64,000 bases of DNA, taken from Microbacterium atlanticum. Its GTDB lineage: Bacteria > Actinomycetota > Actinomycetes > Actinomycetales > Microbacteriaceae. Both the position numbers and the translations under genes were made by a program. Numbering within the stretch: position 1 is the stretch's first letter; each line of letters begins with the position of its first letter. Of this stretch, positions 1 through 64,000 are shown piece by piece. The DNA is taken from positions 2,666,001-2,730,000 of the forward strand of contig NZ_CP063813.1 of the NCBI RefSeq assembly GCF_015277815.1, written 5' to 3'. The notes beneath the pieces are model-generated. The model did no database searches and had not been told where the DNA came from. It was given only the letters and a program-made list of their open reading frames with translations.

Positions 1-464
1 TCGAGCTCCCGGCTGGTGAGCACGGTGTCGGGCTCGGGGCGGCGCATGCGCTCCACGAGACGCACCGCGACCTGCGGCGACAGCGCAGACTGCCCGGCGG
101 CGACCGAGCGGATGCCCGCGACGATCTCGGCCTGCGGCGCCGCCTTGAGGAGGTAGCCCGAGGCGCCCGCCTCGATCGCGGCGAGGATCTGGTCGTCGGA
201 TTCGTAGGTCGTCAGGATCAGCACGCGCGGCGGAGGGCTCCCCGCCTCTCCCCCGACGATGCGCGCGGTCGCCGCGACGCCGTCGACGCGCGGCATCCGC
301 AGGTCCATCAGGACGACGTCGGGGTGCGTGGCGGCCGCGAGGCGGACCGCCTCATCGCCGTCGGATGCCTCCGCCACGACGTCGAAGCCGGGCTCGTCCG
401 ACAGCAGGCCGGCCAGGCCGGCGCGAACCACCGGGTGGTCATCGGCGATGAGCAGGCGGATCAC
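1..464 (-). CDS. NarL/LuxR-family response regulator (C-terminus cut by window edge)
   Basis: Transcriptional response regulator, presumably phosphorylated by the kinase encoded just upstream. The visible 154 residues are a complete receiver domain: acidic pair at D8-D9, phosphoacceptor in the VLMDLRMP motif (about D54), and the conserved Lys in GYLLKAA. The start of the LuxR-type HTH follows (LTSRELE), where the window ends. The GTG start is chosen because it overlaps the kinase stop codon (GTGA), which indicates translational coupling, and gives the usual receiver N-terminus IRLLIADDHPVVR. The linked ABC-2 exporter suggests it controls export, but the sequence gives no direct target. Confidence 0.93.
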   Translation of the reverse strand, partial: MIRLLIADDHPVVRAGLAGLLSDEPGFDVVAEASDGDEAVRLAAATHPDVVLMDLRMPRVDGVAATARIVGGEAGSPPPRVLILTTYESDDQILAAIEAGASGYLLKAAPQAEIVAGIRSVAAGQSALSPQVAVRLVERMRRPEPDTVLTSREL

Positions 465-1672
465 GGCGCGACCTCCGCGGGTGAGTGCGCGCCCGGCCGC
501 GGCGTGCCGTCCGCGCCCAGGGGGAGGCGGACCCGCACCGTCGTGCCCGCGCCCGGCGCGGAGTCGACCTCGAGCGTGCCGCCGGCGAGCGCGACGCGGT
601 CTCCCATGCCGTCGATGCCGAAACCCGCCCGGGACTCGGAGGGGTCGAACCCGCGGCCGTCGTCGACGATCTCCAGGGTGGCCACGCCGTCGCCGCCGGT
701 CACGGTGACCGAGACGATCGTCGCCTGCGCGTGGCGGGCGACGTTGGACAGACCCTCCTGCACGCAGCGCAGCAGCACCACCTGCCGATCCCGGTCCAGC
801 GCCTCGGCGGCGGCATCGACGGCGACGTCGATCGCGGCTCCCGCCTGCGCCCGGAAGCGATCCGCCAGCCGCTCGATCGCCGCGCCGAGGGCCGGCTCGT
901 CGGGAACGGCAGCCGTGCGAGCAACCAGGGCACGCGCCTCGGCGAGCGCGTCGCGGGCCACCTGCTCGACGGTCGACATGGTCGAGGCGGCGGCATCCGC
1001 TGCTCCTTCCCGCGACTGCCGGCCCGCCCGCTCGGCGAGGATCACCAGACCGGCAAGGCTCTGCGCGAGTGTGTCGTGGATGTCGCGGGCCAGTCGCTCC
1101 CGCTCCTCGGCGGCACCGCGCTCGTGGCTGAGGGCCCGAACTTCGGCCTGGGCGGCGGTGAGCTCCTCGACCAGGCGGGCACGCTCGTCGCCGTACTCCG
1201 CGATCCCCGAGATCCACAGCCCGAGCGCCGTCGCGAAGGCGAAGGAGAAGCCCGTCGACGCGAGCCCCGCCAGCACCGCGCCGGTGGTGGACCCGCCGCC
1301 GATCACGTAGCCGGCCAGGACCGCCACGGCGATCACGGCGGACCCGATCACGCCGTTGCGGCGCGTGTCGCCGATCACCCACACCAAGGGATAGGCGAGC
1401 GCCTGCAGGATCGCGAGGAATCCGGTCGCCGCGGTGCCGACGACGAGGATGACCGCCAGCGCCACGAGCAGCCACACGAACCGGGGCGGCGAGTGGGGTT
1501 CGCCGATGACGGGGCGCGCGATGATCAGGTACATCAGGACGAAGGCGACGATCGCCGCGTAGGCGACCGTCGCCTCGACCGCGTCCACCGGCACGAGGCC
1601 GAACGCGAGCGCGACCGCGGTCGCCGCCGAACCGGCGACGACCGCGGCATCCCACCAGCGCTTGCGGAGCAT
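461..1672 (-). CDS. Sensor histidine kinase, HisKA_3 (NarX/DesK-like)
   Basis: Membrane sensor kinase of 403 residues. The N-terminal 155 residues are hydrophobic and hold about four to six membrane segments with no large extracellular domain, so it probably senses something in or at the membrane. A short coiled-coil (about 160-190) leads to the dimerisation/phosphorylation helix with the phospho-accepting His in DIHDTLAQ (H199). The HATPase region follows, with N-box (QEGLSNVARHA), G1 box (DDGRGFDP) and G2 box (GIDGMGDR). The ATG start has an AGGAGG ribosome binding site about 5 bases upstream. It ends in a 4-base overlap with the response regulator and lies 23 bases after the ABC permease gene, so all four genes are probably one operon. 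Confidence 0.93.
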   Translation of the reverse strand: MLRKRWWDAAVVAGSAATAVALAFGLVPVDAVEATVAYAAIVAFVLMYLIIARPVIGEPHSPPRFVWLLVALAVILVVGTAATGFLAILQALAYPLVWVIGDTRRNGVIGSAVIAVAVLAGYVIGGGSTTGAVLAGLASTGFSFAFATALGLWISGIAEYGDERARLVEELTAAQAEVRALSHERGAAEERERLARDIHDTLAQSLAGLVILAERAGRQSREGAADAAASTMSTVEQVARDALAEARALVARTAAVPDEPALGAAIERLADRFRAQAGAAIDVAVDAAAEALDRDRQVVLLRCVQEGLSNVARHAQATIVSVTVTGGDGVATLEIVDDGRGFDPSESRAGFGIDGMGDRVALAGGTLEVDSAPGAGTTVRVRLPLGADGTPRPGAHSPAEVAP

Positions 1673-1695
1673 GGTCCTCCTGTCCCTGTGCGAGG

Positions 1696-2525
1696 CTACG
1701 CGTTGCGACGGATCCACCGGAAGGTGGCGAGGGAGATGATGAGCCCCACCACGAGCCAGATGCCCAGGGCCGCGGCGACGCCCGCCAGGTTCCACTCGCC
1801 GCCCTGCTCCAGAGTGGCGTACGCGTCCGGCAGGAACACCGCGCGCATGCCCTGTGCCATCCACTTGAGGGGGAAGAGCGACGCGACGTTCTGGAGCCAC
1901 TCCGGCAGCTGCCAGAACATCAGGTACACGCCCGAGATGAACTGCAGGACCAGCCCCACGGGGATCACGACCGCGGTCGCGCTCTTCGCGGTGCGCGGCA
2001 CGGTCGACAGGGCGATGCCGAGGAGGGCCGACGTGGCGATGCCGAGCACGAACACCCACGCGAAGGTGAGCCACTGCGTGGGCTCGGTGGGCAGCGGCAC
2101 GCCGAGGGCGAGGCCGGCGACCGCCAGCAGCAGCGCCGCCTGCAGGACTCCGGTGACCAGCACCTGCGCGATCTTGCCGAGGAAGTAGCTCACCGGGGAG
2201 AGGGGCGATCCTCCCAGTCGCTTCAGCGTGCCGTCCGCCCGCTCCAGCGCGATGTCGATCGCGAGGTTCTGGAATCCCGAGAGCAGCAGCCCCGCGGCCA
2301 TCATGCCCGGAAGGTAGAGCTGCGCCATCGGCACCGCCGGCACCCCCGGTGCCATCTGCACGTCGCCGTCGCCGCCGAACGCCACGCTGAACAGGCCCAG
2401 CATGAACACGGGGAACAGGAAGGTGAAGAACAGCGTGTCGCCCGAGCGGAAGTACTGCTTCAGCTCGAACTGCGCCCGCCACAGGCCGGTCGGAACGATC
2501 CCCGGCACCCGAATCGCCGTCGTGC

Positions 2526-2529
<4 letters not shown>
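1696..2529 (-). CDS. ABC-2 type transporter permease
   Basis: Membrane subunit of an ABC-2 (DrrB-like) exporter, 277 residues, with about six transmembrane helices and the usual ABC-2 architecture: a helix near residue 30-50, then a cluster from about 105 onward. It pairs with the ATPase encoded immediately upstream; the ATPase stop and this ATG overlap by 4 bases. The family exports drugs, lipids or polysaccharides. The link to a DesK-like two-component system resembles bacterial modules that respond to and expel membrane-active compounds, but the substrate is not shown by the sequence. Confidence 0.92.
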
Positions 2530-3407
<878 letters not shown>

Positions 3408-3583
3408 GCCTTCAGCCTCGCCGCAGGGCCCGGGCGCTCCCAGCCCTCATCCGCAGGAGGAGGCATCCCCCATCCGGTGGAGGCGCGCGTCCACCGGGCG
3501 CGCATCTGCGCTCGATCGACCGGGCTGCCGCGGGCGCTCCCCCGGCCGCCACTCCCGGCGCCGCGTGCAGACGGACGGCGGGT

Positions 3584-3928
3584 TCAGACGCTGCGCGCGC
3601 GCCCCGACACTGAGGATGCGCGGATGCCGTCGGCCGAGGCATCCGCCCGCTCTTCCGCGTGGAGCAGCCGCTGCCCGCGGATGCCGCCGGCCAGCGCCCA
3701 CGCGAGCAGCCAGACGCCCGAGGCCACCGTCACGATCATGGCGACGCGCAGCCCGGTGTCGATGTCGAGGAGGACGGCCAGCGCGATGAGAGACACCACC
3801 CCGCCGAGGATGGCCCCGCCCGCGCCGATCCTGGTCAGGACGCAGCCGTGCGCGAGCCACCACGCGATCCCGCCGGCGACGACCAGCACGATGGCGAGCA
3901 CGACCGCACTCCAGATCCAGGCGTCCAC
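3584..3928 (-). CDS. Small integral membrane protein of unknown function
   Basis: About 114 residues from the GTG start ([13 protein letters not shown]), with three hydrophobic helices (about 5-22, 34-55 and 60-80) and a polar tail. An upstream in-frame ATG would add 32 basic, low-complexity residues, so the GTG is preferred. No family is recognised. It stands alone between the exporter operon and the divergent aminotransferase gene. Confidence 0.6.
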
Positions 3929-4097
3929 GAGGCACAGGCTACCCCGGCCGCGCGGAAGGCGGAAAGGGCTCGCCGCATGCCGGCGCCGAGGCGTTCCGGA
4001 CGCACTGTCGCGGGGCGAGACCACCCCCGCACACCCGCCCTCGCCCGGTGCGCACTGCCCGGCTGAAGTGGCGCGCCGCGCGGACTACGCTCGAAGC

Positions 4098-5300
4098 GTG
4101 ACCGAACGCGCACCGCTCTCCCGCAAGCTCTCCGCCATCGCCGAGTCCGCCACGCTGAAGGTGGACGCCAAGGCCAAGGCGCTGCAGGCCGCCGGACGCC
4201 CCGTCATCTCGTATGCGGCGGGCGAACCCGACTTCTCGACCCCGTCGTACATCGTGGATGCCGCGGCCGAATCGCTGCGCGACCCCGCCAACTTCCGCTA
4301 CACCCCGGCCGCCGGTCTGCCGGTGCTGCGGGAGGCGATCGCCGCCAAGACGCTGCACGACTCGGGCCTCGACGTCGACCCGACGCAGATCATCGTCACC
4401 AACGGCGGCAAGCAGGCCGTCTACCAGGCCTTCCAGACCGTCCTCAACCCCGGCGACGAGGTCCTCCTCCCCGCGCCGTACTGGACGACCTACCCCGAGG
4501 CGATCGCACTGGCCGACGGCGTTCCCGTCGAGGTCTTCGCCGGAGCCGAGCAGGAGTACAAGGTCACCGTCGAGCAGCTGGAGGCGGCCCGCACCGACCG
4601 CACGACCGCTCTCGTCTTCGTCTCGCCGTCGAACCCCACCGGCTCGGTGTACACCGCCGAGGAGACCACCGCGATCGGCGAGTGGGCTGTCGAGCACGGC
4701 ATCTGGATCGTCTCCGACGAGATCTACCAGAACCTCGTGTACGAGGGCACGCGGGCGATCTCGATCGTGGAGGCGGTTCCGGATGCCGCGGCCCAGACGA
4801 TCCTCGTGAACGGCGTCGCGAAGACGTACGCGATGACCGGCTGGCGCGTCGGCTGGATGGTCGGCCCGAAGGACGCCATCAAGATCGCCGGCAATCTGCA
4901 GTCGCACCTGTGCTCGAACGTCAACAACGTCGCGCAGCGCGCAGCGCTGGCCGCGCTCACCGGCCCGCAGGGCGAGGTCGAGCAGATGCGCCTCGCCTTC
5001 GACCGCCGCCGCCGCGCCATCGTGTCGGAGCTGTCGAAGATCGACGGCGTCACCGTGCCCAACCCGCTGGGCGCGTTCTACGCGTATCCCGACGTGCGCG
5101 GGCTCCTCGGTCGCGAGTGGGCCGGGGTCACCCCTACGACCTCGCTCGAGCTCGCCGACCTCATCCTCGAGAAGGCGGAGGTCGCCGTCGTGCCCGGCGA
5201 GGCCTTCGGCCCCTCCGGCTACCTGCGCCTGTCGTACGCCCTCGGCGACGAGGCACTGCTCGAAGGAGTCCAGCGCCTGCAGCGCCTGTTCGCCTCGTAG
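4098..5300 (+). CDS. Class I/II pyridoxal-phosphate aminotransferase (aspartate aminotransferase type)
   Basis: Cytosolic PLP enzyme of 400 residues that transfers the amino group of aspartate or a related amino acid to a 2-oxo acid. Visible fold-type I landmarks are [11 protein letters not shown] (about 39-49), the SNPTG motif (178-182), SDEIY (206-210) and the Schiff-base lysine in [13 protein letters not shown] (K242). The length is normal for the AspB/prephenate aminotransferase group. The GTG start gives the typical ...[21 protein letters not shown]-terminus; a longer open frame upstream is not coding-like. It is monocistronic, followed by a repeat-rich intergenic region. Specificity among aspartate, prephenate and similar substrates cannot be fixed by reading. 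Confidence 0.93.
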
Positions 5301-5316
5301 TTCGCGTCCTCCGCCA

Positions 5317-5946
5317 CTCGCCACTCGCCACTCGGCACTCGCCACCGGCCACTCGCGACTCGCGACTCGCGACTCGCCAAGACACGCCGCGCCGCGCTTC
5401 CGCCGCCGGAGTGTCTTGGCGACCCCGCCGCACTTCCGCCGCCGGAGTGTCTTGGCGACTCGCGGCCGGGAGGAGCGCGGGGCGGGCGCGGGCGCGTTGG
5501 ATGCGCGGGTGCGCGGATGCCTCGGCCCCGAGGCATCCGCCCTGCAAGTCCGTCCCCCGCCACTCGCCACTCGGCACTCGGCACTCGCCACCGGCCACTC
5601 GCCAAGACACGCCGCGCCGCGATTCCGCCGCCGGCGTGTCTTGGCGACTCGCGGCCGGGACGAGCGCGGGGCGGGCGCGGGGGCGTTGGATGCGCGGGTG
5701 CGCGGATGCCTCGGCCCCGAGGCATCCAACATGCAAGTCCGTCCCCCGCCACTCGCCAAGACACGCCGGAGCTCGCTTCCGCCGCCGGAGTGTCTTGGCG
5801 ACTCGCGGCCGGGAGGAGCGCGGAGGCACGCGGCGGCGCAGGGCGTGCGCACGGGCGCGGGGCGCAGGCGCGCGCGGAAGCCCTGGCCAACTCCAGTCGC
5901 CGGGACACGCCGCTTCGCTCGCCGCCAACCGGAGTGTCTTGGCGAG
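5317..5946. repeat. Composite palindromic repeat array (49-bp REP-like elements)
   Basis: The 776-base gap between the aminotransferase and the next gene is almost entirely repeats. Four 49-bp palindromes lie at 5374-5422, 5599-5647, 5753-5801 and (degenerate) 5896-5945, with arms TCGCCAAGACACGCCG and CGG(A/C)GTGTCTTGGCGA around a 17-base centre. A duplicated right arm follows the first, at about 5421-5458. Between them, a roughly 100-bp direct repeat (about 5457-5570 and 5646-5759) carries a second perfect hairpin, GGATGCCTCGG/CCGAGGCATCC, at 5515-5538 and 5704-5727. The left edge (5317-5378) is a run of ACTCGCC/ACTCGCG heptamers that look like decayed arm sequence. Confidence 0.85.
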
Positions 5947-6076
5947 TGGAGGCAGGGGCGAGTTAAGGCGGGGCGAGCGCCCGCTGGGCTCCTCCCCAGC
6001 GCCGCGACGCGAGCGATACTCCACGAGCTTGCGTGAGTGGATCTCGAGGAGAGCGGACGGGAGACACCATGGCGTC

Positions 6077-6961
6077 GTGCATCATCCGTTGCCAGCCGAG
6101 TTGGGAAGCGCGTTCGCAGTGCGGCAGGCACGAAACCTCGGCGTCTCCTCGGGGCGGCTGCAGGCCAAGCGCCTGACGGCACCGTTCCACGGCGTTCGGG
6201 CTCAGCGGCTGATCACGGATCTCGAGCGAGTGACAGCACTGTTCGAAGTTCTTCCGCCGCACACGTTCGCGTGCGGTCCCACCGCCGCGGTGCTGCATGG
6301 GATGCCTCTTCCGCTCGCGCTGGAATGGCAGGCGCTTCAGCGGCCGGTCATCGGCGTCGCACTGCCCGCGAACAGGATCCGCCGCGCGGGCGTCGTCGGT
6401 CGCGCTCTTCGGCTCCGGCCAGGCGATGTCGGCGTTGCGAGGGGCATCCGCGTCACGACTCCCGCACGAACCTGGGTGGACCTCGCGGCGCTCATGTCCC
6501 TTCCCCGGCTCGTAGCCGTCACCGACCACCTCATCGCCCGACGGCGGCCCTTCATCTCGCTCGCGGGACTACACCAGGTGCACGCTGAAGCGGGAGCGGG
6601 TCGCGGTGCGCGTGCGCGTGCCGACGCGCTGATACTGTGCTCAGCAGGATCCGAGTCGCCGCGAGAATCGGAGCTCCGCGCCATCCTGCGGCTGGCGGGG
6701 CTGCCGATGCCCGAGACGAATGTGGAGATCTACGACCACGAACGGTTCGTCGCGCGCGTCGACATGCTGTACCGCGCTGCCGGCGTCGTGGTCGAGTACG
6801 ACGGAGAGCACCACGTCACCCCCGCGCAGTGGAGCCGCGACCAGCGGAGACGCGCCGAACTCGAGTCGCTGGGGTACCGCGTCGCTGTGGTGACAGCCCG
6901 TGACTTCGACGACCCCACGGCGATGATCTCGCGCATTCGCCGGTACCTGTCGGCCGCCTGA
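6077..6961 (+). CDS. Protein with C-terminal PD-(D/E)XK-like (DUF559/AbiEi-type) domain
   Basis: About 294 residues. The first ~90 residues (LPAELGSAFAVRQARNLGV..., then FHGVR) look like the winged-helix/AbiEi-antitoxin-like N-terminus common in actinobacterial orphan proteins. The last ~100 carry a nuclease-like core: an acidic residue in RVDMLYRAAGVVVEYDGEHH, a basic helix QRRRAELESLGY and RVAVVTARDF. The start is uncertain: the GTG before HHPLPAEL is chosen from the conserved-looking N-terminus, with a GGGAG about 12 bases upstream; a TTG further upstream is possible. No toxin partner is visible. It sits alone between two repeat arrays. Function is unknown; a nuclease role is an inference from fold-like motifs. 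Confidence 0.75.
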   Translation: MHHPLPAELGSAFAVRQARNLGVSSGRLQAKRLTAPFHGVRAQRLITDLERVTALFEVLPPHTFACGPTAAVLHGMPLPLALEWQALQRPVIGVALPANRIRRAGVVGRALRLRPGDVGVARGIRVTTPARTWVDLAALMSLPRLVAVTDHLIARRRPFISLAGLHQVHAEAGAGRGARARADALILCSAGSESPRESELRAILRLAGLPMPETNVEIYDHERFVARVDMLYRAAGVVVEYDGEHHVTPAQWSRDQRRRAELESLGYRVAVVTARDFDDPTAMISRIRRYLSAA

Positions 6962-7060
6962 GGATCATCCCTGCCGTCGCCCCGAGGCCCCGGGCGATAC
7001 CCGCGCTCGACGGCGCGGGCGCGACATCCCCTCACCCCTGACTCGCGCGGGCGCCGCGAG

Positions 7061-7320
7061 TCGCCAAAACACGCCGCACCGGATGCCGCCACCCGGCGTG
7101 TCCTGGCGACCCAGAGTTGAGTCGGCTGGCCAGGGCCCCGAACGGCTCGCCTACGCGCCCCGACTCGCCAAGACACGCCGCACGGGATGCCGCCACCCGG
7201 CGTGTCTTGGCGACTCAGGGTTGAGTTCGCTGCCCCACGGCCAGCCGAACGGCACAGCTACCGGCCCCGAGTCGCCAAGACACGCCGCACCGGATGCCGC
7301 CACCCGGCGTGTTTTGGCGA
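7061..7320. repeat. Three further copies of the 49-bp palindrome
   Basis: Copies lie at 7061-7109, 7165-7213 and 7272-7320, each exactly 49 bp, with arms as in the array at 5374-5945 and the central sequence CAC(C/G)GGATGCCGCCACC. Intervening segments of about 55 bases are themselves similar to each other (CAG(A/G)GTTGAGT(C/T)... motif). All three lie in the 524-base gap between the nuclease-like gene and murB. Confidence 0.87.
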
Positions 7321-7481
7321 CTCGGGGAGCAACGCGCCGGAGAGCCCCGGCGCGGTTGGCGACTCGGGGAGCAACGCGCCGGAGAGCCCCGGCGCGGTGG
7401 CGACTCAGGGAGCAACGCGCCCGAGAGCCCCGGCGCGGTCCGCGACTCGGGGAGCAACGCGCCCGAGAGCCGCGGCGCGGT
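7316..7481. repeat. Four tandem copies of a 41-42-bp repeat, each with a hairpin
   Basis: Units begin at about 7316, 7358, 7399 and 7440 with (G/C)GCGACTC(G/A)GGGAGCAACGCGCC. Each unit contains the inverted repeat GCGCCGG-AGAGC-CCGGCGC or a variant with one or two changes. The last unit ends about 5 bases before the murB stop codon, so the array lies directly downstream of murB on its transcript and could act as a multiple hairpin terminator or RNA-stabilising element. Confidence 0.85.
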
Positions 7482-7485
7482 GGAC

Positions 7486-8622
7486 CTACAGCTCCACTCC
7501 GAGCAGCACGGGCTCGGGCTGCAGGATCAGCCCGAACTCGGACTGGACGCGACCCTGGATGAACCGGGCGAGCTCGGCCAGCTCCGCCGCGGTCGCCTGG
7601 CCGCGGTTGGTGAGCGCCAGGGCGTGCTTGGTCGACAGACCGGCGCGAGACCGGGGCAGCTTGAACCCCTTGCGCACGCCCGCGTGCTCGATGAGCCACC
7701 CCGCGCTCACCTTCACGTCGGACTCGACGGCGGCAGGCGCGGGGACGAGCCCGTCGAAGTCTTCGAGCGGGATGACCAGCACCGGGTCGAGGTCGGGGTG
7801 CACGGGCCAGCGCGGGCACTCCTCGGGAAGCGTGCGGGCGAAGGATGCCGACACCACGGCGTTCTGGAAGAACGACCCGGCGCTGTACGTGTCGGGGTCC
7901 GCGGGGTCGAGGACCATGCCCTTGCTGCGGCGGGTCTCGAGGATTCGGTCGCGGACCCAGGCGAGCGTCACCTCGTCGTCGGGCCCGAGGCGCAGCGCGG
8001 ACCGCAGCTGGTCGCCGGCGATGCGCCGTGCCCCGTGGCCCACCTCGGGCAGGTCCAGCGTGACCGACAGGATGACGGCGCGGCGGGCGGGCACCGAGCC
8101 GTAGTGGTGCTTCAGCACCGACGTCCGGAAGCCGAGGCCGAGTTCCGATGCGGGCACGGTCGAGACGTCGCCGCTGGACTCGTCCAGGAGCTCGACCTCG
8201 CTGAGCGTCTGGACGATCTCCTGGCCGTACGCACCGATGTTCTGTACCGGCGCGGCGCCGACGGTGCCGGGAATGCCCGACATCGCCTCCATCCCGCCGA
8301 GGCCCGCCGCGACCGCGTACGCGACCAGGTCGTCCCAGTCGTGGCCCGCCTGCACCTTGAGGCGAGCGCGGCCCGCCAGCGGCGACGGCATCCGTTCGAT
8401 GCCCTTCGTGAGCACGCGCACGACGGTGCCGTCGAACGGCCCGTCGCCGACGAAGAGGTTGGATCCGCCCCCGAGCACGAGCCAGTCGTCGCCGGTCGAC
8501 CAGACGTCGCGCAGGGCGTCGACCAGCTCTGCGGCGGTGTGAGCCTCGATCATGCGTGCGGGGAGGCCGCCGGTGCGCAGCGTCGTGAGCCGCGAGAGCG
8601 GGACTGGGGTGACTTCGGGCAT
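7486..8622 (-). CDS. murB: UDP-N-acetylmuramate dehydrogenase MurB
   Basis: FAD flavoenzyme that reduces UDP-GlcNAc-enolpyruvate to UDP-MurNAc with NADPH in the cytosolic phase of peptidoglycan synthesis. It has 378 residues, the length of type I MurB. Landmarks are TTLRTGG (13-19), the FAD-binding GGGSN (51-55), SGIPGTVGAAPVQNIGAYG (115-133), and the proton-donor serine in YSAGSFFQN (S250). It lies 3 bases downstream of the HadB-like gene and is likely co-transcribed with both MaoC genes. The 3' end abuts a tandem hairpin repeat. Confidence 0.97.
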   Translation of the reverse strand: MPEVTPVPLSRLTTLRTGGLPARMIEAHTAAELVDALRDVWSTGDDWLVLGGGSNLFVGDGPFDGTVVRVLTKGIERMPSPLAGRARLKVQAGHDWDDLVAYAVAAGLGGMEAMSGIPGTVGAAPVQNIGAYGQEIVQTLSEVELLDESSGDVSTVPASELGLGFRTSVLKHHYGSVPARRAVILSVTLDLPEVGHGARRIAGDQLRSALRLGPDDEVTLAWVRDRILETRRSKGMVLDPADPDTYSAGSFFQNAVVSASFARTLPEECPRWPVHPDLDPVLVIPLEDFDGLVPAPAAVESDVKVSAGWLIEHAGVRKGFKLPRSRAGLSTKHALALTNRGQATAAELAELARFIQGRVQSEFGLILQPEPVLLGVEL

Positions 8623-8625
8623 GCG

Positions 8626-9057
8626 TCAGGCGGTCCGCACGCGCACCTGCGCCTTGACCAGCACCGTGGTGCCGGCGGCTGACACGGTGAGGTCGATGCG
8701 GGCGGAGTCCTCGTCCACCGCCCCGACCTTCGCGACCACGGTGACGTCGGCGCCGGCCTCGGGGTCGACCACGACGGGTTTGGTGAACCGCACGCCGTAT
8801 TCGAGGATGCGACCGGTGTCGCCGAGCCAGGACTCGACGGTGCCGACGGCGAGTCCCATCGTGAGCATGCCGTGGGCGAGCACTCCGGGCAGCCCGACGG
8901 CGGCAGCGACGTCGTCGCGGTAGTGGATGGGGTTGAAATCTCCGGATGCCCCGGCATAGCGCACGAGCGATTCACGGGTGAGATGCACCGTGCGCTCGGC
9001 GACGACGTCGCCCACGGCGAGCGCGCCGAGCCCGGAGCCGGTGGACGCGGCGCTCAC
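8626..9057 (-). CDS. MaoC-family (R)-specific enoyl/hydroxyacyl dehydratase, HadB-like subunit
   Basis: Small hot-dog-fold hydratase/dehydratase of 143 residues. The MaoC signature is clear: SGDFNPIHYRDD followed by LPGVLAHGMLTMGL supplies the catalytic Asp and His of the hydratase-2 motif. It is encoded in a 4-base overlap with the HadA-like partner upstream, the arrangement of heterodimeric HadAB dehydratases of fatty acid elongation in actinobacteria. By analogy it should dehydrate 3-hydroxyacyl-ACP or -CoA, with this subunit carrying the active site. Confidence 0.88.
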   Translation of the reverse strand: MSAASTGSGLGALAVGDVVAERTVHLTRESLVRYAGASGDFNPIHYRDDVAAAVGLPGVLAHGMLTMGLAVGTVESWLGDTGRILEYGVRFTKPVVVDPEAGADVTVVAKVGAVDEDSARIDLTVSAAGTTVLVKAQVRVRTA

Positions 9058-9503
9058 TGGTCGCCCTCCCCCACGAGCAGGACGGAGGTCGCCGTCACGA
9101 CGTGGGCTCCGCCGGCATCCGTGATCTCGGACTCGCTCGTGACCATGGACGCGGCGCCCATCGCACGGATGCCGGTGACCGAGAGCTTCGCGGTCAGCTC
9201 ATCGCCGGCGACGATCGGCCGGGTGTAACGGAACTTCTGCTCGGCGTGCAGCACGTTCTGCAGCACGATGCCGGAGTCGGGCTCGCCCAGCAGCTGCTGG
9301 AGCGTGGCGTCGGTGACCACGATCGCAAAGGTGGGAGGGGCGACCACGTCCGCGTAACCGAGGGCCTGCGCGGCGGAGAGGTCGATGTGCTGCGGGTCGT
9401 CGGCGAACACGGCGCGGGCGAACTCGCGCACCTTCTCGCGGCCCACGAGGTAGGGGGTCGTCGGCGGGAAGTCACGCGCGACGAGCTCGGGGTTCACTGG
9501 CAC
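9054..9503 (-). CDS. MaoC N-terminal-domain dehydratase, HadA-like subunit
   Basis: Protein of 149 residues with the N-terminal MaoC dehydratase fold (MPVNPELVARDFPPTTPYLVGREKV...; DPQHID about 45-50; VAPPTFAIVV about 67-76). It lacks the full D-x-N-P-x-H hydratase motif found in its overlapping neighbour, as expected of the substrate-binding partner in a HadAB heterodimer. It is first of the hadA-hadB-murB group. The start ATG directly precedes the conserved N-terminus. Confidence 0.85.
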   Translation of the reverse strand: MPVNPELVARDFPPTTPYLVGREKVREFARAVFADDPQHIDLSAAQALGYADVVAPPTFAIVVTDATLQQLLGEPDSGIVLQNVLHAEQKFRYTRPIVAGDELTAKLSVTGIRAMGAASMVTSESEITDAGGAHVVTATSVLLVGEGDQ

Positions 9504-9512
9504 CAGGCCATC

Positions 9513-10340
9513 CTACCGAGCGGTCTTGCGCCCCCCGGCCGGGCGGGTCCGCCCGCGCCAGGCCCGGATCCCCATCTGCACGGCGATGACCACCAGGTAG
9601 GCCGCGAAGAGCGCGTTGGCCACGAAGGGGTCCACCAGCACCGCCGCCCACGCCCCGAGGGCCGTCGTCGTGCACGCCGCGATTCCGATGATCGCCGCGG
9701 CCACCAGGTCGACATTGACGCGGCGGACGTTGCCGATGGTGCCCGACACGGCGGTCGGGATCATCATCAGCAGCGACGTGCCCTTGGCGACGAGGTCGCT
9801 CGTGCCGAACAGCACCATCAGCGCGGGGACGACGATGATGCCGCCGCCGACGCCGATGAGGCCCGAGAGGATGCCGGTGACAACTCCCAGCACGACCAGC
9901 GCGGCACCGGTCAGCCAGGTCAGGACCAGCTCCGCGTCGCGCGAGGGGATCACCACGAAGAGGCTCACGATCACCGCGACCAGGAACCCGACGAAGGCCG
10001 AGCGCAGCACGGTGAGCGACAGCCGGGGCAGCAGCCACGTGCCTACCTGGGCGCCCACGACCGCCCCGGCGGCGAGGAGCAGCGCGGCGATCCACGCCAC
10101 CGAGCCGTGCACCGCGTACGAGATGACGCCCACCGTCGCCGTCGGCACGATCGCCGCCAGCGACGTGCCCGCTGCCAGGCGCTGGTCGAAGCGCAGCAGC
10201 ATCACCAGGAAAGGCACGATGACGGTGCCGCCTCCGACGCCGAACAGCCCCGACAGAACCCCGGCCAGCAGGCCGATCCCCACGCAGGTGAGGACGAAGC
10301 GGGCGTCGCGCGGCGGCCGGATCGTCTCGGGTGCGCTCAT
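9513..10340 (-). CDS. TSUP (TauE/SafE) family membrane permease
   Basis: Integral membrane protein of 275 residues with about eight helices and the duplicated TSUP motif: GLLAGVLSGLFGVGGG (about 22-37) and VVTGILSGLIGVGGGIIVVPALM in the second half. The family moves sulfite, organosulfonates or related anions, but many members are uncharacterised. The ATG overlaps the stop of the DUF2510 gene upstream by 4 bases. The open frame continues far upstream, but that region is the antisense or shifted frame of the neighbour. Confidence 0.9.
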   Translation of the reverse strand: MSAPETIRPPRDARFVLTCVGIGLLAGVLSGLFGVGGGTVIVPFLVMLLRFDQRLAAGTSLAAIVPTATVGVISYAVHGSVAWIAALLLAAGAVVGAQVGTWLLPRLSLTVLRSAFVGFLVAVIVSLFVVIPSRDAELVLTWLTGAALVVLGVVTGILSGLIGVGGGIIVVPALMVLFGTSDLVAKGTSLLMMIPTAVSGTIGNVRRVNVDLVAAAIIGIAACTTTALGAWAAVLVDPFVANALFAAYLVVIAVQMGIRAWRGRTRPAGGRKTAR

Positions 10341-11215
10341 CCCTCGGCGACGTCGTCGACGAGCCACGCGCCGCCGGATCGGACGACGGTGTACTCGTAC
10401 ACCGCCGATCCGGGCGTGGCGGCGGCGTCCTCGCCGATCTCCGAGAACGTCTCGGTCGTCGTGACGAGGATCTCGTCCTGGACGGTCTCGACGTCCGTCA
10501 CCTCGACGTTGTACTCGTCGAGCGCGGCGTTGAATGCGGCGGCCTGGTCCTGGAAGGCGGCGCAGTCGTCGAAGCCGTTGGCCGCCCGGAACTGCTCCGT
10601 CGTCGCCTCCGCGAGCACATCGCAGTCGCCCTGCTGGTAGGCGGCGTCGAAGAGCTCGACGGCGGCCACGGCCGACCGCTCGTCGTCGGACTGCGCGGCA
10701 CTGCCCATCGTCGACGCCGACAGCATCAGCAGCGGGATCAGGACGGCGACCGCGATCACGATGCCGAGCAGCACCACGCCGAGCACGACCCAGACGATCC
10801 ACAGGCGTGACTTCCGCGGCTCGGTCGCGGCCGTGAACGCCCCTCCTGCGGGCGCCGCGCCCGCGTAGGGCGCCGCATACGGGGGCTGGGTCTCCACAGC
10901 GACAGGCGAATCCGCGGTCGCAGCCGGGTGAGCCGGGGAGGGAACGGATGCCACGGCTGAGCCGTCCGCGGGCGCGGCGGCGCCGGGGGCGGCGACAGCC
11001 GGGGTCAGGGCGGCGGGCTCGGTTCCCGCGGGGCCGCTCTCCGACCGGCCCAGGTCGTCGGTGAAGCCGAGCTGTGCGGCCACGATCTCGGCCTCGGTCG
11101 GGGCATCCGACGGCTCCGGATCGGGCTGCGCGACGTGCTCGGTCCAGTGACTCCCGTCCCACCACCGCAGGGCGCCGTGGCCGTCGTCGTACCAACCGGG
11201 AGGAGTCGTGGTCAT
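10337..11215 (-). CDS. DUF2510-domain membrane protein
   Basis: About 292 residues. The N-terminus is a DUF2510 domain (PPGWYDDGHGALRWWDGSHWTEHV, about 5-28), a short Trp-rich module typical of actinobacterial membrane proteins. A Pro/Ala-rich linker follows (about 35-130), then one transmembrane helix (RLWIVWVVLGVVLLGIVI...), and an extracytoplasmic C-terminal domain resembling secreted DUF4878-like folds (FDAAYQQGDCDVLAEATTEQF). The start MTTTPPG is preferred over an ATG two codons earlier. Function is unknown; it is translationally coupled to the TSUP permease. Confidence 0.85.
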   Translation of the reverse strand: MTTTPPGWYDDGHGALRWWDGSHWTEHVAQPDPEPSDAPTEAEIVAAQLGFTDDLGRSESGPAGTEPAALTPAVAAPGAAAPADGSAVASVPSPAHPAATADSPVAVETQPPYAAPYAGAAPAGGAFTAATEPRKSRLWIVWVVLGVVLLGIVIAVAVLIPLLMLSASTMGSAAQSDDERSAVAAVELFDAAYQQGDCDVLAEATTEQFRAANGFDDCAAFQDQAAAFNAALDEYNVEVTDVETVQDEILVTTTETFSEIGEDAAATPGSAVYEYTVVRSGGAWLVDDVAEG

Positions 11216-11240
11216 GCACAAACCCTATCCCCGCGGCGGA

Positions 11241-11276
11241 CGAGGCGGCGGGGACGGATGCCTCCCCGCCGCCTCG
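11241..11276. terminator. Strong hairpin downstream of the copper ATPase
   Basis: Perfect 14-bp stem, CGAGGCGGCGGGGA (11241-11254) with TCCCCGCCGCCTCG (11263-11276), and an 8-base loop. It is 7 bases beyond the ATPase stop and upstream of the DUF2510 start, so it likely ends the ATPase transcript. No T-run is present, as is usual for high-GC actinobacteria. Confidence 0.7.
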
Positions 11277-11283
11277 CCGGCCG

Positions 11284-13437
11284 TCAGCGGCCGAGCGCAG
11301 CGCGAGCGCTGTGCTCGGGGATGAGGTCGAGGCGGCGCAGCAGCTGCGCGTTGAGGGCGACCACCACCGTCGACAGCGACATCAGGATCGCCCCGACCGA
11401 CATGGGCAGCACGAAGCCGACGGGGGCGAGCACACCGGCGGCGAGCGGCACCGAGACGAGGTTGTAACCGGCCGCCCACCAGAGGTTCTGCGTCATCTTG
11501 CGGTAGCCGGCGCGCGACAGCTCGATCACCGAGAGCACCGAGCGCGGGTCGCTCGAGGCCAGGATGACCCCCGCCGATGCGATCGCGACGTCGGTGCCGG
11601 CGCCGATGGCGATGCCGACGTCGGCGCGAGCCAGCGCGGGAGCGTCGTTCACGCCGTCGCCGACCATCGCGACCTTGAGGCCCTCCGCCTGCAGCTCGGC
11701 GACCTTGGCGGACTTGTCCTCGGGTCGCACGCCGGCGAACAGGCGGCGGATGCCGAGGTCTTCGGCGACCGAGCGGGCCACGGCCTCGGCGTCCCCGGTG
11801 ATCATCACGACCTCGACCCCCAGCGCGTGGAGGGACTCGACGGCTTCGCGCGACTCGGCACGGATCTCGTCCGCGAGCGCCAGACCGCCGACCACCTCGC
11901 TGTCCTGCACCACGTGCAGCACGATGGAGCCCCGCTCACGCCAGGCCGCGGCGGCCGGCACATCGGTCCCGCCGATCTCCTCGAGGAGGCGCGGACCGCC
12001 GACGCGCACGCGGTGGCCTTCCACGGTGGCGCTCACCCCGACGGCGGGCGAGGACTCGAAGGCCGAAGCGGGCGCGAGGGTGAGGCGGCGCTCCCGAGCT
12101 GCGCGCACGATGGCGCGCGCCAGCGGGTGCTCGCTGTCGAACTCCGCCGAGGCGGCCAGCGCCAGCACGCGGTCGGCGTCGACGCCGGTCACCGGTGCGA
12201 CATCGACGACGGTGGGCTCGCCCTTGGTCAGAGTTCCGGTCTTGTCGAAGAGCACGGCGTCGATGGTGCGCATGCTCTCCAGCGCCAGCCGGTCCTTCAC
12301 CAGCACGCCGCCCCGAGCGGCGCGCTCGGTCGCGATCGCGACGACGAGCGGGATGGCGAGACCGAGCGCGTGAGGGCAGGCGATCACCAGCACCGTGATC
12401 GTGCGGACGACCGCCTGGTCCGGCATCCCGAACGCGGTCCACACCACGGCGGTGACGGCGGCGGCGCCCAGCGCGAACCAGAAGAGCCAGCCCGCGGCGC
12501 GGTCGGCGAGACGCTGAGCGCGCGACGTCGAGTTCTGGGCATCGGCGACGAGCCGTCGGATGCCGGCGAGCGTGGTCTGGTCGCCGGTCGCGGTCACCTC
12601 GACGCGCAGTCCGGAGTCGGTTGCGACGGTTCCGGCCGTCACGTGATCGTCGACAGAGCGGGCGACCGGCCGGGATTCGCCGGTGACCATCGACTCGTCC
12701 ATGTCGGCGCGTCCGTCGACGATGCGCCCGTCTGCCGGCACGCTGCCGCCCGGTCGGACGACGACCACGTCGCCGACGCGCAGCTCGCCGGGGGCGACGG
12801 TCACCACGCGGTCCCCCTCCACGCGTTCGGCCTGGTCGGGAAGGAGGGCGGCCAGCGAGTCGAGCGCCGATGTGGTCTGCGCGAGCGAGCGCATCTCGAT
12901 CCAATGGCCGAGGAGCATGATCACGATGAGCAGCGCCAGCTCCCACCAGAACTCCAGCTCGTGGTGCAGCAGGCCGAGGCTCGCTCCCCACGACGCGAAG
13001 AACGCGACGGTGATCGCGAGGCCGATCAGCAGCATCATCCCAGGTCTGCGCGAGCGCAGCTCGGAGACCGCCCCGGTGAGGAAGGGCCCGCCGCCCCAGA
13101 AGAACATCACCGTGCCGAGCACCGGCGGGATCCAGGGGACGACGGCGGCGTCCGGGAGGGGGTAGCCGAGCAGCATCGCGAACATGGGCGAGAAGGCGAC
13201 CACCGGGACCGCGAGTATGAGGTTCGCCCAGAACAGCCGGCGGAAGCGGGCGACGTGGTCGGCTCCATGCCCGGCGTGCCCGCGGTGGCCGTCGCCGTGC
13301 TCCTGGCCGGCGTGATCGGTGTGATCGTGGTGCTCACCGTGATGACCATGCTCGTTCTGATCGAGCCGGCGGCCCCCGTCACCGGCGGGGCGGTGGGCGA
13401 CAGCGCCTGACTGTGCACTGTGCTGCGGATCGTTCAC
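11284..13437 (-). CDS. Copper-translocating P1B-type ATPase (CPH motif, CopB-like)
   Basis: Membrane pump of about 717 residues that exports copper using ATP. A His-rich cytosolic N-terminus (about residues 30-61, dozens of His with Asp/Glu/Gly) replaces the usual CxxC domains. TGES is at about 252-255, the transmembrane metal site is CPH (about 354-356) rather than CPC, and the phosphorylation motif DKTGTLTKGE begins at about 398. CPH plus a His-rich tail defines the P1B-3/CopB group, linked to Cu(II)/Cu(I) or Ag(I) export. The GTG start is chosen because GAGGAG lies 6 bases upstream of it. Upstream ATGs lack such a site, and the outermost would place the operator inside the gene. Confidence 0.92.
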   Translation of the reverse strand: MNDPQHSAQSGAVAHRPAGDGGRRLDQNEHGHHGEHHDHTDHAGQEHGDGHRGHAGHGADHVARFRRLFWANLILAVPVVAFSPMFAMLLGYPLPDAAVVPWIPPVLGTVMFFWGGGPFLTGAVSELRSRRPGMMLLIGLAITVAFFASWGASLGLLHHELEFWWELALLIVIMLLGHWIEMRSLAQTTSALDSLAALLPDQAERVEGDRVVTVAPGELRVGDVVVVRPGGSVPADGRIVDGRADMDESMVTGESRPVARSVDDHVTAGTVATDSGLRVEVTATGDQTTLAGIRRLVADAQNSTSRAQRLADRAAGWLFWFALGAAAVTAVVWTAFGMPDQAVVRTITVLVIACPHALGLAIPLVVAIATERAARGGVLVKDRLALESMRTIDAVLFDKTGTLTKGEPTVVDVAPVTGVDADRVLALAASAEFDSEHPLARAIVRAARERRLTLAPASAFESSPAVGVSATVEGHRVRVGGPRLLEEIGGTDVPAAAAWRERGSIVLHVVQDSEVVGGLALADEIRAESREAVESLHALGVEVVMITGDAEAVARSVAEDLGIRRLFAGVRPEDKSAKVAELQAEGLKVAMVGDGVNDAPALARADVGIAIGAGTDVAIASAGVILASSDPRSVLSVIELSRAGYRKMTQNLWWAAGYNLVSVPLAAGVLAPVGFVLPMSVGAILMSLSTVVVALNAQLLRRLDLIPEHSARAALGR

Positions 13438-13468
13438 GGGTCTCTCCTCACGAGCCATCGCATCTGTT

Positions 13469-13485
13469 ATACCCCCATGGGGTAT
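13469..13485. promoter_or_regulatory. CsoR-type copper operator
   Basis: Seventeen-base palindrome ATACCCCCATGGGGTAT centred 40 bases upstream of the ATPase GTG start. C-tract/G-tract palindromes of the form TACCCC...GGGGTA are the known operators of CsoR-family copper repressors in Actinobacteria. No csoR gene is in the window, so the repressor would act in trans. Confidence 0.8.
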
Positions 13486-13542
13486 TGAGGACAACGCAGG
13501 ACCTCGAAGGCTATTCCCTGGCCCGAATCGGCCGCGATGCGC

Positions 13543-15177
13543 TCAGGGCACGGAGCCGAAGGCGGCGAAGAAGCGGTCGCGGACCGCGTCCATCCGCCAC
13601 ACCGGCGACTCCCGCGTGGGACGCAGCCCAGGCTCCCAATCCCACTGGGCGATCGCCTCCGCCACCGCGGGATCCTGGGAGATGATGCTGATCGGCACGT
13701 CACGCCCGGCGTCGTGGCCGGCGACGATCCGTCCCGGCTGGTGGTCGCCGAGCGCGATGACGACGAGGTTGGAACCGTCCACGTTCTCGAGGAAGGAGAA
13801 CATCGCGTCGAGGGCGTACTCGATGGACCGGCCGTAGTACCGCTGCACCCTCTCCGGGTCCTCCCACACCTCATTCGCAGAAGCGCTGCCGGACAGCTGC
13901 CCGTGGTAGATCGAGCCGTCGCCGACCTGCTGCCACGGCACGAGCTCCGGAAGCGGTGCCCACGGCGTGTGCGATGACACCAGGTCGATCTCGGCCATGA
14001 CGGGTGCCGGCGACGCGGCGAGCTCACGGTCTGCAAGGTGCTTCCAGACGTACTGATCCGGGATGCGGGCGTAGCCGAACGACGGTCCTCGATAACCGAG
14101 GTTCGTGGCATCCCACATCTGGTCGAACCGATAGAAGTCCCGGCCCGCCGGCCACGGCTGGGTGTTCGACGGAACCACGCCCACCGTCCGCCAGCCTGCG
14201 TCGGCGAACGCCGCGCTGAGCGTGAGCCGCTCACTGCCCAGAACCTCGCTGTAGGCGGTCTGCGAATCGATCCACACGCCGCTCTGCAGCGTCGCATGGG
14301 CCAGCCAGCTGACTCCCCCGAACGTCGGGGAGGTGAGCCACGCGCTCCGCGCCACGTATCCCTGCGCGGTCAGCGAGGCTTCGGCGCGGTCGAGAGTCTC
14401 GTTCACCCCCGCGGAGAACCCGGCGCCCTCGAGCGCGACCCGCCCGTAGCTCTCGATGAAGGCGACCACGACGTGCTTGCCTCGCAGCGCGGACAGCAGA
14501 TCCGTCGGGGCGACATCGGCGTACGGGTCGTCGGCGATCTCGCGAGCGACGGCCTCCCGAGCCTGCAGAGCCGCGACCGACCGCGACACCGCCGAGCCGA
14601 CGGAGCTCGTCGCTGCCGCGGCGGCGACGGGCTGCGTCATCCCGAACGCCACGGCCGGCCACGCCACCACGATCCACGCTCCCGTGACCGCCGCGAGCGT
14701 GCGGCGGCCGCGCTGAGGACGGGTTCGGACGACGACGTCGATCCGGAGCACGGCCCACGCGAGCGCCCACGAGGTCGCGATGAGCAGCGCAAGCGCGACG
14801 GCCACCACGGCCGACGCCGGCAGCGCGCCGATCGCGGCGGCGAGGACCCCGTAGGCGTCGCCGAGCTGCGGCCAGTCCAGCGGCACGAAGCGCGTCCCGA
14901 GAGCCGCGTCGTACCCCCGGTCGATGGCGGCCAGCACGACCGCGAGGCAGACGAAGACCCCGAACACGCCGGCCAGGACGACGCGGATCCTGCGGGACGG
15001 GACGACCGCGACCAGGAGCAGGATCACCAGCGATTCCGCCGGGATGGCGACCAGCCCGCGCATGGAGCCGGTGGCGATGGCGCCGGGAAGAAGCGGCAGC
15101 GCGATCAGCAGGACGACCGCGGCCGCGGTCGCCGCGCGACGGCGGCGAGGACCGCCCCAGACCTCGGCCGGTCGCAC
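13543..15177 (-). CDS. Membrane-anchored sulfatase/phosphoglycerol-transferase-like protein
   Basis: Protein of about 544 residues. The first ~210 residues hold five or six membrane helices; the rest is an extracytoplasmic alkaline-phosphatase-superfamily domain. Visible features are VVAFIESYGR (metal-binding Glu region), SPTFGGVSWLAHATLQSG (position of the nucleophile Thr/Ser in LtaS-like enzymes), SSHTPWAPLP and ALGDHQPG (metal-binding Asp-His). The family transfers or hydrolyses phospho- or sulfo-groups on envelope glycolipids and polymers. The GTG start lies 2 bases after the stop of the RibD-like gene, suggesting it is the last gene of the long minus-strand operon. The precise substrate is unknown. 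Confidence 0.82.
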   Translation of the reverse strand: MRPAEVWGGPRRRRAATAAAVVLLIALPLLPGAIATGSMRGLVAIPAESLVILLLVAVVPSRRIRVVLAGVFGVFVCLAVVLAAIDRGYDAALGTRFVPLDWPQLGDAYGVLAAAIGALPASAVVAVALALLIATSWALAWAVLRIDVVVRTRPQRGRRTLAAVTGAWIVVAWPAVAFGMTQPVAAAAATSSVGSAVSRSVAALQAREAVAREIADDPYADVAPTDLLSALRGKHVVVAFIESYGRVALEGAGFSAGVNETLDRAEASLTAQGYVARSAWLTSPTFGGVSWLAHATLQSGVWIDSQTAYSEVLGSERLTLSAAFADAGWRTVGVVPSNTQPWPAGRDFYRFDQMWDATNLGYRGPSFGYARIPDQYVWKHLADRELAASPAPVMAEIDLVSSHTPWAPLPELVPWQQVGDGSIYHGQLSGSASANEVWEDPERVQRYYGRSIEYALDAMFSFLENVDGSNLVVIALGDHQPGRIVAGHDAGRDVPISIISQDPAVAEAIAQWDWEPGLRPTRESPVWRMDAVRDRFFAAFGSVP

Positions 15178-15179
15178 CG

Positions 15180-15947
15180 TCAGCGCCGCTCGGCGGGCAC
15201 CGTCTGGACAGCGGCGTCGCGCGATACGCCCGCGTCCACCGCGTCGGTGCCGTCGAGGGCGCCGAAGCGGTCCGACAGCGCGTAGCGCAGCAGCACCACG
15301 TCGCCGATTCGGAACGTATCGGCCAGGCGGGCTCTGCGTGATGCCGTCCACGGGAACGTGCCGGTGCCGACCGCGCGCGGCGCGCGGTCCTCTCCGACGA
15401 AGAACGGGGCCACGACGAGGTGGAACTCGTCGACGAGGTCTGCCGTCAGGAACTGGGTGAGCACCTTGCCCCCGCCCTCGACCATGAGGCTGCCGACACC
15501 GCGTGCGGCGAGATCGTCGAGCACGGCCGTCATGCTGACGCAGTCCTGCCCCGTCCCGACGACGGTGGCCCGCGTGCCCAGCCGCGCGCCGAGCGACGCC
15601 GCCCGCTCCTCGGGGCAGTAGACGATGCGCGGCGCGTCGCCCGTCGTGAAGAACGCCGCATCGGCCGGCAGTTCGCCGCTCGCGGTGACGGTGACTTTGA
15701 TCGGCGACTCGGGGAGTCCGAGCGCCAGCCGGCGCGCGCGGCGCGCCGTGTCGCGGACCAGCAGGCGCGGATCGTCGCGGCGCAGCGTCGAGGCGCCGAC
15801 CATGATCGCGTCGCTCCGCGCGCGCACTTCGTCCACCCGGTCGAGGTCGGATGCGTTCGACATGGCGAGCCGGCGCGGCTCCGCGCTGTCGAGGTATCCG
15901 TCGATGGACATCGCGCAGCTGAGTGTCACGTACGGTCGCTGGCTCAT
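15180..15947 (-). CDS. RibD C-terminal-type (dihydrofolate-reductase fold) reductase
   Basis: NAD(P)H-dependent reductase of 255 residues with the RibD_C fold: PYVTLSCAMSIDGYLD (about 4-19), ARSDAIMVGASTLRRDDPRLLVR (about 47-69), and the ligand-binding loop SLMVEGGGKVLTQFL. It lacks the deaminase domain of bifunctional RibD. In riboflavin synthesis the family reduces the ribosylamino-pyrimidine to the ribityl form. No other riboflavin gene is here; the neighbours are a PTPS-like protein, methyltransferase and glycosyltransferase, so it may reduce a related pyrimidine or pterin intermediate. The ATG overlaps the upstream gene's stop by 4 bases. Confidence 0.85.
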   Translation of the reverse strand: MSQRPYVTLSCAMSIDGYLDSAEPRRLAMSNASDLDRVDEVRARSDAIMVGASTLRRDDPRLLVRDTARRARRLALGLPESPIKVTVTASGELPADAAFFTTGDAPRIVYCPEERAASLGARLGTRATVVGTGQDCVSMTAVLDDLAARGVGSLMVEGGGKVLTQFLTADLVDEFHLVVAPFFVGEDRAPRAVGTGTFPWTASRRARLADTFRIGDVVLLRYALSDRFGALDGTDAVDAGVSRDAAVQTVPAERR

Positions 15948-16897
15948 GCGGATCTCCCGCTCCCGATGATGCCCTTCCCGCCCGGGGAACGGAAGCGGTC
16001 GCCCAGCAGCACGACGGCTCCCGGGATCACCGCCGCCATCGCCAGCACCCCGAACGTGGTCGAGACGGCGAGGCCTGCTCCCGCGCCCAGCCCGATGACG
16101 GCGAACGCCGAGGCGGCCACTGCTTCGCGAGGTCCCCAGCCGCCGATGTTCACCGGGATCGCCGACGCCGCGAGCACCACGAGGGCCACCAGAAGCAGGT
16201 CGGCGATCTCGCCGTCGACTCCGGCGGCCAGCCCCGCGACCACGAACACCGCCGTGTGCGCGGCGACCACGACCGCGGATGCCAGCACCACGCCCAGGAG
16301 CGCGAGGGGACGCGTCAGCAGCGGGCGGAGCATCCGGTACTCCTTCGCGATGAGCCGGCGCCCGGACGGCAGGGCGGCGACGACCGCCGCCGCGGCGGCG
16401 ATGAGCACGAGCATCGCACCACCTGCCCACGCGAGCGGCGCCAGCGAGGAAGCGAGCCCGAGCGGCAGCAGGATGCCGAGCGTGAGCACGAACTGCACGA
16501 GCTGGCCCGCGACGCGCTCGGCGGCCACCGCTCGGGCGGCGAGCGCCACGCTGTCGCGGCTGCGGCCGTGGGCGATGGCGCGATGGATGTCTCCCACGAC
16601 GCCCCCCGGAAGCACGGTGTTGAGGAATTGGGATCGGTAGTAGGCGCCGACCGCCTCCCCCCACGCCAGCGACAGGCCGAATCCCGCGGAAACGATCCGC
16701 CACCGCCACGCCGCCGCCGCGGTCGCGACCGCCGCCAGAGCGACGGCGACGACGATGATCGCGGGGGTGACTGCCACGATGCCCTGCACGAAGGGACCGA
16801 ACCCGACCACGGCGACGGTGCCGGCGACGACGGCGAGCGCCGCCCCGGCGCCGGCGAGGGCACGCAGGCGCGGCGAGACCGCCCTCAGCCCGGCCAT
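15944..16897 (-). CDS. YbhN/UPF0104-type integral membrane protein (LPG-synthase transmembrane-like)
   Basis: Very hydrophobic, 317 residues, with about eight membrane helices. Family landmarks are YYRSQFLNTVLPGGVVGDIHRA (about 87-108) and the late motif IPVNIGGWGPREA. This PF03706-like family covers the flippase half of lysyl-phosphatidylglycerol synthases and many uncharacterised proteins beside glycosyltransferases, where a lipid or glycolipid transport role is suspected. It overlaps genes on both sides (13 bases with the methyltransferase upstream, 4 with the RibD-like gene), so it is firmly part of the operon. Confidence 0.87.
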   Translation of the reverse strand: MAGLRAVSPRLRALAGAGAALAVVAGTVAVVGFGPFVQGIVAVTPAIIVVAVALAAVATAAAAWRWRIVSAGFGLSLAWGEAVGAYYRSQFLNTVLPGGVVGDIHRAIAHGRSRDSVALAARAVAAERVAGQLVQFVLTLGILLPLGLASSLAPLAWAGGAMLVLIAAAAAVVAALPSGRRLIAKEYRMLRPLLTRPLALLGVVLASAVVVAAHTAVFVVAGLAAGVDGEIADLLLVALVVLAASAIPVNIGGWGPREAVAASAFAVIGLGAGAGLAVSTTFGVLAMAAVIPGAVVLLGDRFRSPGGKGIIGSGRSA

Positions 16898-17706
16898 GCG
16901 AGCAGGTCCTCATGCCCGACGACGACCCGCAGATCGCCGGCCTCCGCCTGCGCACGACGCCGACGGCGCAAGTCGTCGGCCGCCCCGGCGAGCTCGGGGC
17001 GCTGCTCGACCGCCGCGTCCACCCAGCCGTCGAGCCACGCGGCGGCCAGCGCCCGGTCCCCCTCGCCGAGCCGCCAGGGCGTCGACGCGGTCCTGGTCCG
17101 CCATCCGGCGGCAGCGAACCGCTCGGTGACGACGCGCACCGCGTCCGGGCCGAGCATGCGCCGGCCGTCGGCGTCGCGGCGCTGGTGGTCGGCGAACGCG
17201 GCGCCGATCTCGCCTTCGAGCGCGTCGTCCGCCCGCGGACGCAGCTCGGCGTGTCCGGTCACACTGAGGCTGAACAGCGCCGGGACGCCCGCGTCGACGC
17301 ACGCTGCCACGATGTGCGCGGCCTCCTGCTCGGTGATCACGTCCAGGAGAGCGGATGCCGTGACCACCGTCGCACCGTGGAACGCGTCGCGCGGCAGCTC
17401 GGCGAGATGCTCGACCACCCACTCCGTCTCGATGGGCCGGCCCTCGCGATCGCCGACGGAACGGAGATCGGCGTGCGCCAGGATCCCGGGATCGCCGTCG
17501 CGCATCGTCCAGTGCTGCGGGCCGGGGAGTCTCGGCGCCAGCCAGCGCGCCATCGCGCCGGTCCCTGCGCCGAGGTCGTGCACCTCGACGACTCCCGGAC
17601 CGACGAGCCGCGCCAGTTCCCGCGCGAGCTCGGTCGACCGCGACCGGTCGTCCGCTCCGGCGCGGAGCGCCAGCCACTCCGCCGTCGCCGTCGAGATGGA
17701 GCTCAT
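16885..17706 (-). CDS. SAM-dependent methyltransferase (class I fold)
   Basis: Predicted cytosolic methyltransferase of about 273 residues. The SAM-binding motif I is VEVHDLGAGTGAMARWLAPRLP (about 40-61), followed by a motif II acidic residue in HWTMRDGDP and the post-motif VVTASALLDVITEQEA. The target is unknown. The start MSSIS overlaps the glycosyltransferase stop by 4 bases; an upstream ATG would run into the neighbouring gene. Its place between a glycosyltransferase and a membrane protein suggests it modifies the same product. Confidence 0.86.
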   Translation of the reverse strand: MSSISTATAEWLALRAGADDRSRSTELARELARLVGPGVVEVHDLGAGTGAMARWLAPRLPGPQHWTMRDGDPGILAHADLRSVGDREGRPIETEWVVEHLAELPRDAFHGATVVTASALLDVITEQEAAHIVAACVDAGVPALFSLSVTGHAELRPRADDALEGEIGAAFADHQRRDADGRRMLGPDAVRVVTERFAAAGWRTRTASTPWRLGEGDRALAAAWLDGWVDAAVEQRPELAGAADDLRRRRRAQAEAGDLRVVVGHEDLLAWPG

Positions 17707-18716
17707 GCCGCCTCCAGCGCGTCGGTGACGCGCGTCACCGTGTCGTCCCAACGCGGCTGCCTTTCCCGGGCTGCCAGCGCCTCACGACGCAACCGTGCGC
17801 GCAGCCGAGGGTCGGCCATCCAGGAGTCCAGTGCGCCGGCCAGCTCTTCGGCGTCGCCGGGGCGCACCAGGATCGCGCCACCGCCGGCAACGGTCTCGGG
17901 GATGCCGCCCGCCGCTGCCGCGACGACGGGCAGGCCGCGCCCGCGCGCCTCGCCGACGGCCATCCCGGCGCTCTCGACGCGGGAGGGGGCCACGAGGACG
18001 GCGCTGCGCCGGTACAGCTCGTCGAGCCGCTCCCCCGTGAGGACGCCGGTGAGGGCCACCCGGCCGCCCAGCGCACGCGCCTCGTCCGCGAGGCGCGCGG
18101 CGAACTCCGGGTACGGCTCGGCCGAACCCACCAGGGTGCACGACCACGCCGGCTCGCGCAGGCGGGTGAGGGCGGCGAGCAGTGTGTCCTGCCCCTTGTG
18201 CGGCGCGAGGACGCCGACGCACAGGAAGCGGCGGTCGTCGTCGGGAGCGCTCACCTCCGCCGCCACGACTCCGGGCGGTGCGACGGTGATGCGGTCCTGG
18301 GTCGAGAGCCCCCGCCGCACCAGCTGCTCGGCGGTCCAGCGGCTGGTCGCGATCACGCGGTGCGCACAGGCGACGGCGCGGCTCTCGGCGGCCACGACCT
18401 CGTCGTCGGCATCCGGGAAGGCCGCTGCCGACATGTGCATGAGCAGCACGAGCCGCAGCCGCCGCGACGACGCGTCGACCTCTTCCGGCGCCCACCCGGC
18501 GGCGAGCCCGTCGACGAGCACGAGCGCGCCGTCCGTGACGCCCCGCAGCGCGGACGCCACTCCCGCGCCGTCGGATGCCTCCGCCATCGTCACCGTCCAC
18601 CCCCGCGCGCGCAGGCCGTCGCGCACATGGCGGTCGTAGACATTCCCGCCGCTGACCCGGCCCGCATCGTCGATCCCGTCCGGGACGAGGAACACGACGC
18701 CGGGTCGGGCGGTCAC
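17703..18716 (-). CDS. GT4-family glycosyltransferase
   Basis: GT-B fold, 337 residues. The N-terminal half carries the acceptor-side [19 protein letters not shown] motif. The C-terminal half has the GT4 donor-binding features [16 protein letters not shown] (about 186-201) and the E-x7-E-like segment [33 protein letters not shown]. It would transfer a sugar from a nucleotide donor. It overlaps both the PTPS-like gene upstream and the methyltransferase downstream by 4 bases. Confidence 0.9.
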
Positions 18717-19108
18717 AACGCCACCTCGTACGACGCCCAGGCCACGTGCGACTCGTGGAGCGTCACCGCGACACCGGTGAGCCCGTTCTCACCGAAGGCG
18801 CCATCGCGCACCAGCTGGGCGAGGCGGTCGCCGATGATCTGGCACAGACGCTCGGTCGTGGTGTTGACGCCCGCGAGGTCGGGCTCGTCGTCGAGGTTGC
18901 GGTAGGTGAGCGACGCGACGATCTCCCGCACGGCGTCGGCGGCCTTTCCGATGTCGACCACGACGCCGTCGGCGTCCAGCGCCGCGGCGCGGAACGTCGC
19001 GTCGACGAGGAACGTCGCACCGTGCAGGCGCTGCGCGGGACCGAACACCTCCCCGCGCAGGCTGTGCGCGACCATGAGGTGATCACGGACGGTGACGCTG
19101 AAGCTCAT
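18713..19108 (-). CDS. 6-pyruvoyltetrahydropterin synthase/QueD-family homologue with altered active site
   Basis: Protein of 131 residues that aligns end to end with QueD/PTPS (VAHSL about 13-17, RLHG 27-30, NTTTE about 82-86, LHES about 117-120). The first zinc histidine (H15) and the second (H29) are kept, but the third is Ala (HGA instead of HGH, A31). The position of the catalytic Cys is Ala (A25), and the LDH motif reads LDD. It therefore probably does not carry out the standard PTPS or carboxytetrahydropterin reaction. The ATG start overlaps the dehydrogenase stop by 4 bases. Confidence 0.85.
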
Positions 19109-20133
19109 GCCGCACTCCAATCGATGGTGTGACAGAGCGGCCCGGCCGTGCCGTCCGCCAGCGCGGACGTGACGTCCGGCAACTGCCTCCACGATGAGCT
19201 TGCACCCAGCAGCGCGTCGAAGGCAGGGTCTTGCAGCAGGCGCACGGCGAGCGCTAGGCGGTCTTGCGTCGTGCGCCGCGATCGTCGGCTGGATGCGACG
19301 GCGCCGACCTGGCTGGCGCGGATGGCGAGGCGACGGGAGTGGAAGTCGGCTCCGAGCTCCAGCGGCACCGGCCGGTCGCCGAACCAGCTGGCCACGACCA
19401 CCTCGCCGTCGGTGGGTGCCGCTCGCAGAGCCACCTGCAGTCCTTCGGCGCTGCCGCTGGCCTCGATCACGACGTCCGCCCCGTCGCCCGCAGGCTCGGC
19501 CGCGGTGAACCCGACCCCCAGCGCGTCGGCCACGGCGCGCTTCGACTCGTCGACGTCGACGAGTGTGACATCGGCGCCCGGGATGCCGCGTGCCAGGCGG
19601 GCGATCGCGCCCCCGATCATGCCTGCGCCGACGATCACGACGCGGTCGCCCACGAGCGGGCGTGCGTCCCACAGCACGTTGACCGCCGTCTCGATCGCGC
19701 CGGCGAGTACTGCACGGCGCGCGGGCACGCCGTCGGGGACCACCGTCAGCGCCGCAGCGGGGACGACGAAGCGCGACTGATGCGGGTACAGCGCGAACAC
19801 CGTCCGCCCCGCGAGGTCGGGCGGACCGTCCTCCACGCGCCCGACGCTGAGGTAGCCGTACTTGACGGGGAAGGGGAAATCGCCCTCCTGGAACGGCGCG
19901 CGCATCCGGTCGTGCTCGCTGGCGGGGACGGCTCCACGCGCCACGAGCGACTCGGTGCCGCGGCTGAGGCCGGTCCACAGCGTCCGCACCGACGCCTCAC
20001 CCTCCGACGGGGGTGGCAGCCGCACCGGCCGGAATTCTCCCCTGCCCGGAGCAATCGCCCACCAGGCGGTCGCGTCCGGCTCCTCCCGGTGAACCGCGGC
20101 GGGTATGGTCGTCGTGTTCCCGGTGACCGGCAT
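19105..20133 (-). CDS. Zinc-type medium-chain dehydrogenase/reductase
   Basis: MDR-superfamily oxidoreductase of about 342 residues. The nucleotide-binding Rossmann motif is [17 protein letters not shown], followed by the acidic end of beta-2 in [11 protein letters not shown]. The classic catalytic zinc motif GHE and the four-Cys structural zinc loop are absent, so it may be zinc-free. First gene of the minus-strand operon. The start is uncertain: the ATG before PVTGN is chosen because it leaves a short divergent spacer to the phosphatidyltransferase gene; an ATG 57 bases earlier would overlap that gene. Confidence 0.85.
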
Positions 20134-20153
20134 GTCGAGAACACGGGGGGCGG

Positions 20154-20906
20154 ATGCGAAAAGTTCAGTGGACCCCCTGGTGGTGGGCACTCGGCGGCGG
20201 CGCGCTGCTCGTCCCGGCCGGTCTGATCGTGCCGCTCCCGCCGGCGGCGTGGGCTGCCGGCGGCGCGTACCTGATCGTGTCGACGTCGCTGCTCGCCCGG
20301 GCGCTGGGTCGCCGCGGCACGGAGCGGTTCGGGGCGGCCAACGTCGTCACGGCCACGCGGTCGATGCTCGTCGGCGTCGTGACGGCTCTCGTCGTGGCGT
20401 CGTTCTGGGGCGAGGCATCCGTCGTCCTTTTCGTCTCGATCGTCGCGCTCGCGCTCGTGCTCGACGGTGTCGACGGCTACGTCGCCCGCCGCACCGGCAG
20501 CGAGAGCGAGCTGGGCGCGCGGTTCGACATGGAGGTCGACGCCTTTCTGCTCCTCCTGCTCAGCGTGTACGACGCGCCGTTGGTCGGGTGGTGGGTGCTG
20601 ACGATCGGACTTCTGCGCTACGCGTTCGTGGGGGCGGGGTGGATGCTTCCCTGGATGCGTGCGACGCTGCCGCCGAGGTACTGGCGCAAGGTGGTGACGG
20701 CGGCCAGCGGGATCGCGCTGGCGATCGTGGCGTCGCAGCTGCTGCCGCCTGCGGCGAACATCGTCGTCGCCCTGGTGGCGCTGGCGCTGGTGCTCGAGTC
20801 GTTCGGCCGGGACGTCATCTGGCTGTTCCGGATGAACCCCGCGCGCCGTGAGCTCGTGTCTCTGGAGAAGGCCGCGACCGCGCCGCCTCCGGAAGAGAGC
20901 GGGTAG
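20154..20906 (+). CDS. CDP-alcohol phosphatidyltransferase
   Basis: Integral membrane enzyme of 250 residues that moves a phosphatidyl or similar phosphate-linked group from a CDP-alcohol to an acceptor alcohol. The complete family signature D-x2-D-G-x2-A-R-x8-G-x3-D-x3-D is present, with D104, D107, G108, A111, R112, G121, D125 and D129. About six membrane helices surround it. It is divergent from the dehydrogenase operon with only a 20-base gap, so both directions probably share one promoter region. A G-rich ribosome binding site (GGGGGGCGG) precedes the ATG. Confidence 0.93.
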   Translation: MRKVQWTPWWWALGGGALLVPAGLIVPLPPAAWAAGGAYLIVSTSLLARALGRRGTERFGAANVVTATRSMLVGVVTALVVASFWGEASVVLFVSIVALALVLDGVDGYVARRTGSESELGARFDMEVDAFLLLLLSVYDAPLVGWWVLTIGLLRYAFVGAGWMLPWMRATLPPRYWRKVVTAASGIALAIVASQLLPPAANIVVALVALALVLESFGRDVIWLFRMNPARRELVSLEKAATAPPPEESG

Positions 20907-20910
20907 GAAC

Positions 20911-21330
20911 ATGACCGAGACCAGTTCGCGCATGCTCTGGGTGATGCGCATCCTGAGCGCCATCGCGCTCCTCGCCGCCGGCGGGATCCACCTCTACCTC
21001 GCACTGAACGGCGTCGGCGGCATCCTCGGCGTGATGTTCATCCTCAACTTCGTAGCGGGGCTGGTGCTCGCGATCGGCATGCTCGTCCTCCACGGCCGGC
21101 TCCTTCAGCTCACCACCGTACTGAGCCTGCTCTTCCTGATCGCCACTCTCCTGGCGCTCGTCCTGGCCTTGACCGTCGGGCTGTTCGGCATCACGCAGGA
21201 CTGGAATTTCACGCTGGTTCCCGAGACGGTGATCGTGGAGTCGATCGGCATCCTGATCCTCGCCGTGACCACGGTCCTGGTATTCCGGCCGGCGCCGATC
21301 GCGCAGCCGGCGCGGCGCCGAGCGGCGTAG
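20911..21330 (+). CDS. Small four-helix membrane protein of unknown function
   Basis: About 139 residues with four hydrophobic helices (about 10-30, 33-55, 60-85, 105-125) and an Arg-rich tail. The ATG 4 bases after the phosphatidyltransferase stop, with AGGA upstream, is preferred over a longer in-frame start inside that gene. No family is recognised with confidence. Its tight coupling suggests work with the phosphatidyltransferase. Confidence 0.75.
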   Translation: MTETSSRMLWVMRILSAIALLAAGGIHLYLALNGVGGILGVMFILNFVAGLVLAIGMLVLHGRLLQLTTVLSLLFLIATLLALVLALTVGLFGITQDWNFTLVPETVIVESIGILILAVTTVLVFRPAPIAQPARRRAA

Positions 21331-21349
21331 CCCGCCCCACGCGCCGGAA

Positions 21350-21373
21350 CGCCCCGTCGCCGGCGACGGGGCG
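21350..21373. terminator. Bidirectional hairpin between convergent genes
   Basis: Perfect 24-base palindrome CGCCCCGTCGCC/GGCGACGGGGCG between the plus-strand small membrane protein (ends 21330) and the minus-strand MFS gene (ends 21398). It is placed to stop transcription from both sides. Confidence 0.65.
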
Positions 21374-21397
21374 GTCCGGCCCGCGGCGGCAGGGTGA

Positions 21398-22768
21398 TCA
21401 GGCGCGCGCCGGCACCGTCTCCGCGGCCATCCTCTCGTCGTCGAGGCGGTCGAGATCGTGCAGGGATGAACCCTTCGTCTCGCGCATCGAGATCACGGCG
21501 ATGAGCGTGACGCCCGCCGCGATGGCGAGGTAGAGCGCGACCGGGACGTACGAGCCCGTGCTCGACAACAGGGCCGTGGCGATGATGGGCGCCAGCGAGC
21601 CGGCGACGATCGACGTCACCTGATATCCCAGCGAGACGCCCGAGTACCGCATGCGAGTCGGGAACATCTCGGACATGATGGCAGGCTGCGGTGCGTACAT
21701 GAAGGCATGGATCATGAGCCCGAGGCAGATCGCCAGGATGATGACGCCGGGCGAGCGCGTGTCGAACATGGGGAACGCGACGAAGCCCCACGCGGCGGCG
21801 AGCACCGTGCCGATGAAGTACACCGGCTTGCGCCCGATGCGGTCGGCGAGCGCACCGATCGCCGGGATCACGATCATGTGCACGATGTGCGCGATCACCA
21901 GCCAGCTGAGGATCAGCGCGACGTCCATCTCGAGGGCGGTGCGGAGGTAGACGATCGAGAAGGTCACCACGAGGTAGTACATGATGTTCTCGGCGAAGCG
22001 CAGGCCCATGGCGGTGATCACACCGCGCGGGTAGCGCTTGATGACCTCGAGGACGCCGTAGCGCTGGATCTTCTGCTCCTCGGCCTGCCGCTGCGCCTCG
22101 AGGAAGATCGGGGCGTCGGTGACGCGGGTGCGCACGTAGTACCCGATCGCGACGATGACCACCGACAGCCAGAAGCCGACACGCCAGCCCCAGGCGAGGA
22201 ACGCCTCCTGCGAGAGGGTGCTGCTGAGCACGAGCAGCACGACGGTGGCGATGAGGTTGCCGATCGGCACTGCCGCCTGCGGGAATGACGACCAGAAGCC
22301 GCGCGTGCGGTTGGGCGAGTGCTCCGCGACGAGCAGCACACCGCCGCCCCACTCGCCGCCCACCGCGAAGCCCTGCGCGAAGCGCAGCAGCACCAGCAGC
22401 GCGGGCGCCCAGTAGCCGATCTGGGCGAAGGTGGGGAGGCATCCCATCAGGAACGTCGCGACTCCCACGAGGATGATCGCGACCTGCAGCAGCTTCTTGC
22501 GGCCGTATTTGTCGCCGAAGTGGCCGAACACGATGCCACCGAGAGGACGGGCGACGAAGCCGACCGCGTAGGTGACGAACGCCTGGATGATCGGCGCGTA
22601 GGGGTCGTCCGACGGGGGGAACATGATCAGGTTGAACACGAGCGTCGCGGCGGTGGCGTAGAGGAAGAACTCGTACCACTCCACGACGGTGCCGGCCATC
22701 GATGCGGTGACGACACGTCTGAGGCTCGACTGTTTCACGGTCGCCTCGGGTGCCTTCGGTGAGGACAT
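21398..22768 (-). CDS. MFS transporter, metabolite:H+ symporter (ProP/ShiA-like) family
   Basis: Twelve-helix transporter of 456 residues. The MHS subfamily signature is clear: MAGTVVEWYEFFLYATAA (about 24-41), the loop 2-3 motif GHFGDKYGRKK, and ALLVLLRFAQGFAVGGEWGGGVLLVAEH. Members import organic acids, shikimate, proline or betaine with protons. It is monocistronic with about 150 bases of non-coding sequence upstream. The substrate is not predictable from sequence alone. Confidence 0.92.
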   Translation of the reverse strand: MSSPKAPEATVKQSSLRRVVTASMAGTVVEWYEFFLYATAATLVFNLIMFPPSDDPYAPIIQAFVTYAVGFVARPLGGIVFGHFGDKYGRKKLLQVAIILVGVATFLMGCLPTFAQIGYWAPALLVLLRFAQGFAVGGEWGGGVLLVAEHSPNRTRGFWSSFPQAAVPIGNLIATVVLLVLSSTLSQEAFLAWGWRVGFWLSVVIVAIGYYVRTRVTDAPIFLEAQRQAEEQKIQRYGVLEVIKRYPRGVITAMGLRFAENIMYYLVVTFSIVYLRTALEMDVALILSWLVIAHIVHMIVIPAIGALADRIGRKPVYFIGTVLAAAWGFVAFPMFDTRSPGVIILAICLGLMIHAFMYAPQPAIMSEMFPTRMRYSGVSLGYQVTSIVAGSLAPIIATALLSSTGSYVPVALYLAIAAGVTLIAVISMRETKGSSLHDLDRLDDERMAAETVPARA

Positions 22769-22917
22769 TGCGCGGTACCTCCTTGTAGAGCGCTGTGCGG
22801 TCTGGGGACGACCGCCTGGGCGACACTACCTGACGGGCGATTCATGTTTCAAGCGCGGGTGCGAGCGCGCGCGGAGAAGATGCGTGGAAGTTCACGAAAT
22901 CGCCCGAGAAGCCCCGT

Positions 22918-23745
22918 TCAGATGAGATAGGCGTCGACGAGGAGAGCACCGCGGATGCCGCGCAAGGCGTCGATGAGCCGGTCGATGCTGCGCCCGGACC
23001 AGGTCGCCAGCTCGAGGTCGTGCGGCCCGATCGCCTGCAGCTTGCCCGTGCGGATGCGCACCACCTCCCAGCCGGAGGCGCGGATCACCCGGTCTTTACG
23101 GCGGTCCGCGTCCTCGCGCTTGCCCACGTGCTCGAGTCCGTGCCGGCCGACCGTGTCGTACTCGATCGCCACGCGCAGCTCGGGCAGGAGGAGATCGGGC
23201 CACACCTCGAGGTGATCGAAGAAGGGGCGGGCGGCGCGGATCGCGTTCGCGCCCCGCGTGACCGCGAGCCGCGACAAGACATCGGCGCGCACGCGACCTT
23301 CGGCCGCGGACGCGGGCTTGGGCGCGCAGGGACTGAAGAACGGCTCCCCCACCGGCAGGTCGGGTGTCTTCGGGCAGAGCGAGCGCTTCGACTTCGTGCG
23401 CGCCGGGCGCCAGGGAGCAGGCGCCGCGCGTATGCGCGGCGGGTCGGCGAGGACCGAGCAGTCCGGGCACCACGCGGACCTGCGCCGCTCGCGGCCCGGG
23501 CGCGAGCGCTGCTCGTCGGGAGTGGCCGCGAACCGGTGGCCGGCCTCACACTCCCACAGCAGCAGCACGTCTGCTGCCGGCGGGACCTGGGTCAGGGTGA
23601 TGCCTGCGTTGAGTTCGGGGTGGTACTGCCGGATCAGGGCGGGATAGGCCGCCCACTCCGCGCGGTAGGTGCCCACAGGGTAGGGCACCTCGCGGTCCTT
23701 CGAGAACTGGCGCCTCGCCCACCACAGCTCCACGCGCTCCGCCAT
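22918..23745 (-). CDS. Zinc-ribbon protein with Vsr/DUF559-like nuclease domain
   Basis: Protein of 275 residues. The N-terminal half holds a treble-clef-like zinc ribbon: WECEAGHRFAATPDEQ with a downstream CPDC pair. The C-terminal half has the PD-(D/E)XK-like core LPELRVAIEYDTVGRHG followed by the basic helix KREDADRRKDRVIRASGWEVVRIR, as in very-short-patch-repair-type and DUF559 nucleases. Single gene between the MFS transporter and the MBL hydrolase. No modification or restriction partner is adjacent. The biological role is unknown. Confidence 0.8.
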   Translation of the reverse strand: MAERVELWWARRQFSKDREVPYPVGTYRAEWAAYPALIRQYHPELNAGITLTQVPPAADVLLLWECEAGHRFAATPDEQRSRPGRERRRSAWCPDCSVLADPPRIRAAPAPWRPARTKSKRSLCPKTPDLPVGEPFFSPCAPKPASAAEGRVRADVLSRLAVTRGANAIRAARPFFDHLEVWPDLLLPELRVAIEYDTVGRHGLEHVGKREDADRRKDRVIRASGWEVVRIRTGKLQAIGPHDLELATWSGRSIDRLIDALRGIRGALLVDAYLI

Positions 23746-23816
23746 GCACGGACCTTAACCGCAACCTCCGACACCGGCGGGATGGCTCGTCGGGGCGGGT
23801 AGCGCCGCTCGCCCCG

Positions 23817-24626
23817 TCAGGCCCGGCGCCTGTCACGGATCCGCTGAGCCTGCCACTCGTGGATATCCGGCAGCCAGTCGAGCGGCGCGGACGAGCCGAT
23901 GCGGACGTCGTCGAGCGCGGTCCCGTCGCGCAGCGCCGTCACATAGGCGCGGTCGGCAGCGATGCGCTGCCGCAGATCGTCCGCGGTCCCGATCGCGCCG
24001 TGGCCGGGCACGACGACGTCCACGTCGCCGGCGATCTCCGCGAACAGCGTGAGCGCGTGGAGGTAGTCCCCGAGGGGATCGGCGGCTTCGAGATCGAGGA
24101 AGGGCATCAGGATGTCGCTGAGCATGTCGCCGGCCACGAGCACCCGGCTTCCTTCGATGAGAAGCGCGGCGTGGCCGGGCGCGTGGGCGCGGTGCTCGAA
24201 GACGCGCACCTCCGGCCCGTCCCACGGGACTCTCCGTGCGCCGTCCGGCAGTCCTTCGATGAGACCCAGCAGCGTCATCGGGATCTCATCGGCGTACTCC
24301 GGCGGAAGGCCTTGCGCGATGGCATCCGTCCAATCCGGCTGTGCGAGCAGGTCGCGGATGGATGCCGCGCACCGGGCGGTGCCGTAACGCGGCGCGTCTC
24401 GGAACTCGTCGTGCCAGAGCACGTGATCCCAGTCGGGGTGCGTGGCGAAGCCCGCGACGACCGGCTGCCCGAGTGCACGGAGGTCGGCCGCGAGGCACGC
24501 CATCTCGCCGGCGGTGATGCCGGGGTCGACCAGCAGCACGCCCTTTCGCCCCTGCACCACGGTGCAGTTGCTCTGGATGAACTCGCTGACGTGTACGAAC
24601 ACGCCGTCGGCAATCGGCTGCAGCAT
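23817..24626 (-). CDS. Metallo-beta-lactamase-fold hydrolase
   Basis: Protein of 269 residues. The metal motif appears as THPDWDH (about 62-68; a variant of HxHxDH in which the first His is kept and the second is replaced). The second-shell His is in HAPGHAALL, an Asp follows in VLVAGDMLSD, and the last His is in VVPGHGAIG. The fold is that of general MBL hydrolases acting on esters, thioesters or lactones. No neighbour indicates the substrate. It is the last clear gene before the tRNA-fragment boundary. Confidence 0.87.
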   Translation of the reverse strand: MLQPIADGVFVHVSEFIQSNCTVVQGRKGVLLVDPGITAGEMACLAADLRALGQPVVAGFATHPDWDHVLWHDEFRDAPRYGTARCAASIRDLLAQPDWTDAIAQGLPPEYADEIPMTLLGLIEGLPDGARRVPWDGPEVRVFEHRAHAPGHAALLIEGSRVLVAGDMLSDILMPFLDLEAADPLGDYLHALTLFAEIAGDVDVVVPGHGAIGTADDLRQRIAADRAYVTALRDGTALDDVRIGSSAPLDWLPDIHEWQAQRIRDRRRA

Positions 24627-24686
24627 CTTCGAATGCTCCCACGGAGCGCGGGTGACCGGACGACTCCTCGCGCGCCCGCGCGCGGG

Positions 24687-24785
24687 TCAGGCCTTCACCA
24701 CCTCGTGGGCGAGAGCTCCTTCCACCCTGAACTTCGCCTTCGGCGTGGTGGAGGGCACCCAGGACGAGCTGACCGTCTCCGTCAT
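24687..24785 (-). CDS. Possible 32-residue small protein at the island boundary
   Basis: Short open frame (MTETVSSSWVPSTTPKAKF...) between the tRNA-fragment terminator and the MBL gene. It looks protein-like in composition but has only a weak G-rich ribosome binding site and no recognised family. It could also be chance. Confidence 0.25.
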   Translation of the reverse strand: MTETVSSSWVPSTTPKAKFRVEGALAHEVVKA

Positions 24786-24804
24786 CCCCGGGCGCGGGAA
24801 CGGC

Positions 24805-24830
24805 AGAACCCCCGGAAATCCGGGGGTTCT
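24805..24830 (-). terminator. Terminator following the left tRNA fragment
   Basis: Hairpin AGAACCCCCGG-aaat-CCGGGGGTTCT directly downstream (minus strand) of the tRNA 3' fragment at 24836-24878. It looks like the native terminator of a tRNA gene. Confidence 0.75.
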
Positions 24831-24835
24831 CATCG

Positions 24836-24878
24836 GTAGCAGGAGCGGGGCTTGAACCCGCGACCTCACGATTATGAG
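24836..24878 (-). other. tRNA 3'-half fragment; left attachment-site repeat of genomic island
   Basis: On the minus strand this reads from anticodon loop CTCATAA (anticodon CAU) through variable loop, a perfect T-arm (GCGGG TTCAAGC CCCGC), acceptor strand TCCTGCT and discriminator A. The 5' half is missing: the sequence to the right of 24878 does not pair with the acceptor or anticodon stem. The same 43 bases recur exactly at 47970-48012. Anticodon CAU means elongator Met or Ile2; which one cannot be decided from half a tRNA. Confidence 0.85.
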
Positions 24879-25282
24879 GACTGACCAGGGATTTTCTTCC
24901 GATCCGCTTGGACCCGCAACCCGCAGGATTCCGCGGAATCTGCGGTCACTCGAACCATGCGAATCAGCCTCGATCCCGACGGTTGGTGGGCAGGATGTGG
25001 GCACGTGCGGGTAGCCGACCACCCGGGGTGTGAAGCGGAGACGGAGGGATTTCAATTCTGCCGAGGGCGATCCGGGTCAATCAGTCTGACCTGTCTCAGC
25101 GGAGAACTCCCGCGATCACCCGGATCCCGGTCGGGGCCGTTGAACCATCTTCAGTTCTGACTGGGACGTGGACTCATCGTTGCCTCGGGACTCGCGGTCG
25201 GGCTCAGCCGGTTCAGGTGGCCATCCCAGCGTCTGAATCCCAGAGGCCGGCAGTCCTCGGTGCATCGGGCCGCCCCTGCGAG
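24879..25282. other. Non-coding left edge of the island
   Basis: About 400 bases between the tRNA fragment and the GH3 stop codon. Open frames here are short and without protein-like composition. No integrase remnant, promoter or repeat was recognised. Confidence 0.5.
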
Positions 25283-27685
25283 TCAGCTCGAGGTCACCGC
25301 GATCGCCGACAAGAATGTCCTTCCGGCGCTCGCCAGCGCGCGCCGGGGACCAATGACGTCGAGTACGGTCTCGAGGGGGCGCGACTCGGCATCAAAGCTC
25401 ACCCACACGTTCACCGGCGAGGGCTCAACGACGAACTCGCCTCCAATATCCGTGTACCCCAGTTGCGCAGCATCCAGCGTGAAGGTCACTTGGCGAGACT
25501 CCCCCGCCGCGAGCGAGACCCGGGCGAACCCCGCAAGTTGCTGCGCCGGGCGGGTCGCGCCGGCGGTGTTGACACGTGCGTAGAGCTGCACGACGGTATC
25601 GCCGCCACGGTCGCCCGCGTTGCGCACGGTCGCCGCGATCCGCGCTGATCCGCTGGTTGTCATCTCGGCATCCGCAACCAGATCTGACAGCTCGAACTCT
25701 GTGTAGCTCAGGCCGTGCCCGAAGGTGTACAGCGGGGTCGCCGGCATGTCGAGGTAGTGGCGGTCGACGTCGGGCGGCAGCGGGTTGCGGTAGCCGGTAC
25801 CGGACCGCTGGTGATGGTAGACCGGGATCTGGCCGGTGTGACGCGGGATGCTGTACGGCAGTTTTCCGCTCGGATTCACCTCCCCGAACAGAACGTCGGC
25901 GACGGCCGCCGGACCGAACGGCCCGCCGTACGACGACACGACGATCGCGGCAGCGTCCTGGACCACCTGCGGCAGTGTGTACGCGCGGCCTTGAACGAGC
26001 ACCGCGATGATCGGCTTGCCCGTCGCGGCAACGGCCTCCGCCAGGTGCACCTGCGCGGCGGGCAGCGAGATGTCGGCCGAGTCGCTCGCTTCACCCTCCG
26101 TGCGTTCCCCGTTGAACCACAGACTCGCCCCGCCGAGCGCCAGCACGACGACGTCCGCGGCCTCAGCCGCCGCTACCGCCTCGGCGATCGCTTCCGCGCC
26201 GAGGTCGGTCGTGAGCGTGCTGCCCGTCGCGACGTGCGTGATGGGTGCGTGTCGGCCGATCTCGTCGACGAGCGAGGTTGCGCCCAGCCGGTCGCGGACG
26301 AAGTCTTCGATGGGCGTCGAGGGGAACAGGCTGTTGTTCCAGGCGGCCATGCCCGGGTCGATCCCGACCATGTTGCCCATGCCCCCACCCGACATGAAGG
26401 TAGTCATGTCGCGGAACGCTGGGTAGCTGTAGGTGGGGAACTGCAGCTTCACCGCATCCGCGTGGGGCCCGATGATGGCAACGCTTTGGGCATCGGCGGC
26501 GAGCGGGAGCAGCCCGTCGTTCTTGACGAGCACGACCGAGCGGCGAGCAAGTTCGCGCGAGAGCTCACGCCCCTCAGACGCCACCTCGGCGATCTCGATG
26601 CGCTCCGCGGGGTACGGGTTCTCGAACAGCCCGAGACGGAACTTGGCGGTGAGGATGCGTCGGACCGAGCGGTCGACGTGGGCGATATCGACGCGTCCGG
26701 CTTCGACCTCGCCGACGAGCGCGTCGCCGTAGCCGTACGGGAAGGGGAACTCGGTGTCGAGTCCAGCGGCGATCGTGAGGCGACCAGCGTCGGCCGGCGA
26801 GGCGGCGGCTCGCTGGCGAGTGTGGATGTGCTCGAGGGTCATGTAGTCGCTGGAGACGAACCCGTCGAAGCCGAGGGTGTCGCGAAGCAGGGTCGTGAGC
26901 ACGTCGGGGTTCGCCGCAGCGGGGACTCCATCGACGTCGGAATAGGAGTTCATGACCGAGGCCAGGCCGGCCAGCTGGATCGCCGCCTCAAAGGGATAGG
27001 CGAAGAGGTCGCGAGTGCGACGAGGGCCGCCCTCGTAGGAAGAGAGGTTCATGCCGCCCGTCGGCAGGCCGTAGCCGACGAAGTGCTTCGCCGTGGCGAT
27101 CGCACCGGTACGTAGGTCGTCACCCTGAAGACCTCGGGTGTACGCGACGCTGAGCGCCGCGACCAGATAGGGGTCCTCACCGTAGGTCTCATGCACACGA
27201 CCCCAGCGCGGGTCCAGCGCAACATCCATGTTGGGCGACAGCGCCTGGCGTACGCCGACGCGGAGCAACTGCTTGCGGATGGTGTCTGCCATCTCCTGCA
27301 CGAGCTCGGGGCTCCAGGTCGCCGCGAGACCGATCGAGGTCGGGAAGACCATGTGCCCGCCGGCGAGCAGCCCGTTCAGGGCTTCGATGTGCACGAGGAG
27401 AGGGACGCCGAGCCGGGTGCCCTGGACCGCGGCATGTTGCAGGTCGCCGACGATTCGAGCCATCGTCGCGGGGTCATCGACGCCGAAGTTGCAGATGTGG
27501 CCAGGTGCCTTGTTCAGCCACTCGTCGCGCACGGTCGGGGCGCTGCCGTCAGCCAGCACCAGGTACCACGGCGGTACCGAGACAAGCTGGTGCGCCTTCT
27601 CACGCACCGTCATCTGGGCGAGGAGGAGGTCGGCGCGCTCGGTGTCGCTGAGGCTGGTGTCGAGGTGTGCGGAATCAGGGGACAT
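25283..27685 (-). CDS. Glycoside hydrolase family 3 beta-glycosidase (BglX-type)
   Basis: Probably intracellular, since no signal peptide is seen; 800 residues. The GH3 N-terminal barrel includes ALSPNMDVALDPRWGRVHETYGEDPYL (about 148-174) and AKHFVGYG (about 199-206). The catalytic nucleophile Asp is in GFDGFVSSDYMTLEH (D280). The alpha/beta sandwich follows, then a fibronectin-III-like C-terminus starting around YTEFELSDL. The family releases terminal beta-glucose or beta-xylose. The ATG, preceded by GGAGG, overlaps the end of the MFS gene by 11 bases, so the two form one operon controlled by the TTGCGCAA site upstream of the MFS gene. Confidence 0.93.
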   Translation of the reverse strand: MSPDSAHLDTSLSDTERADLLLAQMTVREKAHQLVSVPPWYLVLADGSAPTVRDEWLNKAPGHICNFGVDDPATMARIVGDLQHAAVQGTRLGVPLLVHIEALNGLLAGGHMVFPTSIGLAATWSPELVQEMADTIRKQLLRVGVRQALSPNMDVALDPRWGRVHETYGEDPYLVAALSVAYTRGLQGDDLRTGAIATAKHFVGYGLPTGGMNLSSYEGGPRRTRDLFAYPFEAAIQLAGLASVMNSYSDVDGVPAAANPDVLTTLLRDTLGFDGFVSSDYMTLEHIHTRQRAAASPADAGRLTIAAGLDTEFPFPYGYGDALVGEVEAGRVDIAHVDRSVRRILTAKFRLGLFENPYPAERIEIAEVASEGRELSRELARRSVVLVKNDGLLPLAADAQSVAIIGPHADAVKLQFPTYSYPAFRDMTTFMSGGGMGNMVGIDPGMAAWNNSLFPSTPIEDFVRDRLGATSLVDEIGRHAPITHVATGSTLTTDLGAEAIAEAVAAAEAADVVVLALGGASLWFNGERTEGEASDSADISLPAAQVHLAEAVAATGKPIIAVLVQGRAYTLPQVVQDAAAIVVSSYGGPFGPAAVADVLFGEVNPSGKLPYSIPRHTGQIPVYHHQRSGTGYRNPLPPDVDRHYLDMPATPLYTFGHGLSYTEFELSDLVADAEMTTSGSARIAATVRNAGDRGGDTVVQLYARVNTAGATRPAQQLAGFARVSLAAGESRQVTFTLDAAQLGYTDIGGEFVVEPSPVNVWVSFDAESRPLETVLDVIGPRRALASAGRTFLSAIAVTSS

Positions 27686-28988
27686 CGGGAACCTCCATGG
27701 GGCTCGAGGAAGGGTGCGGATCGGATGCGGGATCCGAGGATCTTGATGGGGACGTGAGAAGCAACAGGATCAATCCGGCGCCGGTGAGCAGAGCCGCCAC
27801 CCACGGCAGTGCCTCGAGTCCCCACTCGCCGACGACGAGAGCGCCGACCACAGCGCCGCCACCGATCGCGACATTGAAAGCGGTGGTCTGGAGCGCCGCC
27901 GCCGTCGAACGCTGCTGCGGCGGAGTGATTCGCATCATCCGGGTCTGCAGCAGGATCGGGACGACAGCGAAGGCCATCGCTTGCAAGAGCGCCGCGATCA
28001 CCAGCGGACCGACACCCCAGGCGGCTGAGAGCGGGAACAGCGCGCTCAGAACAGCTGCGAGCGCGATCCCGAGAAGGAGCGCGGTATTCGGCGATCGGTC
28101 TGCAATACGCCCGATGCCAGATACGGCGACAAATGCCGCAAGGCCCGTGCCGAAGAGGAACGCCGGGATCGACGCCGAAGGAATCGAGGCGACATCGCTC
28201 AGCCACACCACCGAGTAGGTGCCGTAGGTGGTCTGCCCGATCACGACGAGCAGGATGATCGCGCACACGAGCAGGATGCCGCCGATCGCCGATGGCGTCG
28301 AGTGGTTCCGCGTTGACGACGTGCGCGGGAGTGCCCGACTCGGCGCCACGGCCGGAAGGAGGAGCACCACGAGAAGCACCACGAGCACCGCGACCGCGGC
28401 CAGGGTTCCGAAGGCGACTCGCCAGCCGAACGCCTGACCCAGCGCGTTGCCGAGCGGGACTCCGAGCACGCCTGCGACCGAACCGCCTGCCGCGGTGATC
28501 GCAGTCGCTCTCCCGAGCTGCGAGGGTGCCACGAGATCGGCCGCGTATGCCGCGGCCACCGACCAGAACAGACCGTGCGCGACACCGCCTGACACCCGCG
28601 CGATGAGAAGCACCTCGAACGTGGGCGCGAAGGCAGCAAGACCCGTCGCGGCTGCGATTCCGATGAGCGCGACGATTGCGAGCGGCTTGCGCGGTACTCG
28701 CCGCGTGAGCACCGCGAGTGGCGCCGCGGTGAGGATGACTGCCCCGGCGAAGACGGTGATCAGCTGCCCAACGTCGGTGACCGGACGATCGAACGTCGCC
28801 GCGATGTTCGGCAACAGGCCACCGGGCAAGAACTCGGTCGACATCGAGACGAAGATGGCCGCCGCGAGCGCCAGGAGTCCACGCCGCGGGAACGGCGGGG
28901 CCGGATGCCTGGGCCTACTGCGCAGGACTCGATGGTGCCGAAGCCGTCGGTTCGCTGCACGTTTCGTGGCGCGACTATCGTGCGACAT
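27675..28988 (-). CDS. MFS transporter, DHA1 (AraJ-like) family
   Basis: Twelve-helix transporter of about 437 residues. After a basic N-terminus (about 1-32), the first helices carry STEFLPGGLLPNIAATF, the motif common to AraJ/sugar-efflux and drug-efflux DHA1 proteins, and VLTRRVPRKPL in loop 2-3. In this context it may import or export a sugar or glycoside. The ATG (MSHDSRATKR) is preferred over an ATG 105 bases upstream, which would place the operator region closer to the coding sequence. It shares a divergent promoter region with the GH2 gene. Confidence 0.85.
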   Translation of the reverse strand: MSHDSRATKRAANRRLRHHRVLRSRPRHPAPPFPRRGLLALAAAIFVSMSTEFLPGGLLPNIAATFDRPVTDVGQLITVFAGAVILTAAPLAVLTRRVPRKPLAIVALIGIAAATGLAAFAPTFEVLLIARVSGGVAHGLFWSVAAAYAADLVAPSQLGRATAITAAGGSVAGVLGVPLGNALGQAFGWRVAFGTLAAVAVLVVLLVVLLLPAVAPSRALPRTSSTRNHSTPSAIGGILLVCAIILLVVIGQTTYGTYSVVWLSDVASIPSASIPAFLFGTGLAAFVAVSGIGRIADRSPNTALLLGIALAAVLSALFPLSAAWGVGPLVIAALLQAMAFAVVPILLQTRMMRITPPQQRSTAAALQTTAFNVAIGGGAVVGALVVGEWGLEALPWVAALLTGAGLILLLLTSPSRSSDPASDPHPSSSPMEVPDVP

Positions 28989-29108
28989 GGGTGGTGCCTT
29001 CTCAGACCCTTGCGCGCTGCCGGATGTCCCAGGCGCACCAACGCCGCGAACGGTGGGGACCACCAGCCTACGAGCCGGTGCATTCTCTCCCATCAGCGGC
29101 GAGGACTA

Positions 29109-29116
29109 TTGCGCAA
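29109..29116. promoter_or_regulatory. TTGCGCAA operator between MFS-GH3 and GH2 transcription units
   Basis: Context ACTATTGCGCAACGG. It is one of six exact copies found in the island, all at promoter regions, and lies 121 bases upstream of the MFS start and 153 bases upstream of the GH2 start. The even palindrome with central CG is typical of LacI-family operators. Confidence 0.75.
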
Positions 29117-29190
29117 CGGTAGGGGTCCCCGGTTGTCTGCACCGCGGGGACCCGGTAGTCACGATGTGAGGGTCGATCCCGATGCAAGGC

Positions 29191-29218
29191 ATCGGTCATC
29201 GGTCGTCGGTCATCGGTC
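29191..29218. repeat. Four 7-bp tandem repeats in the GH2 leader
   Basis: ATCGGTC-ATCGGTC-GTCGGTC-ATCGGTC, ending about 50 bases before the GH2 start codon. Likely slippage-prone; function, if any, unknown. Confidence 0.7.
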
Positions 29219-29268
29219 GTGCAGCCCGTGCCAGATCGATCACGCGCGCGCCCTTCGAATGGAGCACC

Positions 29269-31704
29269 ATGAGCAAGAACCTGTTCAATGACGACTGGAG
29301 TGTCCGCCGCAAGATCAGCGGCTTCGTCGATCTGATGGGCGGCGCAGCATCCAAGAAGGTCACGCTCCCCCACGATGCAATGATCGAGTTCGATCGGTCG
29401 GCAGACATCGCCGGAGGTGCGTCGTCCGCATTCTTCCCCGGCGGAGAGGTCGAGTACACGAAGCGTTTCCACGTTCCGCTCGAGTGGCGCGAGCAGCGGG
29501 TGACGATCGCGTTCGACGGGGTGTACCGCGACGCAATGGTCTACGTGAACGACGAGTTCGCGGGCCAGTGGAAGTACGGGTACAGCGTCTTTCGAGTCTC
29601 GCTCGACGCCCACCTTCGCTATGGCCAGGAGAACGTGGTGCGCGTGGAGGCCCGCGCGAACCAGGACTCGCGCTGGTACACCGGTCTCGGGATCTACCGC
29701 GATGTCCATCTCGTCGTCACGCCGCTGGCGCACATCGTGGACGACGAGATCCGAATCACCACACCGGACGTCGACGAGGAGTGCGCCGTCGTCGAGACCG
29801 CCGTGCTGATTCGGAATCAGAGCACCGGCACGCGTCGGCTGTCGCTTGAGGTGGAGGTGCACGACGCGGAAGGAACGGTCGTCGCGCACGAACGAGGGCC
29901 GGTCACGATTCGGCCGAATGCGACGACGACCGTACGCAATCGACTCTACGTCGACGCTCCCCGCCGCTGGGGCGTGGACGATCCGCACCTCTACGAATTC
30001 CGCGCCCGTCTGACCGACACCGAAGGCGACGACACGCACGACGTGAGCACTCCGTTCGGGATCCGTACGCTCCGTATCGATCCGCGGCACGGGCTCAGGA
30101 TCAACGACGAGCCGATCAAGCTTCGAGGCGCGTGCATCCATCACGACAACGGCCCGCTCGGCGCCGCCACGATCCAGCGCGCCGAGGAGCGGCGCATTGA
30201 GCTGTTGAAAGCGGCGGGCTTCAACGCCATCCGGAGTTCGCATTGCCCGGCGAGCCCGGCGATGCTCGACGCGTGCGACCGGCTCGGGGTCCTCGTGTTC
30301 GACGAGACGTTCGACGCGTGGACGGAGATGAACAAGGCGTACGACTACACGCTCGATTTCCCGGAGTGGTGGGAGCGCGACGTCGACGCGATGGTCAGGA
30401 AGGACTTCAACCACCCCAGCGTGATCTTGTACTGCATCGGCAACGAGATCCACGAGTACGGTTCGGGCTTCGGCGGCTCGATGGCGCGAGACATCGCCGA
30501 ACGGATCCGGCTCCGAGACGAGACACGGTTCATCACCACTGCCGTGAGCAGCTTCTGGGCGGTGGCCGGCGAGGTTATCGAAGACCTGAAGAACCGTCTC
30601 GCAGACGCCACCGCCCGGGGCGTCAACGACGTGATGAACGAGATGACCGAGTTCTTCGATGAGGTCACCGTCTCGGATGTGGTCACCGTGCGCACCGCGG
30701 AGTCTCACGGCGCGGCGGACATCGCCGGCCTGAACTATGCCGAAGCACGGTATGCGTCCGACGCCCGAGTCTTCCCCAACCGCGTCGTCCTCGGGACGGA
30801 AACCAACCCCCGGGTGACGGCCCAGTCGTGGGCAGAGACGATCGCACATGATCACGTGATCGGCGGGTTCACCTGGACCGGGTGGGACTACCTCGGCGAG
30901 GTCGGGCTCGGGCGCACGGATTACACGGATGACCCGGAGGTGCGCGGCGGCGGCGACCCCGAGTTCCCCTGGCTCACGGCGTGGGCGGGCGATCTCGACA
31001 TCACGGGGTTCCGCCGGCCCCAGTCGTACTATCGGGAGATCGTGTACGGCCTGCGGAAGGATCCGTACATCGCGGTGCTGAGGCCCCAGCATCACGGCCA
31101 GCGGCGGTTGGAGATGCAGTGGGCGTGGAGCGACGCGGTGTCGAGCTGGACGTGGGATCTCGCCGACGGAGCATCTACCGAGGTCGAGGTGTACAGCGAC
31201 GCCGATGAGGTCGAACTGATCTTGAATGGTCGATCACTCGCGCGGGCCGCGACCGGCGCCGCGCGGGAGTTCCGGGCGAGTTTCGACGTCCCTTACGAAC
31301 CGGGAGAACTCGTCGCGATCGCTTACCGCAACGGCGTCGCGAGCGAGCGCACGGCGCTGGTGACCGCATCCGACCGGCTCCTCGTCGCAAGGGCAGACCG
31401 TGCTCGCATCCGGTCGGATTTGAGCGACCTTGCGTACGTCAGCGTCGAGTTCCGCGACGGGAGCGATGTCTTGAACAGCTCGAAGGACGCGACCATCCAC
31501 GTGATGGTGGACGGCCCCGGCGACCTCGTCGCACTCGGCTCGGCGCGGCCAGCTACGGCGGAACGTTTCGACTCGACCAGCTGCATGACGTTCGACGGGC
31601 GCGCACTGGCCATCGTGCGGCCGACAGGCGAGGGGCAGATCACCGTCACCGTGCGCAGCGAAGGAACGGCCGATGCGCAAGCAGTGGTCGAGGCGGGCGC
31701 ATGA
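29269..31704 (+). CDS. Glycoside hydrolase family 2 enzyme with DUF4982 domain
   Basis: Cytosolic glycosidase of 811 residues. It has an N-terminal sugar-binding jelly roll (about 1-150, with VTIAFDGVYRDAMVYVN), an Ig-like domain, then the TIM barrel (PIKLRGACIHHDNGPLG onward). The acid/base Glu is in YCIGNEIHEYG (E393) and the nucleophile Glu in VVLGTETNPRV (E511). A DUF4982-like segment (WTWDLADGASTEVEVYSDADEVELILNG, about 655-685) and a C-terminal Ig-like domain follow. The group includes beta-galactosidases and beta-glucuronidases; the exact sugar is unresolved. The ATG with GGAG upstream is preferred over one 87 bases earlier in the tandem-repeat leader. Confidence 0.9.
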   Translation: MSKNLFNDDWSVRRKISGFVDLMGGAASKKVTLPHDAMIEFDRSADIAGGASSAFFPGGEVEYTKRFHVPLEWREQRVTIAFDGVYRDAMVYVNDEFAGQWKYGYSVFRVSLDAHLRYGQENVVRVEARANQDSRWYTGLGIYRDVHLVVTPLAHIVDDEIRITTPDVDEECAVVETAVLIRNQSTGTRRLSLEVEVHDAEGTVVAHERGPVTIRPNATTTVRNRLYVDAPRRWGVDDPHLYEFRARLTDTEGDDTHDVSTPFGIRTLRIDPRHGLRINDEPIKLRGACIHHDNGPLGAATIQRAEERRIELLKAAGFNAIRSSHCPASPAMLDACDRLGVLVFDETFDAWTEMNKAYDYTLDFPEWWERDVDAMVRKDFNHPSVILYCIGNEIHEYGSGFGGSMARDIAERIRLRDETRFITTAVSSFWAVAGEVIEDLKNRLADATARGVNDVMNEMTEFFDEVTVSDVVTVRTAESHGAADIAGLNYAEARYASDARVFPNRVVLGTETNPRVTAQSWAETIAHDHVIGGFTWTGWDYLGEVGLGRTDYTDDPEVRGGGDPEFPWLTAWAGDLDITGFRRPQSYYREIVYGLRKDPYIAVLRPQHHGQRRLEMQWAWSDAVSSWTWDLADGASTEVEVYSDADEVELILNGRSLARAATGAAREFRASFDVPYEPGELVAIAYRNGVASERTALVTASDRLLVARADRARIRSDLSDLAYVSVEFRDGSDVLNSSKDATIHVMVDGPGDLVALGSARPATAERFDSTSCMTFDGRALAIVRPTGEGQITVTVRSEGTADAQAVVEAGA

Positions 31705-31767
31705 CAACGGTCTCGCCCCCTGCCATCCCCGCAGAAGAGGCCACTCGCGGGGCCAACGCGGCCTAGG

Positions 31768-32874
31768 TGTGATGTCCAGGGACGTTGTTGCGTGAATCGC
31801 GTGTGATCTGCTGACGGGCGAAGGCCTCCCGTTGCGAGAGTGGAGCTGTCTAGGAACCGCTCACGCATCACAGGAGGCCTTCGTTGTCCCACGCTAACGC
31901 TGCTCTGACCCCGCGCGCTCGTCTGCGGCTGGCCAAGCTCATCGTCGAGGAGCATTGGCCGGTCGCCGTCGCGGCGAAGATGTTCATGACCTCACCGCCG
32001 ACGGCGCGCAAGTGGGCGGCCCGGTTCCGGGCCGAAGGGCCCGCGGGAATGATTGACCGGTCCAGCCGGCCGCGCTCGATGCCGACCAAGACGCCGCCCG
32101 CGACAGTGAAACGGATCGTGCGGTTGCGGTGGCGTCGGCGGCTGGGGCCGGTGCAGATCGCCGGCGAGCTCGGCGTTCCCGCCTCAACGGTGCATGCGGT
32201 GCTGGTGCGGGCCCGGATCAACCGGCTCAGCCACATCGACCGGGTCACCGGCGAGCCGATCCGCCGCTACGAACACGACCATCCCGGATCCCTGATCCAC
32301 GTCGACGTCACCAAGTTCGGCAACATCCCCGACGGCGGCGGCTGGCGCTACGTCGGCAAGCAGCAAGGCAAGAAGAACAAGCAGCGCGCCGCCCGCGCCG
32401 GCGCCGGATACACCGAGAAAGGGCATCCCAACATCGGCACCGCGTTCCTGCACACCGTCATCGACGACCACTCCCGCGTCGCCTACGTCGAGATCTGCAG
32501 CGATGAGCGCGCCGTCACCGCGATCGGCGTGCTCGAACGCGCGGTCGCATGGTTCGCTGACCGCGGCGTCACCGTCGAGCGAGTCTTGTCCGACAACGGA
32601 TCGGCCTATCGCTCCCACGCCTGGAAAGACGCCTGCGCCATGCTCGGCATCCGACACAAACGGACCCGCCCCTACCGCCCGCAGACGAACGGGAAGATAG
32701 AACGCTTCCATCGCACCCTCGCCGACGGCTGGGCCTATGCCCGCTTCTACCCCTCAGACACCGAGCGTCGCGCCGCGCTGCCCGGCTGGCTGCACTTCTA
32801 CAATCAGCACAGGCGCCACTCCGCCATCGGAGCCCCACCCTTCAGCAGACTCAACAACCTGCCTGGACATCACA
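31768..32874 (+). mobile_element. IS481-family insertion sequence, complete
   Basis: An 1107-bp element with terminal inverted repeats TGTGATGTCCAGG...TTGTTG (left, 31768 on) and CAACAA...CCTGGACATCACA (right, to 32874). It is flanked by a 6-bp direct repeat CCTAGG (31762-31767 and 32875-32880), matching the NCTAGN target preference known for IS481. It is inserted in the intergenic space between the GH2 gene and the convergent DUF5605 hydrolase gene, so it disrupts no recognised gene. Intact ends and open frame suggest recent or still-active transposition. Confidence 0.9.
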
Positions 32875-32879
32875 CCTAG
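31884..32879 (+). CDS. IS481-family transposase (DDE)
   Basis: 331 residues. An N-terminal HTH region (LTPRARLRLAKLIVEEHWPVAVAAKMF, then a second HTH about 70-105) leads to the rve/DDE core. The catalytic acids are in IHVDVTKFG (first Asp), RVLSDNGSAYRS (second Asp) and TNGKIERFHRTLADGW (Glu). Translation starts at TTG with CAGGAGGCC upstream. The stop codon TAG (32877-32879) is not part of the element but comes from the duplicated CCTAGG target, a known IS481 arrangement. Confidence 0.93.
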   Translation: MSHANAALTPRARLRLAKLIVEEHWPVAVAAKMFMTSPPTARKWAARFRAEGPAGMIDRSSRPRSMPTKTPPATVKRIVRLRWRRRLGPVQIAGELGVPASTVHAVLVRARINRLSHIDRVTGEPIRRYEHDHPGSLIHVDVTKFGNIPDGGGWRYVGKQQGKKNKQRAARAGAGYTEKGHPNIGTAFLHTVIDDHSRVAYVEICSDERAVTAIGVLERAVAWFADRGVTVERVLSDNGSAYRSHAWKDACAMLGIRHKRTRPYRPQTNGKIERFHRTLADGWAYARFYPSDTERRAALPGWLHFYNQHRRHSAIGAPPFSRLNNLPGHHT

Positions 32880-32969
32880 GCCCGCGAAGACCGGCCAATG
32901 CCGCGCACACTGTCAGACGTTTCTGGCGCTGGGGGCGGGTCCTCGCGCGGATCCGCCCCAGGCTCAGGC

Positions 32970-34703
32970 TCAGTCGGCTGCGCGCACCCGGACGGCAATG
33001 TACGGACGGGCGGGCAGATCCACACGCACGTCGCCTTCGTGGATTCCGGGAAGTTCCTCGATCGTCATCGCCCAGGTGTCGATGATGTCGATCTTCGCGC
33101 GCGTGTTCACCGGCACTCTGACGGTGCGGAACTTGGGTCGGGCGTCGCTGAAGTAGGTGAGCGCGTAGCCCTCTCCCCCGCCGGTGGCGAAGTCCCAGTC
33201 ACTGGGAAGCGGTGCGACCCGCCCCTCGGGCGCAGCCTCGATGAGATCGCGGAGGAACGCGAGCCGGGGCAGGCTCTCACCTCGCAGCGTGCCGCCCTTC
33301 GCCCAAAAGATCACCTCGTCATCGGACCAGAACGTCTCGCCATGGGTGAGGTACGCGCCCTGAAGCGTCGCCTCCCAGAATCGACGGACGACCTCCTCGG
33401 CGGTGAGGTTGCCCCACCCCTGGTCGATGTCTCCCTCGTAGCCGAACTCGTCGACAACGATCGGCTTATCCCACCGCTTGCGCCACTTAGCGACCGACTG
33501 TGCCATCTCACGTCCGCCACCCTGGATGCTCGCGTGCGTGGCCCACTCTGCGGTGTAGTCGAAGATCTCCACCCAGTTATGGATGGACAGCGGATGTGCG
33601 ACGGGGTCGTTCGCGACCACCAATCCGGCGAGCCGGTCCCAGTCCTCGCGTCGCATCGCGGTGAGGAGGTCGTACTCGTTCGCCATCGACCACCACACGT
33701 TCGGAAACGCTGACAGGCGACGCACAACGTACGACACGTAGCGGTCGTCGGCTGCGGGCCCGAGCGTCGCGAAACCCCACCGGTCGTAGGGGTGGAAGAG
33801 GATGACGTCCGCATCGATGCCGAGATTCGCGAGGTCGTCGATGCGACGTTCGAGATGGGCGAAGTACTCCAGGTCGAAGCGACTCGTGTCGAAGCCGCCG
33901 TCCTCGGCGCGCACGAACACGAACCGGTCCGGCTCGTTCGAATTGAAGAGGAACGACTTGGGGAAAAGACCCATACGCAGCTTGTTGAACGGCGAGGCCG
34001 CCAGCGAGCGCAGCGTCTCCTCTTGCAGCGCCTCTGGCTGATGCGTCCAGGCGTACGACGTCGTGCCGACGGGAACGAACTGCGTGCCATCGGCGCGGAC
34101 GAAGCCGCGTCCACTCACGCGGACCGGTCCCGGCGCATCGGACTCGCTGACGTCGACGACACCCTGGAGTCCGTCGAGCGAGCGTGCCGTCGACGACGTC
34201 GCAAACGTCCAGCGGCCGGCGAGCGGAGGCAGGAAACGCAGGCGGAAGACGCCCTCGCCGTCATAGAACCCTCCGACATGCAGCGTCGTGTCATCCAGGG
34301 TGAACACTGCCGAGAGCTCCACATCAACAAACGGGTTCCCGTGAGATGGGCCTCGCAAGACGACATCGACCCGGTGATTGCGGGTTGCAGCATCCGGAAG
34401 CACGACCGCGGCCGACGCCAGCTCGACATCCTCCTGCTCGTAGTCGACCGAAGCGACGATCGCCGGGTCCTGCGGGGGGAGCGGGCTGAGGTCCTCGAAC
34501 GCGGCGACGGCATCAAGGACGGTGGCCCGCCGAGGGTCGCCCTCCCCGAGGATCAAGGTCGCCAGCGAGCCGAAGGGGAAGTCGGCGAGCTGCGTGAGCA
34601 TCGGCGACGCGAGCAGCTCGGGCGCGATGGCTCCGATCGCCTGCTTCGCGTCGGGCTGCTGGAGGACGGCGGAGGCCGGAGTCTGTCGGTCGATGTAGCG
34701 CAT
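32970..34703 (-). CDS. DUF5060/DUF4038-type glycoside hydrolase with DUF5605 C-terminus
   Basis: 577 residues, no signal peptide. An N-terminal half with an Ig-like DUF5060 domain (about 95-190, VDVELSAVFTLDDTTLHVGGFYDGEG) precedes a TIM barrel (FVPVGTTSYAW about 211-221 onward). The likely acid/base Glu is in WWSMANEYD and the nucleophile Glu in PIVVDEFGYEGD, both at beta-strand ends as in clan A. A DUF5605-like beta domain closes the protein. Related barrels include apiosidase-type and other rare-sugar hydrolases, but the substrate is not established. Last gene of the six-gene importer operon, 15 bases after the GH43 gene. Confidence 0.82.
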   Translation of the reverse strand: MRYIDRQTPASAVLQQPDAKQAIGAIAPELLASPMLTQLADFPFGSLATLILGEGDPRRATVLDAVAAFEDLSPLPPQDPAIVASVDYEQEDVELASAAVVLPDAATRNHRVDVVLRGPSHGNPFVDVELSAVFTLDDTTLHVGGFYDGEGVFRLRFLPPLAGRWTFATSSTARSLDGLQGVVDVSESDAPGPVRVSGRGFVRADGTQFVPVGTTSYAWTHQPEALQEETLRSLAASPFNKLRMGLFPKSFLFNSNEPDRFVFVRAEDGGFDTSRFDLEYFAHLERRIDDLANLGIDADVILFHPYDRWGFATLGPAADDRYVSYVVRRLSAFPNVWWSMANEYDLLTAMRREDWDRLAGLVVANDPVAHPLSIHNWVEIFDYTAEWATHASIQGGGREMAQSVAKWRKRWDKPIVVDEFGYEGDIDQGWGNLTAEEVVRRFWEATLQGAYLTHGETFWSDDEVIFWAKGGTLRGESLPRLAFLRDLIEAAPEGRVAPLPSDWDFATGGGEGYALTYFSDARPKFRTVRVPVNTRAKIDIIDTWAMTIEELPGIHEGDVRVDLPARPYIAVRVRAAD

Positions 34704-34718
34704 GGTTCCTCAGAGGAT

Positions 34719-36242
34719 TCAGTCAGGCAGAGGTCGGTAAGTCACAGACAGCACACGGCCATCGGTGGTGGGCGCGCCGAGCGCGAGCATGCGTCCGGTG
34801 AAGCCGGCGGCGACCTCAGTGGAGAAGTACCTGCCGTCAAGGCGGGCGATCTCGGTCACCTCGCCATCGCGAACGACCGAGAGCGCGACGTCGTCAGGGC
34901 CCGCGTATCCGAAGGGCACGGGTGCGACCTGGGGCGGCATCGTGGAGATACGGAGGATGGCCGTATCGCCGGCGATCTCGACGCGGCCGATCCGTTGCCG
35001 GACATCCCCGATCTGTACGATCGCCTGCGCGTGACCGTCCTCGAAGATGACGCCGCACCAGTGGCGGTCGTCGAGCCGCAACCCGACCGTGCCGGATCCC
35101 TGCACGACGGCGTCGGCCTGCCAGGCGAAGTCTGTGACTCGGGTGCAGAGCACGTCGGCGGCTGATCCCCACGAGCGGAACCGGAGCCCGCCGCCCGCAA
35201 CCCGCTCGATAACCGCGTCGGGTTCGCTGTCGGCGACGACCCACCGCGGATCGAGTACCGACGTCGTGAAGTCCTCGGCGAAGCCTGTCCCCGCCTCGGG
35301 GATCTCGAATCGAGCCTCGTCGAACACAGGCCAGTCATCGACCCAGTCGACACCGGCGAGGAATGTCTCACGGCCGAGCACATGGAAACCGGGTGTCGAT
35401 CCGCGCGGACGTGCCCCCAGGTAGACCGCGGCCCACGTCCCGTCAGGTGTCTGGACGAGATCGGCGTGCCCCACGTTCTGCACGGGATGGGAGCTGCTGC
35501 GATGGGTGAAGATCGGATTCCAGCTGCAGGATTCGAACGGGCCGCGCGGACTCGGCCCGCGAGCGATCGTGACGCAGTGCCCGCGCTCGGTGCCGCCTTC
35601 GGCGAGCATGATGTACCAGTAGTCGCCGATTTGGTATAGGTGGGGGCCTTCGGCCATCGGCATTCCGCTTCCCTGCCACACCGGATAGTGAGGCTCGAGG
35701 AGACGGCCGGTCCCGAGATCGATCGGCGCCTGGCGAATGCCTTGACCGCCGACGGTGAAGTCGAGCACGTGCCAAGTGAGGTAGCAGGTACCGTCCTCGT
35801 CCCAGCAGAGGTCGGGGTCGATGCCGATCGCCTCGGGGACGAACACGGGGTCGCTCCACGGTCCCGCGGGATCGGTGGCGTGAACGATCAGCTGCCCGGC
35901 GTCGAAGTCGCTGACGTTCGTCGTGATGAACCAGTAGCGCCCGTCACGATGCCGCAGGGTGGACCCATAGATGCCCGTCGACGGGCCGGACTCCCCCGCC
36001 CGGAACTGCGACCGGCGCGAAAGGATGTTGCCGATCTGGGTCCAGGTCACCAGATCTCGGCTGTGGAAGATCGGTGCGCCTGGGAAGTATTCGAAGCTCG
36101 AATGTGCGAGGTAGTAGTCGTCCCCGACTCGGCAGATGGTGGGGTCCGGGTGGAACCCGGGCACGATCGGATGTAGCTCAGCACTGAGAGCGGTTTCTAC
36201 CGGCCGGGAGCCGATCACGGGTTCTGGCATGCCCGCGTTCAC
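34719..36242 (-). CDS. Glycoside hydrolase family 43 (beta-xylosidase/alpha-L-arabinofuranosidase)
   Basis: Cytosolic enzyme of 507 residues. The five-bladed propeller shows the catalytic base in PGFHPDPTICRVGDDYYL (about 28-45), the pKa-modulating Asp in GIDPDLCWDEDG (about 140-151), and the general acid Glu in MAEGPHLYQIGDYWYIM. A C-terminal beta-sandwich (from about 310) is typical of the larger xylosidase/arabinofuranosidase subgroup. The ATG overlaps the upstream ATPase stop by 4 bases, so it is co-expressed with the importer and probably acts on imported oligosaccharides. Confidence 0.92.
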   Translation of the reverse strand: MNAGMPEPVIGSRPVETALSAELHPIVPGFHPDPTICRVGDDYYLAHSSFEYFPGAPIFHSRDLVTWTQIGNILSRRSQFRAGESGPSTGIYGSTLRHRDGRYWFITTNVSDFDAGQLIVHATDPAGPWSDPVFVPEAIGIDPDLCWDEDGTCYLTWHVLDFTVGGQGIRQAPIDLGTGRLLEPHYPVWQGSGMPMAEGPHLYQIGDYWYIMLAEGGTERGHCVTIARGPSPRGPFESCSWNPIFTHRSSSHPVQNVGHADLVQTPDGTWAAVYLGARPRGSTPGFHVLGRETFLAGVDWVDDWPVFDEARFEIPEAGTGFAEDFTTSVLDPRWVVADSEPDAVIERVAGGGLRFRSWGSAADVLCTRVTDFAWQADAVVQGSGTVGLRLDDRHWCGVIFEDGHAQAIVQIGDVRQRIGRVEIAGDTAILRISTMPPQVAPVPFGYAGPDDVALSVVRDGEVTEIARLDGRYFSTEVAAGFTGRMLALGAPTTDGRVLSVTYRPLPD

Positions 36243-37051
36243 TGGCTGAACTGCCGGATTCGCTCAGCGCGGCGGGCGCGCTGTCGGGGCGGGTCCGCGA
36301 TGGGCGCCGACATCTGCAGGCGCCGAGTGTAAGGATGCTGCGGGTTGGTCGCCACTTGGTGCGCGTCACCCATCTCCACGATGCGACCGCCTTGGAGGAC
36401 GGCGATTCGATCGCTGATCGCGTGGACCACGCCGAGGTCGTGGCTGATGAACAGGTAGGCGACGCCCGTCGCCTTCTGCAGCTCGTCGAGGAGCGTCAGC
36501 ACGCGAGCCTGCGTCGTCACGTCGAGCGCGCTCGTGGGCTCGTCGCAGACGATGACGGACGGCTCGAGCGCGAGCGCACGGGCGATCGCGATCCGCTGGC
36601 GTTGACCGCCCGAGAACTCCCGGGGATAGCGAGCGCCGGCGTCGGACGGGAGTCCAACGGCATCCAACAGCTCGCGGACTCTTGTCCGGCCCTCAGCGAC
36701 GCCGGCGGCACGCAGAGGTTCGACCAGGATGCTCTCGACGGTCATCGACGGGTTCAGCGATGAGTAGGGGTCTTGGAATATGACTTGGATGTCTCGTGCC
36801 ACCTGACGCCGGCGAGCACGGGAGATGTTGCTGATCTGCTGACCACGGAAACTGATCGTGCCGTCGGTGACGGGCGCCAAGCCGAGGATCGCTCGACCGA
36901 TGGTCGTCTTTCCGGAACCGGACTCTCCGACCAGGCTCACCGTCTCGCCCGCCTTCAGGCCGAGGGATACGTCTTGAATAACGGTCTTTCCACCACGTCG
37001 GCCGCCGTAGCGGACGATGAGGTTGTTGATTTCGAGCAGGTTCTCACTCAC
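36239..37051 (-). CDS. Oligopeptide-type ABC transporter ATPase (DppF/OppF-like)
   Basis: About 270 residues from a GTG start that overlaps the end of the upstream gene by 8 bases (GTGAGTGA). Walker A is GESGSGKTT, signature FSGGQRQR, Walker B VIVCDEPTSALD, switch SHDLGVV. The C-terminal NPQHPYTRRLQMSAP motif marks the OppF/DppF group. It is the second ATPase of the importer. In this locus of glycosidases the substrate is more likely a plant oligosaccharide than a peptide, a switch known for several Opp-type systems. Confidence 0.92.
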   Translation of the reverse strand: MSENLLEINNLIVRYGGRRGGKTVIQDVSLGLKAGETVSLVGESGSGKTTIGRAILGLAPVTDGTISFRGQQISNISRARRRQVARDIQVIFQDPYSSLNPSMTVESILVEPLRAAGVAEGRTRVRELLDAVGLPSDAGARYPREFSGGQRQRIAIARALALEPSVIVCDEPTSALDVTTQARVLTLLDELQKATGVAYLFISHDLGVVHAISDRIAVLQGGRIVEMGDAHQVATNPQHPYTRRLQMSAPIADPPRQRARRAERIRQFSQ

Positions 37052-38840
37052 CGCCGATCGCCTCCATGATCTCGACCTTGCGCGACGATTCGAGAAGGTC
37101 ACGGGTGTAGGGGTGTTCGGGCGCTGCGAACAGCGCGTCGACGTCGTTGCTCTCCACGATCCGCCCGTCCTTCATGACGCTCACTCGGTCGCACAGATCG
37201 GCGACGACGCCGAGATTGTGCGTGACGATGATCATCGCGAGTCCGCGTTCGGCGGTGAGCTCTCGCAGGAGTTCGAGGACTTCGGCCTGAACCGTGACGT
37301 CGAGGGCCGTGGTGGGCTCGTCGGCGACGATGAGCTCGGGGGACGACGCGACGGCCCCACAGATCAACACGCGCTGCGCCATCCCGCCCGAGATCTCGTG
37401 CGGGTACAAACGCATCACCCGATCCGGGTCCTCGATCCCCACGCGGGTGAGGAGAGCGACGAGCTCGCGCCGAGCCTGCGACTTCGAGACCCCGGTCGCC
37501 GCGCGGAGGCCGTAGATGAGCTGCGCACCGATCGTGAACGACGGATCGAGATTCGACATCGGCTCCTGCGGCACATAAGCGATCTGCCGGCCGCGCGCTC
37601 TTCGGATGCGCGCCTTGTCGGCCAGCAGATCCTTCCCGTTGAAGAAGACGCTGCCGCCGAGGACGACGGCCTCGCGGGGCAGGATGCCGACCACGGAGAA
37701 CGCGATCTGAGACTTGCCGGAGCCGGACTCCCCCACGAGTCCGTGAACCTCGCCGCGCCGGACGTCCAGATCGACTCCGTGGACGACCTCAGCCACTTCG
37801 TCCGGGGCTGCGGGATAACCGACCCGGAGTCCTCGTACCGCGAGGACGACATCCTGGGGCGGGGTCAGGTCATGCAGTCCTGCCACACGCTCGTCCTGCG
37901 CGGCGCGCGCCAGCGTACGGCGCCGCGCGGGTTTCAGCGCGGCACTGCGGTTGGAGGCTTGCAACGTGTCGCGCAGCGCGTTTCCGAGCAACACGAAGGC
38001 AAGAATGGTCACACTGATGACGAGCGCGGGGAAGAAGATGTTCGCCGGCACCAGGTAGATGTTCTCGAACGCTTCCTGCAGCACCCGACCCCAGGAGGGC
38101 TCGTTGGGACTGCCGAGCCCGATGAAGTCGACGCCCGCGAGGATGGCGACGGCCGTGGCGAGCACGAACGAACTCTGCACGATGACCGGTGCGCGCACAG
38201 CCGAGAGGACGTGACGTCCGACGATACGGAAGTCTGACAGTCCGACGACCTTGGCGGCATCGACATACAGCTCCGATCGCACGCTGATCACCACGGAACG
38301 AACCAGCCGGTAGAAGCTCGGCGTGACGATCACGCCGAACGCGGTCATCGCAGCGGGGATGTTCGGGCCGGTGAGCGAATAGAGCGAGATGATCACTGCA
38401 ATGCCGGGGAGCGACATGATGAGGTCGGAGATGAAGTTCGCGACCGCTTCCGTCTTGCCCCGGTAGAAGCCCGCGATCAGGCCGGAGGTGAGGCCGAGGA
38501 TGAGTGAGACGCCAAGCACGAGAACGCATGCGAGCAGGGTCGCCTGGGTTCCCCACATCAGTCGCGAGAGGATGTCCCTCCCGGACTGATCTGCCCCGAA
38601 CAGGTGCCCATTGGTGAATGGCGGCACGTTCGCCGACGCCAGATCGGTGGCGTTGGGCGGGTAAGGAGCAAGCCACGGCGCTGTCACGGCGACGAACACC
38701 AGGATCGCCAGGCCCACGAAGCTGAAGACCGCGAACGGGTTCTTGAGCAGCGACCGGAACGTGTTGCGCCGCACGCTCTTGCGCGTGAGAGCGGCCGTGC
38801 CGTCGGCCGCGGGGTCGATTTCATGCTGGTCGACGGTCAT
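37044..38840 (-). CDS. Fused permease-ATPase subunit of Opp/Dpp-type ABC importer (DppC-DppD)
   Basis: About 598 residues. Residues 1-320 are a DppC-like permease: an N-terminal helix, a periplasmic loop HLFGADQSGRDILSRLMWG, and the EAA-like segment YVDAAKVVGLSDFRIVGRHVL. Residues about 340-598 are a DppD-like ATPase: Walker A GESGSGKS, signature EISGGMAQRV, Walker B LIVADEPTTALD, and C-terminal APEHPYTRDLLESS. The ATG (MTVDQHEIDP) overlaps the permease stop by 4 bases. The fusion is uninterrupted with no stop or frameshift between halves. Confidence 0.93.
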   Translation of the reverse strand: MTVDQHEIDPAADGTAALTRKSVRRNTFRSLLKNPFAVFSFVGLAILVFVAVTAPWLAPYPPNATDLASANVPPFTNGHLFGADQSGRDILSRLMWGTQATLLACVLVLGVSLILGLTSGLIAGFYRGKTEAVANFISDLIMSLPGIAVIISLYSLTGPNIPAAMTAFGVIVTPSFYRLVRSVVISVRSELYVDAAKVVGLSDFRIVGRHVLSAVRAPVIVQSSFVLATAVAILAGVDFIGLGSPNEPSWGRVLQEAFENIYLVPANIFFPALVISVTILAFVLLGNALRDTLQASNRSAALKPARRRTLARAAQDERVAGLHDLTPPQDVVLAVRGLRVGYPAAPDEVAEVVHGVDLDVRRGEVHGLVGESGSGKSQIAFSVVGILPREAVVLGGSVFFNGKDLLADKARIRRARGRQIAYVPQEPMSNLDPSFTIGAQLIYGLRAATGVSKSQARRELVALLTRVGIEDPDRVMRLYPHEISGGMAQRVLICGAVASSPELIVADEPTTALDVTVQAEVLELLRELTAERGLAMIIVTHNLGVVADLCDRVSVMKDGRIVESNDVDALFAAPEHPYTRDLLESSRKVEIMEAIGGE

Positions 38841-39778
38841 CGGATCCTCGACTTCGGGTTGAGAACGCCGATGAGCAGATCGGCGAGGAAGTTGATGACG
38901 AGGACGAGGATCATCGTGAAGACCACCGTGCCCATCACCATCGGGACGTCGCCGGCCTGAGCTGACGACACGATCAGTTGGCCGATGCCGGGCAGCGCGA
39001 ACACCTGCTCGATGAAGAGCGCTGCACCAAGGAGTCCGAGTGTCGTGAGGCTGAGGACCACAAGTCCCGGGCCCGCCGCATTCCGGAGCACGTGGCGGAA
39101 GAGGAGCGGCCCCTCCTTGATACCCCGGGACCGCAGAGTACGGACGTAGTCCTGAGACAGCGCGTCGATAACCGACCCGCGGAACTGTTGCGCGGAGGAT
39201 GCAATCGTCCCGATGACCAGGGCGGCGACGGGGAGCGTGAGCGACCACAGCCACCCTTGCACGCCATCCGTGATGGGTATGTAGCCGGTAGCCGGATACA
39301 GAGGAACCGCGACGGCGAACGCGAACACCAGGCCGATGGCGATGATGAAACCTGGAACGGCGGCGCCGAGGACGGAGAGGAACTGCACGACACGGTCGAC
39401 CCAGCCGCCGTAGAGGGCTGCGGTGACGCCGAGGACCACGCTGATGATCGCCGTCAGCGTCATCGTGATGATGATCAGCGACAGGGTGACCGGGATGCGA
39501 GTGGACAGCGCGTCGGTCACAGTCTGGCCGGTGAGGAAGGAGGCGCCGAGGTCGCCACGGATCACCCCGGAGAGGTATTCGAAGTACTGGACGATGAGAG
39601 GACGGGTGAGCCCCAGTTCCTCCGCTTTCGCGGCCACCTGTTCATCCGAGGCGCTCAGGCCGAGCACCGAACGGGCGATCCCGATGCCGTCGGTGTACGT
39701 GACCGTGAAGGTGATGAAGCCGACGATCACGAACAGTCCGGCGGCGCGGATGAGGTTGAGGGCTAGATAGCGGAACAT
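38837..39778 (-). CDS. Oligopeptide-type ABC transporter permease (DppB/OppB-like)
   Basis: 313 residues with six membrane helices. Family features are the N-terminal helix, the loop LGLTRPLIVQYFEYLSGVIRGDLGASF (about 55-81), and the EAA-type loop DYVRTLRSRGIKEGPLLFRHVLRNA. It forms the channel with the permease half of the downstream fusion protein. It lies 19 bases after the binding-protein gene. Confidence 0.93.
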   Translation of the reverse strand: MFRYLALNLIRAAGLFVIVGFITFTVTYTDGIGIARSVLGLSASDEQVAAKAEELGLTRPLIVQYFEYLSGVIRGDLGASFLTGQTVTDALSTRIPVTLSLIIITMTLTAIISVVLGVTAALYGGWVDRVVQFLSVLGAAVPGFIIAIGLVFAFAVAVPLYPATGYIPITDGVQGWLWSLTLPVAALVIGTIASSAQQFRGSVIDALSQDYVRTLRSRGIKEGPLLFRHVLRNAAGPGLVVLSLTTLGLLGAALFIEQVFALPGIGQLIVSSAQAGDVPMVMGTVVFTMILVLVINFLADLLIGVLNPKSRIR

Positions 39779-39797
39779 TGCTGGGGCTCACCGGGTC

Positions 39798-41327
39798 CTA
39801 GTTCTTCTGGAAGTCCCGCAGCAGCGGGTGCAGCGCGGAGAAGTCCGACATCGTGGGGATGCTGATGTCCGGGCTGTAGAGGTAGAAGCCGTCCGGGTAG
39901 GCCATCGGCACGAACCACGCCTGGTCGATCACGTACTGGTTGATCTCCTGCTGAGCCGCGATCCGCTCCTCATCGGTGCCGGTCAGGATGGTCTGCCACA
40001 GGGCGTCGACGGTCTCGTCCGGCTGGTGCGACACGTTCCAGATGCCGTCCGGCAGGATGTAGTCCTTGATGTCCTGCAGCGACTCACCGTAGTTGCCCAG
40101 CTGCCACAGCGGCACCGGGTAGGTTCCGCTCAGCAGCTCGGTGATCGCGTCGGGACCGGTCAGGTTCACCTGCTCGACGGTGATGTTGAGCTGGGCGAGC
40201 TGCTCGGTCACGTAGGGGAAGAGCAGCTCGTGGTTCTGGCCTTCGAAGAACGGGATCTGCAGGGTGAATCCGTCCGCGTAGCCCGCTTCGGCCATCAGGG
40301 CCTTGGCTGCTTCCACGTCGTACGGGTAGGGGTCTTCGGTGAGGTCCTCGAGGTAGGCGCTGCTGCCCGGGCGGAAGATCTGGTACGCCGGGTCGGCGTA
40401 GCCGCGGTAAAGGTCGTTCGCGATCGAGTCGCGGTCGAACACCATGTTCATGGCCTGTCGCACGCGGACGTCACCGAGCGCCGGGATCTTCTCACCGTTG
40501 TGGTCGGTGATGAGGAGGCGGGTGGTGGTGCCGCGGAGGGTAACGGCCTCCAGGTCGGACTTCTTGGCTTCGTCGATCGTCGCCGCGCTGCCGAGGATGC
40601 CGTCGATCTGTCCGGTCTTGAGCGCGTTGAGGCCGGCGGTCGCGTCCGTGAAGACCTTCAGCACGAGCGTCTCGTACGGGTAGGTGTCGCTGTCGAAGTA
40701 GTCCGGGTTCTTGGTGAGGGTGTACGTGGAGCCCTGCGTGCTCTTGCTGGGCTCGTAGATGTACGGGCCGCTGCCGACGACCGTCGTGTCCTGCGCATCG
40801 CCGGCGTAGTACTCGGCGGAGGAGATCTGCGCCTCGCACAGGATGAGGTCGAGCGTCGGGGTGGGCTGCGGCCAGGTGATCGTCATGTTGTAGTCGTCGA
40901 CGACGTCGAAGGTCAGGTCCGCGAAACGAGCGTTGTTCTCACCGGCGAACTCGTATGCAGCCTGCACGTCTTCGGTCGTGAGGTCCGTTCCGTCGGAGAA
41001 CTTGATGTCCTCGCGGAGCTTGAGCGTCGCGGCGCTCTTGTCGTCGTTGTACTCCCACTCCTCGGCGATCTGCGCGGAAGGCTTTCCGAACTCGTCGCAG
41101 ATGAGAAGCGTGTCCCAGGCGGCGTCGGCGAACCAGCCCTGGTAGCTGGGCTGGATGCCGACACTGAGGCCGGGGATGTCGGCGGTCATGCCGAGGGTGA
41201 GCGTGTCACCTGCTGCGCCGGTGGCCGATCCGCCTCCGGTGGAGGGGGCGCAGGCCGTCAGCGCAAGCCCCAGGGCGAGCGCGGGCACCGCGAAGGCGAC
41301 GGCTGTGCGGCGTCGTGTGAATCGCAT
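39798..41327 (-). CDS. Extracellular solute-binding protein, family 5 (lipoprotein)
   Basis: 509 residues. Lipoprotein signal peptide: basic RRRT, hydrophobic core, then LTACAPS, with the lipid-attached Cys at about residue 26. The mature protein has the SBP_bac_5 fold: IAEEWEYNDDKSAATLKLREDIKFSDG (about 90-116) and GSGPYIYEPSK. It captures the ligand for the peptide-type importer encoded downstream. The ATG has AAGGAG 5-6 bases upstream. The twin TTGCGCAA operators lie about 130-160 bases upstream, inside the 3' end of the neighbouring rhamnosidase gene. Confidence 0.94.
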   Translation of the reverse strand: MRFTRRRTAVAFAVPALALGLALTACAPSTGGGSATGAAGDTLTLGMTADIPGLSVGIQPSYQGWFADAAWDTLLICDEFGKPSAQIAEEWEYNDDKSAATLKLREDIKFSDGTDLTTEDVQAAYEFAGENNARFADLTFDVVDDYNMTITWPQPTPTLDLILCEAQISSAEYYAGDAQDTTVVGSGPYIYEPSKSTQGSTYTLTKNPDYFDSDTYPYETLVLKVFTDATAGLNALKTGQIDGILGSAATIDEAKKSDLEAVTLRGTTTRLLITDHNGEKIPALGDVRVRQAMNMVFDRDSIANDLYRGYADPAYQIFRPGSSAYLEDLTEDPYPYDVEAAKALMAEAGYADGFTLQIPFFEGQNHELLFPYVTEQLAQLNITVEQVNLTGPDAITELLSGTYPVPLWQLGNYGESLQDIKDYILPDGIWNVSHQPDETVDALWQTILTGTDEERIAAQQEINQYVIDQAWFVPMAYPDGFYLYSPDISIPTMSDFSALHPLLRDFQKN

Positions 41328-41454
41328 TGCAACTCCTTTGTTGTTTCTCTTGGTTCGGGCCGTGCTGCCCGATCGTGCGGAGGACCGCGAACCTGCGGTG
41401 TGTCCGCCAGCGACGCTAGGGCTGTGGGTTGAGCGCCGGCAACGAGGGTCAAGA

Positions 41455-44280
41455 TTATTGCGCAATTGCTCCGGTTATATTGCGCAACAGGTCGGGCGCG
41501 GGGCCGACGAGATCGGCCAGCGCCCGCTTCGCGGAGTCGGACGGCCAGAATCTCGTCCACACCGCGTCGCCGATCTCGGTGGCTGGGCGGTCGAAGAACG
41601 GTGCAAGCAGCCGGGCCATCCGCACATCGGAGTCGATGACGCCCTCAGCGGCGGAAACCGAAACGAGTTGCGACCACAACGCCTCGTCGTCGACGACGTC
41701 GCGAACCGTCTGCGGCGCGACCTCCGTGAACCCCGGTTCCGTGAGACGCCACTCGTGGCGTCCGTGACCGATCTGTACGGACCCGCCGCCCCACGGCAGC
41801 TCGACGACGCCCGTCGTGCCCACAGGAAGTTCGACCTCCAGAGCCCACTCCCCCGCCTCTCGTGACCACGCGACGCTGGCCATCCCGTAGGGCGTACGGT
41901 GGCTGGCCGCGGCACGTGTGAGCGCGCGAGGCGGGATGGGACGCACCGCGACCGTCCGGAATCCTGGGCTCGTCGATCCCAGACCGGCGACGCGCCGATG
42001 GAGCCAGTCGATCACGCTGCCGAGTGCATAGTGGTTGAACGAGGTCATGCCGCTCGGGTTCACGGTTCCGTCGGGAAGCAGGCTGTCCCATCGCTCCCAG
42101 ATCGTGGTGGCGCCCATCGTCACGGGGTACAGCCAGGACGGCGCCTGGGTCTGCAGCAGCAGGCGATGCGCGACATCGTGGCGGCCGGCATCCGTAAGCG
42201 CATCGCACACGATGGGCGTGCCGACGAATCCGGTGGCGATGCGATGGCCCGACGCACGCACGAGGTCGGCGAGTCGATCCGCCGCCCTTTCGCGCGTTGT
42301 CGGATCGTCGATCAGACCCCAGTTGAGCGCCAGCGCGTACACCGTCTGCGCGTCGGAGAGCACGCGCCCGGAAGCCGTGACGAACTCTCGCCGAAACGCT
42401 TCCCGGATCCGCGCAGCGAGGTCTGAATACTCTGCCGCGATGTCGTCGTCGCCGACCACGTCGGCGGCCGATGCGACGATCTGCGCCGAACGTGCGAAGT
42501 GTGCGGTGGCGACGACGTCGGGATCCGCCCTGGCCAGCGAGGCGTCGTCATGCGGAGCGGTCGGATCCAGCCAGTCCCCGTACTGGGCACCTCCACGCCA
42601 GATGAGGTCGGCGCCCGCCTCGGCACGCACACAGTCGACCCACGCCCGCATGCTGGGAAGTTGCCGCTCGAGAATCACTCGGTCTCCGGTGCGCTCCCAC
42701 ACCGTCCAGGGCACGATCGTCGCCGCATCGCCCCACGCCGCAGCGGGCGCCGATGTGAGATCAGTGCGAAGGATGTCGGGCACGACGTGCGGAACCCGCC
42801 CCTGCGCATCCTGCTCGGCTGCCAGATCGGCGAGCCACGACGTCAGGAATCCGGCGGAGTCGAACAGGAATGTCGCCGTCGGCGCGAAAATCTGGATGTC
42901 GCCTGTCCAGCCCAGTCGCTCGTCTCGCTGCGGACAGTCGGTCGGGACGTCGAGGAAGTTCCCGCGCATCCCCCATACGACGTTCTCGTGGAAACGGTCG
43001 AGGAGCGCGTGGGACGACGTGAACCACCCCGTTCGCTCGAGGTCGCTGCCGATGACGACTGCCTCGATGTCCTTCGCGCGGAGGTCCTCCAGGCCCGCGA
43101 CCTCGGCATACCGGAACCCGTGGAACGTCAGGGACGGTTCCAGCGACTCGGCATCCGATCCGCTCAGGAAGTAGGTGTCCGTGGCCTTTGCGCTGCGAAG
43201 TGCTTCCACCGCGAGCTCGCCATGCTCGAGCACCTCGGCGTGCCGCACCACCACCTCATCACCGGGCTGGGCGCCGCACGCCTTGATGCGCACCCAGCCG
43301 ACGACGTTCTGACCGAAATCGACCAGGACACGACCGGTTGGCGACCGCGTCACTGACACCGCGGGGATCACTTCTGTCACTCGCATCGGGGGCCCGTCCT
43401 CGCCCACCAGCGTTGCGAGGTCGGCATCGATCGGCTCAACGGCGTGAGCGAATGGCGCGTCAGGCTCGAATCGAAGGTCCGTCGTCTGCCCGTCGTATAT
43501 GTCGTCGATCAGGATGCCGGTCGCGCGAGCTCGCCATCGTCCGTCGGTGCCCAGCACGTGGACGGCCCCGTCGCCGGTGGTGACCTCGAGTTGGGCCAGC
43601 GCCGCGAGCCGATCACCGTATAGAGCCCGCTTTCCGAGGAAACCGAATCGCCCGCGCCACCAACCGTTGCCGAGCGTGATGTCCAGGGTGTTGTCGCCGG
43701 CTTTCACGAGCCCCGTGACGTCGTACACCCTGGTGCGGAGGCGGTGTTCGTAGGCGGTCCATCCGGGTGCGAGCACCGTGTCATCGACTGGGGCGCCGTT
43801 GATCGTTGCGGTGTAGATGCCGTGCGCGGTCGCGTACAGGCGAGCCTTGACGACGCGCGAATCGACGTGAAGGGTCCCCCGCAACTCCGGTGCCGCCTGC
43901 CGGAGGGCGCCGATGCCGACGGGCGAGATGAAACGTGCATCCCAGTCGTCTGCATCGAACAGACCGGCTTCGACCGTCGCAGGCTCGCTCCAGTCACTCC
44001 ACTCCGGGCCGCGAACTCGCACTCGCACGGTTGCCGCCTCACGCGAGTGGAGTGGCAGATCGGGCCACGGCACCAAGATCTGCTCTGCCGACTCCACCAC
44101 CCACCGCTCGGTCGTGAGGCCGCGTGCGACTTCGATCTCGTAAGCCGTCTGCACGTACTCGTCCGGGGCGGTGGCGATCGTCCAACTCAGCCGGGGAGAC
44201 GGGGAGGCGATACCCAGCACAGGACCACGATCGGTGCGGTGTTCGAATCGGAGTGCGGCAGGTGGGGTGAGTTCGGCCAT
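41455..44280 (-). CDS. Glycoside hydrolase family 78 alpha-L-rhamnosidase
   Basis: 941 residues, no signal peptide. N-terminal beta-sandwich domains (Bac_rhamnosid_N; GIYTATINGAPVDDTVLAPGWTAY about 156-180) precede the catalytic (alpha/alpha)6 barrel. The conserved acidic stretch is FLDVPTDCPQRDERLGWTGDIQIF (about 472-495), followed by WRGGAQYGDWLDP and a late Glu in MGATTIWERWDS. The enzyme removes terminal alpha-L-rhamnose from plant glycosides or rhamnogalacturonan fragments. The ATG is divergent from the LacI gene with two operators between them. Its last codons contain the operator pair of the downstream importer operon. Confidence 0.93.
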   Translation of the reverse strand: MAELTPPAALRFEHRTDRGPVLGIASPSPRLSWTIATAPDEYVQTAYEIEVARGLTTERWVVESAEQILVPWPDLPLHSREAATVRVRVRGPEWSDWSEPATVEAGLFDADDWDARFISPVGIGALRQAAPELRGTLHVDSRVVKARLYATAHGIYTATINGAPVDDTVLAPGWTAYEHRLRTRVYDVTGLVKAGDNTLDITLGNGWWRGRFGFLGKRALYGDRLAALAQLEVTTGDGAVHVLGTDGRWRARATGILIDDIYDGQTTDLRFEPDAPFAHAVEPIDADLATLVGEDGPPMRVTEVIPAVSVTRSPTGRVLVDFGQNVVGWVRIKACGAQPGDEVVVRHAEVLEHGELAVEALRSAKATDTYFLSGSDAESLEPSLTFHGFRYAEVAGLEDLRAKDIEAVVIGSDLERTGWFTSSHALLDRFHENVVWGMRGNFLDVPTDCPQRDERLGWTGDIQIFAPTATFLFDSAGFLTSWLADLAAEQDAQGRVPHVVPDILRTDLTSAPAAAWGDAATIVPWTVWERTGDRVILERQLPSMRAWVDCVRAEAGADLIWRGGAQYGDWLDPTAPHDDASLARADPDVVATAHFARSAQIVASAADVVGDDDIAAEYSDLAARIREAFRREFVTASGRVLSDAQTVYALALNWGLIDDPTTRERAADRLADLVRASGHRIATGFVGTPIVCDALTDAGRHDVAHRLLLQTQAPSWLYPVTMGATTIWERWDSLLPDGTVNPSGMTSFNHYALGSVIDWLHRRVAGLGSTSPGFRTVAVRPIPPRALTRAAASHRTPYGMASVAWSREAGEWALEVELPVGTTGVVELPWGGGSVQIGHGRHEWRLTEPGFTEVAPQTVRDVVDDEALWSQLVSVSAAEGVIDSDVRMARLLAPFFDRPATEIGDAVWTRFWPSDSAKRALADLVGPAPDLLRNITGAIAQ
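41458..41487. promoter_or_regulatory. Twin TTGCGCAA operators of the importer operon
   Basis: Exact sites at 41458-41465 (in ATTGCGCAAT) and 41480-41487, spaced 22 bases, about two helical turns, so that two dimers or a tetramer could bind on one face. They overlap the 3' end of the rhamnosidase gene and precede the binding-protein gene. Confidence 0.78.
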
Positions 44281-44362
44281 GGGTGTCTCCTGAGGGAGCC
44301 GGACGGGTGGCGACGCGAGCCTAGGCCGGGCCGAAAGGGCCGACAAGGCCACCAGGGGACAT

Positions 44363-44450
44363 TTGCGCAAATATGCTGCGGTCCACTCGCTGAGCTACAC
44401 GGAGCGCATCCGATCGCGCTACCCTGCAGCGCAGACGCGATATTGCGCAA
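44363..44450. promoter_or_regulatory. Two TTGCGCAA operators in the GH78/lacI divergent promoter
   Basis: Exact sites at 44363-44370 (ATTTGCGCAAAT) and 44443-44450 (TATTGCGCAAG), 80 bases apart. One is nearer the rhamnosidase start (44280), the other 18 bases from the lacI start (44468). This suggests autorepression plus control of GH78, possibly through a loop. Confidence 0.78.
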
Positions 44451-44467
44451 GCACGCAGGGGGGGCGA

Positions 44468-45484
44468 ATGGGCGAGGCACCGACACCGACCGTGACGATG
44501 CGAGCGGTCGCCGAAGCTGCGGGGGTCTCGGTTGCCACGGCCTCGCGCGCCCTGGCCGGCCGCGGCGATCTGAGCCGCGAGACACGCGAGCGCGTTGCAG
44601 ATGCGGCACGTTCTCTGGGTTACGAGCGCTCCCAGTCGACGCGGGGGCGACCGACGACACTGGACCCACGGCTGATCGAGTTCGTGCTCGGCAGCTTCGA
44701 CGACGCCTGGACCGATGCCATGACGACAGGTGCGCGTGAAGCTGCCTTCCGTCTCGGTTTCGATCTGGTGCTCACGCTCGACCGTCCCGATCCGTCAGAC
44801 GATTGGCCGACCCGGGTCGCGACGCGGCGCCCGTCGGGAGTCGTCATCGGCATCATCAAGCCCACGGCAAGCCAGCTGGAGGAGATCCGCGGGCTCCGCA
44901 TTCCGATCGTGCTGCTCGATCCTCGGTCCGATCCGGAAGGCGAACTGGCCAGTGTCGGCACGACGGACTGGCAAGGAGGCTACGACGCCGGCGCGCATCT
45001 CGCGAACTGCGACGTGGATCGATTCGCCGTCGTCACCGGTGTGCCTCGCTACCGCTTCGGTCGTGCGCGCGAAGAAGGCTTCCGGCAGGCCATCGCCGAG
45101 CTCCGTCCCGACGCCGAGGTGGTCCACGTCGATTCGCAATGGACGGACGCACCTTTGACCGCCGATCTCATGAAGCTCGTGACGTCGGACAAGTCGCATG
45201 TCGGCGTCTTCGCCTGCAACGATGAGATGGCCCTCGCGGTGTACCGCGCGGCGGCTCGCGCGGGCAAGCGGATACCCGACGACGTGAGCGTGGTCGGATT
45301 CAATGACGAACCGCGGGCCGCTGCAGCTCGGCCGCCACTCACCAGCGTGCATCAACCGCTGCGCGAGATGGCGACACGGGCGATCGAGCTCACCCAGGAG
45401 CTGCGCCGTCACGACGACCCGGCCCACGAGCGCATCGAGTTGCCGTGCACGCTCGTGGTGCGCGGCTCGACTCGCTCGCGCTGA
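44468..45484 (+). CDS. LacI-family transcriptional regulator of the island
   Basis: 338 residues. The HTH is at about 10-55 (VTMRAVAEAAGVSVATASRAL, hinge-side ERVADAARSLGYE). The periplasmic-binding-like effector domain includes GVVIGIIKPTASQLEEI and the late VSVVGFNDEPRAAAARPPLTSVHQPLREMATRAIEL. The ATG is preceded by a G-rich site; an open frame 105 bases upstream begins inside an operator and is rejected. Two TTGCGCAA sites in its own promoter and four more at the other operons make it the likely regulator of the whole glycan locus, with an imported sugar as inducer. Confidence 0.93.
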   Translation: MGEAPTPTVTMRAVAEAAGVSVATASRALAGRGDLSRETRERVADAARSLGYERSQSTRGRPTTLDPRLIEFVLGSFDDAWTDAMTTGAREAAFRLGFDLVLTLDRPDPSDDWPTRVATRRPSGVVIGIIKPTASQLEEIRGLRIPIVLLDPRSDPEGELASVGTTDWQGGYDAGAHLANCDVDRFAVVTGVPRYRFGRAREEGFRQAIAELRPDAEVVHVDSQWTDAPLTADLMKLVTSDKSHVGVFACNDEMALAVYRAAARAGKRIPDDVSVVGFNDEPRAAAARPPLTSVHQPLREMATRAIELTQELRRHDDPAHERIELPCTLVVRGSTRSR

Positions 45485-45497
45485 GTCGCACCCGGGT

Positions 45498-45534
45498 GCC
45501 GGACGGATGCCGCAGCTCGCGGCATCCGTCCGGC
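45498..45534. terminator. Strong bidirectional terminator
   Basis: Perfect 16-bp stem GCCGGACGGATGCCGC/GCGGCATCCGTCCGGC with loop AGCTC between the convergent lacI gene and the PKD-domain genes. Confidence 0.8.
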
Positions 45535-45540
45535 CGTCGG

Positions 45541-45771
45541 CTACTGCGTGACCACGACTCGGATGCGGTCGATGTTCTGGAGTAGCGCGTACTTGGCGCC
45601 GACGTTGCCGTCACGCTCCGCCGTCACGCGTACGCTGACGAAGTACGTCCCGGGCTGGGTGAACGTGTGCTTCGTCGTGAGTGCGACAATCGGCTGCGGC
45701 TTGCGGGCATCGCCGGCGACGTAGGTGCCGTCGCTTTCGGAGTCCCACTCCGCGGCGATGATCTGGCCCAC
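45541..45771 (-). pseudogene. Duplicated C-terminal PKD-domain fragment
   Basis: A 76-residue frame whose translation (IIAAEWDSESDGTYVAGDA..., ending IDRIRVVVTQ) repeats, at roughly three-quarters identity, the last ~75 residues of the next gene on the same strand. It starts 12 bases after that gene's stop codon, has no convincing ribosome binding site, and lacks a signal peptide or any other domain. It is most easily read as a relic of a tandem duplication or of a second, deleted paralogue. Confidence 0.75.
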
Positions 45772-45783
45772 CCGCCCGATGCC

Positions 45784-47634
45784 TTACTGCGTCACGACCA
45801 CGCGCACGCGGTCGATGTTCTGCACGCGGGCGAAACCGGCATTGACATCACCGTTGCGCTCGGCCGTGACCCGCACGCTCACGAAGTAGGTGCCCGGCTG
45901 CGTGAACCGATGCGTCGTCGCCAGCGCCGCGATCTTCTGCGGCTTGCCCGCATTCCCCGCGACGTACGTGCCATCACCTTCGAAGTCCCACTCCGCAGCG
46001 ACGATCTTCCCCCCGCCGAGCGGCGCACGCGCTGCCGCGAGCAGCGCGACCGGCTTGCCCACCCGCGTCGTGATCACGCCGTCGCGGAGCGTCACGAAGT
46101 CCACGGTCGGCTGGATGCCGGCGCGCACCAGGGCGAACGGCGAGACGACGATCTGCGAGTCCTTGATCTCGTAGCGGGTGGACACGGGCGCCGCGACCCC
46201 CTTCTCCGCCCATGCGGCGACGTCGCGCAGCGCCTGTTCGACACTGCCGTACCAGTCGACCAGCGTCGCCGCGCGTGCTCCGGTCGGCGCAGCGTCCTGG
46301 TGGTCGGCATGATCTGTGTAATACACCCGGTAGGCGTTGCCGGCGGCGGCGCCGAGGCTGGACTCGACCTTCTTCCGATACCAGTCGGTGTGGATCGGAA
46401 GAGCGTCGACGTCGTAGAGGTTCGACACAACGATCATCTTGCCGTTGATCGAACCGTCGAAGGCGGCGTTGCCCGACACCGCGCCCGAGAACCCGGGCTC
46501 CCCCACCGTACGCTGCGGATAGAGCGGGGTACCGTCCGCGGCGCGGAACTGGTCGAGAGCGATCCACCCGGTGCCGGCCGCTGGGAGCTGATACCGGTAC
46601 GCGAACCGCTTGGCGATGTTCCAGCGGTGGCCGATCGTGTCCCCCATTTCGACGAGTTCGGCCCGCACCCGCTCGCCGAGCGGGGAGTCTTCAGCGCCGA
46701 GGTAGCCAGCGGTGTTCCAGAAGTCGTCGACGAAGGTGGGATCATAGACGAGCGGGTCGTCGGAGTCGAGCCCGCCGCCGAAGTAGGCGGGGTCGTAGCC
46801 GAGCAGGTAGTCGGGGTTCTCCCATCCCTTCCACGGGATGCCGAGCTTGTGCACCTCCGTGAGCATCGCGCGCTCCGCCTCATCGAGAGTGGCATAGGGG
46901 TCGCCGCTGCCCCCGGGCAGCAGCGCGTCGCGGATCTCGTCGGCCTTGTCGGCGAGGATGAGCTCGGCCGCCGCACGCCCGTTGAAGTTGTAACTGTTCG
47001 GCGTCGGCACGGCCTGCACCAACGGAACGAAACCCTGCCACACCCCGTCCGTGTTCTCGGCTGCGCCGACCGTCTGGAACGAGCCGCCGCTGGGGCCGTA
47101 CAGGTACCCGAAGATGGCGCGATCGCTGCCGTAGTAGGCCGCGGCCACGGTCTCGGCGAACTTCGCCGCTGCGGCGGTGTGGCGGTAGCCCAGCGACAGG
47201 AACCCGTTTCCGGCCTGCACCGCGTACCCGCCGCTGGCGAGCGCGAAGCCGATGGCGCGATCGCTTGCGCGAGAGGTGTTCTGGTCGGCGCTGAAGGTTG
47301 TCGGGTAGGTGTACTGGAAGAACCGACCCTGCCACTTCGACTTGTCGGCTGCGGGGTGCAGGTAGATGTTGAACGTGATGTTCGTGCCCTCGAAGTGACC
47401 CGACACCCGGTGATGCGGAACGGGCGTCGTCTCGTCCGTCTCGGCATCGATCACAGGCTGGGTGTATGTCGGATCGATGCAGTCCGCGGTCACCTGCATC
47501 GGCGCATTGGGGGCGGGCTGCACGCACGCGACAGGTTCGGCCGCGGCTGGCAGAGCGGGCAGGAGCGCGACGGTCAGCGCGAGCACGGCGCTCGCAGCGA
47601 TGGGCCCGGGACGGGCGAAAGATGGTCGTGCCAT
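45784..47634 (-). CDS. Secreted alpha/beta-hydrolase-like protein with C-terminal PKD domain
   Basis: 616 residues. The signal peptide (about 1-32, ending LPAAAEP) points to secretion. The central region resembles tannase/feruloyl-esterase-like hydrolases: a nucleophile-elbow candidate G-P-S-G-G (S182) after AIFGYLYG, a late Asp in VVSNLYDVDALPIHTDWYR, and His in YYTDHADHQD that could complete a triad. The last ~75 residues form a PKD-type Ig domain (AAEWDFEGDGTYVAG...THRFTQPGTYFVSVRVTAE). It may release acyl groups or process plant polymers outside the cell before import. It is controlled by a TTGCGCAA site 136 bases upstream. The enzyme class is an inference. Confidence 0.78.
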   Translation of the reverse strand: MARPSFARPGPIAASAVLALTVALLPALPAAAEPVACVQPAPNAPMQVTADCIDPTYTQPVIDAETDETTPVPHHRVSGHFEGTNITFNIYLHPAADKSKWQGRFFQYTYPTTFSADQNTSRASDRAIGFALASGGYAVQAGNGFLSLGYRHTAAAAKFAETVAAAYYGSDRAIFGYLYGPSGGSFQTVGAAENTDGVWQGFVPLVQAVPTPNSYNFNGRAAAELILADKADEIRDALLPGGSGDPYATLDEAERAMLTEVHKLGIPWKGWENPDYLLGYDPAYFGGGLDSDDPLVYDPTFVDDFWNTAGYLGAEDSPLGERVRAELVEMGDTIGHRWNIAKRFAYRYQLPAAGTGWIALDQFRAADGTPLYPQRTVGEPGFSGAVSGNAAFDGSINGKMIVVSNLYDVDALPIHTDWYRKKVESSLGAAAGNAYRVYYTDHADHQDAAPTGARAATLVDWYGSVEQALRDVAAWAEKGVAAPVSTRYEIKDSQIVVSPFALVRAGIQPTVDFVTLRDGVITTRVGKPVALLAAARAPLGGGKIVAAEWDFEGDGTYVAGNAGKPQKIAALATTHRFTQPGTYFVSVRVTAERNGDVNAGFARVQNIDRVRVVVTQ

Positions 47635-47769
47635 GGGGAGTCCTCCAGCTTCGTTGATGGTGAGCCCGCGGCCTCGCGAGCGCCCGCCAGCCGGGCGCTC
47701 ACAGCGCCCGAGCGGCAGCGACTGACGCTAGACCGACACGATCTCGACTGGCAATCGAGGAAGCTCATA

Positions 47770-47777
47770 TTGCGCAA
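47770..47777. promoter_or_regulatory. TTGCGCAA operator of the secreted hydrolase gene
   Basis: Context CTCATATTGCGCAAGG, 136 bases upstream of the start at 47634. Sixth copy of the island operator. Confidence 0.73.
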
Positions 47778-47939
47778 GGTTCTCGGGCTGGCCGCACGAG
47801 CGGCGCCCGAACCCGCGTCATTCCCGAGCGCGAGCCTGGGCACCCAGACCTCAGTGTGAACTATCGTGAGGTCAGAATCGGTGGGCAAAGGTGGGCAGAA
47901 GGCGCTTTCCGAAAGCATCCGCCCGCACCGATGCAACGC

Positions 47940-47966
47940 AAAAAGCCCGGATTACCGGGCCTTTTG
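47940..47966 (-). terminator. Rho-independent terminator following the right tRNA fragment
   Basis: On the minus strand: AAAAG-GCCCGG-taat-CCGGGC-TTTTTG, a classical stem with a T-run, placed directly downstream of the tRNA 3' fragment at 47970-48012. Confidence 0.85.
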
Positions 47967-47969
47967 TCT

Positions 47970-48012
47970 GTAGCAGGAGCGGGGCTTGAACCCGCGACCT
48001 CACGATTATGAG
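47970..48012 (-). other. tRNA 3'-half fragment; right attachment-site repeat of genomic island
   Basis: Exact copy of the 43 bases at 24836-24878: CAU anticodon loop, T-arm and 3' acceptor strand. Beyond the anticodon loop the sequence (CTCGG on the 5' side) does not form a proper anticodon stem with TCGTG, and no 5' acceptor strand AGCAGGA follows, so this copy is also incomplete. CCA is not encoded. Confidence 0.85.
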
Positions 48013-48465
48013 CCGAGAGCCTAAGACGGTCGCATCGTCTGGGTTGTCCTCGATCAATCTCGCCCTGACCAGCGATTCCTTGCCGGTGGAGTGGTTGTAT
48101 CGCAATCGATTCTACGGTTCGGGCTGGGCACACCTGGACCCATCTCGTCGGAATATCCGTTGGATAACCGTTGAATCATCGAATCCGCGATGAGCAAGCA
48201 TGGCGGCGTCGCACCTCGACCGTGCCACCAAGGCGGACCGCGCCAGTGGCTTGATTTCGGATCCTATCCGGGGGTTGTGCCGGACGGACCCGGCATGCAC
48301 TCCGCATCCTTCACCGGATGTCGTCGAGACAGGCCGAGCCGCCGCGACTCTGCGGCATGTCGCACCACTGCTGCGAACAAGAGCTGAGCGTCGACGCGGT
48401 CAAGGCCCACGACGACCAGCAGCACGTGAGGTGCTAAGAATGGTTCGCACGACCGGAGGTGAACC
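48013..48465. other. Non-coding region between island boundary and second LacI gene
   Basis: About 450 bases. A short minus-strand frame (RYNHSTGKESLVRARLIEDNPDD...) runs from about 48105 into the tRNA fragment and looks protein-like. It could be the relic of a mobile-element gene ending at the attachment site, but no family is recognised. At the right end, ATGGTTC (48440-48446) pairs with GAACCAT (48461-48467) around the ribosome binding site of the LacI gene. Confidence 0.45.
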
Positions 48466-49467
48466 ATGGGTGTAGCGACGATGGCGGATGTCGCTCGGGT
48501 GGCGGGGGTGTCGAAGAAGACCGTGTCGAACTTTTTCAACGGCTACCCGTACATGACGCCGGAGACGCGGTCGCGGATCGAGGCTGCGATCGCGGAGCTG
48601 AACTACAAGGTCAACGTGTCGGCACGCAACCTCAGCTCGGGGCGCACCGGAACGATCGCCTTGGCGATCCCCGAGATCGCCCACCCGTACTTCGCCGAGC
48701 TTGCCCAGTCGGTGGTCGCCGCCGCCCAGCAGCGAGGGATGAACGTGGTCGTCGAGGTAACCGAGGGCGACCATGACCGCGAACTCGCGCTGCTGCACGG
48801 GCACGGCGGTCGCTACGTAGACGGTCTGCTCTTCCACCCGATCGCTCTGGGCGCAGACGATATCGAGTCGGCCACCATCGACGTTCCCGTGGTGCTTATC
48901 GGCGACCGCGTGTACGGCGGGCGATTCGATTTCGTGACCGTCGCGAACGTCGAGGGCGCGTACGAGATGACTCGTCTGCTGCTGCGTCGGGGCCGGCGAC
49001 GGATCGTCGCGCTCGGCATGGAGCGCTCCGACCTGCCGACAGCCGCGGCGCAGCGCTTCCTGGGATATGCGCGAGCTCTTGAGGCCGAGGGGATCGTGCT
49101 CGATGATCGGCTTCTGGTGGGTCCGATCCCGTGGAATCGCGCGTCGGGAGCGCACGCGATCGCCGGCGTCGTCGAATCGGGCATCGACTTCGACGCCGTG
49201 TTCGGTCTGAACGACGCGATCGCGCTGGGTGCGATGTCGGAACTGCAGCGGCGCGGCATCAGTGTGCCGGAGCACGTGTCGGTGGTCGGCTTCGACGATG
49301 TCGAGGAGGCCGCACTGGCATTCCCTGCGCTCACGACGCTGAACTCAGGCCGCACGTGGATCGCCGACACCGCGGTGCAGCGGCTCGCGGATCACCTGCA
49401 GCGCGGCGACAGCGACGCCCGCGTGATCGTCGCCCAGCACTCCGTGATCGAGCGCGCCTCGGTCTGA
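48466..49467 (+). CDS. LacI-family transcriptional regulator of the GH127 locus
   Basis: 333 residues. The HTH is at about 4-50 (ATMADVARVAGVSKKTVSNFFNGYPYMTPETRSRIEAAIAELNYKVN); the effector domain includes FAELAQSVVAAAQQRGMNVVVEV and VSVVGFDDVEEAALAFPALTTL. The SKKTVSN recognition helix differs from the usual SxATVSR, consistent with a distinct operator. The ATG has GGAGGTG upstream, inside a predicted hairpin. It is transcribed toward GH127; the twin palindromes just downstream of it are the probable target. Confidence 0.93.
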   Translation: MGVATMADVARVAGVSKKTVSNFFNGYPYMTPETRSRIEAAIAELNYKVNVSARNLSSGRTGTIALAIPEIAHPYFAELAQSVVAAAQQRGMNVVVEVTEGDHDRELALLHGHGGRYVDGLLFHPIALGADDIESATIDVPVVLIGDRVYGGRFDFVTVANVEGAYEMTRLLLRRGRRRIVALGMERSDLPTAAAQRFLGYARALEAEGIVLDDRLLVGPIPWNRASGAHAIAGVVESGIDFDAVFGLNDAIALGAMSELQRRGISVPEHVSVVGFDDVEEAALAFPALTTLNSGRTWIADTAVQRLADHLQRGDSDARVIVAQHSVIERASV

Positions 49468-49505
49468 TCTCCGGAAGAGTTTCTCGAATTGCCTGTTGCG
49501 CGTGT

Positions 49506-49546
49506 AGTACACCGGTGTACTATCGATCCCTGTACACCGGTGTACT
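49506..49546. promoter_or_regulatory. Twin LacI-type operators upstream of GH127
   Basis: Two perfect palindromes with core GTACACCGGTGTAC, at 49506-49521 (AGTACACCGGTGTACT) and 49532-49545, centre-to-centre 25 bases. They lie 40-80 bases upstream of the GH127 start in the 119-base gap after the LacI gene. Confidence 0.85.
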
Positions 49547-49586
49547 AACCGGCAGAACACTCAAGGCTCACTCGATGAGGAGAAAA

Positions 49587-51455
49587 ATGGTCAGCGTCAC
49601 AGGCTCGCTCGCCGCCCCGGCTGCCCCGGCACGCACGACGGCCCGCACCCCGCTCGACATCCGTCGCGTGCGGCTCGCGGACGGGTTCGTCGGGGACTGG
49701 CAGCGGCTGAACCGCGAGGCCACCATCCCCCACTGCATCGAACGCCTGGAGACGACCGGCGTCATCGACAACCTCCGCCGCCTGGTCGGGGAGAGCGACG
49801 CCGAGTTCCGCGGTCCGCTGTTCGCCGACTCCGACCTCTACAAAACGCTCGAGGCGATCGGCTGGGAGGCCGTCAACGGCGACGCCTCGTCGTTCGACGG
49901 CTTCGTCGATGACGCGATTCGCCTCCTCGGCGCGGTGCAGGAGGACGACGGCTACCTCGACAGCTATTACCAGGGCCCGCTGGCGGGTCAGCGGTTCACC
50001 GATCTGCCGCAGGGACACGAGATGTACAAGCTCGGCCACCTTCTGCAGGCGGCGATCGCATGGGCGCACGCCGGCCGTACCGACCTGCTCGAGATCGCCC
50101 TGCGCTACGTCGACCTCGTGCACGAGACGTTCGGCGCCGGCGGCCGAGACGACATCGACGGCCACCCCGAGATCGAGACCGCCCTGGTGGAGCTTTCACG
50201 ACTGACCGGCGACCCGCGCCACCGCGAGCTCGCCGTGCGCATGATCGAACTGCGCGGCCACCGCACGATCGGCGAGGGCGCGTTCGGCGGCGCCTACTAC
50301 CAGGACTACACGCCGGTGCGCGAGGCCCGCGAGGCCATCGGTCACGCCGTCCGCCAGGTGTACCTGCTCGCCGGCGTGGCCGACGTGGAGCTCGATGACG
50401 CCGATGCGGGCTACCGTGCGACCCTCGATGCGCTGTGGGACAGCATCCATCACCAGAAGATGTACGTCACCGGCGGCCTCGGCTCGCGCCACCGCGGCGA
50501 GGCGTTCGGCGACCCTTACGAGCTGCCCGCCGACCGGGCCTACTCCGAGACCTGCGCCGCCATCGCGAACCTGCACTGGAACTGGCGGATGCTGCTGCTC
50601 AACGGGGACGCGAAGTACGCGGACGAGATCGAGCGGGGACTGTACAACGCCATCGCCGTCTCGACCGCCGTCGACGGGAAGAGCTACTTCTACTCCAATC
50701 CGCTGCAGCTGCGCTCAGGTCACACGCACGAGGAGGACGCACCGTCGGCGCGACTGGACTGGTACTTCTGCGCATGCTGCCCGCCCAACCTCGCCCGACT
50801 CCTCGCATCCATCAACGCCTACGTGCTGACCGAGTCTGCTGACGCTGTGCAGTTCCAGCTCTATGCATCGGGGAGCTACGACCTCGGCGACGGCGTCACC
50901 GCACAGGTGACCACCGACTTCCCCTGGGCGCCGACCGTGCGGGTCGAGTTCGATGCGCCGACGACACGTGTCACCCAGTTCCGTATTCCCGGGTGGGCGG
51001 AGGGCGCGGCTATCACCGTCGACGGAACGCGCGCGGATGCTGCGCCCGGATACGTCCAGGCGGCCGCGGGCACCCGAACCGTCGAGCTCGAGATCCCCGT
51101 CGAGCCGGTGTTCGAGCAGGCGCACCCGTGGGTGGACGCGGCGCGAGGTGCGCTCGCGCTGCGCCGCGGCCCGGTGTACTACTGCATCGAGCAGGCGGAC
51201 CTACCTGACGGCATCCGTCTGGAGGATGTGATGATCCCCGCTGAGCCGGTCGCGATCCAGGGTGGGCATGACGACGCGCTCGTCGCGCCGACCCTCACGA
51301 TCGATGGCGCACGCCTGCGGCGGCCATCCGGGGCACTCTACGAGACGCCCGGCTCCGCCGCCGTCGCCGACCTGGGCGCGCTCCGCGCCATTCCCTACTT
51401 CCGGTGGGCGAACCGCGCCCCCGGTGCGATGCGCGTCTGGTTGCCGACGGTTTAG
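49587..51455 (+). CDS. Glycoside hydrolase family 127 (beta-L-arabinofuranosidase type)
   Basis: 622 residues, no signal peptide. The (alpha/alpha)6 barrel carries the zinc/cysteine active site known from HypBA1-like enzymes: YSETCAAI (Glu and first Cys) and DWYFCACCPPNLARLL (the Cys pair including the nucleophile). A beta-sandwich C-terminus follows (RVEFDAPTTRVTQFRIPGWAEGA...). The family releases beta-L-arabinofuranose from plant hydroxyproline-linked or arabinan-type oligosaccharides. The ATG (MVSVTG) with GAGGAG upstream is preferred; an ATG four codons earlier is possible. Confidence 0.92.
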   Translation: MVSVTGSLAAPAAPARTTARTPLDIRRVRLADGFVGDWQRLNREATIPHCIERLETTGVIDNLRRLVGESDAEFRGPLFADSDLYKTLEAIGWEAVNGDASSFDGFVDDAIRLLGAVQEDDGYLDSYYQGPLAGQRFTDLPQGHEMYKLGHLLQAAIAWAHAGRTDLLEIALRYVDLVHETFGAGGRDDIDGHPEIETALVELSRLTGDPRHRELAVRMIELRGHRTIGEGAFGGAYYQDYTPVREAREAIGHAVRQVYLLAGVADVELDDADAGYRATLDALWDSIHHQKMYVTGGLGSRHRGEAFGDPYELPADRAYSETCAAIANLHWNWRMLLLNGDAKYADEIERGLYNAIAVSTAVDGKSYFYSNPLQLRSGHTHEEDAPSARLDWYFCACCPPNLARLLASINAYVLTESADAVQFQLYASGSYDLGDGVTAQVTTDFPWAPTVRVEFDAPTTRVTQFRIPGWAEGAAITVDGTRADAAPGYVQAAAGTRTVELEIPVEPVFEQAHPWVDAARGALALRRGPVYYCIEQADLPDGIRLEDVMIPAEPVAIQGGHDDALVAPTLTIDGARLRRPSGALYETPGSAAVADLGALRAIPYFRWANRAPGAMRVWLPTV

Positions 51456-51511
51456 GCATCGGGCGCTGCCGGCTCGCCGGCGACCCTTCACCAATTGAGA
51501 GGAAACACGCA

Positions 51512-52798
51512 ATGAGGCGCTACCTGAGAACACTCGCCGCCATGGGCGCGGTCGCCGCGGTCGGGATCGCTCTGGCCGGATGCGCCGGTTCGGGCAGCGG
51601 GGCAGAGAGCGGCGGAACCGTCACCCTCTGGGCCCGCGACTCGCAGTCCCGGTTCATGCAGCAGCTCGCCGACGCTTTCAACGAGACTCACGACACGCAG
51701 GTCGAGGTCACACTCGTTCCAGCGTCCGAGTATGTGCAGAAGTTCGGCACCGCCGCCGCCGGAGGCAGCGCGCCGGACATCGCGTCGATCGACCTGGTCT
51801 ACGTGCCCTACTTCGCATCGGTCGGTGCATTGAAGGACATCAAGGAGGACTGGGACGCGCTGTCGTACAAGGACGACATGAGCCCGGGGCACGTCGCCCA
51901 GGGCGTGTATGAAGACGGCGTCTACTCGGTGCCCTTCTCGGCCGATGTCTCGGCGATGTTCTACAACAAGGACCTGTTCGCCGCAGCGGGCCTCGACCCC
52001 GAGGCGCCGCCGACCACGATGGCCGAGGTGCAGGCCGCTGCCGAGCAGATCACCGCATCAGGCGACGGCAACTACGGGTTCGTATTCTCGGGCGCGTGCG
52101 GTGGCTGCAACATCTTCTCGATGACCCCGTACATCTGGGCGAGCGGCGGCGACGTGCTCTCCACCGACGGCACCGAAGCGCTGCTGGACACCCAGGAGGT
52201 GACCGACACCCTCACCCAGTACCGCGACCTGTGGGAGGGCGGCGCGATGCCCGAGCTCGTGCAGTCCGACAGCGGCGCGAACGCCGGTGACGCGTTCAAG
52301 GCCGGCAAGGTCGGCATCATGAACTGGGGCACGTTCTTCATCGGTGCCCTCGAGGACGAGACCGACGGCGCACAGTTCGAGTGGGACGTCGCCCCGATCC
52401 CCGGCGCCGAGGACGGCCAGATCGGCTCGTTCGCCGGCGGCGACAACCTCACCATCCCGTCAGGGTCGAAGAACCCCGAGGGTGCGTGGGAGTTCCTCGA
52501 GTGGGCCACCGGCGAAGAGGCCCAGACGATCCTCGCCGACGCCGGCGTGATGCCAACGCGCCTCGATCTTCTCGACGAGCTGTACATCTCCCAGGACCCC
52601 CGCTTCCAGGTGTTCGCCGACGCACTGGCAGTGGGCAAGGTGCCCTACAGCGTGATCGAGAACGAACTGTTCAACGACCCCAACGGGGTCTGGTCCACCA
52701 TGATCCAGGAGGCCGTGTTCGGCACCGGGACCGTGGAAGAAGCTCAAGCGAAGGCCCAGGAAGCGGCGCAGGCGCTGCTCGACGAGGCCAACAACTGA
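51512..52798 (+). CDS. ABC transporter sugar-binding lipoprotein (SBP family 1)
   Basis: 428 residues. Lipoprotein signal ending GIALAGCAGS, lipid-attached Cys at about residue 24. The mature chain has the SBP_bac_1 fold: TLWARDSQSRFMQQLADAFNETH, AGGSAPDIASIDLVYVPYF, FSADVSAMFYNKDLFAAAGL, GSFAGGDNLTIPSGSKNPEGAWEFLEWAT. It binds the oligosaccharide imported by the two permeases downstream. A hairpin separates it from the permease genes and could keep its expression higher. The ATPase is not in this locus and is probably a shared MsiK-type protein elsewhere. Confidence 0.94.
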   Translation: MRRYLRTLAAMGAVAAVGIALAGCAGSGSGAESGGTVTLWARDSQSRFMQQLADAFNETHDTQVEVTLVPASEYVQKFGTAAAGGSAPDIASIDLVYVPYFASVGALKDIKEDWDALSYKDDMSPGHVAQGVYEDGVYSVPFSADVSAMFYNKDLFAAAGLDPEAPPTTMAEVQAAAEQITASGDGNYGFVFSGACGGCNIFSMTPYIWASGGDVLSTDGTEALLDTQEVTDTLTQYRDLWEGGAMPELVQSDSGANAGDAFKAGKVGIMNWGTFFIGALEDETDGAQFEWDVAPIPGAEDGQIGSFAGGDNLTIPSGSKNPEGAWEFLEWATGEEAQTILADAGVMPTRLDLLDELYISQDPRFQVFADALAVGKVPYSVIENELFNDPNGVWSTMIQEAVFGTGTVEEAQAKAQEAAQALLDEANN

Positions 52799-52808
52799 GA
52801 TCCGACGA

Positions 52809-52840
52809 GGTGACGGGGCGGGGCCATCCGCCCCGTCACC
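52809..52840 (+). terminator. Hairpin between binding protein and permease genes
   Basis: Stem GGTGACGGGGCGG/CCGCCCCGTCACC (13 bp) with a 6-base loop and no T-run, 10 bases after the binding-protein stop and just before the AAGGAG of the permease gene. Such hairpins commonly stabilise the upstream mRNA or reduce read-through. Confidence 0.7.
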
Positions 52841-52856
52841 TGAAGGAGCACACACC

Positions 52857-53783
52857 ATGACTGCTGTTGCGCAGGCGGCGCTGGAGCCGCAAACGATGGG
52901 GAAGAACAGGATCGCGCGGCGCCGCGGCATCCTCGGGCTCGTCCTCAGCCTTCCCGCCTTCGTCCTCCTCGGCGTCTTCTTCGTCTGGCCGCTCATCCGC
53001 ACGGTCTTCATGTCGCTCAACGACTGGCCGCTGCTGGGCACGCCGGAGTTCATCGGCTTCGAGAACTACGTCAACGCGTTCAATGACGACCAGTTCCTGC
53101 GGGCGGCCGGATTCACGATCTTCTACACGATCGTCATCACCCCGATCCTGCTCGCCTGCGCGTTCGGTCTCGCGTTCCTGGTGCGCCGCGGGCAGCGCCG
53201 GCATCGGATCTTCCAGACCATCTACTTCCTCCCCGTGGTCATCGGCCTCGCCTCAGGCAGCTACATCTGGCTGTTCATGTGGCAGTCCGACATCGGCCCG
53301 ACGACGACCCTGCTCGGCAACCTCGGCGTCCTCGATCCGACGAAGAACTTCTTCGCCGACTTCTGGTCGGCCTTCGCGATCGTGGTGGGCATGGTCACAT
53401 GGAAGGTCGTCGGACTCCAGATGCTCCTCGTGCTCGCCGGCATCCAGGCGATCCCCGAGGAGGTGAACGAGGCGGCCCGCATCGACGGTGCGAGCGCGTG
53501 GCAGACGTTCTGGCACATCACCGTGCCGCTGCTGCGCCCCACCCTCGCGCTCGTGCTGGTGTTCTCGGTGGCAGGCTCACTGCTCGCGTTCGACCAGTTC
53601 TACATCATGACCAACGGCGGCCCGGCGGGGTCCACAATCACGGCGGTGTTCCAGATCTACCGCACCGGCTTCGTGCAGTTCGACGTCGGCTACGCGTCGG
53701 CGCTCTCCCTCATCCTCATGCTCGCCCTCGGGCTCGTCAGCCTCGGGCAGATGCTCCTGCTTCGGAACTCGGACCACTCATGA
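52857..53783 (+). CDS. Sugar ABC transporter permease (MalF/UgpA-like)
   Basis: 308 residues, six membrane helices. The cytoplasmic EAA loop is EAARIDGASAWQTFWHITVPLLRP. The N-terminal RRRGILGLVLSLPAFVLLGVFFVWPLIRTVFMSL motif is standard for carbohydrate-uptake-1 permeases. It ends in an ATGA overlap with the second permease. It belongs to the GH127 and mannosidase operon. Confidence 0.94.
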   Translation: MTAVAQAALEPQTMGKNRIARRRGILGLVLSLPAFVLLGVFFVWPLIRTVFMSLNDWPLLGTPEFIGFENYVNAFNDDQFLRAAGFTIFYTIVITPILLACAFGLAFLVRRGQRRHRIFQTIYFLPVVIGLASGSYIWLFMWQSDIGPTTTLLGNLGVLDPTKNFFADFWSAFAIVVGMVTWKVVGLQMLLVLAGIQAIPEEVNEAARIDGASAWQTFWHITVPLLRPTLALVLVFSVAGSLLAFDQFYIMTNGGPAGSTITAVFQIYRTGFVQFDVGYASALSLILMLALGLVSLGQMLLLRNSDHS

Positions 53784-54625
53784 CCACGACAGTCCCCGAG
53801 ACCACGCGTGTGGTGCTCCCCCACGCGACCGAGACGCCTCGCCACCAACCGATCATGCCGGCCATCGCCTGGTGGATCATCGCACTGTGCCTCGCGGTGC
53901 TCTTCCTCTACCCGATCTACGTCATGCTCTCCCGCATCGGCATCGACGACATCGCGAAGATCTTCGACACCAGCCGGGGCCTCAGTGTGTGGCAGAGCGC
54001 CGGCAACTCCGTCTTCGTCTCGCTTCTCGCGACAGGCATCGCTGTCGTCGTGAGCACCATGGCCGGGTACGCCTTCGCGAAACTCCCCTACCGGGGCAGC
54101 AAGGTGGCGTTCTTCGTCACCCTGGTGACCTTCATGGTGCCGTTCCAGGCGATCATCACCCCGCTGTATCTCGTACTCCGCGACATCGGCCTGCAGAACA
54201 ACCTCGTCGGGGTAGCGCTCGTGCTGGCGACGTTCAACCTCCCCCTCGGGATCTTCCTGATGCGCAACTCGTTCGCCGCGATCCCCTCCACGCTCGAAGA
54301 AGCCGCGCAGATCGACGGGGCCACGGCGTTCGGGGCGATGTGGCGGGTCATGCTCCCCGTCGCGGCCCCCGGTCTGGTGTCCACCGCGCTGCTGGCGTTC
54401 TTCGCGACCTGGAACGAGTTCTTCGCGGTCCTCATCCTGATCACCGATCAGAACCTGTACACGCTCCCCGTCTCGATCGGCATCCTCTCGGTCGACGGCA
54501 ACTTCGGCGTCAACTTCGGACTCATGATGACCGGCGTCGCGGTCACCGTCATCCCGTGCGTAATCGTGTACCTGGTGCTGCAGAAGTACTACGTCGCCGG
54601 CCTCCTCGGCGGCGCGCTCAAGTAG
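53780..54625 (+). CDS. Sugar ABC transporter permease (MalG/UgpE-like)
   Basis: 281 residues, six membrane helices. The EAA loop is EAAQIDGATAFGAMWRVMLPVAAP. It starts at the ATG overlapping the previous stop codon; a much longer open frame upstream is the shifted frame of the first permease. Forms the channel heterodimer with the preceding gene product. Confidence 0.94.
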   Translation: MTTTVPETTRVVLPHATETPRHQPIMPAIAWWIIALCLAVLFLYPIYVMLSRIGIDDIAKIFDTSRGLSVWQSAGNSVFVSLLATGIAVVVSTMAGYAFAKLPYRGSKVAFFVTLVTFMVPFQAIITPLYLVLRDIGLQNNLVGVALVLATFNLPLGIFLMRNSFAAIPSTLEEAAQIDGATAFGAMWRVMLPVAAPGLVSTALLAFFATWNEFFAVLILITDQNLYTLPVSIGILSVDGNFGVNFGLMMTGVAVTVIPCVIVYLVLQKYYVAGLLGGALK

Positions 54626-54692
54626 CCGGCACGCGCGGCGCCGCCCGATCCCGCGATCCCCGTCCACCCGGGCGACAGAAGAGAGAACCCGC

Positions 54693-57152
54693 ATGACCGT
54701 CATCACCCGCGCCATCTCCGACTGGACGATCGAAGCATCCGGCCGTCACGTGCCCGCGATCGCCCGTCAGGCCGGCGCTCTCCCCGCGACCGTGCCGGGC
54801 GCCGTGCACACCGATCTGCTCACCGCCGGTCTCATCGCCGATCCCTATCTCGACGAGAACGAGAAGCTGCAGTCGTGGATCGGGCTGACCGACTGGACCT
54901 ATCGGGGCACCTTCGACTGGGCGCCGGACGGCGAAGCCTTGCAGCGACTCGTGTTCGGCGGGATCGACACGATCGCGCGGATACGGGTGAACGGGCACGA
55001 CCTCGGAAACACCCGCAACATGCACCGCACGCACCGGTTCGACGTCACCGCGGTGCTCAACGAGGGGCCGAATGAGATCGAGGTCGCGATCGCGTCGCCG
55101 GTCCGAGAAGCGGATGCCGCGAGCTTCAGCCTCGGCTACCGGCCGCACACCAACCACCACCCGTACAACGCGATCCGCAAGATGGCGTGCAGCTTCGGCT
55201 GGGACTGGGGGCTCGACACCAGCACATCTGCGCTGTGGAAGCCCGTGGTTCTCGAGTCGTGGAGCGGACCGCGCCTCGACGAGGTGCGTGTCGGCGGCGA
55301 TGTCGTCGCCGGGGTGCCGACACTGCGCGTGCACGCCGCCGTCTCCGCCGGCAACGATGCAGGTGGACTTCAGGTGCGGGTGCGCGTCGGCGACCTGGTC
55401 GACCAGGCGATCCCGATCGTCTCGGGTGTGGCATCCGCCGACATCGCGGTGCCGGATGCCGACCTGTGGTGGCCGCGCGGGTACGGAGCCGCCGCGTTGC
55501 ACGACGCTGAGATCACCCTCATGGCGGACGCTCAGGTGATCGACACCCGATCGCACCGCGTGGGCTTCCGGTCGGTTGAGCTGCGCACCGAGCCCGATGA
55601 GCACGGGATCGGATTCGCGATCGTCGTCAACGGGGCGGTGATTCACGTGCGTGGTGCGAACTGGATCCCCGACGATGCCTTCCTTCACCGGGTCGACCGC
55701 GCCCGCTATGCGCGCCGACTCGACCAGGCTGAATTCGCGGGGATCAACCTCATCCGGGTGTGGGGCGGCGGCATCTATGAATCCGACGACCTCTTCGCCG
55801 AGTGCGACGAGCGCGGCATCCTCACCTGGCAGGACTTTCTCTTGGCGTGCGCCGCGTATGCCGAGAACGAACCGCTGTGGTCGGAGTTCGACGCCGAGGC
55901 CCGGGAGGCGATCACGCGCCTCGGAGCCCACCCGTCCCTGGTCGTGCTCAACGGCAACAACGAGAACATCTGGGGCCGGCAGGACTGGAACTGGGACAAA
56001 CGACTCGACGGGCGCACCTGGGGTGCGGGCTATTACTACGACCTCTTCCCGGGACTGGTCGGCGAACTCGCCCCGCACGTCGGTTACACGCCCGGCAGCC
56101 CGTTCTCGCCCGAACCCGCATCATGGCAGAACGAGCCCTCGACCGGAACAGTCCACGTCTGGGACCTGTGGAACCAGCGCGACTGGCCGGAGTACCGCGA
56201 CTACCGGCCGCGCTTCGTCGCAGAGTTCGGCTGGCAGGGGCCGCCGACCTGGACCACCCTCACCCGCGCGGTGTCGGACGACCCGCTCACCCCGGAATCG
56301 CCGGGCATGCTGGTTCACCAGAAGGCCGCCAAGGGCAACGACAAGCTCACCGACGGGCTCACCGCCCACTTCCCCCTCCCGAACGACATGGCCGACTGGC
56401 ACTGGGCGATGTCACTGAACCAGGCGATCGCGGTGCGGACCGCCATCGAGTGGTGGCGCTCACTACCCGAGTGCACCGGCACGATCGTGTGGCAGCTCAA
56501 TGACTGCTGGCCGGTGACGTCGTGGGCTGCCGTCGACGGCGACGAACGACCCAAACCGCTGCTCTACGCGCTCCGTCAAGCCCACGCTGACCGGCTGCTG
56601 ACCGTCCAGCCCGATGGCGACGGACTCGTCGCGGTGCTCGTGAACGACACCGACGAGGAATGGGTGGGCACCCTCTGGCTCGAACGGCGCACCTTCGACG
56701 GCGACGACCTCGGCCACATCGAGATCGGACTGGCCGTGCCCCGTCGCAGCACCGCCCGCGTCGAGGTGCCTCTCGCGATCGCGAGCCCGCACAACGCGGC
56801 CGCGGAGTGCGTCATCGCCCGCGTGGGCACCACACGTGCCGTGTGGTTCTTCACGGAGTACCGCGACAGCGAGCTCCGCCCGGCGGACTACGAGGTCTCG
56901 GCGCGGCGGGACGGGGCCGACCACGTCATCACGCTCACCGCTCACACGCTCCTTCGTGATGTGACCGTGCTCGCCGATCGGCTTGCGCCCGACGCCGTGA
57001 CCGACCGCGCACTCGACACGCTCTTCCCGGGCGAGACGATAGACATCCGAATCACCGGCGGCCACGCCATCGAACTCGATGGCCTCTGTTCCCGGGGCCA
57101 TATTCGCTCTGCCAACGATCTGGTCGTCCCGCGACGCGGCTCGGAAGCGTAG
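54693..57152 (+). CDS. Glycoside hydrolase family 2 beta-mannosidase
   Basis: 819 residues, cytosolic. An N-terminal jelly roll (WIGLTDWTYRGTF about 62-74; NMHRTHRFDVTAVL about 109-122) precedes the TIM barrel with RGANWIPDDAF (about 320-330) and VWGGGIYESDDLFAECDERGILTWQDF (about 356-382). The acid/base Glu is in LNGNNENIWG (E424) and the nucleophile in FVAEFGWQG (E511), both in the pattern of beta-mannosidases rather than beta-galactosidases. It would release mannose from beta-mannosides brought in by the adjacent importer. Last gene of the operon. Confidence 0.93.
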   Translation: MTVITRAISDWTIEASGRHVPAIARQAGALPATVPGAVHTDLLTAGLIADPYLDENEKLQSWIGLTDWTYRGTFDWAPDGEALQRLVFGGIDTIARIRVNGHDLGNTRNMHRTHRFDVTAVLNEGPNEIEVAIASPVREADAASFSLGYRPHTNHHPYNAIRKMACSFGWDWGLDTSTSALWKPVVLESWSGPRLDEVRVGGDVVAGVPTLRVHAAVSAGNDAGGLQVRVRVGDLVDQAIPIVSGVASADIAVPDADLWWPRGYGAAALHDAEITLMADAQVIDTRSHRVGFRSVELRTEPDEHGIGFAIVVNGAVIHVRGANWIPDDAFLHRVDRARYARRLDQAEFAGINLIRVWGGGIYESDDLFAECDERGILTWQDFLLACAAYAENEPLWSEFDAEAREAITRLGAHPSLVVLNGNNENIWGRQDWNWDKRLDGRTWGAGYYYDLFPGLVGELAPHVGYTPGSPFSPEPASWQNEPSTGTVHVWDLWNQRDWPEYRDYRPRFVAEFGWQGPPTWTTLTRAVSDDPLTPESPGMLVHQKAAKGNDKLTDGLTAHFPLPNDMADWHWAMSLNQAIAVRTAIEWWRSLPECTGTIVWQLNDCWPVTSWAAVDGDERPKPLLYALRQAHADRLLTVQPDGDGLVAVLVNDTDEEWVGTLWLERRTFDGDDLGHIEIGLAVPRRSTARVEVPLAIASPHNAAAECVIARVGTTRAVWFFTEYRDSELRPADYEVSARRDGADHVITLTAHTLLRDVTVLADRLAPDAVTDRALDTLFPGETIDIRITGGHAIELDGLCSRGHIRSANDLVVPRRGSEA

Positions 57153-57253
57153 CGCTCGGTGTCCCGCCGGCGGGATCCCTAAACGGGCGATGCGCGCTGA
57201 GGGGACGTTGCGTGCCGCGTCAGCGAGGGGTAGTTGTCGATCGCGACGTCGGT

Positions 57254-57619
57254 CTAGGCCGGATCGACCCGCATCGTGGTCTGCTTGGAGAGGGCATTCG
57301 TGATCGCTCGGGTAGGGGACCCGTTTCCGTACTTGGAGACGTATGCCCGGTCAATCGCGGCGTCTTGAGACGAATCGAGGGTGTAAGTAACGGGCCGAGT
57401 GTGACCGCCCCAGCTTATGAACCCTTCGAAGTATCGCGCCACGCCTTTGTACCACTGTCCGTCGGGACCTTTCACCGAACGGAGGTAGAGCTCGCCGTCG
57501 GTGACGACGTGCCAGACGATGACCGGGGTACGGGAAGACCCGTCCGCTCGGCGCCCGGCCACTCGCACCTCGTAAGCCGCATCCAGCTCGCGGAGCTCTG
57601 CATCTGTCCAGTTGCTCAT
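57254..57619 (-). CDS. DUF2255 family protein
   Basis: 121 residues, cytosolic. It starts MSNWTDAELRELDAAYEVRVAGRRADGS and contains PVIVWHVVTDGELYLRSVKG...WYKG, the DUF2255 pattern of a small beta-rich fold similar to nitroreductase- or pyridoxamine-oxidase-like split barrels. Biochemical role unknown. The ATG overlaps the regulator stop by 4 bases, so the two are co-translated. Confidence 0.85.
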   Translation of the reverse strand: MSNWTDAELRELDAAYEVRVAGRRADGSSRTPVIVWHVVTDGELYLRSVKGPDGQWYKGVARYFEGFISWGGHTRPVTYTLDSSQDAAIDRAYVSKYGNGSPTRAITNALSKQTTMRVDPA

Positions 57620-58515
57620 CGTGCGCCCTCTTCTCGCGGGCCAGTTCTCGCGGGCGCCTGGGTCGCAGGAGAGGCGGCGCTCGCAGCCCAGCTCCCAAGA
57701 AGGCGGAGGGCATCCGCTGAGGGCGTCCCGGGCTCCGCGGTGTACGTCGACATGGTCAGACCCGGGTCGGCCGGCAGTTCGAATGCCTCGTAGGTGAGCT
57801 CCAGGTCGCCGACGACCGGGTGCCGCAACCTCTTCACACCGGTGCGGTGGTAGCGGACGTTGTGCGCGGCCCAGAGCGTGCGGAATCGCTCGGACCAGGT
57901 GGACAGCTCGCCGACGAGGTCGGTCAGCCGCTTGTCGTAGGGGTTGCGGCCTGCCTCTCCACGCATCGTGGCGACGAGTTCCTGCGTGTTCTTGTCCCAG
58001 TCGACAAAGAATTCCGGCGCTGCGGGGTTGAGGAATGCGAAGCGTGCGGCATTGGGCGAGGGTTCGGCAAATACCGGGGCGTACAGCGCCCGCCCGAGCT
58101 GGTTGGCCGCGACGTAGTCGAAGTAGTTGTTGCGGATCATCGCCGGCGCATCAGTGATGGCGTCGAGGAGTCGCAGGATGCTGGGCCGGAGCTCCTCGGC
58201 ACGCTTGCGCGGTTTCCGCGCCGTCGGCGAGGCATTGGCGGTGCGAGCAAGGTCGAAGAGGTGGGCGGTCTCAGCTTCGTCGAGCTGCAGAGCGCGTGCG
58301 AGCGCCTCAAGGACACTGTCCGATGCGCCGGAGAGGTTCCCTCGTTCCAGACGGGTGTAGTAGTCGACGCTGACCCCGGAGAGCAGGGCGACCTCCTCAC
58401 GCCGCAGTCCCGGAACGCGCCGATTGCCGCCGTACGCGGGCAGACCGGCCCGGTCGGGTGTGAGGCGGTCACGGCGAGTGGACAGGAACTCGCGGACCTC
58501 GGTGCGGTGATCCAT
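57616..58515 (-). CDS. XRE-family regulator with MmyB-like ligand domain
   Basis: 299 residues. The HTH is at about 15-80 (VPGLRREEVALLSGVSVDYYTRLERGNLSGASDSVLEALARALQL). The C-terminal MmyB-like domain (about 110-270; DAPAMIRNNYFDYVAANQLGRALYAPVF... VRYHRTGVKRLRHPVVGDLELTYEAFEL) is a PAS-like fold thought to bind a fatty acid or small ligand. It is divergent from the alcohol dehydrogenase gene with a 125-base gap and probably represses that operon. The ATG before DHRTEV is chosen over an ATG two codons earlier. Confidence 0.92.
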   Translation of the reverse strand: MDHRTEVREFLSTRRDRLTPDRAGLPAYGGNRRVPGLRREEVALLSGVSVDYYTRLERGNLSGASDSVLEALARALQLDEAETAHLFDLARTANASPTARKPRKRAEELRPSILRLLDAITDAPAMIRNNYFDYVAANQLGRALYAPVFAEPSPNAARFAFLNPAAPEFFVDWDKNTQELVATMRGEAGRNPYDKRLTDLVGELSTWSERFRTLWAAHNVRYHRTGVKRLRHPVVGDLELTYEAFELPADPGLTMSTYTAEPGTPSADALRLLGSWAASAASPATQAPARTGPREEGAR

Positions 58516-58640
58516 GACCACGACGCTACGCCTGTGTCAATCCCGGAGGGAGGGTCTGCCATTACCGGTGACGATAGCCACTGCCAGCCATCGTGCGCGA
58601 CGACTTGATTGGAAGCATCCCGATCTGAGGAGTACCCCGC

Positions 58641-59690
58641 ATGCTTGCGACTTTCATGTACGGCGCCGGAGATGTCCGCGTCGAAACCGTCCCGGACCCC
58701 GTCATCAAGAACCCCACAGACGCCATCGTGCGCACCGTCCGCTCCTGCATCTGCGGATCCGACCTGCACCCGTACCACTCCATGCCGCACTCAGCGGAGG
58801 GAAGCCCGATGGGCCACGAGCTCATCGCGGTCGTCGAGGAGATCGGCGCCGAGGTCACCACCGTCAAGCCCGGCGACTTCGTCATCGTGCCGTTCGCCTT
58901 CCAGGACAACACATGCGTGTTCTGCCGCGAGGGCCTCCACACCTCGTGCGTGCACGGCGGCTGGTACGGCAGCGCGGAGACCGGCGGACTGCAGGCCCAG
59001 TACGCCCGGGTGCCTCTCGCTGACGGCAGCCTCGTCAAGGTCCCCGACCTCGACCCGGCAACCGCCGACGAGGGGACGCTCGCCTCGCTGCTGACACTGT
59101 CCGATGTCTACCTCACCGGCTATCACGCTGCCCACATGGGTCAGGTGGAAGCCGGGAAGACCGTCACCGTCATCGGTGACGGAGCCGTGGGACTGTCCGC
59201 GGTGCTCGCCTCCAAGCAGCTGGGGGCAGAGCGGATCATCCTGATGGGCCGTCACACCGCCCGCACCGACCTGGGTGTCGACTTCGGCGCCACCGACGTG
59301 GTCGCCGAGCGCGGCGAAGAGGGTGTCGCGAAGGTGATGGAGCTGACCGGGGGCGAAGGCTCGCACATCGTCCTCGAAGCTGTCGGTCACATGCCGGCCT
59401 ACGAGCAGGCGTACGGCATCGTCCGCCCTGGTGGCATCATCTCCCGCGTCGGAGTCCCGCAGTACGAGGAAGCACCCATCGGCTTCGGATCGCTCTTCGG
59501 AAAGAACGCCCGAATCGCCGGCGGTCCCGCGCCCGTCCGCGCGTACATGGAGGACGCCATCTCACAGGTGCTGTCCGGGCAAATCAACCCCGGACGCGTC
59601 TTCGACCGCACCATCACTCTGAACGACGTGCCCGCCGGCTACCAGGCCATGGATGACCGGACCGCGCTCAAGGTGATGGTCACACCGTAG
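58641..59690 (+). CDS. Zinc-dependent alcohol dehydrogenase (MDR family)
   Basis: 349 residues. Catalytic zinc region CICGSDLHPYH (first Cys ligand about 36-38) and GHE in SPMGHELIAVVEE. A structural zinc-like loop is reduced to CVFCREGLHTSC. The Rossmann motif is VTVIGDGAVGLSAVLASKQLG (about 175-195). It oxidises alcohols or reduces aldehydes with NAD(P). It leads the plus-strand operon opposite the XRE regulator, with AGGAG about 8 bases before the ATG. Confidence 0.93.
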   Translation: MLATFMYGAGDVRVETVPDPVIKNPTDAIVRTVRSCICGSDLHPYHSMPHSAEGSPMGHELIAVVEEIGAEVTTVKPGDFVIVPFAFQDNTCVFCREGLHTSCVHGGWYGSAETGGLQAQYARVPLADGSLVKVPDLDPATADEGTLASLLTLSDVYLTGYHAAHMGQVEAGKTVTVIGDGAVGLSAVLASKQLGAERIILMGRHTARTDLGVDFGATDVVAERGEEGVAKVMELTGGEGSHIVLEAVGHMPAYEQAYGIVRPGGIISRVGVPQYEEAPIGFGSLFGKNARIAGGPAPVRAYMEDAISQVLSGQINPGRVFDRTITLNDVPAGYQAMDDRTALKVMVTP

Positions 59691-59762
59691 AAGTTCCCGC
59701 TGTCGCGGTCCGGTCGGAATCGAACCGACCGGACCGTGACAGCCTTCCAAGAAGGGTCGAGC

Positions 59763-61328
59763 ATGAATCCGTTGGAGACTTTCGTTCTCGTCGGAGTGTG
59801 CGTGCTCCTCGGAGCTTGGCTCGGCCCGCGGATCAAAGTACCTGCACCGCTGGTCCAGCTTGCGCTGGGCCTGTGCGTCGGGTTCATCCCACCGGTGCGA
59901 GAGATCCATCTGCCCTCCGAGGCGGTGCTCGTGCTGTTCCTCCCGGCGCTGCTGTTCTGGGAGTCGCTCACCACGTCGTTGCGAGAGATCCGCCGCGACC
60001 TGCGCGGCATCCTCATCCTCAGCACCCTTCTCGTCGTCGCCAGCGCCTTCGGCGTGGCCGGCATCGGTGTCGCACTAGGCCTGGGTTGGGGGGCCGCGCT
60101 GATCCTGGGCGCCGCCCTGGCGCCGACCGACGCAACCGCAGTCGGGGCGATGGCCCGCAGCCTGCCGCACCGCAACATGACGATCCTCCGCGCCGAGAGC
60201 CTGGTCAACGACGGCACCGCACTCGTGGTCTACTCCATCGCCGTGGGAGCCGCCGTCGGCCACATCGCCTACACCGGGTGGCAGATCACCGGGCTGGTCG
60301 CCCTGGCGTATGTGGGCGGTGGTGTCATCGGCGTCGCCGCGGGATGGCTGGGCACCCTGATCCTCCGCCGGCTCGCGGATCCCATCGTGAACAACACCGC
60401 GCTGCTGGTCATCCCGTTCGTGGCGTTCCTGGCGGCTGAACTGATTCACGCCTCCGGGGTCATCGCGGTCGTCATCGCGGGCCTCATCCTCAGCCAGACC
60501 GGTCCGCGTGCCAGCACGCCGCAGTCGCGACAGCAGACCTTCGCTTTCTGGTCACTGGTCAGCAGCATCCTCAACGGAGCACTGTTCGTCCTTATCGGCA
60601 TCGAGGCGCAGTCCGCCGTGCGCGCGGTCCCGAACCCGGAGATCCCCGCGCTCATCGCACTCACCGTGCTCGCGTGGGTCGCCATCATCGTGATCCGCTT
60701 CGTGTTCCAAATGGTCACGGTGACGCTGATTCGGCTGCTCGACCGGCGGCCCTCGCAGCGCGCACGACGGATGTCCCACCGTGCCCGCGTGGTGTCCGCG
60801 ATGGCAGGTTTCCGAGGCGCGATCTCACTCGCCGTGGCTCTCGCCGTCCCCGCGACGCTGTCCGGACGCGCCGAAATCATCTTCGTCGCCGCAGGAGTGG
60901 TCATCCTCACCCTCGCGGTTCAAGGCGTCCTGCTTCCACCCGTCGTCCGCTGGGCGGGATTCGCGCCCGACACCACGCTGGACGACGAACTCGCGGCCGC
61001 CCAGCACGCGGCGGCCGACGAAGCCCTGCTCGCCATCCCGCAGCTCGCTGCACAGTTGAACGTGCCCGACGAGGTTCGCGACCACCTCCTCGAGGAGTAT
61101 CGCGAGCACCTCGACGTGATGAACGCCTCAGCGCACGGTGAGGACCAGGCCCTCGCCGCCCGCGAGCAGGACGACACCGCCCTCCGGCTCGCACTCCTCG
61201 AGCGCAAGCGTGACGCGATGATCCGACTCCGCGACGACGGGCAGATCGACGACACGACACTGCGCATCATGCAGACCCGCCTCGACCGCGAAGCGCTACG
61301 GCTGTCCCAGCCCGAACTCCTCGAATAG
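59763..61328 (+). CDS. Na+/H+ antiporter (CPA1 family)
   Basis: 521 residues with 11 to 12 helices. CPA1 landmarks are VLFLPALLFWESL (about 56-68), the ion-binding pair region APTDATAVGAMA and ESLVNDGTALVVY (about 146-158), and GFRGAISLAVALAVP. The hydrophilic C-terminus (about 420-521) is charged and helical, consistent with a regulatory tail. The ATG MNPLETF is preferred over one 27 bases earlier. Part of the alcohol dehydrogenase operon. Confidence 0.92.
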   Translation: MNPLETFVLVGVCVLLGAWLGPRIKVPAPLVQLALGLCVGFIPPVREIHLPSEAVLVLFLPALLFWESLTTSLREIRRDLRGILILSTLLVVASAFGVAGIGVALGLGWGAALILGAALAPTDATAVGAMARSLPHRNMTILRAESLVNDGTALVVYSIAVGAAVGHIAYTGWQITGLVALAYVGGGVIGVAAGWLGTLILRRLADPIVNNTALLVIPFVAFLAAELIHASGVIAVVIAGLILSQTGPRASTPQSRQQTFAFWSLVSSILNGALFVLIGIEAQSAVRAVPNPEIPALIALTVLAWVAIIVIRFVFQMVTVTLIRLLDRRPSQRARRMSHRARVVSAMAGFRGAISLAVALAVPATLSGRAEIIFVAAGVVILTLAVQGVLLPPVVRWAGFAPDTTLDDELAAAQHAAADEALLAIPQLAAQLNVPDEVRDHLLEEYREHLDVMNASAHGEDQALAAREQDDTALRLALLERKRDAMIRLRDDGQIDDTTLRIMQTRLDREALRLSQPELLE

Positions 61329-61416
61329 ACGCAAGGGGGTTCCCGCAGTACCTGGGACGAGCGCCCCTGCCACCGCTTCCGAACCGGTGGTGCCATGGAG
61401 TTGGGAAGGAAAACCG

Positions 61417-62892
61417 ATGAGCTCCATCACTGACGCGATACGCACCACCACGCTCCACAAGGGCGCCATCCTGACGGTCATCCTCGTCAGCTACTTCATG
61501 ATCCTCCTCGACAACTCGGTGATCTTCACCGCGCTGCCGAGCCTGCAGGCCGACCTGCAGCTGACCGGCACAGAACTGGCCTGGGTGCAGGATGCCTACA
61601 CCCTGGTCTTCGGTGGCCTCCTGCTGCTGGGCGCACGAGCCGGTGACATCCTCGGCCGCAAGCCGGTCTTCATCTTCGGCCTCATCGTGTTCTCCGTCGC
61701 CTCTCTGCTCATCGCCCTCTCACCGGCCGGGTGGTGGCTGATCACGGCCCGTGCCATCCAGGGCATCGGCGCTGCGGTCGTCGCCCCGTCCGCGCTGTCG
61801 CTCATCACCGCCGCCTTCGAGGGCGAGCAGCGCTCCCGCGCCGTCGCCTGGTACTCCGCCACCGCCGGCATCGGCGCCAGCCTCGGCCTGGTGATCGGTG
61901 GCGCCACGGCCTCGTGGTTCTCCTGGCGCGCCGGCTTCTTCATCAACGTCCCCATCGGGATCGCCATGCTGATCCTCGCGCCCCGCTTCTTGCCGCGCAC
62001 ACCGAAGCTTCCCGGCCGGTTCGACATCGTCGGAGCGGTCACATCGACGCTCGGTGTCGGGTCGCTGGTGTTCGCGATCCTCTACGCGGCCGAGTTCGGC
62101 TGGGCGACCGTCCCCACTCTTGTCGGGTTCGTTGTGGCCGCAGTCGTCCTGACTGTGTTCGTGGTCGCGGAGGCCCGTGCGGCGCAGCCGATCATGCCGC
62201 TGCGACTGTTCGCGAGCAGGCTGCGGACCGGGGCCTACCTGACGCGCCTGCTGTATCTGGGCGCGATGATCGGGTTCTTCTTCTTCACCAGCCAGTACCT
62301 GCAGGAAGCGCTGGGATTCACCCCGCTGCAGGCCGGGCTGGCGTTCCTGCCGATGACGGTGGTCAACTTCGCCGTCGCCGTGGCGATCCCTCGGCTGACC
62401 GCCCGCTTCGGGAACGCCCTGCCACTGACGGTCGGGGTGGTGCTCACCCTCGCCGGGATGATCTGGCTCAGCCGGATCGCACCGACCAGCGACTACCTCA
62501 CGGCCGTCGCGCTGCCGATGCTGCTCATCGGAGCAGGGCAGGGACTGGCGTTCGCACCCATGACCACCTACGGCATCTCGGGCGCGACCCCGTCCGATGC
62601 CGGTGCGGCGTCGGGAGTGGTGAACACCTTCCACCAGGTCGGGTCCTCGCTCGGTCTGGGCATCCTCGTCGCCATCGCCGGCGCCGCGGTCTCCGGCACC
62701 ACCACGAGCATGGCCACGGCAGTCACTGCGGAAGCGTCGGCCGCTCTCACGGCGGGCAGCGGATTCCTGCTGCTCAGCCTGATCATCGTGCTCGCGCTGG
62801 TCGTGCCGGGAGCTGCCGCCCTACGCCGGCGTGCCGCGACGGAGGCGACCGTCGAGACGCCCGCAGCCGTGAGCGCGCAGTCTCGCGCCTGA
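61417..62892 (+). CDS. MFS exporter, DHA2 (EmrB/QacA) family
   Basis: 491 residues, 14 predicted helices. Motif A is in LLLLGARAGDILGRKPVF, the helix-1 motif is MILLDNSVIFTALPSLQADL, and the helix-5 motif C-like sequence is GASLGLVIGGATASWFSWRAGFFINVP. DHA2 pumps expel drugs and toxic organics using the proton gradient. The ATG MSSIT follows GGAAGGA. Likely co-transcribed with the antiporter and the redox enzymes. Confidence 0.93.
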   Translation: MSSITDAIRTTTLHKGAILTVILVSYFMILLDNSVIFTALPSLQADLQLTGTELAWVQDAYTLVFGGLLLLGARAGDILGRKPVFIFGLIVFSVASLLIALSPAGWWLITARAIQGIGAAVVAPSALSLITAAFEGEQRSRAVAWYSATAGIGASLGLVIGGATASWFSWRAGFFINVPIGIAMLILAPRFLPRTPKLPGRFDIVGAVTSTLGVGSLVFAILYAAEFGWATVPTLVGFVVAAVVLTVFVVAEARAAQPIMPLRLFASRLRTGAYLTRLLYLGAMIGFFFFTSQYLQEALGFTPLQAGLAFLPMTVVNFAVAVAIPRLTARFGNALPLTVGVVLTLAGMIWLSRIAPTSDYLTAVALPMLLIGAGQGLAFAPMTTYGISGATPSDAGAASGVVNTFHQVGSSLGLGILVAIAGAAVSGTTTSMATAVTAEASAALTAGSGFLLLSLIIVLALVVPGAAALRRRAATEATVETPAAVSAQSRA

Positions 62893-62932
62893 CCTCCTTA
62901 CTCGAGGCACCCGAACGAAAGGACTGCAACGG

Positions 62933-63261
62933 ATGTCGGAACCTACTCCCGCCCAGCGCGCGATCGGCGACTTCGCCCCCAAGCTCGTCGAACTCACCGA
63001 CGAGGTGCTGTTCGGCGACATCTGGGAGCGGCCGGGACTCGCCCGCGCGACCGCAGCCTCATCACCGTCGCCACCCTCATCGCCAACGGCTCCACCGAGC
63101 AGCTCGTCGGCCATCTGCGGATCGCGCAGCAGAACGGCCTCACCCAGGACGAACTGAAAGAAGTCATCATCCACCTGGCTTTCTACGCGGGCTGGCCCCG
63201 CGCGATGAGCGCCATCACCGTCGCCAAGAAGGTCTTCGCAGAACAGGAACCCACCGCATGA
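62933..63261 (+). pseudogene. Carboxymuconolactone decarboxylase-like protein, frameshifted
   Basis: Frame one gives MSEPTPAQRAIGDFAPKLVE...GDIWERPGL, then becomes nonsense. From about 63045 the +2 frame continues with the expected family sequence (RDRSLITVATLIANGSTEQLVGHL..., YAGWPRAMSAITVAKKVF) and stops at 63261. The whole stretch is 329 bases, one short of a 109-residue protein, so a single base is missing at about 63037-63050 in a CGCCCGCGCG run. It is either a real inactivating mutation or a sequencing or assembly error. The stop overlaps the next ATG by 4 bases as in intact operons. Intact relatives are small peroxidase- or decarboxylase-like redox proteins. Confidence 0.88.
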
Positions 63262-64000
63262 TCCAGGTCACCCTCAACAATGGCGTCACCCTGCCCACCA
63301 TCGGGCTCGGCGTCTTCCAGAGCCCGCCCGACGAGACCGCCGCCGCCGTCGAGACTGCGCTGCGTACGGGCTACCGACACATCGACACGGCCGCCGCGTA
63401 CGGCAACGAACGGCAGGTCGGCGAAGGCCTGCGCGCATCCGGAGTCGACCGCGACGAGGTCTTCCTCGAGACCAAGGTGTGGGTCACCGACTACGGCTAC
63501 GACCACACCCTCCACGCCTTCGAGAAGGCCACCGGCAAGCTCGGAGTCGACACCCTCGACCTGCTGATCCTGCACCAGCCCATCCCCACCCGGTTCGACA
63601 ACACCATCGCCGCCTACAAGGCGCTGGAGACCCTGCTCGACCAGGGCAAGGTCCGCGCCATCGGAGTCAGCAACTTCATGCCGCACCACCTCGAACGCCT
63701 GCTCGCAGCGACCGACGTCGTCCCGGCCGTCAACCAGGTCGAACTGCATCCCTACTTCACCCAGCCCGAGGTGCAGAAGGCCGACGCCGCGCACGGCATT
63801 CTCACCCAGGCGTGGTCGCCTATCGGCGGCATCACGTTCTACCCGGGCTGGAGCGACGGCGCCCGCAGCGTCCTGCAGGACGCCACCATCGCCGAGATCG
63901 CCGCAGCGCACGGCAAGAGCCCTGCCCAGACCATGCTGCGCTGGGGCATCCAGCAGGGCCGGTCGGTCATCCCCAAGTCCACCAACCCCGCGCGCATCGC
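63258..64000 (+). CDS. Aldo/keto reductase (AKR5-like), C-terminus beyond window
   Basis: 247 residues visible. NADPH-dependent carbonyl reductase with a complete catalytic tetrad: D43 and Y48 in GYRHIDTAAAYGNE, K73 in LETKVW, H106 in LLILHQP. Cofactor contacts include IGVSNFMPHHLERLL, VNQVELHPYF and the late IPKSTNPARIA, where the window ends. By context it probably reduces reactive aldehydes or ketones together with the dehydrogenase and the exporter upstream. Confidence 0.94.
   Translation, partial: MIQVTLNNGVTLPTIGLGVFQSPPDETAAAVETALRTGYRHIDTAAAYGNERQVGEGLRASGVDRDEVFLETKVWVTDYGYDHTLHAFEKATGKLGVDTLDLLILHQPIPTRFDNTIAAYKALETLLDQGKVRAIGVSNFMPHHLERLLAATDVVPAVNQVELHPYFTQPEVQKADAAHGILTQAWSPIGGITFYPGWSDGARSVLQDATIAEIAAAHGKSPAQTMLRWGIQQGRSVIPKSTNPARI

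Follow-up and report, generated by a model that had tools for sequence, protein, structure and literature searches.

Two integrative elements very probably accreted in one tRNA-Met(CAU) gene of Microbacterium atlanticum

The window, a 64,000-nucleotide stretch of the Microbacterium atlanticum genome (contig NZ_CP063813.1, positions 2,666,001 to 2,730,000), holds the same 43 bases at 24836-24878 and 47970-48012, identical and in the same orientation, as a preliminary description made from the sequence had reported. The 23.1 kb that they bound, called E1 here, carry glycosidase, transporter and regulator genes (Table 1). The description had taken everything between the copies for carbohydrate metabolism; the cargo is of that kind, but 'everything' goes too far, as E1 also carries an IS481-like transposase and two PKD-domain ORFs. 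Pfam searches of all 14 called genes found no integrase (PF00589 included), relaxase or T4SS gene in E1.

Table 1. Features of E1, its boundaries and the left part of E2 (window coordinates; core-relative positions carry a sign; arm-like sites are putative)
Position	Strand	Feature	Remarks
24807..24828	-	Hairpin, 3' side of leftmost core	Resembles a terminator-like hairpin that many relatives have next to tRNA-Met
24836..24878	-	Core copy 1, displaced 3' half of tRNA-Met(CAU)	Left limit of both E1 and the array
24879..24886	+	Left junction GACTGACC, Int-B type	As in G019, G062, G408
24986..25003	+	Left arm-like pair GTGGGCA-n4-GTGGGCA	+114/+125, as in Int-B elements
25283..27685	-	GH3 glycosidase	
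27675..28844	-	MFS transporter	
29269..31704	+	GH2 glycosidase	
31760..32882	+	IS481-like insertion sequence	Transposase 31884-32879; 34-nt inverted repeats, 91% complementary
32970..34703	-	Apiosidase-like glycosidase (DUF5060/DUF5605)	
34719..36164	-	GH43 glycosidase	
36239..41327	-	Oligopeptide-type ABC importer, 4 genes	ATPase, fused permease-ATPase, permease, solute-binding protein
41455..44220	-	Alpha-L-rhamnosidase (Bac_rhamnosid domains)	
44363..45484	+	LacI-family regulator	
45541..45771	-	Short PKD-domain ORF	
45784..47586	-	PKD-domain protein, last called E1 gene	Placed near integrase position of Int-B elements
47881..47897	+	Right arm-like pair GTGGGCA-n3-GTGGGCA	-90/-80; Int-B elements -92/-81
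47940..47965	-	Hairpin carried by E1 right end	tRNA 3' side
47970..48012	-	Core copy 2	E1/E2 boundary
48013..64000	.	Left 16 kb of E2	LacI, GH127, solute-binding protein, GH2, transporters
48066..48082	+	Left arm-like site of E2, TGACCAGCGATTCCTTG, Int-A type	As in M. flavescens element

Where do these 43 bases come from? With up to three mismatches allowed, the genome (3.71 Mb, one contig) holds exactly three copies and none on the opposite strand, and a reversed-pattern control was equally empty; with three genome copies only, a generic repeat is ruled out. A 20-base piece, again with up to three mismatches, is found in the window at these two places only, with 0.01 expected. The third copy lies 229.6 kb to the right of 47970, within an intact tRNA-Met(CAU) gene (genome 2943566-2943640 by ARAGORN) that adjoins a tRNA-Thr. 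The proposed origin in a CAU tRNA, and the expectation that the intact gene would stand to the right, were thus both correct. Neither window core has a 5' tRNA half, again as described; ARAGORN found no tRNA in the window, and Rfam gave no match there at gathering scores, in a type of search that misses half tRNAs. Each window copy has its own, different hairpin, as claimed, both on the tRNA 3' side. The whole array measures 252.8 kb, E1 being followed by a second segment, E2, of 229.6 kb, within which no further core was found (25-base tRNA pieces every 6 bases, up to four mismatches, 324 kb). GC content is 0.669 in E1 and 0.667 in E2, and 0.715 and 0.711 outside the array; it steps at about the outer cores, and the flanks differ on either side of each core.

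E2 continues to genome 2943608, where its integrase and the intact tRNA-Met sit. A tyrosine integrase (PF00589, family Int-A) and a xis-like HTH_17 gene abut the tRNA, and the earlier statement that no integrase is visible therefore stands for E1 and fails for the array, whose integrase lies at the far right end of E2, outside the window. The prediction of a second element in the same tRNA, making a tandem array, agrees with this ICE-like segment. E2 encodes a MobF relaxase (NF041492, 239 bits against a cut-off of 100, with TrwC PF08751 also matched), an SCO6880-family protein above its NCBIfam cut-off, a VirD4-like coupling protein (over the cut-offs of PF12696 and PF02534, below that of NCBIfam) and a VirB4-like ATPase below cut-off (NF045971, E 6.5e-17). 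The coupling protein and the ATPase are 72-93% conserved in three other elements. Much of the block g082-g104 recurs in three elements that stand singly at the same tRNA-Met, those of G152 (M. flavescens; 75 kb), G225 (157 kb) and G045 (128 kb), with no match for g084-g087 and g099 in G045. The left core of E2 equals the tRNA over all 43 bases, while the displaced cores of these three diverge at least 4 bases earlier; all four elements have an arm-like site, TGACCAG or a variant, at +60. FtsK/SpoIIIE (PF01580) has six matches in the genome and none within 2690836-2943608; lacking an FtsK/SpoIIIE-like TraB translocase, the array is ruled out as an AICE. Judged by its gene content, E2 looks ICE-like and appears able to transfer itself.

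What does the locus look like in other strains? In 7 of 20 fetched relatives, genes of the left flank are found no more than 20 kb from tRNA-Met and g264, and E1 and E2 are absent; a comparison with related strains had been suggested in the preliminary description. In G049, genes g027-g037 are followed by 3.3 kb and then by tRNA-Met, and the 20 kb there contain a single core; because this genome keeps g027-g037 near the tRNA, we take 11.3-22.8 kb of the window as chromosome, and an island reaching left of 24836 is rejected for that part. The status of 22.9-24.6 kb is uncertain, as g038 and g039 matched nothing in the 20 regions fetched from relatives (E 1e-10). The hairpin left of the leftmost core is taken as the original chromosomal one because it resembles that beside tRNA-Met in many relatives. 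Int-A relatives stand beside tRNA-Met at 18 of 28 scanned loci, and 16 of 17 share the Int-A arm motif with up to three mismatches. Two or more core copies occur in 45 of 366 genomes (this one included), some of these copies lying on separate contigs. This points to the Microbacterium tRNA-Met as an integration hotspot that gathers plant-glycan genes as well as ICE-like elements between 75 and 230 kb long, and no earlier description of it was found in the literature searched. Of the outcomes that would have told against an island, none was seen: there is no intact tRNA at a window copy, the 43-mer is not widespread, and an 8-kb part of E1 is not stable core, a DNA search that scored a single candidate stretch in each genome having found it full-length in none of the 338 others scored (27, with G019, G045, G062 and G408 among them, were unscored).

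The ends of E1 resemble those of another integrase family. Its left junction is identical to those in three other genomes, G019, G062 and G408, through 19 core bases and the 8 that follow, 27 in all. The elements of these genomes, all with an Int-B integrase at tRNA-Met, show the same layout of GTGGGCA pairs. The pairs at the E1 ends are the sole two in 324 kb and appeared in 0 of 30 simulations; the right one sits 1-2 bases nearer the core and is 1 base tighter than in Int-B elements. E1 is thus bounded, at the level of sequence, by cores and paired arm-like sites at both ends, as its integrase-bearing relatives are. We infer the arm-like sites of E1 and E2 from conservation, and they are putative. 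Directly at the E1 left core lies TGACCAGGG, which resembles the Int-A arm motif and raised the suspicion that E1 is served by the family of E2. That idea was dropped, since Int-B elements have the same junction, and TGACCAGGG is read as part of an Int-B junction because G019 shares it. Cargo gives no link between E1 and the Int-B family, as no E1 gene matched the G019 element at the thresholds used, G408 being represented by two end pieces; eight E1 genes have protein matches of 47-74% inside the Int-A-type element of G045. No Int-B remnant or pseudogene was found in E1 (best E 0.34). Could another resident integrase serve E1? The nearest share 54% identity across 162 and 47% across 179 residues with a query of 183 residues; they adjoin a tRNA-Arg and a tmRNA and were rejected; none of six examined integrase loci has a GTGGGCA pair, with at most one GTGGGCA per strand. 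As no close Int-B gene was found elsewhere in this genome, E1 is probably stranded.

Taken together, site-specific accretion has very probably brought two unrelated integrative elements into a single tRNA-Met(CAU) gene. The best reading of E1 is that of an Int-B element minus its integrase, CIME-like, with E2 apparently arriving later beside it. An Int-B-family element would first have entered the tRNA-Met 3' half, leaving the displaced 3' half at 24836. To judge from its anatomy, it would then have lost its integrase and any transfer genes while keeping both ends, so that a 23-kb plant-glycan island remained between attL and attR. Finally, as the order suggests, the Int-A ICE would have inserted where E1 had restored the tRNA at its right end; E1 would thereby have been separated from the intact gene, and the middle copy at 47970 would have formed.

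The mobility that we infer for E1 and E2 is read from their sequences. Since their ends belong to two integrase families, the neighbour appears a less probable helper and an incoming Int-B element a more probable one. A bolder proposal, which we hold to be somewhat doubtful, is that E1 would be an orphan island held by a rival: its ends would be legible only to Int-B integrases, which this genome would lack, and it would stay in the tRNA that both families use until carried off by an incoming Int-B element such as those of G019, G062 or G408, the resident Int-A ICE neither excising nor losing it. If true, cargo would move between integrase families via a common tRNA parking place.

Other explanations have to be weighed against this accretion of two elements. 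It is unlikely, in our estimate, that E1 and E2 form one composite unit, in which recombination by Int-A between the leftmost core and the intact tRNA would mobilise the entire 252.8 kb, with E1 as an ordinary CIME dependent on its neighbour. Such a unit would suit the three cores identical over 43 bp, the TGACCAGGG adjoining the E1 left core, and the similar glycan genes of G045, a related Int-A element at the same tRNA; co-transfer of CIME and ICE is reported in other systems (in part of PMC5704250) and the like has been proposed for Streptomyces AICEs (in part of PMC9513070). The left end of E1 speaks against it: although its core is identical, it lacks the +60 arm-like site of E2, G152, G225 and G045 and has instead the Int-B pair at +114/+125, and its TGACCAGGG is also present in the Int-B element of G019. 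Much less likely still, E1 would be chromosomal DNA, native or from a donor, that acquired its bounding cores by homologous exchange or came in with E2 as a chromosomal flank, and no element of its own. Its lack of integrase and transfer genes would agree, and its right-end terminator-like hairpin resembles those beside tRNA-Met in relatives, but Int-B elements carry such a hairpin too, at the integrase end, GTGGGCA pairs at family positions at both ends would not be expected of chromosome, and the exact 27-base junction match also speaks against this reading. An assembly artefact, the tRNA piece being a misjoin or repeat collapse, is hardly credible given the differing flanks, differing arm sets, GC steps and single elements of the same families in several other genomes, even if G011 has two 43,859-bp units, 100% identical, that are possibly an artefact there. 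The array illustrates how arm-like end sites may tell, from sequence alone, which integrase family built an integrase-less island.

How does this array compare with known systems? CIME-ICE accretion was reportedly described in Streptococcus thermophilus by Pavlovic in 2004 and Bellanger in 2011 (ICESt1/ICESt3 and CIMEs). In the streptococcal case, CIME and mobilising ICE are related, whereas E1 and E2 have ends of different integrase families; phylum and target gene also differ, and the Microbacterium array is much larger. As there, an apparently decayed element that has attL and attR but neither integrase nor transfer genes is followed by an ICE within one and the same target gene, and the order fits the three-step accretion model, as set out in part of PMC5704250. 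Actinobacterial cargo islands with a neighbouring ICE in one target gene are found in Streptomyces TR1+TR2 and the 660-kb S. turgidiscabies region, for which an internal att site is described; the target genes there are aviX1 or bacA, the cargo serves phytotoxin synthesis, and TR2 is said to be able to transmit TR1 (passages of PMC10711302), whereas the Microbacterium cargo is for glycan use and the arm sites of E2 are not those of E1. At a Streptomyces tRNA-Arg, AICE/DAICE families with different integrases are likewise stacked in one tRNA with a repeat-bounded remnant, but AICEs are marked by traB (sections of PMC9513070), while the Microbacterium array has no FtsK/SpoIIIE match and E2 has a relaxase and T4SS-like genes. 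Dehalococcoides ssrA islands also form arrays with and without an integration module, with RNA-gene 3'-end repeats and metabolic genes; these use a serine recombinase at ssrA, and their authors hold them mobilizable, not conjugating (portions of PMC3146451), unlike the present array at tRNA-Met with a tyrosine-type E2 integrase. The array is a further, well-resolved instance of CIME-ICE accretion, a known route of bacterial gene pile-up.

The two 43-base copies in the window (G000:C1:2666001-2730000, on a single contig of 3.71 Mb) reproduce the minus-strand 3' strand of tRNA-Met(CAU) from the anticodon loop to the acceptor end; their positions, common orientation and lack of a 5' half are as the preliminary description had them. 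Where, then, is the intact gene that it expected to the right? The 43-mer occurs three times in the genome, always exactly in a search tolerating up to three mismatches, and the third copy (genome position 2943566) sits within an intact tRNA-Met adjoining tRNA-Thr(GGT), so the expectation is borne out, 229.6 kb off. E1 is the 23.1-kb segment between the window copies and E2 the segment from there to the intact tRNA. GC content is lower inside the array, at 0.669 in E1 and 0.667 in E2, than in the flanks, where it is 0.715 ahead of the first core and 0.711 beyond the tRNA. Around tRNA-Met in 20 relatives, the left-flank genes lie within 20 kb of the tRNA in seven (G049, G065, G028, G051, G018, G031 and G067), some of which carry up to about 13 kb of other DNA next to it, and 13 show no such synteny. 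G049 has g027-g037, 3.3 kb, tRNA-Met, tRNA-Thr and g264 in succession, with one core only in the stretch. A virtual empty site found a match in all 118 genomes searched (own counted), mostly via the tRNA side. The flanks are thus close to each other in relatives, with 252.8 kb inserted between them here; the left limit is uncertain at g038 and g039 (22.9-24.6 kb), which have no counterpart in the 20 relatives' regions.

E1 appears to bear the ends of an integrase family other than E2's. The sequence at its left junction, GATTATGAG and then GACTGACC, is exact in four of 366 genomes (G000, G019, G062 and G408, own counted) and present with three mismatches in G369 and G043. In G019, where the cores are 58.8 kb apart, in G408 (136 kb) and in G062, whose cores are on two contigs, an integrase of a second family, Int-B, lies just inside the intact tRNA; identity is 91% between G019 and G408, 99.5% between G062 and G408, and 27-28% to the E2 integrase. 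In one common core register, these three genomes have a left-hand GTGGGCA pair at +114/+125 and a right-hand one at -92/-81 (G019 has a third at -102); in E1 the positions are +114/+125 and -90/-80. E1's two are the only such pairs spaced by 2-5 bases anywhere in a 324-kb region, whichever strand is read, and none arose in 30 first-order simulated sequences. Among 19 genomes compared (own counted; G408 represented by its two end pieces), the pairs occur only in own E1, G019 and G408, always at ends.

Is the matching integrase still in E1? No PF00589 protein was found there, nor any detectable Int-B remnant (best E 0.34), and a gene for a PKD-domain protein is the last one called ahead of the right arm. 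With a C-terminal Int-B query of 183 residues, the closest relatives in the own genome are 54% identical over 162 residues and 47% over 179; they adjoin tRNA-Arg and tmRNA. E1 therefore seems to have lost its integrase and by anatomy resembles a cis-mobilizable element (CIME), with a cognate integrase that seemingly is not its neighbour's. The cargo (GH3, GH2, GH43, an apiosidase-like protein, alpha-L-rhamnosidase, oligopeptide-type importer, MFS, LacI) suggests use of pectin-type side-chain sugars. Eight E1 genes have 47-74% protein matches within the G045 element and none matches the G019 element at the applied thresholds, so cargo and ends do not go together. Of 338 other genomes of the genus that were scored (27 were not), 63 match the 8-kb importer-rhamnosidase block in part, G127 best (77% over 5 kb), and none in full.

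E2 is, by its predicted genes, an integrative conjugative element (ICE)-like element. Single elements flanked by an intact and a displaced tRNA-Met copy occur in G152 (M. flavescens, 74.7 kb), G225 (157 kb) and G045 (128.5 kb). Most of the transfer block is common to all three at 52-94% protein identity; among them g084-g087 match in G152 only, and g099 has no match in G045. Their integrases are 68-78% identical to E2's, and their left cores follow the tRNA over fewer bases than E2's 43. E2 carries much catabolic cargo, sampled by a Pfam scan of about 40 of its 210 called genes: GH127, GH2, sugar-binding proteins, melibiase, KatG-type peroxidase, molybdopterin oxidoreductase, Rieske oxygenase and a TPP enzyme. 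Relatives of the integrase (family Int-A) occur at 32 loci, 28 of them scanned for tRNAs: tRNA-Met adjoins in 18, tRNA-Lys or tRNA-Thr in two, tRNA-Thr with a fragment match only in one, and seven have no tRNA in the scanned stretch. E2's integrase is one that goes with tRNA-Met. Setting aside L072, whose integrase is a 47% match, TGATCAGGGTTTCTTG lies 11-14 bases from the tRNA at the other 17 of these 18 loci, with at most three mismatches in 16 and five in L079; none of 2000 random own-region segments matched at up to four. At the opposite side, E2, G152, G225 and G045 have a related motif (TGACCAG or variant) at +60, in the register used for the GTGGGCA pairs.

Features of the array, its flank and comparison loci
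Feature	Location	Remark
Displaced cores	window 24836-24878, 47970-48012	
E1	window 24836-47969	
Left-flank repeats	window 5326-7522	chromosomal; dense direct and inverted repeats around CGCCAAGACACGCCG, plus 42-bp tandem
E2 tyrosine integrase	genome 2941970-2943157	against intact tRNA; PF00589
E2 HTH_17 gene	against intact tRNA	small; excisionase-like in size and place
E2 transfer region	~29-53 kb from E2's left end	
TrwC/MobF relaxase	transfer region	above NCBIfam cut-off
SCO6880-family protein	transfer region	above NCBIfam cut-off
VirB4-like ATPase	transfer region	below NCBIfam cut-off
TraG/VirD4-like coupling protein	transfer region	below NCBIfam, above Pfam cut-offs
ArdC-like protein, primase-polymerase, ParB-like protein, M23 peptidase	transfer region	
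Hachiman pair HamA-HamB	G000 2735179-2738123 (L005:5179-8123)	in E2, left of transfer region
Integrase relative by tmRNA	G000:C1:1422014-1422544 (near L019)	Int-B-query match includes one TAG
Int-A relative near tRNA-Met	G047:C1:1412235-1415556	two pieces, ~2.1 kb between; perhaps interrupted by insertion
tRNA-Met tandem	G369:C1:209756-221987 (L226)	7.1-kb unit with integrase match at tRNA; distal unit 5.0 kb
tRNA-Met twin units	G011:C1:1379-89132 (L193, L227-L230)	two head-to-tail 43,859-bp units, 100% identical

How common are such arrays? A 36-base core (up to three mismatches) matched in 332 of 366 genomes, with at least two copies in 45 and at least three in four: G000, G011, G312 and G369. 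All cores of G000 and G369, and three of the four in G011, follow one another on a single contig, so tandems at tRNA-Met are rare, not unique; the three copies in G312 are on three different contigs, with no tandem seen. Of the three PF00589 matches in G369, the array holds one, located in its tRNA-proximal unit, and the distal unit likewise seems to lack an integrase. The G011 twins are due either to assembly or to a tandem duplication that happened very recently. Other left-junction types follow displaced cores elsewhere (TTAGAT.., GCGTGTAC.., GGTCACCTG..), which suggests that further integrase families use tRNA-Met in the genus.

E1 would have entered first and E2 second, because by this mode of integration the element nearest the intact tRNA enters last; the order is taken from that rule and not from dating. 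It fits the three-step model of integration, decay to a CIME and integration of a new element set out in PMC5704250. A literature search found no paper on a Microbacterium ICE with tRNA-Met, and none of the papers listed by wider searches, judged by titles and abstract starts, describes such elements. PMC5704250, PMC9513070, PMC3146451 and PMC10711302 between them describe accretion, CIMEs and the sharing of one site by mixed integrase families. We therefore file the array as a further instance of accretion already described, its chief interest being a clean example in which an island lacking an integrase has ends that would name a family other than its neighbour's.
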